Source: Hexactinellida sp. DTS-2022 (lineage: Eukaryota; Porifera; Hexactinellida). Taken from it: DNA of 64,000 bases. Both the position numbers and the translations under genes were made by a program. A model generated the notes under the pieces. That model did not search any database and was not told the origin of the DNA. It saw only the letters and a list, made by a program, of their open reading frames with translations. Positions 1 to 64,000 of this stretch are shown piece by piece. How positions within the stretch are numbered: position 1 is the first letter of the stretch; every line of letters starts with the position of its first letter. The stretch is from assembly GCA_028753945.1 (NCBI GenBank), contig JAPNXP010000006.1, positions 248,001 to 312,000 on the forward strand, written 5' to 3'.

Positions 1-2
1 AC

Positions 3-1206
3 TATACTTATCTGGATACAATCGGTAGACCGCTTTTGGAAATTACAAAACATAATTTGGTAGAAAACCATATTGAGGATTTCACAATCAGTTATTCTTT
101 CAATTCCATCATGTTACTACAGGAGCCATTGTTGTTGTTTACAGCTTTCTTCTTAATGTTTGTTGTTGTTATTATTGTTGTCAGGCTAGACTTCTCAATA
201 ATAGAGGTATGTTTATATTTTCACACTTATTATGTTACTATTAAATGCCTGAGGTATTAATTTGTCAAACTATTGTAGGTTAAAAAATTTTAACTGCCCG
301 AAAATTTACAATTATAATTACAGAGAACTCTCGTTATAACGAAGTGCTTGGGACCTGTAAATCCCTTCGTTATATCCGGATATTCGTTATAAGCGGATAA
401 TAATTAATGCATTTAAATGCTCTGGGGGAAAATATCCATTTCGTTATAACCGGAGTTTTAGTAATGTAATAAGATAGAAGGATTTCCGGACCATTGAACG
501 ACTTCGTTATAACAGGAGTTGACTGTATGTATGTTTATAACAAACTATATATAGGATCAAGATGCTTTGGTTAAAATGCATTTAAAAGCTGCAAGGGAAG
601 AATTCTGTGGTTTAATTGAGAAAAAACTTAGTTTGGTAAAGAAAATAGTAACAGTTGTTGACAAATATAAAACAAACAAAGATAAGGCAGCTTTTAAGAG
701 CGCCAAGAACCAAATCGAAGTTGAACGTAAACAGATAAACACTAGAATAACACAAATAGAGAAGGAAAATAAATTCACATCTGAAGTTACTAATAAGGTT
801 TGTTTGTTTGTTATTTTGTTTGTTAGTTTGTTATTTATTTATTTATTTGGTTTGTTATTTGGTTTATTAGTTTGTTATTTGGTTTATTAGTTTGTTTGTT
901 TGTTTATCTATATATTTATTTATATACTATTTATTTGTTTATATATTATGTTTATATATATATATACGTGCTTATATATACAACACCTATTATATGCCCA
1001 CATAAGTTAGTATAACATTATGACACCTCTAGATGGCAGAAGTGTCCCAGAAGGACACACTACTCAAACAGAACTTGGAACAGACAATATCTCTCTACGA
1101 CAAGCCACCATCCAGGAGCGGAACTGTTATAGCACAGGAGGACAAACTTGGAAAGGAGAGAGAGGAGCTAATCAATCAGATTAGAATGTTGCTCTCAGTT
1201 CTATAA
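3..1206 (+). CDS. RPN1: Ribophorin I (oligosaccharyltransferase subunit 1), 3' part
   Basis: Ribophorin I is the OST1 subunit of the ER oligosaccharyltransferase that N-glycosylates nascent proteins. Only the C-terminal part is in the window: exons <3-206, 555-797 and 1033-1206 join in phase 0. Exon 1 carries YLDTIGRP, HIEDF, LLQEPLLL and a transmembrane helix ending VRLDFS, all diagnostic of ribophorin I as I remember the family. Exons 2 and 3 encode the cytosolic helical, lysine- and glutamate-rich tail, ending in a TAA whose last base begins an AATAAA. Intron 1 holds a family A element and intron 2 a TTTG microsatellite. The 5' exons lie off the left edge. Identification is confident; exon 3 rests on splice sites and an open frame rather than on recognisable conservation. 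Confidence 0.9.
321..525. repeat. TA-MITE family A, complete copy
   Basis: It lies in ribophorin I intron 1. It contains several copies of the family A motif CGTTATAACGAAG in both orientations, a GGTCCCAAGCAC-type core read on the opposite strand, and an end GAGTTGACTG followed by TA. Confidence 0.8.
798..960. repeat. TTTG/TTTA microsatellite
   Basis: Imperfect (GTTT)n begins at the splice donor of ribophorin I exon 2, where the donor itself reads GTTTGTTTG, and grades into TTTA and TATA repeats. Confidence 0.9.
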
Positions 1207-1338
1207 ATAAAACTGTCTATGCTCTATAAATAGAACATAGAATTGTCGTAGATTGGATTGGTGAATAGGAATGTAGTGTTTATTAGTTAATTTGATCGTA
1301 AAATAAATAATTTGCTACAAATCTTAACCTTTGTACTA

Positions 1339-1498
1339 CAGTAGAACCTCGTTAGTACGAATGTTAAATGCGTTCGCCTTATCCGGAATTTGTATTAATC
1401 AATATAATTTGTATTGAAAGGCTTTGAAGGGGATTGAAATTGTGGTCGTCTTAACCGTGTTCCTACTAACGAGGTTCTATTAACGAGAGTCTATATTG
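1339..1498. repeat. TA-MITE family C
   Basis: Begins CAGTAGAACCTCGTTAGTAC. The internal motif GCCTTATCCGGAAT and the core GGCTTTGAAGGGG are typical of the family. The 3' end is slightly degenerate (CTATATTGTA). Confidence 0.8.
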
Positions 1499-1593
1499 TA
1501 CCTTGAAATAAGATATTTATTATAACTTCATTCATCAATTTCATACCCATTAGTAACTAACAATTCAATAGTTATTTTAGGAGACAGTATACG

Positions 1594-1843
1594 AGTTTAA
1601 TATTGTGTTGCAATAAGATACAATAAAGGGGGAATAAACAAAATAATTATTACAAATATGAGAATATTTGAAGACCATAATTGACATTCCAAGATACAAC
1701 AACTAATTCAATTCATTGCTAAGAGTTACTCCTTGCGGAAATTCAAACTTTCCTATTCCCTCTCCTCTTCTTCCAATGTTGCAAATTATATTTCCATCTT
1801 TAGAGAACACTTTCACGTTATTAGCACCATAATCGCTAATAAA
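1594..1843 (-). pseudogene. Truncated inverted copy of the NHL gene 3' end
   Basis: Read on the minus strand, this stretch closely matches the last ~70 codons and the 3' UTR of the gene at 8074-9238 (about 9055-9300). It includes the frame for ISDYGANNVKVFSKDG and the downstream GTATCTTATTGCAACAC. A single T is missing in the run before the TTAGTTGTTG stretch, which creates an in-frame TAG. There is no 5' part and no start. It is therefore a broken partial duplication, in opposite orientation to its source about 7 kb away. The high similarity, UTR included, suggests a recent event. Confidence 0.85.
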
Positions 1844-2432
1844 TTGTTAGTCACAGAGAAGTTACAATAGGGCTTATAAATCGAAAATCGGGTTGGCTTC
1901 AATTTTGTTCCTCCAATTTGTAATCATTTTACAAAAACTTTCAAAGCTCTAGAAATACTCATGTGTAGTTTATTCAATGCACTGCAACATTAAATGTACA
2001 TAGTGACGATGTTGTTTACAGGAATGCAGTAAATGGATGATGCTCACATACTCCTGACTAGATTCGATTGTTTGTGCTAGCCTTCTGTAAACTGATATTA
2101 TATTAAACTCTAGAAAATAAACTAAAGAACCATTTTATTCTCTATAAGGAGTTATTAACATCAATAGCTAGACTAGTGGACTTCTACGTTGAAAAATAAT
2201 GACACTTCAGATTTTATAAAAGTATGATCCTTTTTGATAATTTGAGCTAATATGGGATATTGCGATATAACAATGTCCAACTAAATACTGCTAATATAAG
2301 TCACTAAACAGACCATAATAAATTTGATTAGTACCTTGCGGACAACAAAGTGATATCCATTTTTGCTGTGTACAAAAATGTCTTCCTTCTTTCTGTACAC
2401 AAGCTTTGTATTTTTCACATATTATATTAGAA

Positions 2433-2495
2433 GTCTCTCTATTGTGAACATAATTATTGTTCCCTTGAATGTTCAGAATAGAACCTGACTGTATG
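2433..2495. repeat. TA-MITE family F, half copy
   Basis: Only the AGTCTCTCTATT...AACCTGACTGTA end is present. Confidence 0.7.
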
Positions 2496-2534
2496 TATGA
2501 CATATTAAATTGTATATTGTCAAAAATACTAGTA

Positions 2535-2708
2535 CAGTAGATGTCGGATATAAGCACACCGGTTATAAGAACATATCGGATATAAGCACACTGTGTTGGA
2601 AAACGTTTGCCATCTACCCTGTATTATTTATGTCGGTTATAAGAACATGCCGATTATAAGCACCTTAAGTGCAGTTCCCGACGATGTGCTTATAACCGGC
2701 ATCCACTG
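2535..2708. repeat. TA-MITE family E
   Basis: CAGTAGATGTCGG...CCGGCATCCACTG flanked by TA. The motif GGTTATAAGAACAT or its GGATATAAGCACA variant occurs at least six times. Confidence 0.85.
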
Positions 2709-3282
2709 TATATCCTAGTGTTTGTTCTACTATGCTATGACTCGTGTTCAATGTAATTCGCTTAAGATACTATATTTAGAATAGGCACTACATTATGTAT
2801 ATAGTATATCTATATAAACCTATTTGTAGTATAGAATATACACTATTGAATTGTACACTATTTTCTACCATAATAAGAGAAGATATTTTCAAATTTGATA
2901 CCGTGTGCTATTCATCAGGTTAGTTAGTATGACTAATTATTTTTTAGTATGTGCTCTTTAATGAATTATTCTCTTTCATTAGGAAACATAATTTGATTAA
3001 ACTATTTTCTACGAAGCATTTTACACACATTATAATCTCTCTCGCACATCGATACTATCACAGGTGAGTAATTCATTATGATGCACTTTTATCGGGCAGT
3101 TGTTGCCTTTTAATTTCCTCTTAATTGCTTGTTTTATTTAAGTTCGTATATTTAATTTATTTGTTGCTGGGATACTAAATGATCTAAAAATTTTAATTAA
3201 ACTAGCACACACTTTTTTTGAGAACGCGCACACTAGTAATGCTCCCATTTTAGGCCATGTAAAATAAACTACTCATAAATAT

Positions 3283-3400
3283 TCAAAATTGCAGCCTGTG
3301 CCGATGCATTTCCATTTGGAGGCACTACATTTGGTGGTTGGGTAACTAGTAGTGCCTCCAAAGGGAAATACTTTCGGTACAGGCTGCAATTTTGGATTTT
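3283..3400. repeat. Foldback element, family J
   Basis: Imperfect hairpin with arms AAATTGCAGCCTGTGCCGA and a matching 3' arm. The inner stems (GGAGGCACTA / TAGTGCCTCC) flank a short loop. Confidence 0.75.
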
Positions 3401-3611
3401 TTCGCCATGTCATCATCACCATTAAGGTGTTAAATTATTTCAGAAAGGTGTTTCAGAAGGCAACGACCCTTAGTGAGTTGGAAGTTGTTTCCATTTAGCT
3501 CACTTAATTTTAGAGATATTCAAGTTTCAGTTGAATATAATAATTGATGACTCAGCATTTTTTATGTGCGTGTTGGGTAATCACCCAACACCAACCAACC
3601 CATTTGTATTA

Positions 3612-4097
3612 CAGTAGAACCTCGTTAGTACGAACACGGTTAATACGAATTTCCGGATAAGACGAACAAATAGTTCCACAAAATCAGGTCCCTACAATGG
3701 CTATTAAATGGGTATTACAGTACACCCTCGCTAATCCGAACAGAGTTGTTCCGATTCAAAAAATCTTCTGTTCCGATTAGTGAATTCGTTCGGATTAGTG
3801 AAGTAATGCATTTTCTATGGGCATCTGTAAATGAGAATCTCGATAATCCGAACCAAACTTGTACAAACCTTGTTAATCCGCACTAAACATCTAGTGTACT
3901 CCATAAAATACTTGCCTGAGACTTATCTTTTATACTCCATTGCAATTTACGATTTTTTCCCACATTTATTAGAAGAATATTTTGGTTTCTCCTGTTCGGA
4001 TTAGCGAGGGTGTACTGTACTCCGGTTAATACGAACTCTGGATAAAGCGAACAAATTTTTACCGTCCGTTGGTGTTCGTATTAACGAGGTTCTACTG
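3612..4097. repeat. TA-MITE family B interrupted by a family I element
   Basis: The outer B ends are CAGTAGAACCTCGTTAGTAC and GAGGTTCTACTG. The B sequence GGGTATTACTCCGG is split at its TA by the element at 3718-4017; removing that element and one TA restores B exactly. Confidence 0.9.
3718..4017. mobile_element. TA-MITE family I, complete, nested in family B
   Basis: 300 bp, CAGTACACCCTCGCTAATCC...GAGGGTGTACTG. TA is duplicated at 3716-3717 and 4018-4019. The internal motif GTTCGGATTAGTGAA / CTAATCCGAAC recurs about six times. Confidence 0.92.
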
Positions 4098-4334
4098 TAT
4101 ATAATTCACCAAATTGTAAAAACACATTTTTTTTAACGATGTCATCATCACCTCAAGGTGTCAGGACCCATTTGTAGAGGTGTTACGTGGCATAAGGATC
4201 AATTGATAAATTGGAAGTTTGTTTCTATCTTGTATCATCTCTGAGATTAATGCCATTTAGCAAATTAGTCTAAATAATTATTCAAATTATGAATAATTTA
4301 ACACCATTATTATGTACAGCAAAATAAATTAAGT

Positions 4335-4778
4335 AAAAATTATTAAAATTATTATATACCTAGTTTTTTTAATTTTGATAAACCATATCTATAATGTAGA
4401 GTTGTTACTGTGTGCTTGTTATTTTTCCTCATGACAGTCTAACTCAGGGTTCCGCAATCTATGTGTGGCCTGATAGCCCAATGGAAAGTTGTATCATGTG
4501 TGGCCTTTATGCACTTTTGCTTAGAAATTAGCATAGTTCTAGTATTACAACATAATAGTTTTGTTATAAATTTCGAAAAATTTATCGATATTGTTTGCGG
4601 CCTGAGGAAATTTTGTTAAGATTATGTGGCCTGATATAAATGAAAGTTTGCGGAACCCTGGTCTAACTTAAGTAGCACAAAATTTTGGCAATTTCAAATA
4701 AAGTTCCTAAGCATAATTTGAAATATATAATCTTTCCGGAAATTTCCATAAAATTTATTTTTGTAATTTACAACACTA
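4335..4778. repeat. hAT-like family T relic, split by element V
   Basis: It matches, in opposite orientation, the complete T element at 40965-41223 (for example AGTTGTTACTGTG and TTTCCGGAAATTTCC) and ends TTACAACACTA. The outer 5' end is eroded. Confidence 0.7.
4445..4660. mobile_element. hAT-like non-autonomous element V
   Basis: 216 bp with inverted ends CAGGGTTCCGCAA / TTGCGGAACCCTG. A perfect 8-bp target duplication GTCTAACT lies at 4437-4444 and 4661-4668. There is no open frame. Confidence 0.9.
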
Positions 4779-4827
4779 AGTTCTAACGTGTTCATTTGAA
4801 ATTATAAGTCTTAACTTATTAGATTTT

Positions 4828-6762
4828 ATGTCAAGTCAACTAATTATTTATGGAGCCGCCTATGGCCCCCAAGATATGACTGGAAAAGTACGAAGCTTAC
4901 GAAATAACCAAGAACTTTCTATTGTGGCAAACAATGATACATTTGGTGATACATGGTTTGGACACAAAAAGTCTCTAATTGTTGTTTACAAATACGACAA
5001 CCCTCAAGCTAAAGTAGAAGTTGCTATTGTTAAGGAAGGAGAACGACTAGAGGTTTCAGTTCCTCCTCAAATGTTGAAAGTTAAGAAAGATCTATCAACC
5101 TTTTCGCTAGATCGAATTGGAGATACCGTATCGAGGCAATATATTGCGTCTCCCAGTTCACGGATAATTCTTGGCGCTGCCTATGGACTTAAGAATGTAA
5201 CCGATCAAGCCAATAATTTCGTTACAGCAAAAGGAGAATTTGATCAGAATGCAAGCAATAGTATTTGGGGAGATGGCTGGGTAGGGAAAGTGAAAACTCT
5301 TGTAGTTGTGTACACTTATGACGATTTGATAATGCTGGATGTTGTGATGGAACATCATGCCCTGCATTTTATAGTCTCTCCTCCTCTTACGATACTAAGT
5401 GCTGCTTATGGGTTGAAAGATGTGACTGATAAGGTTAATGAATTGGTGAGAAACCGTTATTTAAGTGTTACTGCTAACAACGCAACATTTGAAGATGGAT
5501 GGCCGGGTGAAACTAAAACGCTAGTTATTGTATACCAATATGGGGAAGAGACACCAACAGTCGTCTTTGCTAAGGAAAATGACAGCATTTCGTTTTTATA
5601 CTCAGCCAAAGAATTGTATTATGGGTCGACAAATCCAACTACACTCACTATACTAGGTGCAACTTATGGGCCTAAGGATGTATCCAGTACTGTTAAGGGT
5701 CTTATAAAAGAGGACACAGAATTAGATTTCAATGCAAACAATGGTGTATTTGGGGATTCTTGGCGTGGAGAGGTAAAATCATTTGTGTTGGTACATCGTT
5801 ATGCTCGTAATGCCCCACAGATTACAGTTTTACCGGAACACAGTCAGGTTACTGTAAAGAGAAGCGTATCGATGACGTATGTAGGATTAATCAGTTCAAA
5901 CAATTTGCTGGATAATGGGGATAAGTTTGCATTGAAAACGGTCACAAATAATTATGTTTCATATGACGCAAATGAAAAAGTTGTAGCAACTTCTGACAAA
6001 CTTTTTTTATTTACAGTTAAAAAGGAATCCGTTGATGGCCCGTTCAAAATTCTTGGAGCGAATGGTAAATATATGATCGTGGATAATGACAATTATCTAC
6101 ATGTTACAGCTGATTATGAAAATGCCACGAAATTTACGTTAACAATTAGTACCAAAGGGGGTGTTCGTATTTCTGTATCCGGTGGCTTGTACATTCGTAT
6201 TGATCATAAAGATAATTCTATCAGAGCCAATTCAGTTGATTATTTTGGTGCTTCAACTATATTTGATATTTGTCTAACACAAACAAGCGGAGTTGGAGAA
6301 CTTATGTCATTGGAAGAAATTTCGGATTGTGATTTGGCTTGGGCCTCTTTTATCTGGGCAATAACTGGTGGCTTTTTCTTGGCAATTGGCATAGGTCCAT
6401 TCATTGCAATAGGAAAAGTACAGCCAGGGGTTCTAGGAATAATCAAATCCAGTCCTCGAGCATGGGCAGCAATACAAAAATTAGCGAAGGGAATCATTGA
6501 TGGCATAAAAGCAAATACGAAAGCTGTTGTTACAGGTTTATTCAGTGTTATGGGTATCTTATATCATGAGGGAATATTATGGACAATTTTTAAGTGGATG
6601 CTGACGTTTGGGTCTTGGTTAGGTTTGACAATGGCTCTTGCGAAGATTATTGAGATAATTTTCCTCCCAGAATTAGAGATCGCAGATCTTTTGGCAAGTT
6701 TTACAGTTTGGGCAATAAGGACTATTGATTCTGGTCTTGAACTTGGTCGATGCCAAAGCTAA
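4828..6762 (+). CDS. Intronless mosaic protein: four AYG/DVT repeats, trefoil-like region, hydrophobic C-terminus
   Basis: 644 residues in one exon. Four repeats of ~75 residues start near residues 4, 112, 187 and 271. Each follows GAAYG-x2-DVT, then ANN-x2-FGD-x-W-x-G-x2-K-x-L-x-VVY-x-Y. This pattern recalls the C-terminal DUF3395-type domain of DNAJC11 relatives, a comparison from memory and unverified. Residues ~349-485 (FALKT, YVSYD, GKYMIV, GLYIRI) look like a fascin/ricin-type beta-trefoil. From ~500 on, several hydrophobic helices (around 510-535 and 570-620) suggest membrane association. No signal peptide is seen. The ATG sits 6 bases after a good 3' splice site (TTATTAG at 4816-4822), so a leader intron from 3064 is plausible. 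Function is unknown; lectin-like binding or membrane action would be speculation. That it is a real gene is confident. Confidence 0.8.
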   Translation: MSSQLIIYGAAYGPQDMTGKVRSLRNNQELSIVANNDTFGDTWFGHKKSLIVVYKYDNPQAKVEVAIVKEGERLEVSVPPQMLKVKKDLSTFSLDRIGDTVSRQYIASPSSRIILGAAYGLKNVTDQANNFVTAKGEFDQNASNSIWGDGWVGKVKTLVVVYTYDDLIMLDVVMEHHALHFIVSPPLTILSAAYGLKDVTDKVNELVRNRYLSVTANNATFEDGWPGETKTLVIVYQYGEETPTVVFAKENDSISFLYSAKELYYGSTNPTTLTILGATYGPKDVSSTVKGLIKEDTELDFNANNGVFGDSWRGEVKSFVLVHRYARNAPQITVLPEHSQVTVKRSVSMTYVGLISSNNLLDNGDKFALKTVTNNYVSYDANEKVVATSDKLFLFTVKKESVDGPFKILGANGKYMIVDNDNYLHVTADYENATKFTLTISTKGGVRISVSGGLYIRIDHKDNSIRANSVDYFGASTIFDICLTQTSGVGELMSLEEISDCDLAWASFIWAITGGFFLAIGIGPFIAIGKVQPGVLGIIKSSPRAWAAIQKLAKGIIDGIKANTKAVVTGLFSVMGILYHEGILWTIFKWMLTFGSWLGLTMALAKIIEIIFLPELEIADLLASFTVWAIRTIDSGLELGRCQS

Positions 6763-8073
6763 TTGGTACAGTTATACTGTAAACCTTTTGTTTAGCTTTT
6801 AGTTGTAGTAGTGTAGTAGTTTGTAGTTTAGTAGTTTGAAGACAGTTTTGCTTCATTTTAGTCATTTATCGACTTTTTATTTCTGATAAAGTGTGTATAT
6901 TCGTTTTAGTATATTCTTTCCTAACTCCCTTTTTAGTGTTTAGTGGGCAACATTTTCGTAAAATAAAATTTCGCGACAAAGAACTTGACAATGACTTGAC
7001 ATAGACGTTGATTATTGTTCCCTCTAATTTTCGGGGGACAGGACTTGGGGAATTTAGCCAAATTCGGGGGCCAAAGATTTCAAAACTAATTTTCGGGATG
7101 TTGTAAAGTGTCTCCCGAACTTTTGGTGGTTGCTCTACCTCTACCACATTTTTCCAATTCTAACAACAACAATAATTATGCATATTTTAAATTTTAGTAT
7201 CTACCGCCTTTTAGTAGGGCATTAAGATCAGAATGTAGAATGTAGAACCTTTTAGAAGTTAGGATCCTAATCTGATCGTATATTTTCTAACAATCAATCC
7301 AAATCCTTTTACTTATATAAAATTCAGACATAAGTAGCTTTGAAGTTAGATTTGTTGTAATTCATTATTGAGTGATTGGTATGAGCTATTGACTTAAATT
7401 TTGTAGAAAGTTTGGGGAAAAGACTATTACAGATATATAAATAGTTGATTTGGACAAGTAAATAAGTGGACAATTAGAGAGAATACTGTATTCGTATCTT
7501 GCTAGAATAATAAGATTGGGTACACAGACAATACAACAACCACTAACCTTACCAGTGCATTAATTAAAGCTATCAGGTGTCTCACATAAGTGTGTTATTG
7601 GAACTAACTCTACATATACCACAGATAAACACACATAGCACATATCTATATACCGACATACGCACTAGGTACACGTAGTAGTATAATCCAACGATATTGG
7701 AATTCTCAGAAATAGTATGCATTAAGTTGCACAATTTGATTTTCAAACAGGTCCAAAATATAGTTTTATACTTTGCTTCATTAATGTAAACGATATGTTA
7801 TTAAACGGAGATTTTCAATATTGTGTAAGTCAAACAAAATCAACTGTATATTGTGCCAGTGATTAATATGATCAACAACAACAACAGTTCCATAGAGTAT
7901 GGATTGACCATGTGGCAATATAGTAGAATAATACAAACTAAATGAATGCACTGAACTAATGCAACAGTTCTGCTACTATAAAATAAGAAAATAATTCTAC
8001 AAAACAACTAACGAACTGACAAACAATTTTTCTACAAAACCTAGCTTATAGCTTAAATCTTATAGACAGAGAA
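6763..8073. other. Intergenic region between the mosaic gene and NHL gene 1
   Basis: AT-rich, with few recognisable elements. AATAAA at about 6962-6967 may serve the mosaic gene. A GGGG-containing stretch at 7020-7130 looks like an eroded repeat. No coding potential was recognised; 7500-8070 should contain the NHL gene 1 promoter. Confidence 0.5.
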
Positions 8074-9238
8074 ATGGCCGCTATATTTCCTGACCCAGCA
8101 ATTCCCATTGACACAATCGAGACACAAATAAATAAATTCTGCGATAAAATTATAATGTGTGTGAACGCAAGGCGAATGACGCTCCTAGCAACCGTTCAGG
8201 AGACAAGGAATGCGAAAATAGAGAGAGTGAGTCTTTTTTTTTTTTCTTTTTTTTTCTTTTTTTTAAGATTTTTTTAATTTTTTTTAAGAGTTTTTTTTTA
8301 AGAGTTTTTTGTTCCGAGGAGAGTACGGACACCTGGAACAGCTGATAGCTAATATCGGAGAGGTATGGGAGGAGGAATTACCAGCTGTGCCCAGATACGA
8401 AGCCATGAGACCGACCATAGCTTTCGGGAAGATGGGCAAAGCTCCTGGAGATATATGGCATCCTCATGCTGTCGGGATTGACAGAAATACAAACCATATT
8501 TATGTTATAGAGGGGTGTGTATTTCCTTACTTCCCGCGTATCTCGATATTCTCAAATGGAGGCGAGTTCCTAAGTAGTTGCGCTAACGAGCAAATGGAAT
8601 GTCCACACGGTATAGCTATACACACAGACAACTTGTATGTTACAGATATAGGCAAACATGCAGTGTTTCAATTTAAGATAGAAACCGACTTACGATTAGT
8701 AGCTAAGTTTGGGAAAAAGGGAACTGGAATTGGAGAGTTCGATTTGCCTTCTAATCTCGCTGTCTCTATAAACGGAGATGTTTACGTAGCAGATTATACG
8801 AACAACAGAATCCAAATCATAGATAATTCACTACACTATATACGGACACTAAGTGAACACCCAATTCAACTGCCTAGAGACATCAAGCTAACAGTTGATT
8901 CAGTGTTTGTGCTATGTGAAGATTCTCCCTGTATCCGTGTGTTCTCCCACACAGGAGATATGCTACGCTCCCTTATAACACGAGGGGACAAGCTACAGGT
9001 TAATGATGCAATGTTCTTATGTTTGGACGCACAGGGTAATATCATTATTAGCGATTATGGTGCTAATAACGTGAAAGTGTTCTCTAAAGATGGAAAGCTA
9101 ATTTGCACCATAGGGAGAAGAAGAGAGGGAATAGGAAAGTTTGTATTTCCGCAAGGAATAACTCTTAGCAATGAATTGAATTTAGTTGTTGTATCTTGGA
9201 ATGTCAATTATGGTCTTCAAATATTCTCATATTTCTAA
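8074..9238 (+). pseudogene. Coiled-coil/NHL gene 1, internally deleted, with poly-T interruption
   Basis: A paralogue of the NHL genes at 33661 and 59875. The N-terminus (51 codons, 8074-8226) and the NHL propeller (8303-9238, with GxxGxGEFDLP- and VYVADYTNNRIQ-type repeats) are conserved. About 85 residues of the coiled coil are missing, replaced by ~76 bp of T-rich simple sequence that changes frame. GTGAGT at 8227 and TTTAAG at 8297-8302 would form a 76-nt intron joining both halves in phase 0 into a 362-residue protein. Against this, almost every other acceptor in the window is TAG, and the paralogues have no intron. Either a young intron made from simple sequence or a pseudogene; I lean to pseudogene. 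The propeller half is uninterrupted. Confidence 0.7.
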
Positions 9239-9421
9239 TAATTATTTTGTTTAATTATTCCCCTTTTATTGTATCTTATTGCAACACAATATTAAACTCT
9301 AATCATGTCTCAAAGTAATTTATCTCACTCACTTTAAAACATTTAGAAAGAATGTAAATTATAAAACCTATATTGATCCATACAAATACAAACAAAATCA
9401 ATAAAGATAAACAATTATTAT

Positions 9422-11440
9422 TTACAAAATAACCAAACAATTACTTAACGCATCACAAACAACCAAACTACCTTTAAAATCAATACAAATTCCAGCTGGA
9501 CTTCTAAACCTAATTCCTTCTTTATTTCCACCAATTATATCCAACAAATTCCCATCTTCCCTGATTAATACAATAGAATGTGTTCCTGTGTCACTCCAAC
9601 ACAAATGTCCATCATTATTCACCAAAATACTCTGTGGAATTTCAATAGCAATATCTTCAAAAGGTGGGTAAATATGCTTAACGAAATTCTGTGTCGAATT
9701 TAATACTACAAACTTGATCGGTTCAGAAGAATCCAAAACTACATAATTACCTTTTTTGTCGCAACAAATCGCAGTTGGGTTTTCTAACCAATCAACACCT
9801 AGGCTTTTAACGAAATGTGCTGTTAAAGTGAATATATGTACTTTCTTTAACAAAGTGTCAACAATTGCAATACATTTTTCAATATTGTTAACTGCAATCC
9901 CAGTTGGATGTCCGAACGTTTGTGTATCTGTTTTGTGTATAATTGTCAAGACTTGTCCACTTAAATTAGCAACTATAACATGTTTATAGTGTATATCTGT
10001 TACCATTATCCGATCTTGTTTGTCAAAATGTGCTAAAGCAATTGCCCAAGTACTTTTTGCGTGAAGATGATGGAATACAATTGTATTTTGAATTTGTCCA
10101 TTTAAGTTAGACACATGAATTGTATTTGTATTTCTATCAAGGATTATATAATTATTCTTTGTACACACGATTTCCCAAGGTTGTATGGGTTGTCCAGTTA
10201 TATCGGTTAGTTTTATAATGTTTGTTGTTTTTATTTTCGGGATTTGTTGTTTTTTAGGTGGTGGCAATGGTGGTTTCGGTTTAATACTAGGTTTTGGTGA
10301 AATTTCAGGAATCGATTCAACTTTTGAGGTTAGTTTTGGTGGTCTTTTAGTTGCAATATTTTGTTCATTTCCCCCTTCAACTGTCCCTGCTTTCAAAAGT
10401 GTCCGTTCTAAATTCCTGTCCGGTATAAACTGTGGGATATCCAGTGAATGTAGCTCTCTTAGTGTTGCGGTTTTAACACCAATTTTCTCGTTAAAATGTC
10501 CTAAATACCAATCTATAGCACTGAAATCTTGCACTAAGAAAGTATTTGGAAATGAATCCAAACACGATTTAATTAACTGTTGTGCGTCGAAGTACTTTTC
10601 AATCGTTTTTTCTTGTTTTTCAATTTCGAACGACAAATTCTGTTGAGACGGAAGAGATTTTCGTTTTATTTCTTCAACAACACACGAACGCCTTTTTTCA
10701 ACATTTTTTAACAAACGGTCAAAATATTCGTTTGCATTCGTAATAGCTTCATTTTCATCTTTCGAAATTGTTAATTTAAGATCACTCAAATCATTTAAAC
10801 GCGCTTTCATCACTTCGGCTACTTTCAAACTTGTCTGCATTTTATCACGAATAGTTTTCTCTCGCTCTCTAACAACAGAATTAATCGATTGCAATGTCCC
10901 ATAATCAGCCTTATGTAAACCGCAAATTGGTGCGTTATACACTGAACTGAAATTAATCGCATTTTGATCAGGGTGCTCAATACAAACAGGTGCACCAACC
11001 AATTCTAAAATTTCATCCAAATTCCTTCCTTTCATATCACGAGTACTTAATACACGCTTATGGCCAGCTTGAAATACCATATGACTTTTCAAGTGGCAAT
11101 TATCACACAGGAAAAACTGACAATCAAAACAATAAAAAGTGGCATGTTTAACATTCGATTTACAATTATGACAGAAATTATTGCAAGAAGTTTGTTCATT
11201 TAGTATTTTTATCAACTCACTATATTTACCCATGCAAGATGAGGGTAAACCTTCAATGCCGAATTTATCTAATTGCGTTCTCGCTTTACAGGTTTCACAA
11301 CGAATACATTTATCGGGTGTTACCATGGTTACTATGCATGGACTGCAAAATATGTGGAGACATCCGAGATATTTGGAATCTGTGGATAAAGTTTTGTTGC
11401 ATTTCCGACAAACGAGAATATCCGAACTGTTAGTTGCCAT
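9422..11440 (-). CDS. TRIM-NHL protein (RING, B-box, coiled coil, NHL repeats)
   Basis: 672 residues, intronless. The N-terminal RING finger (residues ~11-55) shows C-x2-C, then CLHIFCSPC, then C-x2-C. A B-box-type zinc finger (~95-135, CHNC, CFDC, CDNC and a distal GH) follows, then a second cysteine/histidine cluster (CIEH, CGLH) and a coiled coil at ~180-290. A proline- and lysine-rich linker (~365-400) precedes about five NHL repeats (~410-672). This is the TRIM2/3/32/71 architecture, expected to act as a cytoplasmic RING E3 ligase with the propeller binding RNA or protein. There is no recognisable filamin domain. Start: the first ATG, immediately before the RING. The gene converges with NHL gene 1, with only 183 bp between the stop codons. 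Orthology to a particular TRIM is not claimed. Confidence 0.9.
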   Translation of the reverse strand: MATNSSDILVCRKCNKTLSTDSKYLGCLHIFCSPCIVTMVTPDKCIRCETCKARTQLDKFGIEGLPSSCMGKYSELIKILNEQTSCNNFCHNCKSNVKHATFYCFDCQFFLCDNCHLKSHMVFQAGHKRVLSTRDMKGRNLDEILELVGAPVCIEHPDQNAINFSSVYNAPICGLHKADYGTLQSINSVVREREKTIRDKMQTSLKVAEVMKARLNDLSDLKLTISKDENEAITNANEYFDRLLKNVEKRRSCVVEEIKRKSLPSQQNLSFEIEKQEKTIEKYFDAQQLIKSCLDSFPNTFLVQDFSAIDWYLGHFNEKIGVKTATLRELHSLDIPQFIPDRNLERTLLKAGTVEGGNEQNIATKRPPKLTSKVESIPEISPKPSIKPKPPLPPPKKQQIPKIKTTNIIKLTDITGQPIQPWEIVCTKNNYIILDRNTNTIHVSNLNGQIQNTIVFHHLHAKSTWAIALAHFDKQDRIMVTDIHYKHVIVANLSGQVLTIIHKTDTQTFGHPTGIAVNNIEKCIAIVDTLLKKVHIFTLTAHFVKSLGVDWLENPTAICCDKKGNYVVLDSSEPIKFVVLNSTQNFVKHIYPPFEDIAIEIPQSILVNNDGHLCWSDTGTHSIVLIREDGNLLDIIGGNKEGIRFRSPAGICIDFKGSLVVCDALSNCLVIL

Positions 11441-11488
11441 TCTAAAAATAGAATTGTTGTTAATTCTACTAAATTAAGGAACAAAATA

Positions 11489-11661
11489 CAGTAAACTCCC
11501 GTTATAACCAAGTCGGATATAACTAAATAACCGATTATAACAAATGGATATTTCCCCCAGAGCACTAAATGCATTAATTATTATCCGCTTATAACGAATA
11601 CCCGGATATAACGAAGGGATTTACAGGTCCCAAGCACTTCGTTATAACGGGAGTTCACTTG
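11489..11661. repeat. TA-MITE family A near the TRIM-NHL start
   Basis: Near-complete copy, CAGTAAACTCCCGTTATAAC...GGGAGTTCACTTG. It lies within the likely TRIM-NHL promoter. Confidence 0.85.
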
Positions 11662-11822
11662 TAATTATAGAGAAGGATTTGTATACAATATATTGAGAAT
11701 CCCTTATTATATATTCCCCAGGGGTCTAAATTGTACCCATTTGGGGGTTTGGAAACCACAAATGGCATAGAAAATGCTCTCAATTGTATATGTTAATATT
11801 AGGGACTCAAATTATGCAACTA

Positions 11823-11951
11823 CAGTATAAGTCGGTTATAATAAGTACGTACTAACTGAGTTTACCCTACATAGAAATACATACTGATTTATAAAATTGG
11901 TTAATAAAATTAGTAAGTACTAACCCAGGTACTTATGACCGAGTTCTACTG
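11823..11951. repeat. TA-MITE family P
   Basis: CAGTATAAGTCGGTTATAAT...GACCGAGTTCTACTG with internal GTACGTACTAAC and GTACTAACC motifs. Confidence 0.7.
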
Positions 11952-12252
11952 TACACGAAAATAGTTTATGATAGCAAATAACTTAGTTCTTATTGGAACT
12001 GTTTAATAAGAACTTACTTTAGTAATTTTGAATACTAACAGATGATATTAACGTCATAAAATTAATTAATTTTATTAAAACTTATCTTTATAAGTATAAA
12101 CAGGTATCATATTTATGTTAGATATTACCTCAATTGTTAAGCCTATTTGGAATTTGATCCTTATTATACTGACTAATATATTTTATAATTTCTCCTATTT
12201 ATATTTAGCATAGTCAAATGAACTTTTTATTATAAAAGTTCACTTACAAGTA

Positions 12253-12447
12253 ATCAAATATGTATGCTAGTAAACAGAAATTTACCAAAAGATTTTATAT
12301 TGCAATATATTGCAAATCATTACAAATAATATTTATAACATAAACAATATTATTTTCTATTAGAAATCTTATTCGTAATGCTTTGCAATATATGTTGCAA
12401 TTTAAATCTCTTTTTGGTAATTTTTGTTTACTAGCATACATATTTGA
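12253..12447. repeat. Foldback element with ~35-bp arms
   Basis: The arms ATCAAATATGTATGCTAG and CTAGCATACATATTTGAT continue inward as TTTACCAAAAGA / TCTTTTTGGTAA. The inner part also pairs (TTGCAATATATTGCAA). Confidence 0.8.
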
Positions 12448-12755
12448 TGATTTGTAAACTTTAATATTATAAACAAAAAATTCCTTTCAATATATTGCAT
12501 TTAGACGGTGGAATGGAAAAGTACCATAAATGTTATAATTTAAAAACTTTTTGGCCCTAATAGTTAAGCCGTTAATTATTAAACCTTGTTTGTATTTATA
12601 AATGAAAACACTTTTAATAAAAAAACAAGCAAACTATTATTACACCAAACCTAAAAACTTCACCAAAATAATTATAACAACCTAAGATATACAAAGTAAA
12701 TACAAACACCAACAACAACAACAACAACAAGTCCTTATAAACACTCCATTGTAAG

Positions 12756-15700
12756 TTACAACAGACTTTCTCTCTTCCAATTTCCAGGATTTTCAATTAA
12801 ATATTCATTTCCATCCCCAGGTAATAGGTCACTAGCAATTAATCCTGTCATTGACGTTTGTCTAGTTACTAATCTTAGTCTATCAGTTAGTAGTATATTC
12901 TCTTGTTGTAAATTCTTAACTCTCTGCTCATACCTATCTGCCAAATCGGTATCTAGGGAGAGACCACTGTCCCCTAATTCTACCCCATAATCACATCTTG
13001 AATTTGGGTCTTTAATAATTAGAAAAATCACAGGAATGAGAAGTAGATTTGTTGTAGCGGTTACTGCAACCAAAATGCAGATTATCACTAAACTGAACCT
13101 CAAATCAGCCTACAATAATACAGATAATAAATCTTATAAATAGGATGCTTATATATCGGCTAACACCTTTGCAATATATAAACCGACTCAAAATTTTTGG
13201 CGTCAAAAAATATCTTTTTTTTTCTATAAAAATAATCACAATAATATTATAAAGGTTTATATAAGTAGAAACCGTCTATAGCTATATTTCTTCTGCTTAA
13301 CATTCAACTTTATATTATGAACAAGCCCTATGGTCCCAATTTAACAACTTACATAGGGTTTGTATTAAGTTGAGTTCGCTTATTATAAAGTCTCTCTATT
13401 ATGAACACAATTATGGTCCCTTGAATGTTCTTATTAAAATAACCTGACTGTATCAAAATAATTGATATTAGGCGAACACTACTATCCTGAATTTGTTATT
13501 AGAAGAAACTGAGTTTTATATAAGTCATTTAATTTTCGACTAACACCTTACTATTATAGGAGAGAACAAACAACAACAATAACAACAACAACAAACAAAC
13601 AACAAACACTAAATACTTACCTGTTGTATTATGAACTGGTGACATATAATCCCAATAACTCCTAACACACCAACTGTATACAGACTAATTCCAACCCAAA
13701 TATTCTCCCTATGTCTCTTGTACTTCAGTGACCTTGTATCAAATGCTATAACCATAGCAATCACCATTATAACAACTTTTGAAATAATCACAATACCAAT
13801 TACGATACGTTGATCAACAGTATTAGGAGCTCTACAGTTGTATTCGATAGAACTGACTTTAAGTCCGTCTATTACTTTATCAATCTCATCAATATGTTGT
13901 CTATAAATAGAATATAATTAAAACCCTTCGTTTGTACGAACACGGTTAATACGAATTGCTGTCTAGAAGATAAATAAATAGAATAAATAGAAAATCTATA
14001 AATAGAAATATAGTTAACCAAGGAATTATTCAGGAGTACTTGTTAGTTAGTTAGTTAGTTAGTTAGTTAAGTTACAGTATAACCTCGTTAGTACGAACAC
14101 GGTTAATACGAATTTCCGGATAAGACGAACAAACAGTACTACAAAATCAAGTCCCTACAATGGCTATTCAATGGGTATTACTCCGGTTAATCAAACTCCG
14201 GGTAAAGCGAACACATTTTTACCGTCCGTTGGTGTTCGTATTAACGAGTTTCTACTGTAGTTGACTAACTAACTAACAAGTTTTCTTCTTTCTTACTTTA
14301 TTTCCATGCAGAGAATTGACTAAAAAACCCGGTTTCAACTGTACCTGAAAATACTATTTTCTAATACACTTTTCAAGTTACCTTCTTGAGTTTGACATTA
14401 TTTATTGATCCTAATTTATCCGATTATTGTTGTTAGATTTAAAACTTACATGGATCTTGACTGTGGAATAGCTGTCCATAAAATTAAGAATAAAACATCT
14501 ATTAATAGGAATCCAGCCAGTATTAGTAACAAGTGTATTTGTTCAAGTTTAAACTTGTATTTTCTTTTGGCCACATTCTTAAGTTTGTACTCTTTAATAT
14601 AAAAAGCGTATATCATTTTAAGGAAAAGAGGATAAAATGTTATAGTAAACCCAATAGTTAGAATCCAGTTTATAAGACTGCAAGTTATATCAAAAGCTAT
14701 CAAACTGTCTGTTAGGTATTCTAAGTTTGGAATCTGAAGGAGTATTGTACCAAAGTACAGGATAATGGAACCTAGAAATTAGAGTCAATTATACGTGTAT
14801 TCTAATGAATAAAATATATACAGTCGACTCCGCTTATTAGAGCCACCGGTTAATAGTTTTCTCCGCTTAATGGGGTCAAATTTTCACAGGATTTATAGGA
14901 CGGAATGACAGTTTGGCTTAAAATATTTTCGGTTAATATATTTCTCCGCTTAATCGAGTCAAAGTAACCTGGTCCCGAGGTGACTCTATTAAGTGGAGTC
15001 GACTGAATTTCTGAATATTTAGCGCTTAAAATGCAAATAATTTCCATTCGACTGAAAATAAAGGAAATGTTTGACCTGGCACTTAATTAAATGAGAAATT
15101 CTATTTTCTAAATTTATATTTTTTGTTTTTTCTTGAATAATGAAATTACGGTGGATACCGGTTATAAGAACATCGTCATGAACTGCATATAATGTCTTAT
15201 ATCCGACATAAATTATACAGGGTATATGGCAACCGTTTTCCAATATAATGTTCTTATAACCGGTATCTACTGATTGTTGACTATGAAAGAGCAAATACTA
15301 CATACAGTCGACTCCGCTTAATTGGGTCACATCGGGACCAGGTCATTTTAACCCGATTTAGCGGAGAAACCGATTAACCGAAAATATTTTAAGCTAAACT
15401 GTAATTCCGTCCCATAAATCCGGTGAAATTTTGACCCGATTAAGCGGAGAAACCGATTAACCGGTATCCCGATTAAGCGGAGTCTACTGTACAAACATAA
15501 ACAACAACAAACCTATTAAACTAGTTAATGTTAGCAAGGGAGTATTTGAGCTGATTGCACCATGTTTCCAACGTATAAGTACTATAACAATATACACAAT
15601 AGAAACACCTATACCAATAACTGATAAACAAACAAACACAACAAACTGTGCTAGCGATATAAAACTTCTTTGTTCTTGAGAACCATCATTAGGAACCATG

Positions 15701-18700
15701 TCTCCTGGCCAATTTATTCCACTTATAGTTATACCACTGTCGTTACCAGAACTATTTCCAATGGGTATTCTTATGCCATTCAAGAACTGGGATATGGTAA
15801 CGTTAGTATATCTATCCCCTGATGAAGTGAAATTAATGATACCAGTTGTACCTATAAATAGAATCAAATTAATATATGAAAATGAAATTATTTTTGTACG
15901 ATTTACAGTAGAATCTCGTTAGTACGAACACGGTTAATACGAATTCTGGATACGACAAACAAACAGTTCCACCAAATCAGGTCCCTACAATGGTTATTCA
16001 ATGGGTATTACTCCGGTTAATATGAATTCCGGATAAAGCGAACACATTTTTACCGTCCGTTTGTGATCGTATTAACGAGGTTCTACTGTATATATTATAT
16101 TGTAATGAAATTATTTTGTACGATTTATAGTAGAACCTCGTTAGTAAGAACACCAGGGGACCGTCAAAATTATTTCGCCTTATCCGGAATTCATATTAAC
16201 CAACATCATTTGTATTGAAAAGGCTTTGAAGTGGACTGAAATTATATTCGTATTAACCGTCTTCCTACTAACGAGGTTATACTGTACAGTAATTATTTAC
16301 AAGAATCTGCCAACTAATATAAAACAATGGCACAGTCATTTTTTAACAATTTTGTGTGTTCATATTGAGGCGTATATATATAATTATGCCTTGTATATAG
16401 GGGTCTCAATCCCGGGATCCCGAATCCCGGGATCCCGGGATTCCGGTCCATTTTAGCCCGGGATTAGACTTTCCAATCCCTGGATCCAGATATATTATGA
16501 GTATAGCAATGATTGTGAAGCTTGATGTGAATATTATCTTCTCGCATGACATATACTGTCAGGTCTGCTTATTATGAACAAGATTTCGTCTGATAATATG
16601 GAGATTTCTTATTATGAACAAACCCTACAGTCCCAATTTAACAACTTACATAGGGGTTGTATTAAGTTGAGTTCGCTTATTATAAAGTCTCTCTATTATG
16701 AACTCAATTTATGGCCCCTTGAATGTTCATAATAAAAGAACCTGACTGTAATTATATTCTTTAATTCATTTTTATTGCTTACATTTCTCGGTAATCAATT
16801 ATTCGTTACTTGTTCAATTACGTGTGGCTTTGTCATTAGGTGAATTTTTGATAACATGATGCTTTGTTTATTAACAACAATCTTGAACCATTTCATATTA
16901 ATATAAATTTAAATTCCTATCAGGAATAATCAGAAAAATCTTAATTAAAATATTATTATTACTATACTACGATCTTATGCTCTATTTATTATGTAATGGA
17001 GTCATCAATCAATCAATACACTATTACATTAATTCAACATATTCGCATGATTGGTCAAGTGTCAATAAATTATTTGATCAATCCCGGGATCCCGGGATCC
17101 CGGGATTGAACATGATTCCAATCCCGGAATCCCGGGATTGGAAAAAGGCTCCGGGATTGAGACCCCTACTTGTATAACTATTGTATTTACCTTGAAAACT
17201 TATATTTGCCATTATATCTCTCAATCTGTTAGCTATTTCGGTTTGTTGATAATTAAAGTCATCCAAACATAGATTATTTGTATCACACGTGCTACCATAA
17301 ATTGTATCATATTTCTGAATAGCAGATACCATTGCACTAAATGTATCAAAAATAAGATCATTATCCCCAATTTCTGTGGGAAATAAAGTGTGAAATTCCG
17401 TGTAATTAGGCCCAAGGAGAGTAGGAATTGTTTGGTTATTTGTTACCAAATTTTGATTGAAGAATATTGAGTATTCCAATTGGTCACTAATGTCACTCGG
17501 CACACAGTCAATGTCAGCTGTTTCGTTCCAGAAGTTAACAGGCAACCTATAAATAGCTCGCTTTAATACATAGAATTGTTAATACAGTCAGGTCTGCTTA
17601 TTGTGGACAATTTTTTGTCTGCTTAATATGAAGGTTTTTATTATGAACAAGCCCTATGGTCCCAATTTAACAACTTACATAGGGTTTGTATTATGTTGAG
17701 TTCGCTTATTATAAAGTCTCTATTATGAAAACAATTTTGGTCCCTTGAATCTTCAAATAGAATAACCTGACTGTAGTTTATTGGTAAATTTTATTTCCAC
17801 ATTTAGATTATAATTTAGTATACAAATTTGTGCATAAATTTAAGAAAAATATTTGTCTACAAATTTTCTTTTCAGATTTGAGCAAAATGTTTCTGCTAGC
17901 GTCTTGATATAATTTACTAAATTTGTTTACGAGCTTGTTTACCAACTCACCATCCATCTAATAGCCATACAATCTGTACATTACTCTGTTGTTTATATAC
18001 TTCACACAAAATAGGTACAGCGAAGTTTGGATAAAATAAACCAATTAAAATACTGTATTTTTGTTCCAAAATATCTTCTATAATCGGTCCAATATTACTC
18101 AATCCGAATATTAGAAATAGAGACGAATCAATATTTTCTCTATCCAACAAAGTCCGTAATTCATGAATGCTAGAAGTAAATAGGGACACGCTTTCTACAA
18201 TAATTGCTACCCGAGTCCATCCTTGTGATTTTATGAAATTAACTCTTGCATTAATTAATGTTAATTCAGTTGGGTAAAGTCGAAAAAAATTCGGATAAAT
18301 ATATTTATTTGAAAACTGTGGAGAAGTGACGAAATATGAAATTGCGATTATATTTGTTATTGTTAGGTCCAATGCTATTGGGTCTGCTGCTAGAGAACAA
18401 GCCGGTCCTATTTGAGATATATATAAGTAAACAACAACAACAACAATATAGCTCATATACAATAAGTATTATAATACAATAGACTCCGCTTAATTTGGTC
18501 CGCTTAATTGGGTCACCCAAATATTGCAAACAAATTGTAATTACATCTGTAAATCCTGTGAAATGTGGCCTAATTAACCGGTGGCTCTATTAAGCGGAGT
18601 CTACTGTAATAACAAAAATGCCAAAAGTCCAAAGATTTGAACAAATAATTCCTAGTGCCATAATTTTACGTTAAAATGAATATTTTGTACAGTAAAACTC

Positions 18701-19715
18701 GGTTATAACATACTTTTATTAACCAAGTTTAGAAATCAGTATGTATATCTATGTAGCTTAAACTCGGTTAGTACGTACACTCGGATAATACGTACTTATT
18801 CCATTCCCGAGGGGGTACGTTATAACCGAGTTCTACTGTATACAATAATTATATCTATGATGATATATAATTTTTGGCGCCTAGAACAATTTTGGCGTCT
18901 TATTGGAACCATGGGTGTCAGATATAATCATAGTTCCATATTACTCTATAAACTTACCGATAATGAATGGAAATGCGTTTGGTTGCTGTAGCATTTCAAT
19001 ATAAGCTCGGTTGCCTTCCCTTGCAGTGCAATTTGTATCGAATGACGTATACCTCAATTCGTACCTAGTAATTAGCGTTATATGTATATTGCATAGTGTA
19101 TAAGGTATAGTGAATCCCCGTTATAAGCAAGTGACCTTATACAATGATCTTATATCAAGGAATTATCTAGGAGCGCGAGACGCTCCTTTTGGAGTATGAT
19201 TTTTGGAAAATTTGAATTTAGGAGCGTGAAAATTTGGAATCCTCTCCTATACAGTAACATAAATTTATGATTTAGGCGTATGAAAATTGGATTAGACCAG
19301 GATTAGGAGCGTATTTATAAATAGTTGTATATATTATAATACACTAGAACTTCGTATTATCCGGAATTCGTATTAACCGGAGTCACTTACATGCATTTGT
19401 ATAGGCTAGGGGAATTAAACTTTGTATTCCTTAACCGATATTTCGCCTTATCCGTGTAAGTATTATAACGAGAGTCTACTGTACATATTAACTCGTATTA
19501 TATAACTTATACTCCTACCTTTGTCCAAAATCTGAGGAATCGAACAGTTGTATCCCATAATCCAACAAATCAGTTATATTGTATAACCCATTGGGATGTG
19601 ATATCTGTGTGGAATTGAAAGGGTAGAAAAAAGCAAAGCGAATTATTTTTTTCTGAGCAAATGTAGTTGTTATAAGCAAGCTGCTTATTAACAGGGTAAT
19701 AACTGAAATATGCAT
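12756..19715 (-). CDS. GABA-B-type class C G-protein-coupled receptor
   Basis: Eight exons join in consistent phase: 19519-19715, 18958-19064, 17951-18407, 17191-17546, 15513-15851, 14450-14771, 13621-13900, 12756-13109. They give 803 residues. Residues 1-20 are a signal peptide. A Venus-flytrap ligand domain follows (GPACSLAADP, SPQFSNK, YPNFFRLYP, QGWTRVAII, GLFYPNFA, CEVYK), close to GABA-B receptors and keeping the GLFY tyrosine. Seven helices start near residues 440, 478, 508, 562, 622, 660 and 688. The tail has a coiled coil at ~739-768 (RVKNLQQENILLTDRLRL), as in dimerising GABA-B subunits. It probably signals through Gi/o at the plasma membrane; the ligand is unknown. Every intron except the last holds at least one MITE, and the last holds half of one. 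Family assignment is confident; orthology to subunit 1 or 2 is not. Confidence 0.92.
13319..13450. repeat. TA-MITE family F, partial (GABA-B intron 7)
   Basis: Starts inside the element at GAACAAGCCCTATGGTCCC and ends AACCTGACTGTA. Confidence 0.8.
14075..14257. repeat. TA-MITE family B (GABA-B intron 6)
   Basis: Complete, CAGTATAACCTCGTTAGTAC...GAGTTTCTACTG. It is preceded by (GTTA)n. A B-end fragment lies at 13922-13965. Confidence 0.88.
14821..15004. repeat. TA-MITE family G (GABA-B intron 5, copy 1)
   Basis: CAGTCGACTCCGCTTATTAG...AAGTGGAGTCGACTG with CCGCTTAAT / ATTAAGCGGAG motifs. Confidence 0.88.
15150..15272. repeat. TA-MITE family E (GABA-B intron 5)
   Basis: Short copy, GGTGGATACCGGTTATAAGA...ACCGGTATCTACTG. 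Confidence 0.8.
15305..15489. repeat. TA-MITE family G (GABA-B intron 5, copy 2)
   Basis: Opposite orientation to copy 1. The motif CCGATTAAGCGGAG recurs. It ends GAGTCTACTGTA, 24 bp from exon 5. Confidence 0.88.
15906..16088. repeat. TA-MITE family B (GABA-B intron 4)
   Basis: CAGTAGAATCTCGTTAGTAC...GAGGTTCTACTG, complete. Confidence 0.88.
16128..16284. repeat. TA-MITE family C (GABA-B intron 4)
   Basis: AGTAGAACCTCGTTAGTAAG...GAGGTTATACTG, 40 bp after the B element. Confidence 0.85.
16398..17168. mobile_element. hAT-like non-autonomous element M
   Basis: 771 bp with perfect 18-bp inverted ends TAGGGGTCTCAATCCCGG. A perfect 8-bp duplication CTTGTATA lies at 16390-16397 and 17169-17176. 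Clusters of CCCGGGATCCCGGGATT lie inside both ends. A family F MITE sits within (16556-16748). It ends 22 bp from GABA-B exon 4. No transposase frame is present. Confidence 0.93.
16556..16748. repeat. TA-MITE family F nested in element M
   Basis: Complete, starting CTGTCAGGTCTGCTTATTAT and ending GAACCTGACTG. Confidence 0.85.
17585..17773. repeat. TA-MITE family F (GABA-B intron 3)
   Basis: CAGTCAGGTCTGCTTATTGT...AACCTGACTG flanked by TA; nearly half of the 404-nt intron. Confidence 0.9.
18475..18606. repeat. TA-MITE family G, short (GABA-B intron 2)
   Basis: Begins CAATAGACTCCGCTTAAT and ends AAGCGGAGTCTACTG. Confidence 0.8.
18690..18838. repeat. TA-MITE family P (GABA-B intron 2)
   Basis: CAGTAAAACTCGGTTATAAC...ACCGAGTTCTACTG with internal GTTAGTACGTACAC. 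Confidence 0.82.
19157..19330. repeat. Family K repeat (GABA-B intron 1)
   Basis: Begins CAAGGAATTATCTAGGAGCG, carries the palindrome GAGCGCGAGACGCTCC and ends AGGAGCGTATTTATAAATAG. Confidence 0.75.
19340..19481. repeat. TA-MITE family D, 5' eroded (GABA-B intron 1)
   Basis: TCCGGAATTCGTATTAACCG core, GGCTAGGGGAATTAAAC and end GAGAGTCTACTG. Confidence 0.8.
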
Positions 19716-20741
19716 ATTAACCTAAATATAGAACAATGGTATAATGTTAATGTAGTTTTTGTTTGTTGTTTGTTTGTTTGTTTGTTTTCTGTTCATTTGT
19801 TTGTGAATTTTTAGAATAACCTCATATCTAAATGGCTTAAAAATATTCAAAATTATATTTATATGACTATTCACTATTCATAAATGAAACTAAATACCTT
19901 GTATTGCCCTATTAAGAATACTAATATATAAAATTACAAGACTATAATATTCGATATTTTTCCAATCTTTTTTAAATACAGTCAGTTATAATTTTGTTTC
20001 CAAATTAGCGATTGTTCTAACCAGGGTTTTATCCAGGATTTATACGCCTAGAGGCGTATAAATTGGAATATTTGCGTTTAGGAGCGCGAAAACTGCAGAA
20101 AGTCCCCATAGAGTAATACAAAACTAACCTTTTAAGCGTACAAAATTCATATTCTAGTGACCTTAGGTGTGTTCAATTATTGTCCTGTATAATACCCTGG
20201 TTCTAACTAAGCGACTTGAATGTGTTGTTGTTGTTTACTGTGTGAATAAATCGAAATTATAAATTTTCATAAATTGAAAGCTTTTTATAGCTAATCCATT
20301 TACCATTATTTGTTATTACGTAATACCATTATATGTAATCTCAATTTAATTGATAACAATGAGCTTGTTTGCTAACAAAATAACATTGAAAGCTTGCGTA
20401 TGATGTATACAGTGTTTTCTGTGTAATTTACACGCTTTAATATCTGGAAATTACACTGTTATATATTGCCCAATATCTATTTAGATATTTACACTCATTT
20501 GCATGCATTTGTATAGGCTAAGGGAATTAAACCTTGTACTCCTTAACCGATATTTCCCTTATCCATGTTCCTATTAACAGAGTCTACTATATTTTGAATA
20601 TCTAGAGTTGTTAAAATCATATAATAATCTCATTTTAATAATAAACAAGTTCAATCACAGAATTTGTAATTACCAAACATAAAACAACAAGTTGACAACT
20701 CTAGCAGTATTTATACTAAACGAGTGCTAGCTACTGTCTAG
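19716..20741. other. Intergenic region between the GABA-B-like and CALM/AP180 genes
   Basis: Contains a short TTTG run (19755-19795), an eroded K-like repeat (about 20035-20165) and a partial D element (20497-20592). No coding signal was recognised. It should contain the GABA-B promoter and the CALM/AP180 3' UTR. Confidence 0.55.
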
Positions 20742-23092
20742 TCAGGCCACAGCTGAAAACGGATTGGTTGTTGAACATCTGGGTTTCTGTTGGTTGGTCT
20801 GAGGCATTAGGTCCATGAATGGATTGCCCATCACATTAGGGGCTGATATCTTTCTAGAACTTTCTGGACTTTTCTGGGGAAAGTCTTCTGGAAGAGAATT
20901 TGCAAAACCTATAAATAGGAAATAGTCTTAAATCCAGTTTACATCACCATAGCAACATTTTCACTAAGTTAATTAAAGTACGAATGATTAGTCTTATAAT
21001 ACAGTGGTATTGGCCTAATAGCAATATATATTATATTGCTCTATTAGTAAGTTCGCCTATTAGCAAGCAAATTATGTGTAAAATTCGACTTGCTATTACG
21101 CGAACACCACTGTACTCTATTATTTAGTAAAATGAACATTCAAGAGAGCAAAAATTGTGTTATAATAATATAAATCCTATGTAAGTTGTTAAATTGGGAC
21201 CATAGGGCTTGTTCATAATAAAAAGTTTTCATATTAAGCAGACGAAATTTGTTCATAATAAGCAGACTATTTAGGAATTATTATATTTACATACAATTGA
21301 TACAAAGTTTTGGAAATGGAATTTGTGCGTCTAAAGCAAATTCATCCATTTAGGCGGCAGACTCTAATAAATATGGCGCGTTGAAACTATGTGGTTAATC
21401 AGTTGCATATTAATAAGCTTTGTATAACTTTATCAACCAATAGACTGAAATTTCCCGTAACTATGTTAATGGAATGTATCAACATATTATTGGAATTGCA
21501 CTAATTCATGGAATTGCATTTATTATGGTTGCAAATATCAGTTAATTAAATTGCAACTATATTTTGCATAATTATGCAGCTGATATATTAGCTATTTTGT
21601 AGATTTATGAATGTATTTATTAGTTCCAATTTATAGTTCCAAGTATTTTCAGTAGCAATTCCGAAAATAGACTCAAGTTAATGAATAGTTATTTTCTGAA
21701 TTATATGGAACATTCCTATCTACCATAAATGTATCTATGTTATGAATAAAAAGGTATATTAATGAACTCACCATTAGCGAAGGGATTACTATTCTTTTTT
21801 GAATGCGTTTTGTTGTTTGTTTGTAGCACTCCATATCCGGTGTAGAAATCTTGTAGTTCCAATAAATCCTGATGCAAACTGGAACCAACCATTAGATCTG
21901 GAACTGAACTTTGTTTATAAGGCGAGTTTATTTTGTAGGAAAGGCAAGGGCTTGTAGGGTGACTTTGAGTACCTTTTGTTAGTTTTTCAATCGATTGTTT
22001 GTTGTCCGGACCGTTTATAATAGGGTAATTACTATCGAATTTAACGGGAAATAAGGTGGTATGACTGCCACTTTTTAGAGGCATTTGTGGCTTATCAAGT
22101 GGCGGAGATTGACTTGTGACACTTTCGGGACTTGAACTGTTCTTTTCACGGGGGTCAATAATTGGCATTGATTGTTGTTTACGATAAACACCTGTATGAC
22201 TTTGTTTGTAAAGTGATCTTAATGGTGAAGGTGGTGCTACTGTTTTGATTGGTTGACTTAGTTTAGCTTCAGGGCTCTTAGGTGTAAGTGATTTTATATG
22301 CGTTTCCATGGTAACGGCCATGTCAGTTCGGCATGTGGAATAGGAACTATAATCTGATGAGTCGATTCCAACTTCTTGGGCTTCGGCGAAAATTCCTTTA
22401 ATGACACCTGAGACCGAAAGGCAGTATTTGTAAAGTTCAAATGCTTTTTTCGCTTTTTGTAAGTCCAATTCGAAAAATTTCTCAATTAGTATCATAATGC
22501 CTTCATGAAAAAATTGGTATAACGAAGTGAGATCCCTGAAAACCTTTGAAAACGAAGTAAGTATAAGGCTATTTCTCAAATCGTTTTCTTTTGGATTGAA
22601 AAGTATGATCGCTTCTATTACTCTTTTCAGATAAGTTAAATGTTCGAATACTCGCGATGTATTAATTGTTCGCAAAAAACCATTAACGCCTCGCCTAACA
22701 CGACAATAATCGAAGCCTGCATTATTATAAACACTCAGTTTAGTAGCGAGATAATTACAATGGCTTTGAAGGAAATTTATTTCTACATGGTCTCCAGGTG
22801 AAAAACGCTGTGAGGACGAAAAATTAGGTTTTTTCGTACAAACATTTTGTAAAAAACGTTCGTTCCCATTCTGTATTAAGTAATGGAGAGTTATAATTGC
22901 CTTATATGATGTGGTCCAATGATTTGATTGTAATTTATCAACAAGTGGACCTGAAATTTCGTCTAAATTTGCATCTTTTGTGTTTATTCGTTGAAGGAGA
23001 GCGTCCATATGTTTTTGTTTTGGACAAGAGACATCATTTGAAGTTGCTTTGTATACCGTAGCGTGAATTGAAATCAAAGTTTTGAAAGCCAT
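20742..23092 (-). CDS. PICALM: CALM/AP180-type clathrin assembly protein (ANTH domain)
   Basis: Two exons, 21772-23092 and 20742-20908, joined in phase 1 give 495 residues. Residues ~1-270 are an ANTH domain. It shows the phosphoinositide-binding signature K-x9-K-x-KH (KATSNDVSCPKQKH), YKAIITLHYLIQNGNERFLQ, FDYCRVRRG, FLRTINT and AEQVGIDSS-like positions. The serine/proline-rich tail carries DLL/DLM-type acidic-leucine motifs and three NPF motifs, at the exon junction (SNPFANG) and in exon 2 (GNPFMDLM, TNPFSAV). Such tails recruit clathrin, AP-2 and EH-domain proteins. Role: binds PI(4,5)P2 and SNAREs at the plasma membrane and drives clathrin-coat assembly. One gene represents the PICALM/SNAP91 ancestor, so the symbol is approximate. 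The intron holds a short H MITE and an F remnant; its acceptor is CTATTTATAG. Confidence 0.92.
21002..21112. repeat. TA-MITE family H (CALM/AP180 intron)
   Basis: CAGTGGTATTGGCCTAATAG...TACGCGAACACCACTG with five variants of CCTAATAGCAA. Confidence 0.85.
21129..21270. repeat. TA-MITE family F, eroded ends (CALM/AP180 intron)
   Basis: Core GTTAAATTGGGACCATAGGG with flanking TTCATAATA motifs; the outer ends are lost. Confidence 0.75.
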
Positions 23093-23837
23093 TTTTGGTT
23101 AGTTTATTAGTTTAAGTTATTAGTCCGTCTATTTATACTAACTCGAAATGCATATTAGTTAGATATTGAATTGAAACTTTAGTTTGTATTTGGACAGAAT
23201 TCATTGAAAAGTTTAATGTAAGATAAGATTTTTGGAGTAAGTTTTTTTTACAAACTTATGTTGGTAAGGAGTAAACAATAACTGTTTGTTTGTCAACAAA
23301 TACTATTAAGGTTTAGAGTTTAAATGTCTGATATACTTAGCACCTTAAAAATGTGCGCCGAAACAATGGTTTTATATTTCAATAAGTTATAAATAATTAT
23401 TGCTCAACGATTTCCCATGTTATCCAATTACAGTAGACTCTTGTTAATAGGAATATGGATAAGGAAATATCGGTTAAGGATTACAAGGTTAATTCCCCTA
23501 GTCTATACAAATGCATGCAAGTGACTCCGGTTATTACGAATTCCGGATAATACGAACATATTAAGACGGTCCCCTGGTGTTCCTATTAACAGAGTCTACT
23601 GTATTCCCCAAATGGATAAATTAAAGATTATTCCGCTTATAATGAAGTAAACTAAGGGTCCCTTGTATTTCGTTATAACAAGAATTACTTACATAGTTCA
23701 ATCAATTAATTTCATGCAATTAAGTGGAAACTTACAAACAAACAAACTTAATAAATACAGCTATAAAAACAAGTGTCATTTGCTCAGTAGTAATATTTAA
23801 AAGTAAACAACAACAATAACAATAATAATAATAATAA
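23093..23837. other. Intergenic region between plexin (3' end) and CALM/AP180 (5' end)
   Basis: 745 bp holding one D element (23431-23601) and a fragment of family A (about 23605-23695). It must carry both the CALM/AP180 promoter and the plexin 3' UTR. Confidence 0.6.
23431..23601. repeat. TA-MITE family D
   Basis: CAGTAGACTCTTGTTAATAG...AACAGAGTCTACTG, complete. Confidence 0.88.
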
Positions 23838-26800
23838 TTAAACAGTTGATTGTTTAATTTGTTGATTGTTTCTTTCAGGGGAAAGTTGATTGAGAATATC
23901 TTGAAAATGAGATGCCAACGAATTATATCCATTAACTGTAAGAGTCTCAATCAGCTATAAATAGAATAATTACAGTAGAACCTCGTTAGTACGAATTCCT
24001 ATATACTACAGGGATTTCAACCAAAGTATGATTTTTGGAAAATTTGAATTTAGGAGCGCGAAAATTTGGAATCCTCTCCTATACCGTAACATTAATTTGT
24101 GATTTAGACGTATGAAATGGGATCAGACCAGGATTAGGAGCGTATTTACAAATGGCTGTATAAACACTGGTTATAACCTAGTTAGTACGAATACCAAGGG
24201 ACCTTCAAAATGTGTGATATTAACCGATGTCATTTGTATTGAAATGGCTTTGAAGTGGGTTTAAATAGTGTTCCTATTAACCGCTTTCATGCTAACGAAG
24301 TTCTATTATACTTCCAATCCAAATATGAATAACTGTATGTTCAATTAAACCACTAAAAACAAAGGAATAATGTGTAGTTATTTTCTGTAAGTTTGTACTT
24401 AATTGTGTGACATAGTATTAATAAGAGTTCTTACAATTAGAACAATTAATTTACAATAGAATTTGTCCACAATGTCGTTAACATATAATATTCAAACTCA
24501 GGAATTAATAATGTTAAACTTAAAGCTACTAAGCAATAAAATCAGCTAACCACTATGATTTGGCAATACAAAGCAGTATTATTTATAAATAATTGTTCTA
24601 ATAAACAACATCATCTTTACAACAAAAGTTCATAAATATTGTACAGTGGTGTTCGCGTAATAGAAAGTCGCATTTGTAGGAAATTTGCACTTTTTTGGAC
24701 TACCTGGATTTTGCAATATCAATTAATTCGAATTCAAAAGGAAAATTAAATTTGGTCAAATTAGTGAATGTTCGAATTAATCGGAATTTCGTATTAATAA
24801 CTAACGAGATTATACTGTATTTAATTAGATAAATAGAATCAAATTCATTAAAATTCCTTAATTCTCATCCTAATATCCGGTCGTTTCCGGATTCACACAA
24901 ATCGGGAAATCCGTTCTGAAAAGTAAATCCATATTTGTGAGTTGTGGGATAAACTTTCGGGTTATATAATTGAACAGATATTTTTTGCCATATGAACAAA
25001 CTTAGTTTCATTATAAGTAATTGCTATTAAACCATTGTTCTCTGAAAATGATGGCATTTTAGAACTAATTATAATTACAATAACTTGGCATGAACTTTGT
25101 GGCTTAAATTCTTTCATAATTGGAATTACATTGAACTCTCGTTATAACGAAGTGCTTGGGACCTGTAAATCCCTTCGTTATATCCGGATATTCGTTATAA
25201 GCGGATAATAATTAATGCATTTAGTGCTCTGGGGGAAATTTCGTTATAAGCGGTTATTTCGTTATATCCGACTTCTTTATAACGGGTGTTCACTGTATAG
25301 TAAAAATATAATTTAATCCAATACTTTAGGATAGAATTAACTATTGTTGTTGTTGTTGTTGTTTACCTGTTTAGAGTATTTGTTTGCATATTTGAATAGC
25401 TGGCAGAGCGCTTCGTCAGTGTCCAATATATCAGCCATTTTTAATTTCTGTAAATATAAACAAATATTCATATTTTGTACACAATTTTGTTGTTTAAAAT
25501 GTTTACCTCTGATAGTGAGTTCATTTCTTCAGTCATTTGGTCTTCTGTTACTTTTGGCAGTTTCTTAATATCTTCATAGTAACTAAATAAAGTAAATAAA
25601 TAAACAAATAAATATATAAACAAGTATACAAATTGACTAATTAGCAAACTAACTAACTAACTAACTAAAAAACAAACAAACAAACAAACAAACAAACAAA
25701 CTAACTAACAAGTAACAAACAAACAAACTAACAAACAAACAAATAAGCTAACTAACTAACAAATACACAAACAAACTAACAAACTAACAAACAAACTAAC
25801 TAACTAACAAATACACAAATAAACTAACTAACTAACAAATAACTAACTAACTAACAAACAAACAAATAAGCTGACTAACTAACAAATACACAAACAAACT
25901 AACAAACTAACAAACAAACTAACTAACTAACAAATACACAAATAAACTAACTAACAAACAAACAAACAAACAAATAACAACAAACATAACTTACTTAGCT
26001 ACACTCTGTTTATAGGTTTTCACTTCCTTAGCGTAGAGTAGTTTGCTAGTTGGAGAATCCTTGTTTAGTTTTGTGTTGCTAACTGAATAGCTATCCATGA
26101 ATGTCTACAATACAATAATAATAACCGCATGGCAACGGTAAGATACATTTGGAATGTACAGTGGTGGAATTTAAAGGAATAACAGTACTTTTTGAAAAGT
26201 TCAATTTAATGATCATCATTAAATTTTGGAAAATTGATCAAGTCGATTAAGCGATTGTTTTGATTGAATTATTTTATGGACAAAATGCAAGGTTTGATTC
26301 TAATCATAATTATTAGACGTAAAGTGTTATACCTCAGCAAAATTGCATAAGTTTATTGGATATGTTTTACAGGCAATATTATGTTGAATATAATTTATTA
26401 CGAATAAAGTAAACTTTTTATAATACATCCATTCTTGATAATATTATTGTTTTTGTTTTTTTGTTAGTTAGTTACTTAGTTTGTTTGTTCGTTAGTTAGT
26501 TAGTTAGTGTGTTTTTTGCTGTTTGTGTGTGTTGTTTATTAGTTTGTATGTTTGTTTATTAGTTTGTTTACTAATTATCTAATTATTTATCAAAAATAAA
26601 TATATTTACCTGGGCTATCACTAGCAGACAAGAGTCCATTGTTGAGGATTTATAGATACTAAATACAAATTCCGGGTTTTTTATCAAATTAACCCAAAAT
26701 CTCAATGCAAGACTATTATTTTTCCACGTCAGCAAAACCTCAGGGTCTGTGATGTCATGTTTCTCAGCTTGATCTTCCAACACCTCGAAGAAATAACGAA

Positions 26801-29800
26801 TAGCCAATGGATATCCCTCTTTTGCTACTTCATTAACTTCAAATATACTTTCAAATAAATCGTTAACGAATTTCTGGAGCACATTCTAAAATAGAAATGG
26901 GATTTATATCATAAGAAACATGTATTTACTGTAACATCGAACTTATATGTTACTATTATTGTTTTTATTTACTCACTACCAATTGTTTATAGGCTACTAA
27001 TACACGTTGTGTAATCGGCACAGATGCAATTTTAGATTTTTTTGTAACGTCATCATCGCTATAAAGGTGTTTCGGAAGACAACTACCCTTAGTGTGTTGG
27101 AAGTTTCCTTTTATCTCACTTCATTTCAGAGATATTCAAGTTTCAGTATAAATTCTCAATACAGTGAACTCCCGTAATATAAGGAAGTCGGATATAAAGA
27201 AATAACCGCTTATACAAATGGAGATTTCCCCCAGAGCCTAAATGCGTTAATTTTTATCCGCTTATAACGAATATCCGGATATAACGAAGGGATTTACAGG
27301 TCCCAAGCACTTCGTTATAACGAGAGTTCAATGTATTTGTAGCATCCCAATATATAAGTGTAAGTTAATGCATTAAATTCAGACTGTGATTGTTTACAAA
27401 CCTTGCTATACAACAATCTATGCAAATACACTTCCGAAGCCATTTTATCTTTTCCCGAAGAAGAAGTGGATTCCACATCATCTGGTCTGCTCTAAATACA
27501 AACAATAATTCAAACAAGGAATTACAGTCGACTCCGCTTAATAGAGCCACCGGTTAATAGATTGAGAATGCATATATAGAGCTGAGCTCTAGTAGAGTTC
27601 AAATTTTTTCCCATACTAAAACCCCAGGCTTACTTCTAAAGGTCAATTTCAAACCCTGGGAAAAAACTGACCTTTCTCAGTGCCTGAATACACATACTGA
27701 AAAACTGAACTCTATATAAGTTATTTGTAATAGATTTATCCGCTTAATGGGGTCAACATTTCACAGAATTTATAGGACGGAATTACAGTTTGGCAGTAAA
27801 CAGATAATTATATTAGTTAATCATGGGTTTATTTAAACATACCAAATGCCATAGATGGTTGTCACCATTTTGTTCATTATCTTTATCGTGAGATGCAATG
27901 ATTGTACCAATATAGTCACCTAAATAGAATAAAAGGTGTCAAAATATGAATATAAAGTATGAATATACAAATACTAACTCTGACATTTTGAAGATTCGTA
28001 TCTTGGCTTCAGCTTGAAATGAGCTCCACTCTCAATCTAACAAATATAATATAAAATATTAATAAATGTTGTTTTTTTAGAAATTATTCTATTCTATTTG
28101 GATACCATCGAAATATGTTCCCCTCATTAGAAATTCGTTTTAACATTGTCACTAAGTATATTTTAAAAGGAATTGTGTACAAGGAATTATCGCGAGACGC
28201 TCCTTTTGGAGCATTGTTTTTTTGGAAAAATTTATTTAGGAGCGCGAAAATTTGGAATCCTCTGCTATACTGTAACAATAATTTGTGATTTAGGAGTATG
28301 AAAATGGATCAGACCAGGATTAGGAACGTATTTACAATTGGATGTATATTATTACTCTGCAAAAATCTAAAATTACAGCTGTGCCGACAGCATGTCCATT
28401 GCATGCGCATTGGAGGCACTATATTTAGGTAGTCTGTTGATAAATATAGTGTCACCAAAAGAAACACATGGCTGTATAATACACTGGTTGTACACTAACC
28501 TTATAATAATACAACTGTATATACAGTCAGGTTCTTTTATTATGAACATTCAAGGGACCAAAAATTGAGTTCATAATAGAGAGACTTCATAATAAGCGAG
28601 CTCAACTTAATACAAACCCTATGTAAGTTGTTAAATTGGGACCGTAGGGTTTGTTCATAATAAAAAATCTTCATATTAAGCAGACGAAATCTTGTTCATA
28701 ATAAGCAGACCTGACAGTACTTGTTATATTGTGCTGTATACTAACCTTATAATGCTTGAGTGTATTAACACGCGTCCAACCTCTCTCGCTCTCACAGCTG
28801 GTATCAATATCTCTCAATACAACAGGTGCTACACTGAATCTGTTCCTTGTATACTCTATAGGAATATACGTACAGTCAGAAGGACCTCGTTAGTAGGAAC
28901 ACCAATGGACGGTAAAATGTGTTCGCTTTATCCGGAGTTCGTATTAACCGGAGTAATACCCATTGAATAGCCATTGTAGGGACCTGATTTTGTGGAACTG
29001 TTTGTTCGTATTATCCGAAATTCGTATTAACCGTTGTCATTTGTATTGGAGAGGCTTTGAAGGGGACTGAAATAGTATTCGTATTATTAACGTGAATTAC
29101 TATGTATATTTCCCAGACGGATAAAGTAGTTTATTTACCCACTCATATTGAAGCAAACTAAGGTTAATTAATTAATATGCAACAAACAACATTTTTTGTT
29201 TTACAGAATTAACTAAAAGTGTGACATAGGGAGGGGGTGTTTAATTTCAGGAATTTTATGCTCCTTAATGGTAACTTCCCCTTTTCGTTGAACTCCGTTA
29301 TAACGAGTTAACATTCATAAAAACTCAAGAATTAAAAGGCTAAATTCAGGAAGATTATACTATGTGTTGATTTTGTAGAACAAAAATATCGAGTTTGAAC
29401 CCACCCTTTTGAAGCGTTATTACAAAAAGATTGAAAAGATTGCTTTAAGTCCTTTAAGTTCCTTTAAGTCATTACGTGCATCATAGCTTAATAAAGTGAG
29501 TAAATTTTAAATAGTGATTTAGATCTAATTTGTGCAGCTAAGCAAATTATAAGTCATTTAATGAGTAAGTTAATACTAAGTTGTTATTACAACTAAAGTA
29601 GGTATGTACACTTGGATTATTCAATAGAGCCATAATGTAATAACTGACACAATTAATTAATTGATACCTATAGAATTACATGCTTGTTCCATTGAAATTG
29701 AAATTATTTGAGACTTGTAATTTAATAGGTAAGGTGTTTAGAAACAATTTAGATATACGTACAGTAAACTCCGTTATAACGAAGTCGGATATAACGAAAT

Positions 29801-32800
29801 AACTGCTTATAACGAAATGGATATTTCCCCCAGAGCATGTTTAATTAAAATGAACTTTTAATTAAAATGAACTTTAATTGTATAGATTACTATTTATAAA
29901 TTATTATTCTCATGAAAATTGTTATACAATTCAATTAATGCGAATTTATTTAATGTCAGTGCCAATTTTACTAAATTATATTATACAATCAAATCATATA
30001 ATACAGTTAGCTTACATAAGAACACTCGGCAAAATATTCGCAATGAAAACACTATGAAAATCTGCTTTATTTGTTCAACTAATTGGAACTAAATAATGCT
30101 ACTGTCAGGCTTTATACAGTAGCTATGGCTTGTTAATAGAACTGATAATTATTATATGAACTCTATTGGAAATAAATAAAACTTACCTAAGTCAACTTCA
30201 ACAAGAGAAGGTCTTTCTGAAACAGCTTTTCCCTAAACAAACAAATAAATAAATAAATAAACAACAACATTAGATTGTCGTTAATAGGAACACGGATAAG
30301 GGAAATATCGGTTAAGGAGTACAAAGTTAATTCCCCTAGCCTATATAATGCATGCAAGTGACTCCGGTTAATACGAATTCCGGATAATACGAACATATTA
30401 AGACGGTCCCCTGGTGTTCCTATTAACAGAGTCTACATTAAACAACAAATGATATAACAAATAACTTATATAGAGCTCAGCTCTAGTAGAGTTTAGTTTT
30501 TCAGTATGTGTATTCAGGCACTGAGAAAGGTCAGTTTTCCCAAACTTTGAAATTGACCTTTAGAAAGTAAGCCTGGGGTTTTAGTATGGGAAAAAATCCG
30601 AACTCTACTAGAGCTCAGCTCTATATAAACATTCTCATGATATAATTACTACACTATACCCTCATTAATTGTTGTATAAATAGCAACAAACCTTGTATAG
30701 AGAGTCTAATGCTTTCTCTTTAGCCTGACTAACAGTATCCCAATCCAGGAATGTTATAGGCATTCCATTCCCATCTCCGGTATCCAGGAAACAATTTAAT
30801 TTCTCCTCTTCTAGGACATGACGTAGCATTTTTTCTTCACTCAATGAATACCTGGCTTCGCCAGTAACGACATCGATTGGTCCTTTTTCCAATTGCATTT
30901 TTAGAGCTCGCGATAGTCGGTATAAAGGTGTGCCAATGTGATCCTGTTAAACAGGTGTTATAACAAGTAAACAAACAAGTAAATAAACAGATTAAAAGAT
31001 AAACAATCAGTAAATAAACATATAAACAAATAGATAAATAGACAAGTAGAAAGTTTAACAAATAATCAAACAATAAATAAACAAACTAAAGATAAACAAA
31101 CAACAAACAAGCAAACAAATAAATAAGTAAACAAACAAACAAACAAACAGACAAGTAAATAAACAGATCAAAAGATAAACAATCAGTAAATAAACATATA
31201 AGGAAATAGATAAATAGATAAATAGTTAAGTTTAACAAAAAATCAAACAATAAATAAACAAATAAACAAGTAGACAACCAAATTAAAAGATAAACAAATG
31301 AACAAACAAACAAATAAATAAGTAAACAAACAAACAGACAAATAGACTAATATATAACAAACAAATAAATATACAAAAATACAAACAAACAAACAAAAAT
31401 ACAAACAAACAACAAACAACAAACAAATAAACAAACCAACCAACAAATAAATAAACAAACAGATAAACAAGTAAATAAATAAATTGAAAGATAAACAAAC
31501 AAACAAACAACAACAAATCGGTATTTCCTATACTACTACAATCACTAACAACTATGGACACTATCATTACCTTTACGTAGCTGTATAGACAAATAGCCAG
31601 CCAATTAGTTAGCAGCTTTTCCCCCACAGAATCAGTTCTTCTCAACAACAACTTAGTTTGCTGTCGATTTACAGATTTCTCGATCAGCTGAGCGAGCAAT
31701 AGTTTCAGAATATGTGTTGAGTAATCCATTTCAGTTAGCAAACATACTGTTAAAAGCGATGCAACATTGCACCTATTCAAATAATCGCTATAGTAAACTC
31801 CATTATTTGCAATAATTGGTCAACTGTATATAGTATCTACTGTATGTACATTATACTTAATAGGAACATGGATAAGGGAAATATCGGTTAAGGAGTACAA
31901 AGTTAATTCCCCTAGCCTATACAAATGCATGAAAGTGACTCCGGTTATACAAATTTCGGATAATACGAATATATTAAGACGGTCCCCTGGTGTTCCTATT
32001 AACTAGAGTCTATTGTATATTTATACAAATTCGGTGCAAAGAAATTTAGCTAACCCTGAAAATATTTATACAGTCAGGTTTGCTTATTGTGAAATTTTTC
32101 GCCTGCTTAATATAAAGAACTTTTATTATGAACAAGCCATATGGTCCCAATTTAACAACTTTGTATTAAGTTGAGTTCGCTAATTATGAAGTCTCTCTAT
32201 TATGAACACAATTTTGGTCCCTTGAATGCTCAAAATAAAGAACCTGACTGTATATTAACTAAAAACTTACTTTTCTTTTACTCCAAAGGTAGTTTGCTTT
32301 TCTAACACTCCAATGAATTGTATTAGAAACTCTTCATTTAATATAAGTTCCTTAAAACTAAGTGGAATCTTTGAAGTAGATAGAAAACTATTGGAGTCAA
32401 ATTTGTGTCGCCATATTGCCTCATTTCCCTCAGGGAATAGTATGCTCATCAAATAAGTTCTTAGTTCCAGAAAGGGCAACTTAGTACCAGTTATATCCTG
32501 ATCGAATTCTTCTACACACGTTTGTAATTCTGTGAAACCTTTTTTTGATTCAAGTGCAACTCCCATTTCAAGTTGTTCTAGATTCTTAATAAGTTTGTAT
32601 AATTTGACATCTTTTTTCTTCGAATGGTTACGAAATAACAACAAACAAATGCAACTTATAACTGAAAATAAGAGGCAAAGACAAATAACAACAATTGGGA
32701 GAATTATCTTCCAAATTTGAGATTCTTGTGTTAACTTTAGGTAACCAATGTTAGTTCGAATATTTCCAACTTGTGCCTAAAAAGTTATTTTTTGTAAGAA

Positions 32801-35800
32801 ATACATATATTAAATCCAAGGTTGTATTATCTTATATTATGTTACCTACATATATACAGTAGAATCTCGTTAGTACGAACATTAGGGGGACCGTAAAAAT
32901 GCGTTCGCATTATCCGGAATTCGTATTAACCAATATCATTTGTATTGAAATGCTTTGAAGGGGACTGAAATAGTGTTCTTATTAACCGGAATTTCGTATC
33001 AACAGTGTTCGTATTAACGAGGTTATACTGTAATAAGTCAACCGAACAAATATTTAAATTTACAAACATTTAGGTTATGACACACATATTAAAATTTACT
33101 TGAGATATGATACGTTTGAAATAAATATAATATCAAATTAACCTTGCACAAATTAAATTATATTTGATAAACCAAATTTTGTCAACTGTATACATTCGAT
33201 TCCCTACAAAATAACGGAACAACTAAATACATAACAATTCGGTTACACCCTTGCAATATACGTATATGTATATTTAATGGGGAAAATTATAAATTATTTT
33301 GGTTGGTAAGAAAAACTATATTTGGTTGTTGTTGCAATATCAAATTATACTCTTAAGGAAAGTTCATGTGTCTTGGGTTGCACTTTGTAAATATGATATC
33401 TTGTTATTCTATACTGATTTGCAATTAGGACAGAATATAAGAACTTTAACCACATTCCTTACAGCATCCTAGTAACGAGACATTACAGCATACACGTGTA
33501 TAACTCGTGTTGTTGTTTACTACCACATTATACTCACATCATCATATCATCATTGTTGTTGTTGCAACAAACAAATCATAACACAGCTATAAATACACAT
33601 ATTATCCATATAAACCAATTCATACCTAAACTATACAACTATTCTTCTACAAACAATCAAATGGCAGCTCGCTACCAAATTGCCCCTCCAGCAGCAGACC
33701 CCGTAGAGACACGAATAAACAGAGCCATAGACGGCCTCATAGCGCTACTGAATCTCCGCAGAGCTCAGCTGCTGACTCAGGTCCGCGACGCACGCGAGGA
33801 GAAGAGAGCCGCAGAGGTGGCTCGACAAGAAATGCACACACAACTAACCACCGCCCGGACACACCTCCTAACCGATTTGAAGGAGAACCCCCTAAAGTCC
33901 GTCCGCGATAAAACGGTCTCAGAAATTGACCAGAAACTGAGGGAACTGAGAACGAACATTTCAGCAGAGACAGAATTCAAGTGGCAGTGCGACACACGAG
34001 ACCTCGAAGTGAGCATTTCCCGTCTCGGAGAGATTACACAGGTACCAGTAGGGCCTAACTACGCCACATTCCATTTGCCCACTGTTGCTACTGGGAAAGA
34101 AGGTTCAGCTCCTGGCGAGTTGTATTGTCCATCTGGTGTAGCGATTAACGAAGCTACAAATCAGATATTCGTAGCTAATTGGGGCAACAACATAATAGAG
34201 ATATTCTCCGAAACAGGAGAGTATCTCAATCAGTTAGATGACGGACAGTTGTTTAGACCACATGGCATAGCTATTCATGGGAATAGTTTGTATGTTAGTT
34301 GCGACAGGACACACACTGTAAGCAAATATTCGCTAACTGATTTTAGCTTCGTTAAGCAGATCGGTAAGAGGGGATCGAAAAACGGAGAATTCAAATCTCC
34401 TCAACAACTAACAACAGATCCCAACGGACAGGTGTTCATAGCAGATAGCGATAACAACAGAATCTGTGTATTAGACACAGACCTAAACCATCTGAGGAAC
34501 ATCAAACATCAGGCATTATCACGACCATATGACGTCAAGCTATCGCATGACCGCGTATACGTACTGTGTCCAAGCAAGAATCCGTGTATGCTGGTACTGT
34601 CACTAGAGGGAGACTTGCTACACTCCATCATAAGCAAAGGACATGAAATGGATGTAACAGGGTCATTGTTCTTCTGTTTGGACACAAACAACAACATTGT
34701 CATTAGCGATTACGGCTCACACTCCATTCGTGTATTCTCCCCAGCAGGCAACCTCCTACACACCATAGGAAGAGAGGGACACCAACAAGGAATGTTCTAT
34801 CGGCCCCGAGGAATAGCTATAGATACAAATGGGAGATTAGTTTGTGTGTCCGGGAACAATAATTTCGGTCTCCAAATATTCAGTTAGCTTTTTGTATTAG
34901 TTTGTTATTTATTAATTTGCAAAATAAACATTAAAACCATATCCCACATTTTCACACCTATTTTACTAATATTAGCCATTGTGGAAGTAAAGTTATGTCT
35001 GCTTTAAAATAAATAGCAAAAAATCTAAAATTACAGCTGTGCCTACAGCATATACTTACTATAGTATAGTCGGTACAGTAAAAACCTTTTTATGATGAAC
35101 AACGTTTTTAGCTTGTATGTTGATAATAAAATAACATGACTGATTTCTATTTTAAAAGTACTATAGTTAAGATAAATTTCAGTTAGGCACCTATATATCG
35201 ATTTGTTTGTTTATAATTCGAAAAAACAAAATTTTCAAAAATACGTGGTGTTCGCGTAATAGCAAGTCGCATCTTGCACTATGTACCAACTATATACGAA
35301 TACTATGTACAAATACTGCATACAAATATCCTGTTACAAATACTATATACAAATACTGTATACAAATACTGCATACAAATACTGTATACAAATACTGCAT
35401 ACAAATATCCTGTTACGAATACTATATACAAATACTGTATACAAATACCGTATACAAATACTATGTACGAATACTGTATACAAATACTATGTACGAATAC
35501 TGCATACAAATACTGTAGTATACAAATACTAACCTCAACGAATAGCGGTTGTGTGGAACCCTGTGTATTGGTGAGATAGCAAATAACAAGACTCTCTTGA
35601 ATGTGTCTCGTTTCACACTCCCTTTCTCCAGCCATTATCGTAAAGTGTCGGGGCTCCAAACCATTCAATAGGAAATTATTTCCCTACAGAATACGATATT
35701 TATACATTTGGAAATGTTATTGTAATAATTTTAAATATCTTAATTCACTCAGTAACTAACAATTATAAACTACAGTAGACTCTGTTAATAGGAACACCAG

Positions 35801-38800
35801 GGGACCGTCTTAATATGTTCGTATTATCCGGAATTCGTATTAACTGGAGTCACTTGCATGCATTTGTATAGGCTAGGGCAATTAAACCTTGTACTCCTTA
35901 ACCGATATTTCTCTTATCCGTGTTCTAATAAACGAGAGTCTACTGTATATTAAAACTTATTTTAACACCTAATTTTGTTCTAAGGATCATTAATTATTAA
36001 CTGATTAAATACCTGAATTAAAATGGGTTCATTTGCCGACTGAGTTAAGTTAGTTACAAACGGATTGAATATCGGATCTGGTTGCAAATGGAATTCTATA
36101 GAATCTAATCCCTGTATAACCGGAACTGAATCTAACTGTAGATTGAAGGTTAGTTCCATATCTGTAAAGGTGTTAGTTCCTATTGATAGTTCCGGTGTTG
36201 GACAGGTTAATACGCTTTCATTTAACACCTCACATTTCTAAAAATAGATTAGAAATTCAAACAATCATTGGAACTTGGAAATAATTATGGTATTAAACAA
36301 TGTTGTTATTTGCAAACAATTAATACTTACTGTGCGGGTAGTTACTTGTCTTCTCCTTCTGTTTTTGTTGTTGTTGTTGTTGTTGTTGTTGTCTTCATAA
36401 GTTATCAACATAAATGATTCTTGTATTCCATTAAAATAAGTACCATGAATTTGCAATACTAATCCACCACTGGGGAACATTGAACTATAGGATTAAGCAA
36501 CATAATAGGAAGTATAAATATACATATATCATTAAATTATTAACACTATATTACAGTGGATGCCGGTTATAATAACATCGTCGGGAACTGCATATAATGT
36601 TCTTATAACCGGCATAAATTATATAGGGTATATGGCAACCGTTTTCGAGTAGAATGTTCTTATAACCGGTGTTCTTATATCCGATATCTACTGTATTAAA
36701 TCTATATTATTTTAATTCTGTATACAGTAGAACCTGTCTAATCCGACGCTCATTGGGATAAGCGAAAAATGTCGGATTGCGAAATTGTCGGATTATGCAG
36801 GTTCTACTGTATCATATTAACAGTCACTATAATAGTTACATACCTTGGTGTAACCCTAGTTACAGTTGGGTCCGGAAGGTATGTGAATTTCAATAATCCT
36901 ACTTCTCCTCCATTTATTCCTTGACTGAGAGAAATCATCAAATCGTCTATTTTCAATAACACTGTTGTCATCAGTGCTGATTCCATACTTCTAGTTAGAC
37001 ATACCAATTGATCACTAGTGGATCTAGGGAAAACAATATTATAATATCGATAATAAATTCAATAGTTTGATAATAGATTGATCTAAGTTGTTGTATAATG
37101 CGATAAATTATGTTAGGTGTTGCAATAATTTATTTTGTATAGTTAGTAAAATATCATGCATTTATTCAGTATATATTTATTTATTTCAATACAGTAGAAC
37201 CTCGTTAGTAGGAATACCAGGGGACCGTCAAAATGTATTCGCCTTATCCTGAATTCGTATTAACCAATATCATTTGTATTGAAAAGTCTTTGAAATGGAC
37301 TGAAATAGTGTTCGTATAACCGTGTTCCTACTAACGAGGTTCTACTGCATATAACAAGCGTATTATACAACTTAGAATTAACCAAGAATTCACCAAAGTT
37401 ATAACCGAACACGCCATAATTTTGAGCGTTTTATTTTTTATTTTTTAATGGTTTTGTTGATTTTTTAAGTTTTCGCGGCGCCTTATAATGGTAACTTGAA
37501 TAACTTACATTTGTGTTTGTATATCACAGATCTTAGTTCCAATTAGAACTGAGGTTTGGCTTCCAATCATTAGCTTCTCTCCGGATATTGTCACCTTTGT
37601 ACCACCGGAAATAGGACCCACTGTTGGTTCCAGTTTGAATACCTTTGGTTCGGAATAAGTGTACTTTAGACCTTGTACGGATAAGTCATTTCCTCTCACA
37701 GTTAGTTTTACGTTAAATGTGTCTATTAGATTGCCACGAGTACGGCACACAACTCTATAGACATAAACATAAACAATAATAACAACAACATAGCCAAAAG
37801 TTCAAATATACAATAACAACAATAACAACAAGCATATACAAAAGTTCAAGAATACAAATAACAATAATAACGGCATCAACAACAACAACAATAACAACAA
37901 CAGCACTGATATGATCAAAACTGTCAAGAATACAAATAAATATCACAAACAATGCAACAACAACAACAACAACAACAATACACACTATATCAATCAACAT
38001 ATACTTACACTTTTCCTGGTTCATACTTGCTAGTATCGATATCACAAGTACTATCTCCTATAGTTACACTCAAAATGTCGCTCGATTGGATCCCCAAGTT
38101 GCTACCTCTTATTGTCACCACTGTACCACCTAAACAACAACAACAACAACAACAATAATAACAACAATTAATAACACTATTTGAACTAAATATCTATACT
38201 AAACAATTACAGTTCCTATAGGTGTCTCTATATACAGTCAGGTCTGCTTATTGTGAACAATTTTCGTCTGCTTAATATGAAGGTTTTTCTTATGAACAAG
38301 CCCTATGGTCCCATTTTAACAACTTACATAGGATTTGTATTAAGTTGAGTTCGCTAATTATAAAATATCTATTATGGACACAATTTTAGTCCCTTGAATG
38401 TTCAAAATAAAATAACCTGAATTTATAGAATACAGTTGATGCCGGCTATAAGAACACTCTACTGGAAAACGGTTGCCATATACCCTATATAATTATACCG
38501 GTTATAATAACATTATATGCAGTTCCCGACGATGTTCTTATAACCGACATCCACTGTATATTCCATTAATCCATTAGTGTACAGTCTGTTCTCTCTAATT
38601 GTCCACTTTTCTAATAGTCCACTATATTAATTGTCCAAATCAACTATTAATATATAGCTGTAATAGTCCATATTCTCTAATAGTCCACTTTGGCCCAATT
38701 TTCCACTGGTAGACTATTAGAGAGAACAGTGTATAGTTACCTAAATCAGGTCCTTCATTCGGGGTTATACTAATAAGCCTAGCTAATGGACATATGCCAG

Positions 38801-41800
38801 ATTGTCCAGGGTATGTAGATTGACAGAAAGGAGTGTAATGACAAGTGTCAAGGGGTTGGCACCAACTGCATTGGTAGTGAGATAGTGCTTTGTTAAACTG
38901 AAGAGATTGACATTGGGAACAGTCGTCAGCTAGATTGCCACAGGAGTATGATGTTACTAAATATAGATACATATTATAGGTATTGTTAATACTATATACT
39001 TGTTGTTGTTTGTCTGTTTGTTTGTTTGTTTGTTGTTTGTTTGTTTGGTTGGTTGGTTGGTTGGTTGGTTGGTTGTTCGTTTGTTTGTTTGTTTGTTTGT
39101 TTGTTTGTTGTTTGTTTGTTCGTTCGTTTATTCGTTTTTTTGTTTGTTTGTTTGTTAGTTTGTTAGTTAGTTTGTTGGTTTGTTATAGTTTGTTTGTTAG
39201 TTTGTTTGTTTGTGCTTGTTTGGTTGTTTGGTTATTTATTTATTTGCTTTGCTCTTAGTGGAAAAAATCCACCTAGATTAATCTTTATAAAAGCAACCAT
39301 GAATTTAACATTAGTATACTATCCATACCAAAAAATGTGTCCTTAAAGCGACACATTCCACTGTACCACTCAATCCACCTGGATTGTCTACAAAGTACTA
39401 TTCACCTAAGTGTTACAATATGGAACTATAACTACATATTTGACACATAATTACCTAATTATACATCAAATTAACTTACCAGATATAACTCCCACAGTTT
39501 CAATAAGATAGTTTCCATTCCATTCGACTTGTATTGTATCTATGTGCTCAATTATGTTTGTAGGTGGATTTGGTAGAGTTATGCCATTGCATATTATATG
39601 GGAAGAGTCTACAAATCGAGCTTCTACCTTTCTACCCAAATATAGGCATTGATAGCCTAGTGACGAATCCTAAGAATAGAATGTTGGTAATTAGATACAG
39701 TTCTAAATATGTAGCATTGGGAAATAATAACAGAATTAATAAATAAAAAGTTATTATTGACTTTTCAAATTTGATTGTTAAGTTAGACAATGTTGCAATT
39801 ATACAGTAGACTCTCGTTAATAGGAACACCAGGGGACCGTCAAAATTTGTTCGTATTATCCGGAATTCGTATTAACCGGAGTCACTTGCATGCATTTGTA
39901 TAGGCTAGGGGAATTAAACTTTGTACTCCTTAACCGATATTTCCTTATTCATATTAACAGAGTCTACTGTATTATCCTTAGTTACATTGCAATTTATGCG
40001 CTAGATTTGACTATACAGTTGACTCCGCTTAATAAAGTCACCTCGGGACCAGATTACTTTGATCCGATTAAGCGAAGAAATCTATTAACCGAAAATATTT
40101 TTAGTCAAAATGTAATTCCATCCTATAAATCCTGTGAAAATTTGACCCCATTAAGCGGAGAAATCTATTAACCGGTGGTCTATTAAGCGGAGTATACTGT
40201 AACTGAATACAGTAGAACCTCGTTAATACGTACACCAAGGGACCGTCGACTACGGTTCTATATTATAGTTCCATATTAATCGACTATAGTTCCAATTACC
40301 GTATTTATTCTAATAGTAGCCTAGGCGATTATTGTTTTTTAGGCCATTTTCTGACCAATAATTTTTATGACTTTTCGAGAATATCACATGTTGATACAAT
40401 TTATTTAGTATAGTCAGTTGATAATCGTATTGCGACTAATATTAGATATAGAGATTTACTCAGGGTACCGATAGTAAATTGTATTCGCTAATTTGGGGGG
40501 CTATTATTGGAGGTAGGCGATTATTCGAATAGGGGCTACTATTAGAGTATATACGGTTATTACGGTATACCTTTGGTTCGGGTAGATTAACTCCATACAG
40601 CATGACATCAGTAGGCACTCCATAATGTATCAGGTTAGGAACTGTGCTATTGAACATTGTCGGACAATTCCCATTGTTTGTAGTTATATCTGTATTGCTG
40701 CATGTAAGTGCGTTAATGCAGGTTGTAGAGTGCACACACCATGAGCAACTGAAGTTGTGTGATGTAGATGTACAGTCGCTACACCTATTTATGACAAGTA
40801 ATTATATAAGGATTGTATACAGTGTATTATACAGCCATTGTAATACGCTCCTAATCCTGGTATGATCCTATTTAATTACAAGGATTATATAAGGATTGTA
40901 TACAGTGTATTATACAGCCATTTGTAAATACCAATGGGGGGGGGTTAACAAATGTGTGACAGACTAGTGTTGTAAATTTCCCAAAATTTTGTTTTCCATG
41001 GAAATTTCTGGAAAGATTACATATTTCAAATTATGTTTAGGAACTTTATTTGTAATTGCCAAAATTTTTGAGCTACTTAAGTTAATTAATTCCAAGGAAA
41101 AATAACAAGCGCACAGTAACAACTCTACATTATAGATATGGTTTATCAAAATTTAAAAACTAGGTATATATAATAATTTTTTCCATTTAAAATTTCCGGA
41201 AATTTCCCGAGCTTACAACACTATGACAGACTATCCTTTTTGTGCGTCACAAAATGATTAAAAGGAGTGACATATGTATCTGTACAATCGCTACACGAAT
41301 TTAATGACAGTTAATTATAAAGGAATGTTGTATACAGTATAACTCGTTATAACGTACCCCCTCGGGAATGGAAATAAGTACGTATTATTCGAGTGTACAG
41401 TAGTGTTTGCCTAATAATTTTGCTCTAATAGAAAGTTATTTTTTGTCCCCAAGCGAGCATTTAATGTTAATTCTGTTCCTCTAATAATATATGTTGAGAT
41501 ACAGTACAAGTTTTATTGCATTCAATTTATGTCTCACTAAGTAATCTCGGTTTTATTACTTATGTTAAACAGATGATTTGCAGTATGTCGTATTAGCCTA
41601 ATTAAATAATATTTGTAGCAATAATGTTATAATGTTACAGGTGCATTTGACTCGTTGGTATACGTATATAGATAACATTTAATCCATTTTGAAAGTATTT
41701 GTAAAATGGACACAAAACTAATTCATAGATAAACCATTAATATTTAACAGAGAGCAGTTTTATCTTAAATTAAATTTTAATACTTTGCTCTAATCAATTA

Positions 41801-44800
41801 ATAGTGTTGTAAGATTAATTAATATCACAATTTTTCCTTGCAAATTCCAGTAATAATAGTAATATAACAAATTCATATAGTACTGTAGAACCTCGTTAGT
41901 ACGAACACGTTAATACGAATACTATTACAAAGCCTTTTCTATACAGATGAAATTGGTTAATGTGAATTCCGGATAAGGCGAATGCATCTTGACAATCACC
42001 TGGTGTTCGTACTAACGAAGTTCTACTGTATTTCACAGAATTGAGATTAGTTCTTGTAACAAATGGTATTATAATAAATCTAACAGAACCCAATATTAAT
42101 GTGTAATATTATAATTATGATTAAATTTGTGTTCGCGGAAGTAATATCAAGTCGCATTTGCACGAAATTTTCTTGTTAACTAATAGGCGAATTTTCTATT
42201 AGACGAACAGAACTAACATTAAATGCTCGCTTGGGGACTGAAATGACTTGATAATAGAGCAATATTGCTAATAGGTAAACATCACTGTTTTTATATATCG
42301 GTCAACATCTTATATATTACAAATTTAAAGCACAGACAAACAAACAAACAAACAAACAATGAAACTAACTAACTAACTAACCAAACAAACTAACTAACAA
42401 CAAACAAACAAACAAACAAACAACTTATATATCAGAATATAACTAACCTCTCTATTTTACTACAGTTATAAAACTGTATAGATCTGTCTACAGATAAGAA
42501 CAATAAGTTCGTCACAGAATCTCTCAATGATACGACTATGTTTATGCTTGCAGTAATTACTCTCTCTTTATAACCAATCGGTAAGGGACATTCATACAAA
42601 GTGGAATCCTTCTGTATTATATTTGATATTCCTAATTCCCCGAAATCACAGATATAAGGTGTTGTTCTTGTTGGGAGAAACATCGCTTTAATTTGTATGT
42701 TTTCCTAAAAATGTTGTTGTTATTATTGTTCGTACAAAGTGTATTTATTTAACATTGAATTACAGTCAGGTCTGCTTATTGTGAACAAATTCCGTCTGAT
42801 TTATAAGTTTATATGAAACTTTTATTATGAACAAGCCCAATGGTCCCAATTTAACAACTTACATAGGGTTTGTATTAAGTTGAGTTCACTTATTATAAAG
42901 TCTCTCTATTATCAACATAGTATTTGGTACCTTGAATGTTCATAATAAATAACCTGACTGTATATCCATGCCTATCATTATGTTATTAAAAATTTGTTGT
43001 TTTTATTTGTTATTTGTTGTTATTACGTACCACACTATCATCTACAGATATTGAATCAGGTGTATTGAAAAGTTGAATTGAAGAACAATTTGTATTGTTG
43101 TTGTCCACTGTTGACATCCATGGTAATTCCTTTGTATTCCAATAACATTCACTCTGTAGTGTGCATCTAATTTGTTAAAAACATTGTAAATTTCAGAGAA
43201 AATTTATGCAATAATGAAAAAACACAATATTAAATACAGTCCGAACCATGCTAATCCGAACAGGATTCTAGAATAATTTTCGTATAAATTTGGGAAGAAA
43301 TCTTATATATTTGAAATTACAATAAATTATTCTAAAAATTAGTCTCAGACATATGTAGGTAGTATACTATATGTTTATTTTGGATTAAAAAGGTTTTAAC
43401 AAGTTTGGTTCTCATTTTATAGATGCCTATATAAAATGTAGGTACAGTATGTCGGATATAAGCACACCGGTTATAAGAACATATCGGATATAAGAACACT
43501 ATGTTGGAAAACGGTTGGCATATACCCTATATAATTTATGTCGGTTATAAGAACATGCCGATTATAAGCACTTTAAGTGCAGTTCCCTACGATGTTCTTA
43601 TATCCGGCATCTACTGTATTAACTTATAACCGGCATCTACTGTATTAACAGTATAATTTGCTAACTTACGAATTAAGAATGGGACACCAGCCACAAATAG
43701 GGTCTTGTGAAGAGAGACACATTCCACATCCTTTCAGTGTATCACAACTCTCAATTGGTAATCTGTGAATCTATAGGAGAATTGTAACTACAGTAGAACC
43801 TAGATTGTTGTTGTTGTTTGTGTGTTTGTGTATTTGTTTGTTTGTTTGTTTGTTTGTTTGTGTGTTTGTTAGTTAGTTAGTTTGTGTGTTTGTTAGTTAG
43901 TTAGTTTGTTTGTTTGTTTGTCTGTTTGTTTTTTGTTAGTTTGTTTGTTAGTTTGTTTGTTAGTTTGTTTGTTTGTTAGTTTGTGTGTTAGTTTGTTTGT
44001 TTGTTTGTGTATTTGTGTGTTAGTTAGTTAGTTAGTTAGTCAGTTAGTTAGTTAGTTAGTTACATGTAGTTAGTTTGTGTAATTGTTGTTTAGTTAGTTA
44101 GTTAGTTAATTAGTTAGTTTGTTTGTTTGTTTGTTAGTTAGTTTGTTTGTTTGTCCTGATGTTATTAAAGTGATAGGGAATAGAAACCGCTTTTATAATG
44201 TGTCTATTCTCTATAGATTTGTTTACTTATCTAATATTATTTATTTACCTTGTTGTTTGATTGAACATTAATTCCATTGTTCGTTTCATCCCATTGCAAT
44301 CTCACAGGAATATCAGGAGATATTATATAAGTGTGAATCTTTTCTAGGGAATCTCTCTTTAACAACATCTGTAAATAGAAATATTATTAATTTGTAATAT
44401 ACAGTTGACTCTGCTTAATAGGATCAGTTTTGTTCTAGGGTATTTTGATCCAATTAACCGGAGAAATCTATTAACCGGTGGTTCTATTAAGCGGAGTATA
44501 TTGTACGTTATTTGTTATAGTTATTGTAAATACATACAGTAGACTCTGTTAATAGGAACACCAGGGAACCGTCTCAATATGTTCGTATTATCCGGAATTC
44601 GTAATAACCGGAGTCACTTGCATGCATTTGTGTAGGCTAGTGGAATTAACCTTGTACTCCTTAACCAATATTTCGCCTTATTCATGTACGTATTATAGTA
44701 TACTGTAATGAATCACATTTGCAAATAAAACTTATTAATTTATGAACCCAATAAATTCCTTTCCAACCTAAATAATTTGTCTTCTAAGTATATATTTCAT

Positions 44801-47800
44801 TTTCCATAATTAGAAATGGACAGCCGTAAATATCAAAAGTTATTCCTATTATGTTATAAACCTCCTACTGATATGTTAATAGTTTGTAATCATTCCTAAG
44901 CATTGATTGAATATATGCTAACTAGTTTGAATATTGATAATAAAGACACCTGTATTGTAATACATATTTTATATTGTGTAGGATTAAATTTAAAATACAG
45001 TCAGGTTCTTTTATTATGAACATTCAAGGACCAATTATTGTGTTTATAATAGAGAGTTTATAATAACTTACTAATAAGCGAACTCAACTTAATACAAACC
45101 ATTTGTAAGTTGTTAAATTGGGACCATAGAGCTTGTTTATAATAATAAAGTTTCATATTAAGCAGACGAAATCTTGTTCACAATAAGCAGACCTGACTGT
45201 AACTAACTAACATAACCAATTATGTCATATTACTCCAAGACCTAATACAGTAAAACCTTTAGAAAGTGAACACCCTGGGGACCAGCCAAAATTGTTCACT
45301 TTTCATGATTTATCATAATGTGTGTCTAAAGCAATGGGGAAAATTTGGGACCGAGAAAAAGTGATATTATTTTGGAGTTGTTCATTTCTTGGAGGTTTTC
45401 ACTTTTGGAGGTTTTACTGACTGTACTATGTAAACGGTTGGTAATTACTAATTACTCACTTCTATTTTTATGACTGTACATATCCTAGCTTGACATTATA
45501 AAGTATAACTGGATTGTAATCAGAAATTAAGTATATGGTAAGATTAAATTTAAATAATTATAGTATTATATTAGTTTGGGTTTAGTGGGTTGCCATTAAT
45601 TTTATTATTTTTACTGATTATACAAATATCCGTATATTGTACTGATTATAATCTACATAATTGACCAGGCTAGTATTAATTTAATCCTACGCATTATAAG
45701 ATATTCTTGTCCATTTTATTATATTTTGGATGTAAGAAAGGTGAAAGATTTACTTGTTAAATGATTAGATCATTATTCGTATTTGGACGGAATTTGCATC
45801 TAATTGTGGTTAAATTTTATTTCTGGGTTAGTAATGACGTGGCAGATTGACAAACAAACAAATAAACAAACAACAAACAAACAAACAGGCAAACAAACAA
45901 ACAAACAAACACACAAACAAACAAACAAACAAACAAACAAACTAACACACAAACAAACAAACAAACAAATAGATAAACAAAACACAAATACTCACCTTAT
46001 ACACTTGTCCAGTACTGATACCAATAAATACAATATCCAATCCATTTCTATTAACAACTGCTAATCCTCTTATCCGTTCACCTTCCGTGTTATAATATAT
46101 TGAATTTGTTGTCAGAGCTGTTGACACTTCCAAACCGTTTCTCAAATATCCGCCCAAACTGCAAACACCTCCAACCTATGGACAATATAATTAACTTGCA
46201 TTCCATTAAACCTATATGGTTGTTTGGATAATCTACAGAGAACTCCCATTAAACCTACAGTAGAACGAATTTCCCGAATTTCCGGATAATACGAACAAAC
46301 AGTTCCACAAAATCAGGTCCCTACAATGGTTATTCAATGGGTATTACTCCGGATAAAGCGAACTCCGGATAAAGCAAACAAATTTTTACCGTCAGTTGGT
46401 GTTCGTATTAACGAGGTTCTACTGTATTTACAGTGAATTCCGTTATAACCAAGTCGGATGAATGAAATAACCGCTTATAATGAAATGGAGATTTCCCCCC
46501 AGAGCACTAAATGCTTTAATTATTATCTGCTTATAACGAATATCCGATATAACGAAGGGATTTACAGGTCCCAAGCACTTCGTTATAACGAGAGTTCACT
46601 GTATAAGCATTTTTATTTTCACGCCCCTTATAACGGAGTGATCTCTACTATTTTATATTACATTCCATTATTATACATGGTTATTACTTGTTAGGTAATA
46701 ATTTTAAGAGCTACTTGTACTCCTTTATCTACATTCCAGTTAGCTAATTTGAATGTTAAGATATTGCAGTGAACGCCCATTTATCAGAACTCAAATTACT
46801 TGGAACTTTTGTTCAGGGGTTTATCTAGGATTTTCTTGGCAGGAACTTTGTTTATAGAAGTTAATTTTTATGGCACCTAAAGGTGTCAGCTATAATACAT
46901 AATCGGTATAATTCTATTAATCATCGGCTACGTATATGGCCTATAACCTATAAGGTTGTTAGAACAAAGCATTGAGAGTTTACTTGCCTAATCTGGTTGT
47001 TATAATACCGGAATTATTCGAATAGTAGCCTAGGCGATTATTGTTTTTTAGGCCATTTTCTGACCAATAATTTTTGTGACTTTTCGAGAATATCACATGT
47101 TGATACAATTTATTTAGTATAGTCAGTTGATAATCGTATTGCGACTAATATTAGATAAAGAGATTTACTCAGGGTACAGGTAGTAAATTCAGGCAATTTT
47201 CCAATTTTCTAAATTTTCTAATTTGGGGGCTATTTAGAATATATACGGTACTTACTATTTCCAGTTTCTGACAAGGGACTTGTCCTTTCCTTTCGAATCC
47301 TGCTTTTTCTCCGTCTTCCCCTCTCACGCAGCGATAGTACTTCTCATTCATGAGTCGATTTATTTCAGACAAGTTAAACACACAAATGCTATCCGTATAG
47401 CCTAGAGAAAAGTGTAGTAATACCTCGATTGTAGAATTGTAGCAAACAAACAAACAAACAAACAAACAAATATACATACAAATTAACAAACAAACAAACA
47501 AACAAATATACAAACAAACAAACAAACAAACAAACAAACAAACAAACAAACAAACAAATATACATACAAATTAACAAGCACACAAATTAACAAACAAATA
47601 TACATACAAATTAACAAACAAACAGGCGAACAGATAAACAAATTAATACATTAATAAAACAAAACGAACAAACATTGCTAATAAACAAATATCGCGTGAT
47701 GTAACAGTCGAAACCGGTCGAAACCGGTTTTTTCTAACCAATTCTTTGCAGGGAAATAAATTCAGAAAAATCCGATTGAAAATGCAACAAATAGGAATTT

Positions 47801-50800
47801 TTTACAAATTTAGAATAAATAGTTAGTTAGAAAAAGCCGATTATTAGAAAAAACCGGTTTCAACTGTACATATACATAATAATATTTAATTACAGTGGAT
47901 GCCGGTTATAAGAACATCGTCGGGAACTGCACTTAATGTGCTTATAACCGGCATGTTCTTATAACCGACATAAATTATACAGGGTATATGGCAACCATTT
48001 TCCAACATAGTGTTCTTATATCCGGTATGTTCTTATAACCGGTGTGCTTATATCCGACATCTACTGTACTATATAGTGCTATAACATACCAGTTGAATGT
48101 GCCACTATAAGTCTGTCGTTTATAAGCTGAGCATGTGTTGCGTACATCTCATTGTTCTCATTTGGGAGACAGGAGAGAATCAATTCGTATTTTGTAGAGA
48201 AATCTCCGCGATTGAAGGTGTCATTTAAACACAACTAGAAATATATTTTTAGAAATAATTTATATACATTATAAATATGAATAACTTATATGTTTGGATA
48301 AATACAGTCACTTATATTATGAGCATTAAAGGGACCAAAATTGTGTTCATAACAGAGATACTTTATAATAAGCGAACTCAACTTAATACAAACCCTATGT
48401 AAGTTGTTAAATTGGGACCATAGGGCTTGTTTATAATAAAAAAATTCATATTAAGCAGAAGAAATATAGCTCACAATAAGCAGACCTGACTGTATTATAT
48501 TATAATCTCCTCAATATTATTATCAGCTATAGATAATAACTATCTAAACAATGGAATTAAATAACTAAATAATTAATTTATCATTATACAAATATTTTAG
48601 CCATTCAACCCTAGCTTATATTGATTGTGTTTCCTTATAAGGTTTTGATTGCATTTCCATTAAATTTAGTGAATTTATTCATTTAAATATCTACATTTTT
48701 ACATGTATTATTAACCATGTGTTATACCACTAAAAGCCACTATTGTACATTAGTGAGAAAACAGATTTTGTTCGATTTATAGGCATTGTCAATATGTTTG
48801 TTTCATTGGGTTAGTGCTATTTTTAATTAGGCTTGATCATTAGTATTTAAATTTTGGCAATTTTATTGATTTAATTGTAGTGTGTTTGTTTGTTCATTTA
48901 TCTGTTAGTTTGCTAGTTTGTTAGTTTGATTGTTTATTTGTTTGTTTGTTTGTTTGTTCATTTATTTGTTTGTTTGCTAGTTTGTTAGTTTGATTGTTTA
49001 TTTGTTTGTTTCTTCAGTTGTTTGTTTGTTTATTTGTTGTTGTTGTTTTCGGAAATTAACTCACCCGAACAATTCTGACTTCTCTAACTGTCAAATAATC
49101 TTTTTGTTGATTCACCAAAAAATAAATAAATCCATCTCTCTCAAATACTGCCACATATTCTCGATTCAATTTTGACAATTCTCGAAACCTTACTGGTTCG
49201 ATCAGCTGTTCCAGAAAATTCTCTCCAAATTGGAATAAGTCAACTTCGGAATTTCGATCCAAAAACTCGGTTCCAATTGGAACTGACTGGGTTATGTAAA
49301 GTTCGATTGAATTTGCAGTGCTTTGTGAACCAATTAAATTGATGGGTTCTCTTAATGGAGGATTAATGAGATAAGTTAAATTCCTGATATGTTCCAATGT
49401 AAATTTGTTATAAATGTTCACATTCCCTAACCCATCATATGTTGTTAGGAACGAATTGTATGTTGATATTGAAAGTATTTGCATTGACCCAGTGATATCT
49501 ATAAATAGAACAAAAATATGTAATACTTTCGTACTAATTAAATATCGAAAATAATTAGCATTAATAATAATTAATTTTAATTGATTTTAAATTTTGGCAA
49601 AAGAACAGTTAACAAATAAGTTACAAGTTTTAAATTATTCCATCAAAATGTATATATTTAATTAATTCAGGTATTTGGTCATAAATTACTTGCAAATAGG
49701 ATGTTTAATTGTTAGCAACTTTCACATCTTATTGCTAACTATTTATACAGCTGAGATGTCCCGTGGTACACTTATTAAATCACATTCCATAATACCAAAT
49801 GGGTTGCTTATTAAGTTTGTTACAGAGTTGGTAAGAAAAGAGGATGACAATCTGAATTATGAATATTTTATTATTAAAACTCGATTATTGTGTATTTGTT
49901 TGTTTGTTTGGTGGATTGTATTAAAGTGATAGGGGAAAACGCGTTTATAATTGAGACTTCCAAATGTTATAATAGGTAAACAAGTATGCTGAACACGAAT
50001 TTCGATTTGATAAATTTATAATATGAATATTTATTGTTGTTGTTTACAAAATCAGTAAACAATTAATGAAATTTGAAATGAACAGGGGTATAATAGGTAT
50101 ATTAAAAAGCTGATAGAATTTGTCTAAAATATGTTAAGTTGAAATAGCTAATAATAATAATAATACAGAAATTTTTATGAAAAAATCAATGAAAAAATCG
50201 TACTATAATACAGTAGAACCTCGTTAGTACGAACACAGTTAATATGAAATTCCGGTTAATAAGAACATTATTTCAGTCCCCTTCAAAGCCTTTTCAATAC
50301 AAATGACTCCGGTTACTACGAATTCCGGATAAGGCGAACACATTTTGACGGTCCCATGGTATTCGTAATAACTAGGTCGATTATCCTAGTAACAGAGATC
50401 GCAAATGGAATGGAAACTAATTGTAATTCCTATAAACCTATTCTACTGATTGCAATAATACTTCATAAATTCCTTTAAATATAGGAGTTCCAAATAACTC
50501 AGATAAAGAAATAAAATATGCAATTTGAAATTTTTATCTCACAGTTGAAAGTCTATTATAAGTTATAACACAACTATTTTCATGTTAATAAAACCACACT
50601 TTATAAAGGAATTCAAATTCAAAATGTTAATAAAACCACACTTTATAAAGGAATTCAAATTCAAATTTATAAGTCATAAATGTGGTTATGTTCACAAGTT
50701 AATATTCAAGGAATTATATAAGCAAATGTCGCCAACAAATAATGATTTAGCCGAGTCCATTCGCGACCTTTCCTATAATATTTCATAATATTCACTTTCA

Positions 50801-52651
50801 AAAGTTCATATTTTTGGTTCGTCCCCAATTCATTGTCGCTTATTACTAGCTAGGTTCTTTTTCCTCCAAAATAGATTATTAATTTTCAATCTTCCAGGAA
50901 TTTTTCCTCTAATTCGTTCAATTTTATTTGTCGGTGAAATTTGCTTATATGTCGGCTAAATCTTTATTTGTCGGTGAAATTTGTCATAAGTAAACCGTAT
51001 ATTCAAAGGGCTGTGGTAATTAGTTTGAAAATCAAAGTAGATTTATTTAATGTTAAACATCCTGGTATCCAACTACAGTTACAATCAAACTATTTGTTTG
51101 CTTTTATTTGTTTATTTATTTGTTTGCAACCTTCTTAGTTAATACAAACCCTATGTAAGTAGACTTGACTGTAATTCCTATTAAATAAACTGTACAGTGG
51201 TGTTCGCCTGATACTAATAGCAAATGCTCTAATAGTAAAATTATATAGCTCTATTAGCAAGTTATTTTCAGTCCCCAAGCGAGCATTTAATGCTAATTTT
51301 TGTTTTTTTGTTTAATGCTAATGGTACAAATAGTAATTAATTCCACTCCGTTTTTATATACCTTCAAAACTATGGCATCAAAAGATAGAAACCTTCAAAC
51401 AAATTGCTAAAATAAAGTGATGACATTGTGTATTTGGAATGGAAGAATTTAGAATGCATTAGACATAGAATGCAACATAAATTACGCACTAATAGTGTAA
51501 AATGACACATTTACACTGAATCCTTATAATACGATTATGTAGGTAGTTATATGCAATATTAGTTGGATTCAAATTTAATTAATTTAACTTATTAAGTTTC
51601 AGACTGAGATAATGGGTTATAATTATCAGTCGACTCCGCTTAATAGAGTCACCTCGGGACCAGGTTATTTTGATCCGATTAAGCGGAGAAATCTATTAAC
51701 TTAACCGAAAATATTTTATGACAAACTGTCATTCCGTCCTATAAATCCTGTGAAATGCATTAATTATTATCCGCATATAACGAATATCCGGATATTGAGA
51801 AGGAATTTACAGGTTATAACGAGAGTTGACTATATTAATAACTAATTAATTCTAGCTCAGTATTAATATTAATATTTAATATTTTGAAATTATTTTAATA
51901 TTCTTTACAAATAATAGAATATCTACGGATCATTAGCCAAACAAATATAACACCAAGTTATCAATATAGTTGCTTTGTACTAGATTACAAAGCATTTAAG
52001 ACTACTAGACACAAATATATCTACATTAACCGTAATTAAAAGAATTATTATCCATTAGTTACTGGAAAATAATGTACTTTTAATCATGGTTTTATAATCC
52101 AGTGAATGTTAGGACTTATAATGAATTAGTTGATTTATCAACAAGTTTATAATTGCGACAATTAGTCTGCTAATTATATATTAATATCAGTTATCCAATT
52201 ACAGTCAGGTTATTTTATTAGGAATATTCAAAAATCATGTTCATAATAGAGAGACTTTATAATAAGCGAACTCAACTTATACAAACCCTATGTAAGTTCT
52301 TAAATTGGGACCATAGGGCTTGTTCATAATAAAAATATGTTCATATTAAACAGATGAAAAATTGTTCACAATAAGCAGATATAAATATTGCGCCTAAATG
52401 TAATAAAACATATATTTTTATTTACAACAACTTGTTGTTTATATGCATATAAATAACTCACTTTTCTGATTAATTATTTGCAAGGAGTTATCTAATGCAA
52501 TTAGATTTCGCGAATCGGCCAATAAGATTCCATCTTGATTTGTATGTATAAATTGAATAGGCGGATTTTGTGCGCGGAATTCTGCATACTGTGTGAATGC
52601 CGGCTGCAACAACACAAGCAGAATGCACCAAAAAGTATAAATAGAAGACAT
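23838..52651 (-). CDS. Plexin (semaphorin receptor), 31 coding exons
   Basis: Exons: 52462-52651, 49065-49498, 48090-48234, 47256-47401, 45996-46175, 44249-44368, 43670-43770, 43031-43166, 42448-42704, 40571-40784, 39480-39669, 38741-38956, 38009-38129, 37509-37754, 36844-37023, 36331-36484, 36013-36237, 35534-35683, 32271-32776, 31571-31772, 30692-30943, 30187-30232, 28746-28855, 27979-28036, 27843-27919, 27402-27491, 26610-26885, 25995-26104, 25507-25582, 25367-25447, 23838-23954. All phases close on 1801 residues. Domains: signal peptide 1-20; sema to ~405; PSI ~413-470 (CGMC, DPICGWC), ~570-615 and ~709-760; IPT repeats ~760-1130; TM 1160-1184; split RasGAP with LLLRRTDS (R1348, R1349) and RFWVN (R1644); a Rho-binding region with DWDTVSQAKEKALDSLYK between. 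Plexins bind semaphorins and act as Rap GAPs in cell guidance. All three catalytic arginines are kept. The sema domain is shorter than usual (~385 residues) and divergent. The start ATG directly follows a possible 3' splice site, so an upstream leader exon is possible. Confidence 0.93.
24030..24165. repeat. Family K repeat within a family C copy (plexin intron 30)
   Basis: AGTATGATTTTTGG...AGGAGCGTATTTACAAATGG. A C-type left end lies at 23971-23995 and C-like sequence continues at 24168-24312, so K appears to have inserted into C. Confidence 0.7.
24168..24312. repeat. TA-MITE family C, right part (plexin intron 30)
   Basis: CTAGTTAGTACGAATACC...CTAACGAAGTTCTATTATA, degenerate. Confidence 0.7.
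24643..24700. repeat. TA-MITE family H, half copy (plexin intron 30)
   Basis: CAGTGGTGTTCGCGTAATAG followed by AAAGTCGCATTTG; the right end is missing. Confidence 0.7.
25129..25295. repeat. TA-MITE family A (plexin intron 30)
   Basis: Complete, with GTTATAACGAAG / CTTCGTTATA motifs and end GTGTTCACTG plus TA. Confidence 0.88.
25655..25985. repeat. (CAAA)n/(CTAA)n microsatellite (plexin intron 28)
   Basis: Mixed AACAAAC and AACTAAC units with an internal duplication of the ACAAATACACAAACAAAC block, ending just inside the exon 28 donor. Confidence 0.92.
27162..27333. repeat. TA-MITE family A (plexin intron 26)
   Basis: CAGTGAACTCCCGTAATATA...GAGAGTTCAATG, complete. A family J half copy precedes it (27010-27060). 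Confidence 0.86.
27525..27800. repeat. TA-MITE family G interrupted by element L (plexin intron 25)
   Basis: CAGTCGACTCCGCTTAATAG runs to 27563; the G sequence resumes at 27737 with ATCCGCTTAATGGGGTC. The right end is lost. Confidence 0.85.
27564..27728. mobile_element. Foldback element L, copy 1, 8-bp target duplication
   Basis: 165 bp, GAGAATGCATATATAGAGC...CTATATAAGTTATTTGT. The perfect duplication AATAGATT (27556-27563 and 27729-27736) restores the interrupted G element. Confidence 0.9.
28180..28350. repeat. Family K repeat (plexin intron 23)
   Basis: CAAGGAATTATCGCGAGACG...AGGAACGTATTTACAATTGG. Confidence 0.75.
28360..28470. repeat. Foldback family J, right arm eroded (plexin intron 23)
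   Basis: AAAAATCTAAAATTACAGCT arm with the inner stem GGAGGCACTATATTT / AAATATAGTGTCACC. Confidence 0.75.
28524..28717. repeat. TA-MITE family F (plexin intron 23)
   Basis: CAGTCAGGTTCTTTTATTAT...AAGCAGACCTGACAG, complete, 29 bp from exon 23. Confidence 0.88.
28873..29090. repeat. TA-MITE family B/C (plexin intron 22)
   Basis: Left part is reverse family B (TAGCCATTGTAGGGACCTGA), right part is family C (GGCTTTGAAGGGGACTGAAA). It is a hybrid or nested copy, starting 18 bp from exon 23. Confidence 0.75.
29762..29840. repeat. TA-MITE family A, 5' half (plexin intron 22)
   Basis: CAGTAAACTCCGTTATAACG to TTTCCCCCAGAGCA; the right half is absent. Confidence 0.75.
30271..30433. repeat. TA-MITE family D (plexin intron 21)
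   Basis: GATTGTCGTTAATAGGAACA...AACAGAGTCTAC; slightly truncated at both ends. Confidence 0.82.
30457..30636. mobile_element. Foldback element L, copy 2, 8-bp target duplication
   Basis: 180 bp, opposite orientation to copy 1, ACAAATAACTTATATAGAGC...CTATATAAACATTCTC. Perfect duplication ATGATATA at 30449-30456 and 30637-30644. Confidence 0.9.
30955..31510. repeat. (CAAA)n/(TAAA)n microsatellite (plexin intron 20)
   Basis: About 550 bp of AAACAAAC and AAATAAAC variants with an internal duplication (30970-31050 resembles 31150-31250). Long cysteine/leucine/phenylalanine-rich reading frames here are artefacts. Confidence 0.92.
31852..32015. repeat. TA-MITE family D (plexin intron 19)
   Basis: ATACTTAATAGGAACATGG...AACTAGAGTCTATTGTA; the left end is eroded. 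Confidence 0.82.
32071..32250. repeat. TA-MITE family F (plexin intron 19)
   Basis: CAGTCAGGTTTGCTTATTGT...GAACCTGACTG, ending 20 bp from the exon 19 donor. Confidence 0.88.
32857..33030. repeat. TA-MITE family C (plexin intron 18)
   Basis: CAGTAGAATCTCGTTAGTAC...ACGAGGTTATACTG, complete. Confidence 0.86.
33661..34887 (+). CDS. Coiled-coil/NHL-repeat protein 2, nested in plexin intron 18
   Basis: 408 residues, intronless. An N-terminal coiled coil (~15-110) with many arginines and glutamates leads into about six NHL repeats (~130-408), for example GELYCPSGVAINE, IFVANWGNN, GEFKSPQQLTTD and VFIADSDNNRICVLD. It lacks RING and B-box, so it resembles the C-terminal half of TRIM-NHL proteins. 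The propeller probably binds RNA or protein; the true role is unknown. The start is set at 33661 because both paralogues (8074, 59875) begin at the matching methionine; the open frame runs 55 codons further upstream without similarity. It lies wholly inside plexin intron 18 on the opposite strand, so the two transcripts overlap. It is more GC-rich than its surroundings, as is the third copy. Confidence 0.88.
   Translation: MAARYQIAPPAADPVETRINRAIDGLIALLNLRRAQLLTQVRDAREEKRAAEVARQEMHTQLTTARTHLLTDLKENPLKSVRDKTVSEIDQKLRELRTNISAETEFKWQCDTRDLEVSISRLGEITQVPVGPNYATFHLPTVATGKEGSAPGELYCPSGVAINEATNQIFVANWGNNIIEIFSETGEYLNQLDDGQLFRPHGIAIHGNSLYVSCDRTHTVSKYSLTDFSFVKQIGKRGSKNGEFKSPQQLTTDPNGQVFIADSDNNRICVLDTDLNHLRNIKHQALSRPYDVKLSHDRVYVLCPSKNPCMLVLSLEGDLLHSIISKGHEMDVTGSLFFCLDTNNNIVISDYGSHSIRVFSPAGNLLHTIGREGHQQGMFYRPRGIAIDTNGRLVCVSGNNNFGLQIFS
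35285..35530. repeat. 13-bp minisatellite at the plexin exon 18 donor
   Basis: About 18 tandem copies of TATACAAATACTG with variants (TATGTACGAATACTG, TATCCTGTTACAAATACTA), ending within a few bases of the exon 18 splice donor. Confidence 0.92.
35773..35944. repeat. TA-MITE family D (plexin intron 17)
   Basis: CAGTAGACTCTGTTAATAGG...ACGAGAGTCTACTG, complete. Confidence 0.9.
36554..36691. repeat. TA-MITE family E (plexin intron 15)
   Basis: CAGTGGATGCCGGTTATAAT...GATATCTACTG, complete. Confidence 0.88.
36725..36809. repeat. TA-MITE family N, 85 bp (plexin intron 15)
   Basis: CAGTAGAACCTGTCTAATCC...GGATTATGCAGGTTCTACTG with three internal TAATCCGAC / GTCGGATTA motifs. It ends 34 bp from exon 15. 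Confidence 0.85.
37192..37347. repeat. TA-MITE family C (plexin intron 14)
   Basis: CAGTAGAACCTCGTTAGTAG...ACGAGGTTCTACTG, complete. Confidence 0.88.
38235..38411. repeat. TA-MITE family F (plexin intron 12)
   Basis: CAGTCAGGTCTGCTTATTGT...AATAACCTGA; right end eroded. Confidence 0.85.
38433..38555. repeat. TA-MITE family E (plexin intron 12)
   Basis: CAGTTGATGCCGGCTATAAG...AACCGACATCCACTG, complete short form. Confidence 0.86.
38582..38732. repeat. TA-MITE family Q (plexin intron 12)
   Basis: The ends CAGTCTGTTCTCTCTAAT and ATTAGAGAGAACAGTG enclose six copies of CTAATAGTCCAC or TAATTGTCCAC. The element stops about 10 bp from the exon 12 splice donor. Confidence 0.85.
38998..39245. repeat. 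(TTTG)n/(GGTT)n microsatellite (plexin intron 11)
   Basis: Pure TTTG blocks around a GGTT block; antisense to plexin. Confidence 0.92.
39804..39969. repeat. TA-MITE family D (plexin intron 10)
   Basis: CAGTAGACTCTCGTTAATAG...AACAGAGTCTACTG, complete. Confidence 0.9.
40016..40199. repeat. TA-MITE family G (plexin intron 10)
   Basis: CAGTTGACTCCGCTTAATAA...AAGCGGAGTATACTG. Six copies of the CCGCTTAAT / ATTAAGCGGAG motif. Confidence 0.9.
40299..40557. repeat. Inverted-repeat element U, copy 1 (plexin intron 10)
   Basis: TACCGTATTTATTCTAATAG...CTATTAGAGTATATACGGT, with AGCCTAGGCGATTATTG inside. It ends 14 bp from the exon 10 donor. Confidence 0.82.
40965..41223. mobile_element. hAT-like non-autonomous element T
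   Basis: 259 bp, inverted ends TAGTGTTGTAA / TTACAACACTA, perfect 8-bp duplication TGACAGAC at 40957-40964 and 41224-41231. It lies in plexin intron 9. Confidence 0.9.
41335..41395. repeat. TA-MITE family P, half copy (plexin intron 9)
   Basis: CAGTATAACTCGTTATAACG to TATTCGAGTG, abutting an H half copy (41397-41470, CAGTAGTGTTTGCCTAATAA). Confidence 0.72.
41883..42028. repeat. TA-MITE family C (plexin intron 9)
   Basis: CTGTAGAACCTCGTTAGTAC...ACGAAGTTCTACTG, reverse orientation. Confidence 0.85.
42130..42290. repeat. TA-MITE family H (plexin intron 9)
   Basis: GTTCGCGGAAGTAATATCAA...TAATAGGTAAACATCACTG with the core AACATTAAATGCTCGCTTGG. Confidence 0.78.
42763..42960. repeat. TA-MITE family F (plexin intron 8)
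   Basis: CAGTCAGGTCTGCTTATTGT...AATAACCTGACTG; 198 bp of a 326-bp intron. Confidence 0.9.
43237..43400. repeat. TA-MITE family I, left part (plexin intron 7)
   Basis: CAGTCCGAACCATGCTAATC and the reverse family core; the right end is missing. Confidence 0.7.
43445..43615. repeat. TA-MITE family E with duplicated tail (plexin intron 7)
   Basis: CAGTATGTCGGATATAAGCA...CCGGCATCTACTG. The tail ACTTATAACCGGCATCTACTG-like end is repeated at 43622-43641. Confidence 0.86.
43805..44155. repeat. (TTTG)n/(GTTA)n microsatellite (plexin intron 6)
   Basis: Alternating blocks of TTTG, TTAG and GTGT units, antisense to plexin. Confidence 0.92.
44402..44503. repeat. TA-MITE family G, short (plexin intron 5)
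   Basis: CAGTTGACTCTGCTTAATAG...AAGCGGAGTATATTG. Confidence 0.82.
44537..44705. repeat. TA-MITE family D (plexin intron 5)
   Basis: CAGTAGACTCTGTTAATAGG...TTATAGTATACTG. Confidence 0.86.
44998..45199. repeat. TA-MITE family F (plexin intron 5)
   Basis: CAGTCAGGTTCTTTTATTAT...AAGCAGACCTGACTG, complete. Confidence 0.9.
45249..45425. repeat. TA-MITE family O (plexin intron 5)
   Basis: CAGTAAAACCTTTAGAAAGT...TTTGGAGGTTTTACTG with GTTCACTTTTCATGA-type inner motifs. Only copy seen here. Confidence 0.78.
45850..45970. repeat. (CAAA)n microsatellite (plexin intron 5)
   Basis: About 120 bp of ACAAACAA units ending close to the exon 5 donor. Confidence 0.92.
46258..46424. repeat. TA-MITE family B, left end eroded (plexin intron 4)
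   Basis: CAGTAGAACGAATTTCC...ACGAGGTTCTACTG; it directly abuts the next element. Confidence 0.82.
46431..46601. repeat. TA-MITE family A (plexin intron 4)
   Basis: CAGTGAATTCCGTTATAACC...CGAGAGTTCACTG, complete; 6 bp after the B copy. Confidence 0.9.
47007..47249. repeat. Inverted-repeat element U, copy 2 (plexin intron 4)
   Basis: Same orientation and core as copy 1. Its end ACCGTATATATTC begins immediately after the GTAAGT of the exon 4 donor. Confidence 0.82.
47440..47640. repeat. (CAAA)n microsatellite (plexin intron 3)
   Basis: ACAAACAA units interspersed with AAATATACATACAAATTAAC blocks, 40 bp from exon 4. Confidence 0.92.
47705..47866. repeat. TA-MITE family R (plexin intron 3)
   Basis: CAGTCGAAACCGGTCGAAAC...AAAACCGGTTTCAACTG. 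A half copy lies at about 14310-14345 in GABA-B intron 6. Confidence 0.82.
47892..48066. repeat. TA-MITE family E (plexin intron 3)
   Basis: CAGTGGATGCCGGTTATAAG...TCCGACATCTACTG, with seven copies of the GGTTATAAGAAC-type motif. Confidence 0.92.
48305..48492. repeat. TA-MITE family F (plexin intron 2)
   Basis: CAGTCACTTATATTATGAGC...AAGCAGACCTGACTG. Confidence 0.86.
48880..49050. repeat. (TTTG)n microsatellite (plexin intron 2)
   Basis: Two near-identical blocks of TTTGTTTG/TAGTTTGTTAG next to the exon 2 donor; antisense to plexin. Confidence 0.9.
50211..50375. repeat. TA-MITE family C, right end lost (plexin intron 1)
   Basis: CAGTAGAACCTCGTTAGTAC...CATGGTATTCGTAATAACTA, reverse orientation. 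Confidence 0.8.
50582..50665. repeat. Perfect 42-bp tandem duplication (plexin intron 1)
   Basis: Two exact copies of a 42-bp unit beginning ATGTTAATAAAACCACAC (50582 and 50624). A 68-codon open frame runs through both; it is probably chance. Confidence 0.95.
51195..51310. repeat. TA-MITE family H, left part (plexin intron 1)
   Basis: CAGTGGTGTTCGCCTGATAC and CCCCAAGCGAGCATTTAATG; right end missing. Confidence 0.75.
51628..51835. repeat. Chimeric MITE, family G left half and family A right half (plexin intron 1)
   Basis: Begins CAGTCGACTCCGCTTAATAG (G) and continues as G to CCTATAAATCCTGTGAAA. It then switches at about 51757 to A (GCATTAATTATTATCCGC) and ends CGAGAGTTGACTATA. Confidence 0.82.
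52202..52380. repeat. TA-MITE family F, right end lost (plexin intron 1)
   Basis: CAGTCAGGTTATTTTATTAG...TTCACAATAAGCAGA. Confidence 0.84.
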
Positions 52652-52976
52652 CTACAAGAAAACAGTTTATCAAATTCAACAACTTGATGTTAAATGTTGT
52701 AAAATTACAGTGAAAATTAATAAGCATATATAATATGTATTTATAAGTAAATCTAAAGCCAATGGGTAGTACAATTGTATTAGTAACTTGGCTTCAAATA
52801 ATGTATGCTATTTGAAATACTATTGTTTATTGTTCATTGAAACTGTAAAAGATAGCAAATTCAGGGGAAATCAATCTATCTTTGCTAATTTAATTACTAG
52901 ACTTTTTATGGAGTTTTTGTATTGAAATTAAATAAGCAAAAATTTGTTGATTTTCGATTAAATTACTAGTTATATA

Positions 52977-53110
52977 CAGTAGAACCTCGTTAGTACGAAT
53001 ACCAGGGGACCGTCGAAAATGTTCGCCTTATCCGGAATTCATATTAACCAATTTGAAGGGCACTGAAATAGTGTTCGTATTAACCGTGTTCGTACTAACA
53101 AGGTTCTACG
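52977..53110. repeat. TA-MITE family C upstream of plexin
   Basis: CAGTAGAACCTCGTTAGTAC...CAAGGTTCTACGGTA, complete. Confidence 0.86.
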
Positions 53111-54011
53111 GTATATTGTAACAACTTGATATAATCTATTTATAATGAATTTTGTAGTAAAAGCAATTGATAATTGCTTTTAAATTTATAAACGAACTAT
53201 TGTTGCAAAATTAGTCAATTTTTAGATGTGTTATAATTAGTTGTTATTGTTTACAATTAAACTTACATGTTTACTTCTGAGAATAAAACTTGAAATTAGT
53301 AATCTCAAATATCAAATTTCTGCTTTATTTGCACTTTTATACAAGCGCCATTCTGTCTAGTCTACGAAATAATAACACTGTCGGACTATGGATGATACAA
53401 ACCAAATTAATTAATAGTTATTATTATGACTCGTCGCATCAATTACTAAATCAAAATTCTAAAGAAATCTTATAGAATTGTAATTATAAATTAATTAATT
53501 ATTCTGCATTCAAATTATTTTGAATAAAGCATCTATTTTCCTTCTAAGTATTTATAAAATATCAAATTTCTGAGGATATCTGTAATAGTCATAATTTTAG
53601 ATTTTTCTGATGTCTATCAATTTATAAATCAATTATTTTGCTGTTGATTGATTTATACATGTACTATAAATAGATTTTAGAATTGAGCGCCAAATTCATT
53701 GGCGCCTGAATTTATATGCCTATTTCTTAGGTTTATAATTAATTGAAAATTTGTAAATAATTATAAATAATTCATACGTATTACTGTAATTATTTATTCA
53801 TTACTTTAGAATTAGTCAACTAGCCTATTTGCTCTTTAATTGTTTCCAATTTATTCAATTCTAACCCTGGATAAATAATAATTAATTTGCCTAATTCTGA
53901 ATCTAAGAATATTTATTATTTCAATTTATTTGATTGTAAGAATTATTTTATTTTAACGGACAACTAGGACACTAATTTGAGGGAATATACACAAATACAT
54001 TTCGTAATTAC

Positions 54012-54108
54012 CATGTTGAACATTTGGAATTTTGGCCATTAATTGTTTAGCCTCAGTCAATCCGTTGAAATATTTGACCTTCATAACTCGCATTCCAACA
54101 CCTGATTT
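54012..54108 (-). CDS. Orphan coding-like exon of unknown gene
   Basis: 97 nt bounded by a 3' splice site (GTTTCAG) and a donor (CATG/GTAATT). Only one of three frames is open. It gives 32 residues with a protein-like composition, including MRVMKVKYFNGLTEAKQLMA. I do not recognise the protein. It could be a 5' exon of plexin transcripts, since the plexin ATG sits directly behind an acceptor (TTCTTGTAG). However, this frame would not continue into plexin, so it would then be leader sequence. Alternatively it is a fragment of another minus-strand gene, or chance. Confidence 0.4.
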
Positions 54109-54279
54109 CTGAAACTATGCGGAAAGTTATTATAACGCTCAAGTATAAAACACCTCTTTAAAACAATGGCTTTATTTACACACATTTATATATATGTCAG
54201 CTAATAGGAACTATCGAAGTAGTTGGTTTCTTAAACAATTGAATTTGTGTCCTTAATTAAGATCCTTTATAATTATTCC

Positions 54280-54450
54280 AATAGAACCTCGTTAGTACGA
54301 ACACGGTTGATGCGAATTCCGGTTAATTAATTCATACGAACACTATTTCAGTTCCCTTCAAAGCCTTTTCAATACAAATGATATTCGTTATACGAATTCC
54401 GGATAAGGCGACACGTTTTGACGGTTGTGTTCGTACTAACGAGGTTCTAC
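54280..54450. repeat. TA-MITE family C, reverse
   Basis: AATAGAACCTCGTTAGTACG...ACGAGGTTCTACTG. Confidence 0.84.
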
Positions 54451-54544
54451 TGTATAATAATATTCAGCCAAATAAACATGGCTTTTGATTACCAAAGCCT
54501 ACTGTATGACTAACCAAGGGTTTAAGCGATCCATACGCCTAGAC

Positions 54545-54841
54545 CAGCGATTCCCTTACTTTTTCAACCGTGGACCCCCTATAGTAAATATTAGACATTC
54601 TGTGGACCCCTCCCATTGACCGTAATACAGTCGAAATCGGATTATTTTGTCCAATTCTTTTCATGGATAATTCGACAAAATAATCCGATAGATAAACAAA
54701 TAAACCCTGTAGGATATCCATGCAAAATGGTATATACAGTATATCATAATTTTCCTCGAATATTAGGACAAAATAGTCCGATAAAACAAAATAATCCGAT
54801 TTCGACTGTACATCCTTTGGACCCCAGGTTGGGAACCACTG
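54545..54841. mobile_element. hAT-like element W interrupted by MITE S
   Basis: Inverted ends CAGCGATTCCC / GGGAACCACTG with inner TTTCAACCGTGGACCCCC. 8-bp duplication GCCTAGAC/GCCTAGAG (54537-54544, 54842-54849; one mismatch). Ends of the CAGnGnTTCCCAACC type are typical of animal hAT elements. Confidence 0.88.
54628..54808. mobile_element. TA-MITE family S nested in element W
   Basis: 181 bp, CAGTCGAAATCGGATTATTT...AATCCGATTTCGACTG. TA at 54626-54627 and 54809-54810. Internal motif AAAATAATCCGAT recurs. Confidence 0.9.
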
Positions 54842-55100
54842 GCCTAGAGACTATAAATTGGGATGTTTTGATGGTCCCCTGGTGTGCGTACCTGAAAAGG
54901 CGTCATTGGAAATTGATCACCGGAAAAATTGGTCAGGGGCCCAGGGGGACCAAATTTTTCGGGGAAAATTGATCCTATCACGGAGATTTTGGTACGGTAA
55001 GTCAACCGTCATAGATAAAAAGTATCCATGGTTAAATTAATAGAGGTAAGTAAACTGCCATACAACAAGACTAACATTTGTGTGTCGGCTATTATAGAGA

Positions 55101-58100
55101 ATGGCAGGAGGACTTCCAAAGCGTATTTTGAGGGAAACTGAGAAACTCCTCTCGGAACCAGTTCCAGGAATCGATGCCAGACCTGATGAACAGAATGCTA
55201 GGTTGTTGATAGGGAAATAACACAAATATGTAGAGTATGTATACCGTATTATCAGGGCAGGATTTACCCTTGAGTGGCCTGAAGGCTGAACCACACAAGT
55301 GGCCCGAACATGATCGACATTGGTCGGTAGTGGTCCGAAGGCTATAGCCTACTTAGACTAATGGTAAATCCGGCCCTGCGTATTATGCTCGCTAATCCGA
55401 ACAGGAATTCAAAATATTTTTCGTATAAATTTGGGGAAAAATCTTAAATATTTGTATATTACAATTGATTGAGAGTATATTCATTCAACCAATCAGTTAT
55501 TTGTGTTCCATTAGTTTTTTTCAATCAGTTATTTTCAGAATTTTCTTTTGGAGGCACTTTAAACAACTAACCACCAAAATATAGTGCCTCAAAGGACATG
55601 CTGTCGGCATAGCTGTCATTTTAGATTTTTTTGAATCGGAACACCTCTGTTTGGACTAGCGAGGGTGTACTGTAAGAGAGTTTATGTATACCGTATTATT
55701 CTAATATTAGCCTAGGCGATTGTGGGTTTTTTTCGCCAGTTTGGACCAAAAACTTTTTTGTGTGAATTTTCGACGGTAACTTAGCGGCTGTCATGCGTAC
55801 GTAACACTTCAAAGGGGGGGTCCAATTTTCATACGCCTAAATCACAAATTAATGTTACGGTATAGGAGAAGATTCCAATTTTTCGCGCTCCTAATTAATT
55901 TTTTTCCTAAAATCATACTCCAAAAGGAGCGTCTCGCGCTCCTGGATAATTCCTTGGTATTCGGTTGACGTAACCGAATATTATCAGTATTCGTATTCGT
56001 TCGGTAGGTAGGGAAACTATTCATGAATACTGATATTCGGTTCGAGCGGTTTCAACCTTGCTTTCATCCAAGAAAAATTACCCTGCTCCTAGATTTTGTT
56101 AGAGCTCCTTCAGTTTTCATTTTGTACGCCTAGATTAGTAACTTGTATTCAGTCTAAGGGAGCATCTCTCGATATTGTAGGCCTAGAATCGATTTTTGTA
56201 CGCCTAGATAAAAATCCTGCCAAATTACGCTCCTTAGGCGAGCCCAGCACACCTGGATAACACCCTGGTTTCAATCTTGATTATAATATATTCCTGTAGA
56301 TATTTCCATGTTATTGTGAATGGACCAAAAGATACTCCATTTGAGTCAGGCAAATTCCGAATGGAATTATTCCTACCAGAGGATTATCCTATGACGCCTC
56401 CAAAACTTAGATTCATAACTAAGATATATCATCCCAACATTGACCAGCTAGGTATGTTATGTACTGTTGTCTTAGTGACTAATTCTGTTAAGTTTTTAGT
56501 ATAAATAGAAAAAAAACCAGTTTCAGTTTCACTTTCAATTGGAATTGTATTTACTTTCAGTTTCAATTTTCACATTCCAGCCAGATTAGGGTTTATTAAT
56601 TAATTAATTACATACATATAGCGCATTTAATGATAGGTTTTGTTATGTCTGTTATGTATTGTCTTATTCTTAGTTGACTAATTCATTTAATTACATACAT
56701 ATTACATATACACTAATGCGCATTTAATGATAGGTTTTGTTATGTTATGTTATGTTATGTATTGTCTTATTCTTAGTTGACTAATTCATTTAATTACATA
56801 CATATATACAAGACAGTTAATTGGTAAATAATATACTATTCATAGAACACACCCCTTATAAGGAAGTATTAGTTCAGTTTATACTAATTCAGCGATTCCC
56901 AACCAATTTTCAACCGTGGATCCCCTATAGCAAATACAGTTGACTCCGCTTAATAGAGTCACCTCGGGACCAGGTTACTTTGACCCGATTAAGCGGAGAA
57001 ATCTATTAACCGAAAATATTTTATGCCAACTATAGCACTGTATTAAGGCCTGACAGTAACATTGTTATTAGCTACAGTAATACCTCCTTAGTATGAACAC
57101 GGTTAATACGAACACTATTTCAGTTCCCTTCAATGCCTTTTCAATACAAGTAATATCGGCTAATATGAATTTAGGATAAGGCGAACCCATTTTTACGGTC
57201 CCCTGGTGTTCGTACTAACGAGGTTCTATTCTACAATATGTATATAGCGTATTCATAGTACTTTAATTTAAGTCTAGTATAGTTAATATTAAATCGTTTT
57301 TTTAAGAATTAGAATTACTATAGTAAACGCAAACATTGGAAAAATCTAAAATTACAGCTGTGCCGACAGCATTTTCTTTTGGAGGCACTATTTATTAATC
57401 AACCAACCACCAAAATATAGTGCCTCCAATGGACATGATGTTGGCACAGCTGTAATTTTAGATTTTTTATCTATTTATAACTACAGTAGACTTCTTAATA
57501 AGAACACTGTCTAAATATATTCGTATTATCCGGAATTCGTATTAACCGGAGTCACTTGCATGCCTTTATATAGGCTAGGGGAATAACCTTGTACTCCTTA
57601 ACCGATATTTCCCTTTATCCATATTAACGAGAGCTACTGTATTATCCTTAGTTTACATTGTCAATTTACGCACAACATTCGACTATACAGTAGACTCCAA
57701 TGATCCAAATGACATGCTGTCGGCACAGCTGTAATTTTAGATTTTTCTAATGTTTGCGTTGGCTATTATATAGTTATCTATTTATAATTTGTTAATAAGA
57801 ACACTGTCTAAATTTGTTATTATTATCCGGAATTCGTATTAACCGGAGTCACTTGCATGCATTTGTATAGGCTAGGGGAATTAAACCTTGTAATCCTCAA
57901 CCGATATTTCCCTTATCCGTGTTCCTACTAACAGAGTCTATAAGTTTATCACTGCTATTTATAGGTCGCATTTGCCTGGATACACTAAAGGACAAATGGA
58001 CTCCCGCTCTAACAATACGAACAGTACTGCTTACAGTACAGGGCCTATTATCCGCCCCGAACCCTGACGATCCATTGGCTAACGACGTAGCGGCTGCCTG

Positions 58101-58167
58101 GAAGACTAACGAGACAAAAGCAATTGCAACCGCCAGACAATGGACGAGAATGTATGCACAGTCTTAG
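55101..58167 (+). CDS. UBE2N: Ubiquitin-conjugating enzyme E2 N (Ubc13)
   Basis: Three exons, 55101-55201, 56300-56451 and 57965-58167, join in phase to 151 residues. The sequence follows human UBE2N closely as I recall it: [74 protein letters not shown]. The HPN motif is at 78-80 and the catalytic cysteine is C88, one later than in human because of an extra glycine at position 4. Ubc13 pairs with a UEV partner to build lysine-63 ubiquitin chains with RING E3s, in the cytosol and nucleus. The donor of exon 2 and the CTATTTATAG acceptor of exon 3 are clear. Intron 2 carries several MITEs, one ending 24 bp from exon 3. Confidence 0.96.
55380..55672. repeat. TA-MITE family I interrupted by foldback J (UBE2N intron 1)
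   Basis: Left part GCTCGCTAATCCGAACAGG; right part GGACTAGCGAGGGTGTACTG. Between them, around 55545-55635, lies a J element with GGAGGCACTTT / AGTGCCTC and GCTGTCATTTTAGATTTTTT. Confidence 0.8.
55806..55955. repeat. Family K repeat, reverse (UBE2N intron 1)
   Basis: TTTCATACGCCTAAATCACA...GGAGCGTCTCGCGCTCCTGG. A second, eroded K-like stretch covers about 56075-56270, up to exon 2. Confidence 0.75.
56621..56806. repeat. ~97-bp tandem duplication (UBE2N intron 2)
   Basis: The unit beginning GCGCATTTAATGATAGG occurs at 56621 and 56718 with near-identical continuation. A TTATG microsatellite inside has expanded in copy 2. Confidence 0.9.
56888..57040. repeat. hAT W left end with family G insert (UBE2N intron 2)
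   Basis: CAGCGATTCCCAACC and CAACCGTGGATCCCC match element W. It is cut at a TA by CAGTTGACTCCGCTTAATAG (family G from 56937, right end lost). Confidence 0.78.
57075..57231. repeat. TA-MITE family C, reverse (UBE2N intron 2)
   Basis: CAGTAATACCTCCTTAGTAT...ACGAGGTTCTATTCTA. Confidence 0.82.
57340..57468. repeat. Foldback family J, complete (UBE2N intron 2)
   Basis: AAAAATCTAAAATTACAGCT arm and its complement enclose GGAGGCACTAT / ATAGTGCCTCC. A right-arm half copy lies at 57708-57750. Confidence 0.88.
57484..57639. repeat. TA-MITE family D (UBE2N intron 2, copy 1)
   Basis: CAGTAGACTTCTTAATAAGA...AACGAGAGCTACTG. Confidence 0.85.
57788..57940. repeat. TA-MITE family D (UBE2N intron 2, copy 2)
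   Basis: TTTGTTAATAAGAACACTGTC...CTAACAGAGTCTA; outer ends eroded, 24 bp upstream of exon 3. Confidence 0.82.
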
Positions 58168-58363
58168 AATGAATTACAGATGTTGTTCGTATGCAATAAC
58201 CAATGATTGTTTGGCATTTGGTGTATGTGTAGTTAGTTATCCGTTTGGCTAGCTATTTAACTGTTTATGTGTGTGTTATAGCTGTAATGGATACTGATTG
58301 CTACAGAACATATCAGATATAATAGCACCGGATATAAGAACATGCGGATATAAGAACACTGGT

Positions 58364-58524
58364 TATACAGTAGATATCGGATATAAGAACATACCAATTA
58401 TAATAAGATGCCGGTTATAAGATCATTCTACTGGAAAACTGTTGCCATATACCCTATATAATTTATGCCGGTTATAAGAACATTATATGCAGTTCCCTAA
58501 GATGTTCTTATAACATCCACTGTA
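58364..58524. repeat. TA-MITE family E
   Basis: CAGTAGATATCGGATATAAG...TAACATCCACTG. Confidence 0.85.
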
Positions 58525-58559
58525 TTTGATAATAGTTTGTAGAAACAAAGTAATGGCGA

Positions 58560-58830
58560 ATATTACTAATCCGAAGGTGATCTCTGATTAAATAAATTCT
58601 GTTCCTATTAGGAATTCGTTTGGATTAGTGAAGTAATACATTTTCTATTTAGGCATCTATAAATGAGAACCTCGATAATCCGAACAAACATTTATACTTA
58701 AAATACTTGTCTGATACATATTAGTTATATTTACAAAGTAATATTATATACTAGCTATATTTAAGATTTCCCCACTTTAATTAGGAATAAATTATTTGTC
58801 TCCCGTTCGGATTATCGAGGGTATATTTTA
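58560..58830. repeat. TA-MITE family I, eroded ends
   Basis: ATTACTAATCCGAAGG, GTTTGGATTAGTGAAGTAA and GTTCGGATTATCGAGGGTA. Confidence 0.75.
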
Positions 58831-59062
58831 GTTTAAACTTTAAATCGATTCAAATCAATTCTCTAGAATGTTGGCTATTATAAACGGGAGATATAAAACT
58901 ATAGAATACCGACTGTAATGTTAAATGAACCATATTGATTCTTATAAGGTGTTTATAATTGTTGAAAAGCGATACAGTACATAATGGATATAGTGATAAT
59001 GGTATAACAAAGTCATTTATTTCCCATATTCCCATATAGCCTCTAAGCTATTGATTTTACTC

Positions 59063-59250
59063 AGGTTATAACGAACTCCGCTTAAAACAAACTCCGCTTA
59101 TAACAAACTCCGGTTATAACAAAATTCCGTTTATGATCAACTCCGGTTACAACGAAATTCAACTTATAATGAACTCTTTTGAGATCGAACTCCGCTTATA
59201 ACGAAATGAAACTACGGTCCCGAGCACTTCGTTATAGCGGGAGTTGACTG
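59063..59250. repeat. Tandem array of the family A-like motif
   Basis: Eight to nine direct units of 16-17 bp (GCTTATAACGAACTCC variants) are closed on the right by an inverted GTTATAGCGGGAGTTGACTG end. Confidence 0.88.
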
Positions 59251-59629
59251 TAGATAGTGTGGTAGATATATATACAGTAGAACCTCGCTAGTACGATCCA
59301 ATATGTACTGTATTATGAAATTTTCTAGGTCTCGACTATCCATAAGTCTGAAATTCGGATTATAACTAACACCACTGATGGCAAAAGTAGTTTAACACCA
59401 AAAATATTATGAATTCGTATATTCAAGCTTCTAGCAGGATAATAACATTAGTAGATGCTTCAAAATGGATTATTACATAAAATGATATGTTAAATATGAT
59501 AAAATGGCAAAATAATAGAAATTAAATTGCTATGGAGGTTTACCTAGAACTTAAATATTAAACGAACTAAAGTATCTTGTTATTGAAAAGTAAAAGTAAA
59601 TACTCCTTAAAGAGTTGAATAATTTAATT

Positions 59630-59760
59630 TAGTGGTTCAAAGGAATTTGATGGAATTGCAGAAATTTATTATTCCTTGAAACAACAACCACAATACAGCC
59701 ACTAGTCTAAATATGCAATGAGTTCAGAGTTAAAGTATTGTCTTACAAACACAACTAATA
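59630..59760. repeat. Inverted duplication, arm 1 (NHL gene 3 upstream region)
   Basis: Read on the minus strand it matches 62927-63050 over about 125 bp, including TACTTTAACTCTGAACT and TGGCTGTATTGTGGTTG. It lies 115 bp upstream of the NHL gene 3 start codon. Confidence 0.9.
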
Positions 59761-59874
59761 TTAACTGTGTTACTCAGAAATGAGAGTAGTTATTGAATAG
59801 AACTATAAATTAAGATTAAACTGAAAGAAAGAAACTAACTAACAAACAAACTCAAATAAATTTCAAAAACACAA

Positions 59875-61122
59875 ATGGCGACTCAAATACCTGAGCTAAT
59901 CCCAGTGCCAATCGTAGACCCCGTGTCGATACAAATCAATGAATCGATAGACAGGTTGATACGCTCTCTCGAGCAGAGAAGGCACCAGCTGTTGACCGAC
60001 TTAAGGGACAGACGGGAGGAAATAAGAGCCAATCGGGTGGCGCGACAACAAATCGAACAACAAATAACCGAAACCCGCGCATTTTTGGAAGGCCAAATGA
60101 CGCACAATTTGCTACATTCCATTCAGGGGAAAATGCTCACAGATTTGGAAGCGGAAATGGCAGAATTGCAAGTGGCAGCGCCACCTCAAGAAGTGAGCTA
60201 CCTCTGCGACACACGGGACCTAGAGGAACGTATCTCCCGTCTGGGAGAGATTGTACAACTCGAGACTCCTCCCATCCCTCCTGTGCCAGCGATACCAAAC
60301 TATGCCACATTCCAACAGCCCATTGTTGCTGTCGGGGAGTTAGGATCAGCTCCTGGGGAGTTTGACAGTCCAAGAGGTGTCTCAATCGATACGGAATCCG
60401 GACACATTTATGTGGCGGATTTGGGCAACAAAAGAATCCAAATATTCGTTGAGACAGGAGACTATCTCAACGAATTCGGAGATCAACACCTGAAAAGTCC
60501 ATGGGGCATATTAATCCATCAGAATAGCATTTATGTAACGGACACAGGCCAACACGCTATCTTCCTATTTAAGCTTCCAGATCTCGCAATGGTAAAGCGA
60601 GTAGGGAAGAAAGGATCTGGAAATGAAGAATTCAATTGTCCGGGACAACTCGCTATCTCTCCCAATCAACGCCTCTACGTGCCAGACACAAACAACAACA
60701 GAATCCAAATCCTGTCCACAGATCTAGCTTTCCAAGGCTCGCTAAAACATCAAACTATGACAAGACCTGTTGATGTTAAGTTCACAAGAAATGAATTGTT
60801 TGTTTTAAGCCATGTAGACAATCCAAGTATCCACGTGTTTACACTATCAGGAGAGAAGTCCCGCTCCCTAGTTACCAGAGGTGATGGAATGCAAGTGAAA
60901 CGCCCATTATTCTTCTGTTTGGACAAACGCAATAACATCGTCATTAGCTACTACCACCAACACGATATCAAGGTATTATCTCCCGCAGGAGACCTGCTAC
61001 ACACCATAGGGGGACAAGGACATGAAGCTGGATTGTTTCACTGCCCTGCTGGCCTAGCAATCAACAACAACAAACTCGTATGTGTATCCCAAAACGACGA
61101 ATTTGGACTCCAAATATTTTGA
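59875..61122 (+). CDS. Coiled-coil/NHL-repeat protein 3
   Basis: 415 residues, intronless, uninterrupted. An N-terminal coiled coil (~20-115, rich in Arg, Gln and Glu) and a short linker with a PPIPPVP stretch precede about six NHL repeats (~140-415). Examples are GEFDSPRGVSIDT, IYVADLGNKRIQIF, GNEEFNCPGQLAIS and LYVPDTNNNRIQIL. It is collinear with the nested gene at 33661 throughout, and with the NHL part of the gene at 8074. There is no RING or B-box. It is probably a scaffolding or RNA/protein-binding protein; no enzymatic role is implied. The start is fixed by alignment of the three N-termini (MATQ, MAAR, MAAI). Its upstream region is one arm of an inverted duplication. Confidence 0.9.
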   Translation: MATQIPELIPVPIVDPVSIQINESIDRLIRSLEQRRHQLLTDLRDRREEIRANRVARQQIEQQITETRAFLEGQMTHNLLHSIQGKMLTDLEAEMAELQVAAPPQEVSYLCDTRDLEERISRLGEIVQLETPPIPPVPAIPNYATFQQPIVAVGELGSAPGEFDSPRGVSIDTESGHIYVADLGNKRIQIFVETGDYLNEFGDQHLKSPWGILIHQNSIYVTDTGQHAIFLFKLPDLAMVKRVGKKGSGNEEFNCPGQLAISPNQRLYVPDTNNNRIQILSTDLAFQGSLKHQTMTRPVDVKFTRNELFVLSHVDNPSIHVFTLSGEKSRSLVTRGDGMQVKRPLFFCLDKRNNIVISYYHQHDIKVLSPAGDLLHTIGGQGHEAGLFHCPAGLAINNNKLVCVSQNDEFGLQIF

Positions 61123-61467
61123 GCTTAATTGCTGCTATTTAATGTGTTTATTTGCTTGAGTCAATCAATAGTTACTAATTAATAAAATCTGTAAATCTGT
61201 AACTCATGTTTGCTCATCCGTAAAAACCATTTAACCATTAAGGAATCTAAAGCCATTTAATCTCACCTCTTTGGTATTTGATTTATAAGAATTTTAATAT
61301 TAATTATTAATAGCTTTATAATTACAGTTTTTTTTTCAGATTTGTTCGTGTTTGGTGCTACATATCCTAAAATATTAATTATTTCATAAAAACAACTTTA
61401 TTTGTTGTTATTTGATATTATTTAACCGCAATGTATATACAGGTGTTGTTAACTACAAGTATGAACA

Positions 61468-62415
61468 CCAGGGGACCTTCAAAAAAACCGTCAAAATGCG
61501 TTCGTACATGGCTTATTATATATACGGCTGTGTATGTTCCCGACATGGCCTTCAAACAAGAAGGCCAGTTTTAAATTTCATTCAAAGCTAAACCATGCCT
61601 TCTATTATGGTTTATTGGATTGTATGTGGGGTAATCAACCATTGTGAATCCATTGGAACCACTTTTGAGAATCTCAGATTTGTGGTTAAGCTATTTAGGC
61701 GCCATTTAATGATGACGGTAACAATTTTTGGTAAAATGAAAACAATTCAAATATCATAAATTTCAGTTAATTCCTACTTTCTAATAATTTTATAATAGGA
61801 ATACTAAAATAGGGATATATTTCATACCCCAAAGGCTACTAAATCACAAAATGGCGACATTCTAATTTTTTTTAAATAATTATAAAGCAACCACATGCTA
61901 AATACAAGTATTACCCGAATTACAACTTACTATTTTCGTCCATAAAACGTATATAATTGCTGGTTTATATATATTCATTCTCATTAATTTTCGGAAAATG
62001 TATTCTAAGTATATTAGCAAATTATTTTCATTTTCTTGTAGTTCTTTAGACTCGAATTATATATTTTTGTATATTTGTGGTGGTGTCATCATTAAATGGC
62101 GCCAAAATAGCTTAACCACAAATCTGAGATTCTCAAAAGTGGTTCCAATGGATTCACAATGGTTGATTACCCCATATACAACCCAATAAACCACAATAGG
62201 AGGCATAGTTTAGCTTTGAATGAAATTTAAAACTGGCCTTCTTGTTTGAAGGCCAAGTCGAGAACATACACAGCCGTATATAAGCCATGTGAAACGCATT
62301 ATCCGGAATTCGTATTAATCGGTGAAATTTGTATTGAAAAGCCTTTGAAGGGTACTGAAAATAGTGTTTGTATTAACCATGTTCCTACTAAGTACTAACG
62401 AGGTTATATTGTATA
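61468..62415. repeat. TA-MITE family C split by a ~780-bp hairpin element
   Basis: The left part (GAACACCAGGGGACC...AATGCGTTCG) ends near 61503. The right part resumes near 62288 (CGCATTATCCGGAATTCGTA) and runs to GAGGTTATATTGTA. Confidence 0.82.
61505..62292. mobile_element. Long inverted-repeat (foldback) element
   Basis: Arms of about 215 bp (61505-61722 and 62085-62292) match closely, with ends CATGGCTTAT...ATAAGCCATG and inner ACCACTTTTGAGAATCTCAG. A ~360-bp AT-rich centre separates them. No open frame of note. Confidence 0.9.
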
Positions 62416-62588
62416 TATTTCTATATTTAGTAACATTTATTAATTGTCAAATAATTATTCAATAATTAAGTGTTTATCCTGTGCTTATTACCTAAGTATT
62501 ATTTGAGTATTAATTTCTAAGTTTAGGACCTGTTAGTTCTAAATATAAACTACTGCAATTCCATTCATTAGACTATTATATATACGTA

Positions 62589-62773
62589 CAGTAGAACCTC
62601 GTTAGTACGAACACGGTTAGTACGAATTTCTGGATAAGACCAACAAACAGTTCCACAAAATCAGGTCCCTACAATGGCTATTCAAATGGTACGAACTCCG
62701 GATAATACGAACTCTGGATAAAGCGAACAAATTTTTACCGTCCGTTGGTGTTCGTATTAACGAGGTTCTACTG
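62589..62773. repeat. TA-MITE family B
   Basis: CAGTAGAACCTCGTTAGTAC...ACGAGGTTCTACTG, complete. Confidence 0.9.
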
Positions 62774-62926
62774 TATATTCCATATTCCAATATATAATAA
62801 GTTAGAAATATAAGCAAGAAAATAAGTCTTAGTGCAAAATGTGAAAATGCCCGTATCATGGAACGAATAGCTGTAAATAATTGATAGAATAAAGATAACT
62901 GTTATTATTTTAGTTTGTGCAGTAAA

Positions 62927-63050
62927 ACTTACAATACTTTAACTCTGAACTTATTGCGTATTTAGATTAGTGGCTGTATTGTGGTTGTTGTTTCAATAAA
63001 ATATCTAATTTCTGCAATTCCATCAAATTCCTTTGAACCACTAATTTAAA
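62927..63050. repeat. Inverted duplication, arm 2
   Basis: Counterpart of 59630-59760 in opposite orientation, about 3.2 kb away. Confidence 0.9.
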
Positions 63051-63067
63051 ATATATTTTAGTTTGTA

Positions 63068-63217
63068 CAGTATGTTCTGTTAATAGGAACACCAGGGGAC
63101 CGTCGAAATATGTTCGTATTAACCGGAGTCACTTGCATGCATTTGTATAGACTAGGGGAATTAAACCTTGTGCTCCTTAACCGATATTCCCTTTTTCGTG
63201 TCCCTATTAACAGAGTG
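63068..63217. repeat. TA-MITE family D
   Basis: CAGTATGTTCTGTTAATAGG...CCTATTAACAGAGTGA. Confidence 0.82.
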
Positions 63218-63393
63218 AAATTCTTTTTGAAATTCTAAATATAGATTACAATTATATTATTACATACTAACGTATTCTGGTTTATATTCAATTAACTACT
63301 TGAATTTCTAATTTCATTATTTCGCTTGGAAATGGAGGTGTTAAATATGAATAATCACACTCTTTGTATAACCTATAATATTATTTTGTTAAT

Positions 63394-63423
63394 AATTACC
63401 CATATTAGCGTTATATAATGTCA
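63394..63423. repeat. 30-bp direct repeat carrying the start-codon context, copy 1
   Basis: AATTACCCATATTAGCG followed by TTATATAATGTCA. Copy 2 at 63626-63655 differs at one base and contains the IARS1 ATG (63650). A family B MITE lies between. Confidence 0.93.
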
Positions 63424-63427
63424 TATA

Positions 63428-63624
63428 CAGTAGAACCGAGTTTTAATACGAATACCAACGGACGGTCAAATTTGTTCGCTTTATCCAGAGTTCGTATTAA
63501 CCGGAGTAATACCCATTGAATAGCCATTGTAGGGACCTGATTTTGTGGAATTGTTTGTTCGTCTTATCCGGAAATTCGTATTACAAATGGCTGTATAATT
63601 ATATAAGCTAACGAGGTTCTACTA
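63428..63624. repeat. TA-MITE family B between duplicated start contexts
   Basis: CAGTAGAACCGAGTTTTAAT...AACGAGGTTCTACTATA, reverse orientation. The segment before the right end (CAAATGGCTGTATAATTA) resembles a K tail. Confidence 0.85.
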
Positions 63625-63649
63625 TAATTACCCATACTAGCGTTATATA

Positions 63650-63870
63650 ATGTCAGACAATGGATTGAAACCAGTTCAGTCAAATATAAACTTTCCAAAT
63701 GAAGAAGAGAATATTCTCAAATTCTGGAGGAAAATTAATGTTTTTCAGCAGCAACTAAATCTGTCTAAGGATCGACCGAAATATACTTTCTATGACGGAC
63801 CACCGTTTGCCACTGGTTTGCCACATTACGGACACATTCTAGCTGGAACCATAAAGGATGTCGTCACTAG
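63650..63870 (+). CDS. IARS1: Isoleucyl-tRNA synthetase, cytosolic, first exon
   Basis: 73 full codons up to a phase-2 donor (ACTAG/GTTAGT at 63870). The frame shows [27 protein letters not shown] and [13 protein letters not shown], the N-terminal Rossmann-fold part of class I isoleucyl-tRNA synthetase. HYGH (59-62) is the ATP-binding HIGH signature. The enzyme charges tRNA-Ile with isoleucine and in animals joins the cytosolic multisynthetase complex. The rest of this long gene (usually ~1200 residues) lies beyond the right edge. The upstream 30-bp duplication contains a second ATG in the same local context, which could act as an upstream start if transcribed. The call is confident despite the short exon. 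Confidence 0.93.
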
Positions 63871-63924
63871 GTTAGTTCCTATTATATCTCTATTGGTATC
63901 TCTATTGGTATATGTTGTTAGTTA

Positions 63925-64000
63925 GTTGTTGTTTGTTTGTTTGGTAGGTTGTTTGTTGTTTGTTTATTTGTTTATTTGTTTGTTTGATTGTTTGTTTGAT
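63925..64000. repeat. (TTTG)n microsatellite (IARS1 intron 1, to window edge)
   Basis: TTTGTTTG units begin about 55 bp after the exon 1 donor. Confidence 0.85.

Follow-up and report, generated by a model that had tools for sequence, protein, structure and literature searches.

MITEs in the window

The stretch analyzed here (the window) comprises 64,000 nt of Hexactinellida sp. DTS-2022 (GCA_028753945.1, contig JAPNXP010000006.1, positions 248,001-312,000, forward strand) and contains numerous short elements with TA-CAGT...ACTG-TA termini (Table 1). TACAGT and ACTGTA together occur 173 times; 50 dinucleotide shuffles gave 45 on average. A search for TA-CAGT...ACTG-TA pairs of 60-2500 bp with at least 14 of 20 matching end bases, in which the TA flanks were a requirement, found 37 (shuffle mean 0.18, maximum 2), some of them nested or cross pairs (e.g. 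3716-4019 inside 3610-4099), in agreement with the termini proposed in the initial annotation. For element-based counts we used 25 elements, obtained from 33 typed pairings by dropping five nested or cross pairings (3610/4019, 3716/4099, 14819/15491, 15904/16286 and 39802/40201) and three doubtful ones (41333/42030, 57073/57641 and 58973/59312).

Uninterrupted elements measure 89-304 bp, and the B copy that carries a nested element 490 bp. Genome-wide, 24-base end patterns were found 1035 times for family B, 1725 times for E and 309 times for I (0 for each in the backward control; the B and E patterns included a few two-way letters). The elements are thus short, TIR-bounded and of high copy number, as is usual for MITEs. 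In a preliminary genome-wide search the B element at 62587-62775 had 1974 candidate places, 40 of which were scored. An empty site for the nested element at 3716-4019, the uninterrupted GGGTATTACTCCGG, is present in the B copies at 14073-14259 and 15904-16090.

The terminal motif of an element is typically repeated inside it. When the 16-mer of each of the 173 ends was sought farther inside at that end, with up to 4 mismatches allowed, 111 copies were found in direct and 129 in inverted orientation (100 shuffles gave means of 6.6 and 6.2, maximum 13 each), and 99 ends had at least one. A stricter rule (12-mer, at most 2 mismatches) found 48 inner copies in 22 of the 25 elements (shuffle mean 1.2, maximum 4) and none in 11821-11953, 17583-17775 and 40014-40201. 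The initial annotation was therefore right that the inner motifs resemble the element's own ends and occur in both orientations, but its 4-7 copies per element describe the best-furnished examples (4 inner plus 2 terminal copies in 2533-2710, 3716-4019, 32855-33032 and 47891-48068), and most elements have fewer by the strict rule. All ten of its listed motifs (A, B/C, D, E, F, G, H, I, P and Q) were seen by eye, as was an additional one, S, which is also the motif of the transposase-bearing locus L070; the total of about 11 motif families is slightly below the "more than a dozen" claimed. The description of the motifs as variants of one TTA-rich 12-mer followed by GAAC proved incomplete, the site being better described as a template of 16 positions, some constant and others variable. 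The window also holds a tandem site array at 59066-59205 (16 bp x 8.6).

Table 1. MITEs of the window, with end types (alpha, beta) as described in the following section
Element	Position	Strand	Ends and remarks
Family E	2533..2710	+	alpha left, beta right; spacer TCGTCGGGAACTGC
Family B	3610..4099	+	alpha left, beta right; split by nested family I element
Family I	3716..4019		inside B element, TA duplicated; neither end typed
Family B	14073..14259	+	alpha left; right untyped by hits, GGAC in spacer
Family G	15303..15491	-	beta left, alpha right
Family B	15904..16090	+	alpha left; right untyped by hits, GGGA/GGAC in spacer
Family P	18688..18840	+	beta right; spacer CCCCTCGGGAATGG
Family H	21000..21114	+	motif CTAATAGCAA; right beta by hits, without GGGA
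Family D	23429..23603	+	beta right (CCAGGGGACCGTC)
Family B	32855..33032	-	beta left, alpha right
Family D	35771..35947	-	beta left
Family E	36552..36695	-	beta left, alpha right
I-like	36723..36811		89 bp, shortest of the 25; right end typed both ways
Family D	39802..39971	-	beta left
Family G	40014..40201	-	beta left (ACCTCGGGACCAG), alpha right; no inner copies by strict rule
Family F (TTATTATGAAC)	44996..45201	-	beta left (ATTCAAGGACC)
Family A	46429..46603	+	beta right (TGCTTGGGACC)
Family E	47891..48068	-	beta left, alpha right; four inner sites
Family S (ATCGGATTATTTTGTC)	54626..54810	-	beta left (without GGGA), alpha right
Family B	62587..62775	+	alpha left, beta right

Two kinds of end and one grid of sites

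The ends are of two kinds. An alpha end carries direct motif copies at about 10, 26 and 43 from the end, about 16-17 bp apart, whereas a beta end carries a single copy at about 10, then a stretch that usually includes GGGA, and then inverted copies near 47 and 64. This one grid is common to families with different motifs, and the offset peaks at the window's ends agree with it (direct, 25/26 and 42/43; inverted, 45-47 and 62-63). We tested it on hand-chosen representative ends of transposase-bearing families (15 alpha, 17 beta), using each end's own outer site as the query and offset windows that had been fixed after initial inspection of some of the tested loci. The alpha grid was found in 11 of 15 families: 8 of the 82 offsets accounted for 18 of the 23 hits (shuffle mean 0.10), and no opposite-orientation hit lay within 100 bases of any of the 15 ends. 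The beta grid was found in 15 of 17, where 10 of the 82 offsets accounted for 24 of the 27 hits (shuffle mean 0.04), with one opposite hit. By this rule a grid hit is absent from four alpha ends (F5, F8, F9 and F10) and two beta ends (F16 and F18).

Alpha and beta ends occur together: among non-redundant pairings with both ends typed, nine are alpha plus beta, none alpha plus alpha, none beta plus beta and one ambiguous (our own reduction of the 33 pairings, the remainder of which had an untyped end). The first site is followed by GGGA or GGAC at 25 of the 30 beta ends, at one of the 25 alpha ends and at 16 of the 117 untyped ones; either tetramer occurs in 4.5% of random 16-mers. Of the 17 beta ends of autonomous elements, 13 have GGGA itself, as counted from printed spacers. 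No alpha/beta end grid is described in the portions of the literature that our search returned.

Transposases and the divergence of the site motifs

The genome contains 114 matches to DDE_1 and 68 to HTH_Tnp_Tc5, neither of which matched in any of 14 control genomes, as well as 23 to CENP-B_N, a model that is not specific, since 2 of the 14 controls match it too; HTH_psq had no match in the genome. All four proteins that we scanned contain DDE_1 and HTH_Tnp_Tc5, and one contains CENP-B_N. The transposase binding domain resembles that of human CENP-B (1hlv) over its whole length (E 2e-11; 7e-21 with a profile), and D187, D295 and D325, which we read as the three probable catalytic aspartates, are invariant in the four-protein alignment. 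The transposase-bearing elements end in the same kind of TA-CAGT...ACTG-TA termini as the MITEs, and copies with open transposase frames exist in family F1 (e.g. L009). These data bear out the pogo/Tigger-like identity proposed initially. Within the window, no transposase model matched in the 10 ORFs scanned of 26 of at least 110 aa, and among 71 loci no cognate transposase was assigned for A, B/C, D, E, F, H, I, P or Q. L034 and L048 have a variant of the family G motif (CGCTTAATCGGG), and the AGAGTC form was not seen twice at any locus. L048 carries a tandem site array as well (22 bp x 8.7). No related transposase was found in the viral contig or genome contig collections searched.

I- and E-type pieces adjoin or sit inside some transposase elements, and we judged them to be MITEs. 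Six loci (L022, L023, L024, L031, L038 and L060) have CAGTAGTAATCGG in their 3' part, but we rejected them as sources of family E: the piece looks like a MITE-like insert of about 106 bp, beyond which lie the other ends (TACAGGTAAACCTCCC in L022, L024 and L038, decayed in L023 and L031). The insert's inner flank is not TA, so this reading is a matter of judgement. The I-type sites near the L045, L083 and L085 transposases were likewise judged, tentatively, to be MITE-sized insertions rather than those transposases' own sites, and TTGGGAC was rejected as the L063 motif, that locus's own array being CTCGAAC.

To compare sites with proteins, we aligned by eye the motifs of 18 families with hand-chosen representatives, all of which had the second binding domain, 17 of them together with the catalytic domain (DDE) and 14 with all three domains. 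The two ends of F4 and of F12 were taken from different copies, F7, F14, F18, F19 and F20 rest on a single well-defined end, and L063 (F6) was left out. In Mantel tests on 14 families, motif divergence correlated with that of the second domain (r 0.63) and the first (r 0.55; p 0.0001 each) and with that of the catalytic domain (r 0.59); F12 had been reassigned after the initial runs, upon which the correlations rose, and the figures given are those after reassignment, with p values that are nominal for 64 tests in total. Because the motif tracks even the catalytic domain, much of the correlation reflects shared descent. Sites and proteins might thus have drifted together without any change in specificity that matters, as the near equality of the catalytic and binding-domain correlations would allow; we consider it unlikely that phylogeny is the whole explanation, since the right half of the motif correlates with the second domain when DDE is accounted for (partial Mantel r 0.371, p 0.0036 for 17 families; r 0.365, p 0.014 for 14), although the families are few and partial Mantel tests may err on the generous side. 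The corresponding result for the left half and the first domain was not significant (p 0.12). Sliding windows gave peaks at the recognition helices but elsewhere too, and one stretch of the first domain tracks the right half of the motif (r 0.55). Motif divergence follows transposase divergence, then, and in part beyond phylogeny, which agrees with the earlier proposal of family-specific sites that diverged with the transposases' binding domains.

A second alternative, that one or a few transposases of relaxed specificity move all of the MITE families and that the spellings are drift, seems to us distinctly improbable. Most window families have no assigned transposase, and some may be cross-mobilized by relatives, but alignments show the transposase binding domains to be strongly diverged, and the spelling of an inner site tends to be that of its own family's opposite end, which drift would not maintain: across 14 families the mean rank of the own family was 2.49 of 14, and none of 500 permutations was as low. 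Against this, 7 of the 56 inner sites fell below fifth rank.

Origin of the arrays and relation to known systems

Transposase-bearing elements of other families have as many sites as the MITEs or more, at matching offsets, and additional copies are frequent near 95-198 from the end. The site array is therefore most simply inherited, and a MITE is most likely an alpha end and a beta end joined, without amplification of the motif inside it; for families with no known autonomous copy, the shared grid suggests the same origin. The initial annotation had each MITE family multiply its cognate site internally. The several inner copies in MITEs and the tandem arrays at 59066-59205 and L048 speak for such multiplication after loss of the transposase gene, but with equivalent sites in elements of other families that retain the gene we regard it as very unlikely. 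That the repeats are kept for RNA or DNA hairpins rather than for protein binding is less credible still: inverted copies at the beta end could pair, but the direct repeats of the alpha end cannot pair with one another, and motif spelling correlates with DNA-binding domains. We are fairly confident that the elements are non-autonomous deletion derivatives of pogo/Tigger elements, with alpha/beta grid sites that are putatively bound and are spelled according to transposase family.

Tigger and pogo ends begin with CAGT or CAGG, and the TA target-site duplication, DDE_1, CENP-B_N plus HTH_Tnp_Tc5 and the catalytic aspartates agree with that group as well. The Drosophila pogo transposase is said, in 1999 work by Wang, Hartswood and Finnegan, to have a 12-bp site repeated in the TIR. 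Like it, the elements described here would have a short helix-turn-helix-bound site in more than one copy per end, but there are 3-7 sites per end, their order differs between the ends, and many spellings occur in one genome. Arrays of transposase sites with set spacing are also known from Sleeping Beauty IR/DR, Tn7 and Mu, the ends of the latter two being unlike. In IR/DR elements of the Sleeping Beauty type the two ends carry similar pairs of direct sites, whereas here a direct array at one end faces an inverted pair at the other; all three systems use other transposases, and here the spelling varies by family while the grid is constant. Stowaway and hAT mar MITEs are similarly short, TIR-bounded and non-autonomous but are not pogo elements, and the literature search entries on such MITEs of other superfamilies mention no site grid. 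A text search with pogo, Tigger and MER2 end sequences matched no paper. For the pogo/Tigger superfamily of IS630-Tc1-mariner, the sections consulted of two papers describe TIR length classes and domains but not repeated subterminal sites (PMC7386202, PMC7325037), and the terms "binding site" and "subterminal" are absent from the main text of the latter.

The homology of the DNA-binding domain to that of CENP-B invites comparison with the CENP-B box, the core of which is given as TTCGnnnnAnnCGGG in the part of PMC4585704 consulted. Nineteen autonomous motifs match a mean of 4.42 of its 9 fixed positions, compared with 3.65 in letter-shuffles (0 of 2000 shuffles as high); the best three reach 6 and none matches all 9. 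Judged by their letters, the site motifs are CENP-B-box-like only, not CENP-B boxes.

We propose that a single CENP-B-like domain would occupy each 16-bp repeat, with the first helix-turn-helix recognizing the repeat's left half and the second its right half, and that the alpha and beta arrays may set up an asymmetric synaptic complex ahead of cleavage at TA. If each transposase family prefers its own spelling, each family would amount to a largely separate address system, built on a scaffold common to all of them. A broader and still tentative reading, nearly as likely as not, is that pogo/Tigger elements have one ancient asymmetric scaffold on which the addresses alone change, with at least 18 largely orthogonal transposase-address pairs in this genome. 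The scaffold would then consist of three direct sites at one end and, at the other, one site plus two inverted ones with a family-independent GGGA box, and an address would change in step across at least six copies and both helix-turn-helix domains. For a transposase to change its address, at least six sites at two ends must follow. The GGGA box of beta ends is a new and specific candidate for a signal, and the CENP-B box gains a context, in that the targets of CENP-B-like transposase domains seem to be arrays of spaced sites. With 18 families on a fixed grid, 14 of them with all domains, both orthogonality and a recognition code become directly testable, and if the scaffold is indeed ancient there would be enough natural pairs to read the CENP-B-like code.

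Repeated motifs and candidate source elements

TA-flanked CAGT ends number 173 in the window vs. a shuffle mean of 45, and similar-ended pairs number 37 vs. 0.18 in shuffles. Inner copies of each end's own 16-mer come to 111 direct and 129 inverted (6.6 and 6.2 in shuffles), and under a stricter rule 22 of the 25 listed elements contain them (48 copies in total vs. 1.2). The repetition of a family's own motif inside TA-flanked, CAGT-ended MITEs that the initial annotation described is thus real. About 11 motif families (denoted by letters) can be distinguished by eye. Genome-wide (112.4 Mb, 18 contigs), the 24-base end patterns of families B, E and I matched 1035, 1725 and 309 times, and their backward control gave zero matches. 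A full-length B copy used as the query found 1974 candidate places on a first look; scoring 40 of these gave, apart from the query itself, 39 copies with 91–94% identity across nearly their whole length, so no close recent copy of that element was seen. An I element is nested in the TA of a B element, the uninterrupted sequence being present in two other B copies. The window's genes match NHL repeats, ANTH, plexin and ANF receptor, a set indicative of an animal.

Profile searches of the genome gave 114 matches to DDE_1, 68 to HTH_Tnp_Tc5 and 23 to CENP-B_N but none to HTH_psq; CENP-B_N matched 2 of 14 control genomes, DDE_1 and HTH_Tnp_Tc5 none of them. We examined 71 transposase loci, a part of the genome's set: 48 (merged from 60 found with DDE_1 and HTH_Tnp_Tc5) plus 18 plus 5. 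Many have TA-CAGT ends and family-specific repeated sites, one group has CAGG ends instead of CAGT, and in several a clear element end was looked for and not found. The transposase binding domain matches human CENP-B along its length, also by profile.

Links from the window's MITE families to transposase loci are partial: motif S of the window is that of locus L070, and a variant of G is present at L034 and L048. No transposase among the 71 loci was assigned to families A, B/C, D, E, F, H, I, P and Q. Traces there comprise scattered single matches for A, MITE-sized neighbours for F, H and I, and a nested insert for E. Six copies of one transposon contain the E-like insert in their 3′ part, so it travelled with its host. 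Sites resembling Q, within copies of another transposon, are perhaps another nested element. The families lacking an assigned transposase may be orphans, may be moved by relatives, or may have partners outside these 71 loci.

Features and sites in the window and at transposase loci (L numbers)
Place	Coordinates	Feature	Site
Window	3716-4019	Nested I element
Window	8288-9235	ORF, NHL-repeat match (one of these four also with a sub-threshold B-box match)
Window	9425-11473	ORF, NHL-repeat match
Window	33418-34884	ORF, NHL-repeat match
Window	59860-61119	ORF, NHL-repeat match
Window	14819/15491	Cross pair, alpha/alpha
Window	39802/40201	Cross pair, alpha/beta from two different elements
Window	59066-59205	A-type array, 16 bp x 8.6 (69% matches), exceeding normal grid length	TTATAACGAACTCCGC
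L009		Family site	CTCCAAATAGTGAACA
L021/L025		Family site	CCCGCAAAACGGGGCA
L026		Family site	CTCTAAATAACGGACA
L032		Family site	ATCGGGTTTTTTTGCC
L042/L046		Family site	CTCAGAATTACGACCA
L024 (G000:C1)	about 11194000-11194105	MITE-like insert, ~106 bp, E-like sites; also L022, L023, L031, L038, L060
L026, L068, L079 (family F10)		Q-like sites ~16 bp apart, 3′ part, upstream of own right end	CTCTAATTGTCC
L048	2842-3033	Tandem array, 22 bp x 8.7, unit including own site, adjoining pogo transposase	CCCAATTAAGCGG
L077	about 738-785	17-bp minisatellite near diverged pogo-type transposase	GGTAGGCGATTATT
L084	about 2358-2406	17-bp minisatellite near diverged pogo-type transposase	GGTAGGCGATTATT

In the 22-bp array at L048, a CENP-B-box-like motif has been amplified much as in a satellite.

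An asymmetric grid of sites

With the outermost site of each end as the query, the transposase-bearing families (F numbers) have direct copies at one end (alpha), mostly at offsets 25–27 and 42–44, and inverted copies at the opposite end (beta), mostly at 45–48 and 61–66. Fixed test windows (alpha 24–27 and 41–44, beta 44–48 and 61–65) were derived from the MITE ends of the window once the autonomous loci had been inspected, and are thus not fully blind. For alpha they captured 18 of 23 matches while spanning 8 of 82 offsets (0.10 in shuffles), with matches in 11 of 15 families; for beta they captured 24 of 27 while spanning 10 of 82 (0.04), with matches in 15 of 17 families. Matches in the opposite orientation numbered 0 and 1, respectively. 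The alpha misses (F5, F8, F9 and F10) have copies near grid offsets when searched with the site of their other end; the F16 beta end, called from its spacer, has no grid match. Autonomous alpha ends often carry further sites near 95–108, 124–141 and 177–198.

For 12 families that have both ends, alpha is the end upstream of the transposase (for F4 and F12, ends from two copies); it is the downstream end in F16 and F17, and in F18 beta is upstream. The two ends appear swapped relative to gene direction at L045, L067 (weak beta end) and L052 (beta end only).

Most beta ends in the window (25 of 30) also carry GGGA or GGAC within 16 bases after the first site. The figures are 1 of 25 for alpha ends, 0 of 1 for the end typed as both, 16 of 117 for untyped ends and 4.5% for random 16-mers. 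By manual count of spacers, GGGA lies at roughly the same place in 13 of 17 autonomous beta ends, the exceptions being those of F3, F5, F13 and F17.

When the ends of 33 MITE pairings were typed, 21 pairings had an untyped end, 10 were alpha/beta, 1 was alpha/alpha and 1 was ambiguous; removing the two cross pairs left 9 alpha/beta elements, none like-ended and 1 ambiguous. Because no typed MITE pairs like with like, the site array, which the initial annotation took to be amplified internally, is most simply derived from a parent transposon.

Site spelling and the binding domain

Inner sites picked by position alone were compared with the outer sites of opposite ends in 14 families: the site's own family came first outright for 27 of 56 sites, and for 35 once ties are counted. 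The mean rank was 2.49, where 7.5 would be expected by chance, and 500 permutations of the labels never gave one as low. Ranks over 5, all except one at beta ends, came from F5, F9, F10 (two), F11, F12 and F16. The 19 family motifs vary least at positions 2, 3, 12, 15 and 16, and most at 4, 5, 9–11 and 14.

Motif distance tracks domain distance among 14 families for the first and second helix-turn-helix domains (0.55 and 0.63) and the catalytic domain (0.59; each p 0.0001). With catalytic-domain distance removed, the motif's right half still tracks the second domain (0.365, p 0.014, in the 14-family set and 0.371, p 0.0036, in a set of 17), but the left half does not significantly track the first (0.17, p 0.12); given the second domain, it does (0.305, p 0.019). 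In sliding windows, the right-half signal is high where the second recognition helix begins, and the left-half signal is high at the first (1hlv helix positions follow PMC4653904). The signal is high elsewhere too, with one first-domain stretch tracking the right half at 0.55; this exploratory, uncorrected pattern fits a two-part reading of the motif.

Pogo-type ends as the probable source of the MITE pattern

We consider it quite likely that the MITE pattern is largely explained by ends of pogo-type transposons, each bearing an array of CENP-B-box-like sites. Our confidence is slightly lower in view of the I-type and nested E-type pieces, which make the links of those families tentative. The members themselves are unremarkable. 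What is undescribed, as far as our full-text literature search reached, is the conserved, lopsided grid whose sites are spelled differently in each family: titles and the beginnings of abstracts gave no description of an asymmetric grid in pogo elements. Drosophila pogo has a 12-bp site. The ends of human Tigger1 and MER2 have spaced repeats too, which suggests that the scaffold may be wider than this sponge genome.
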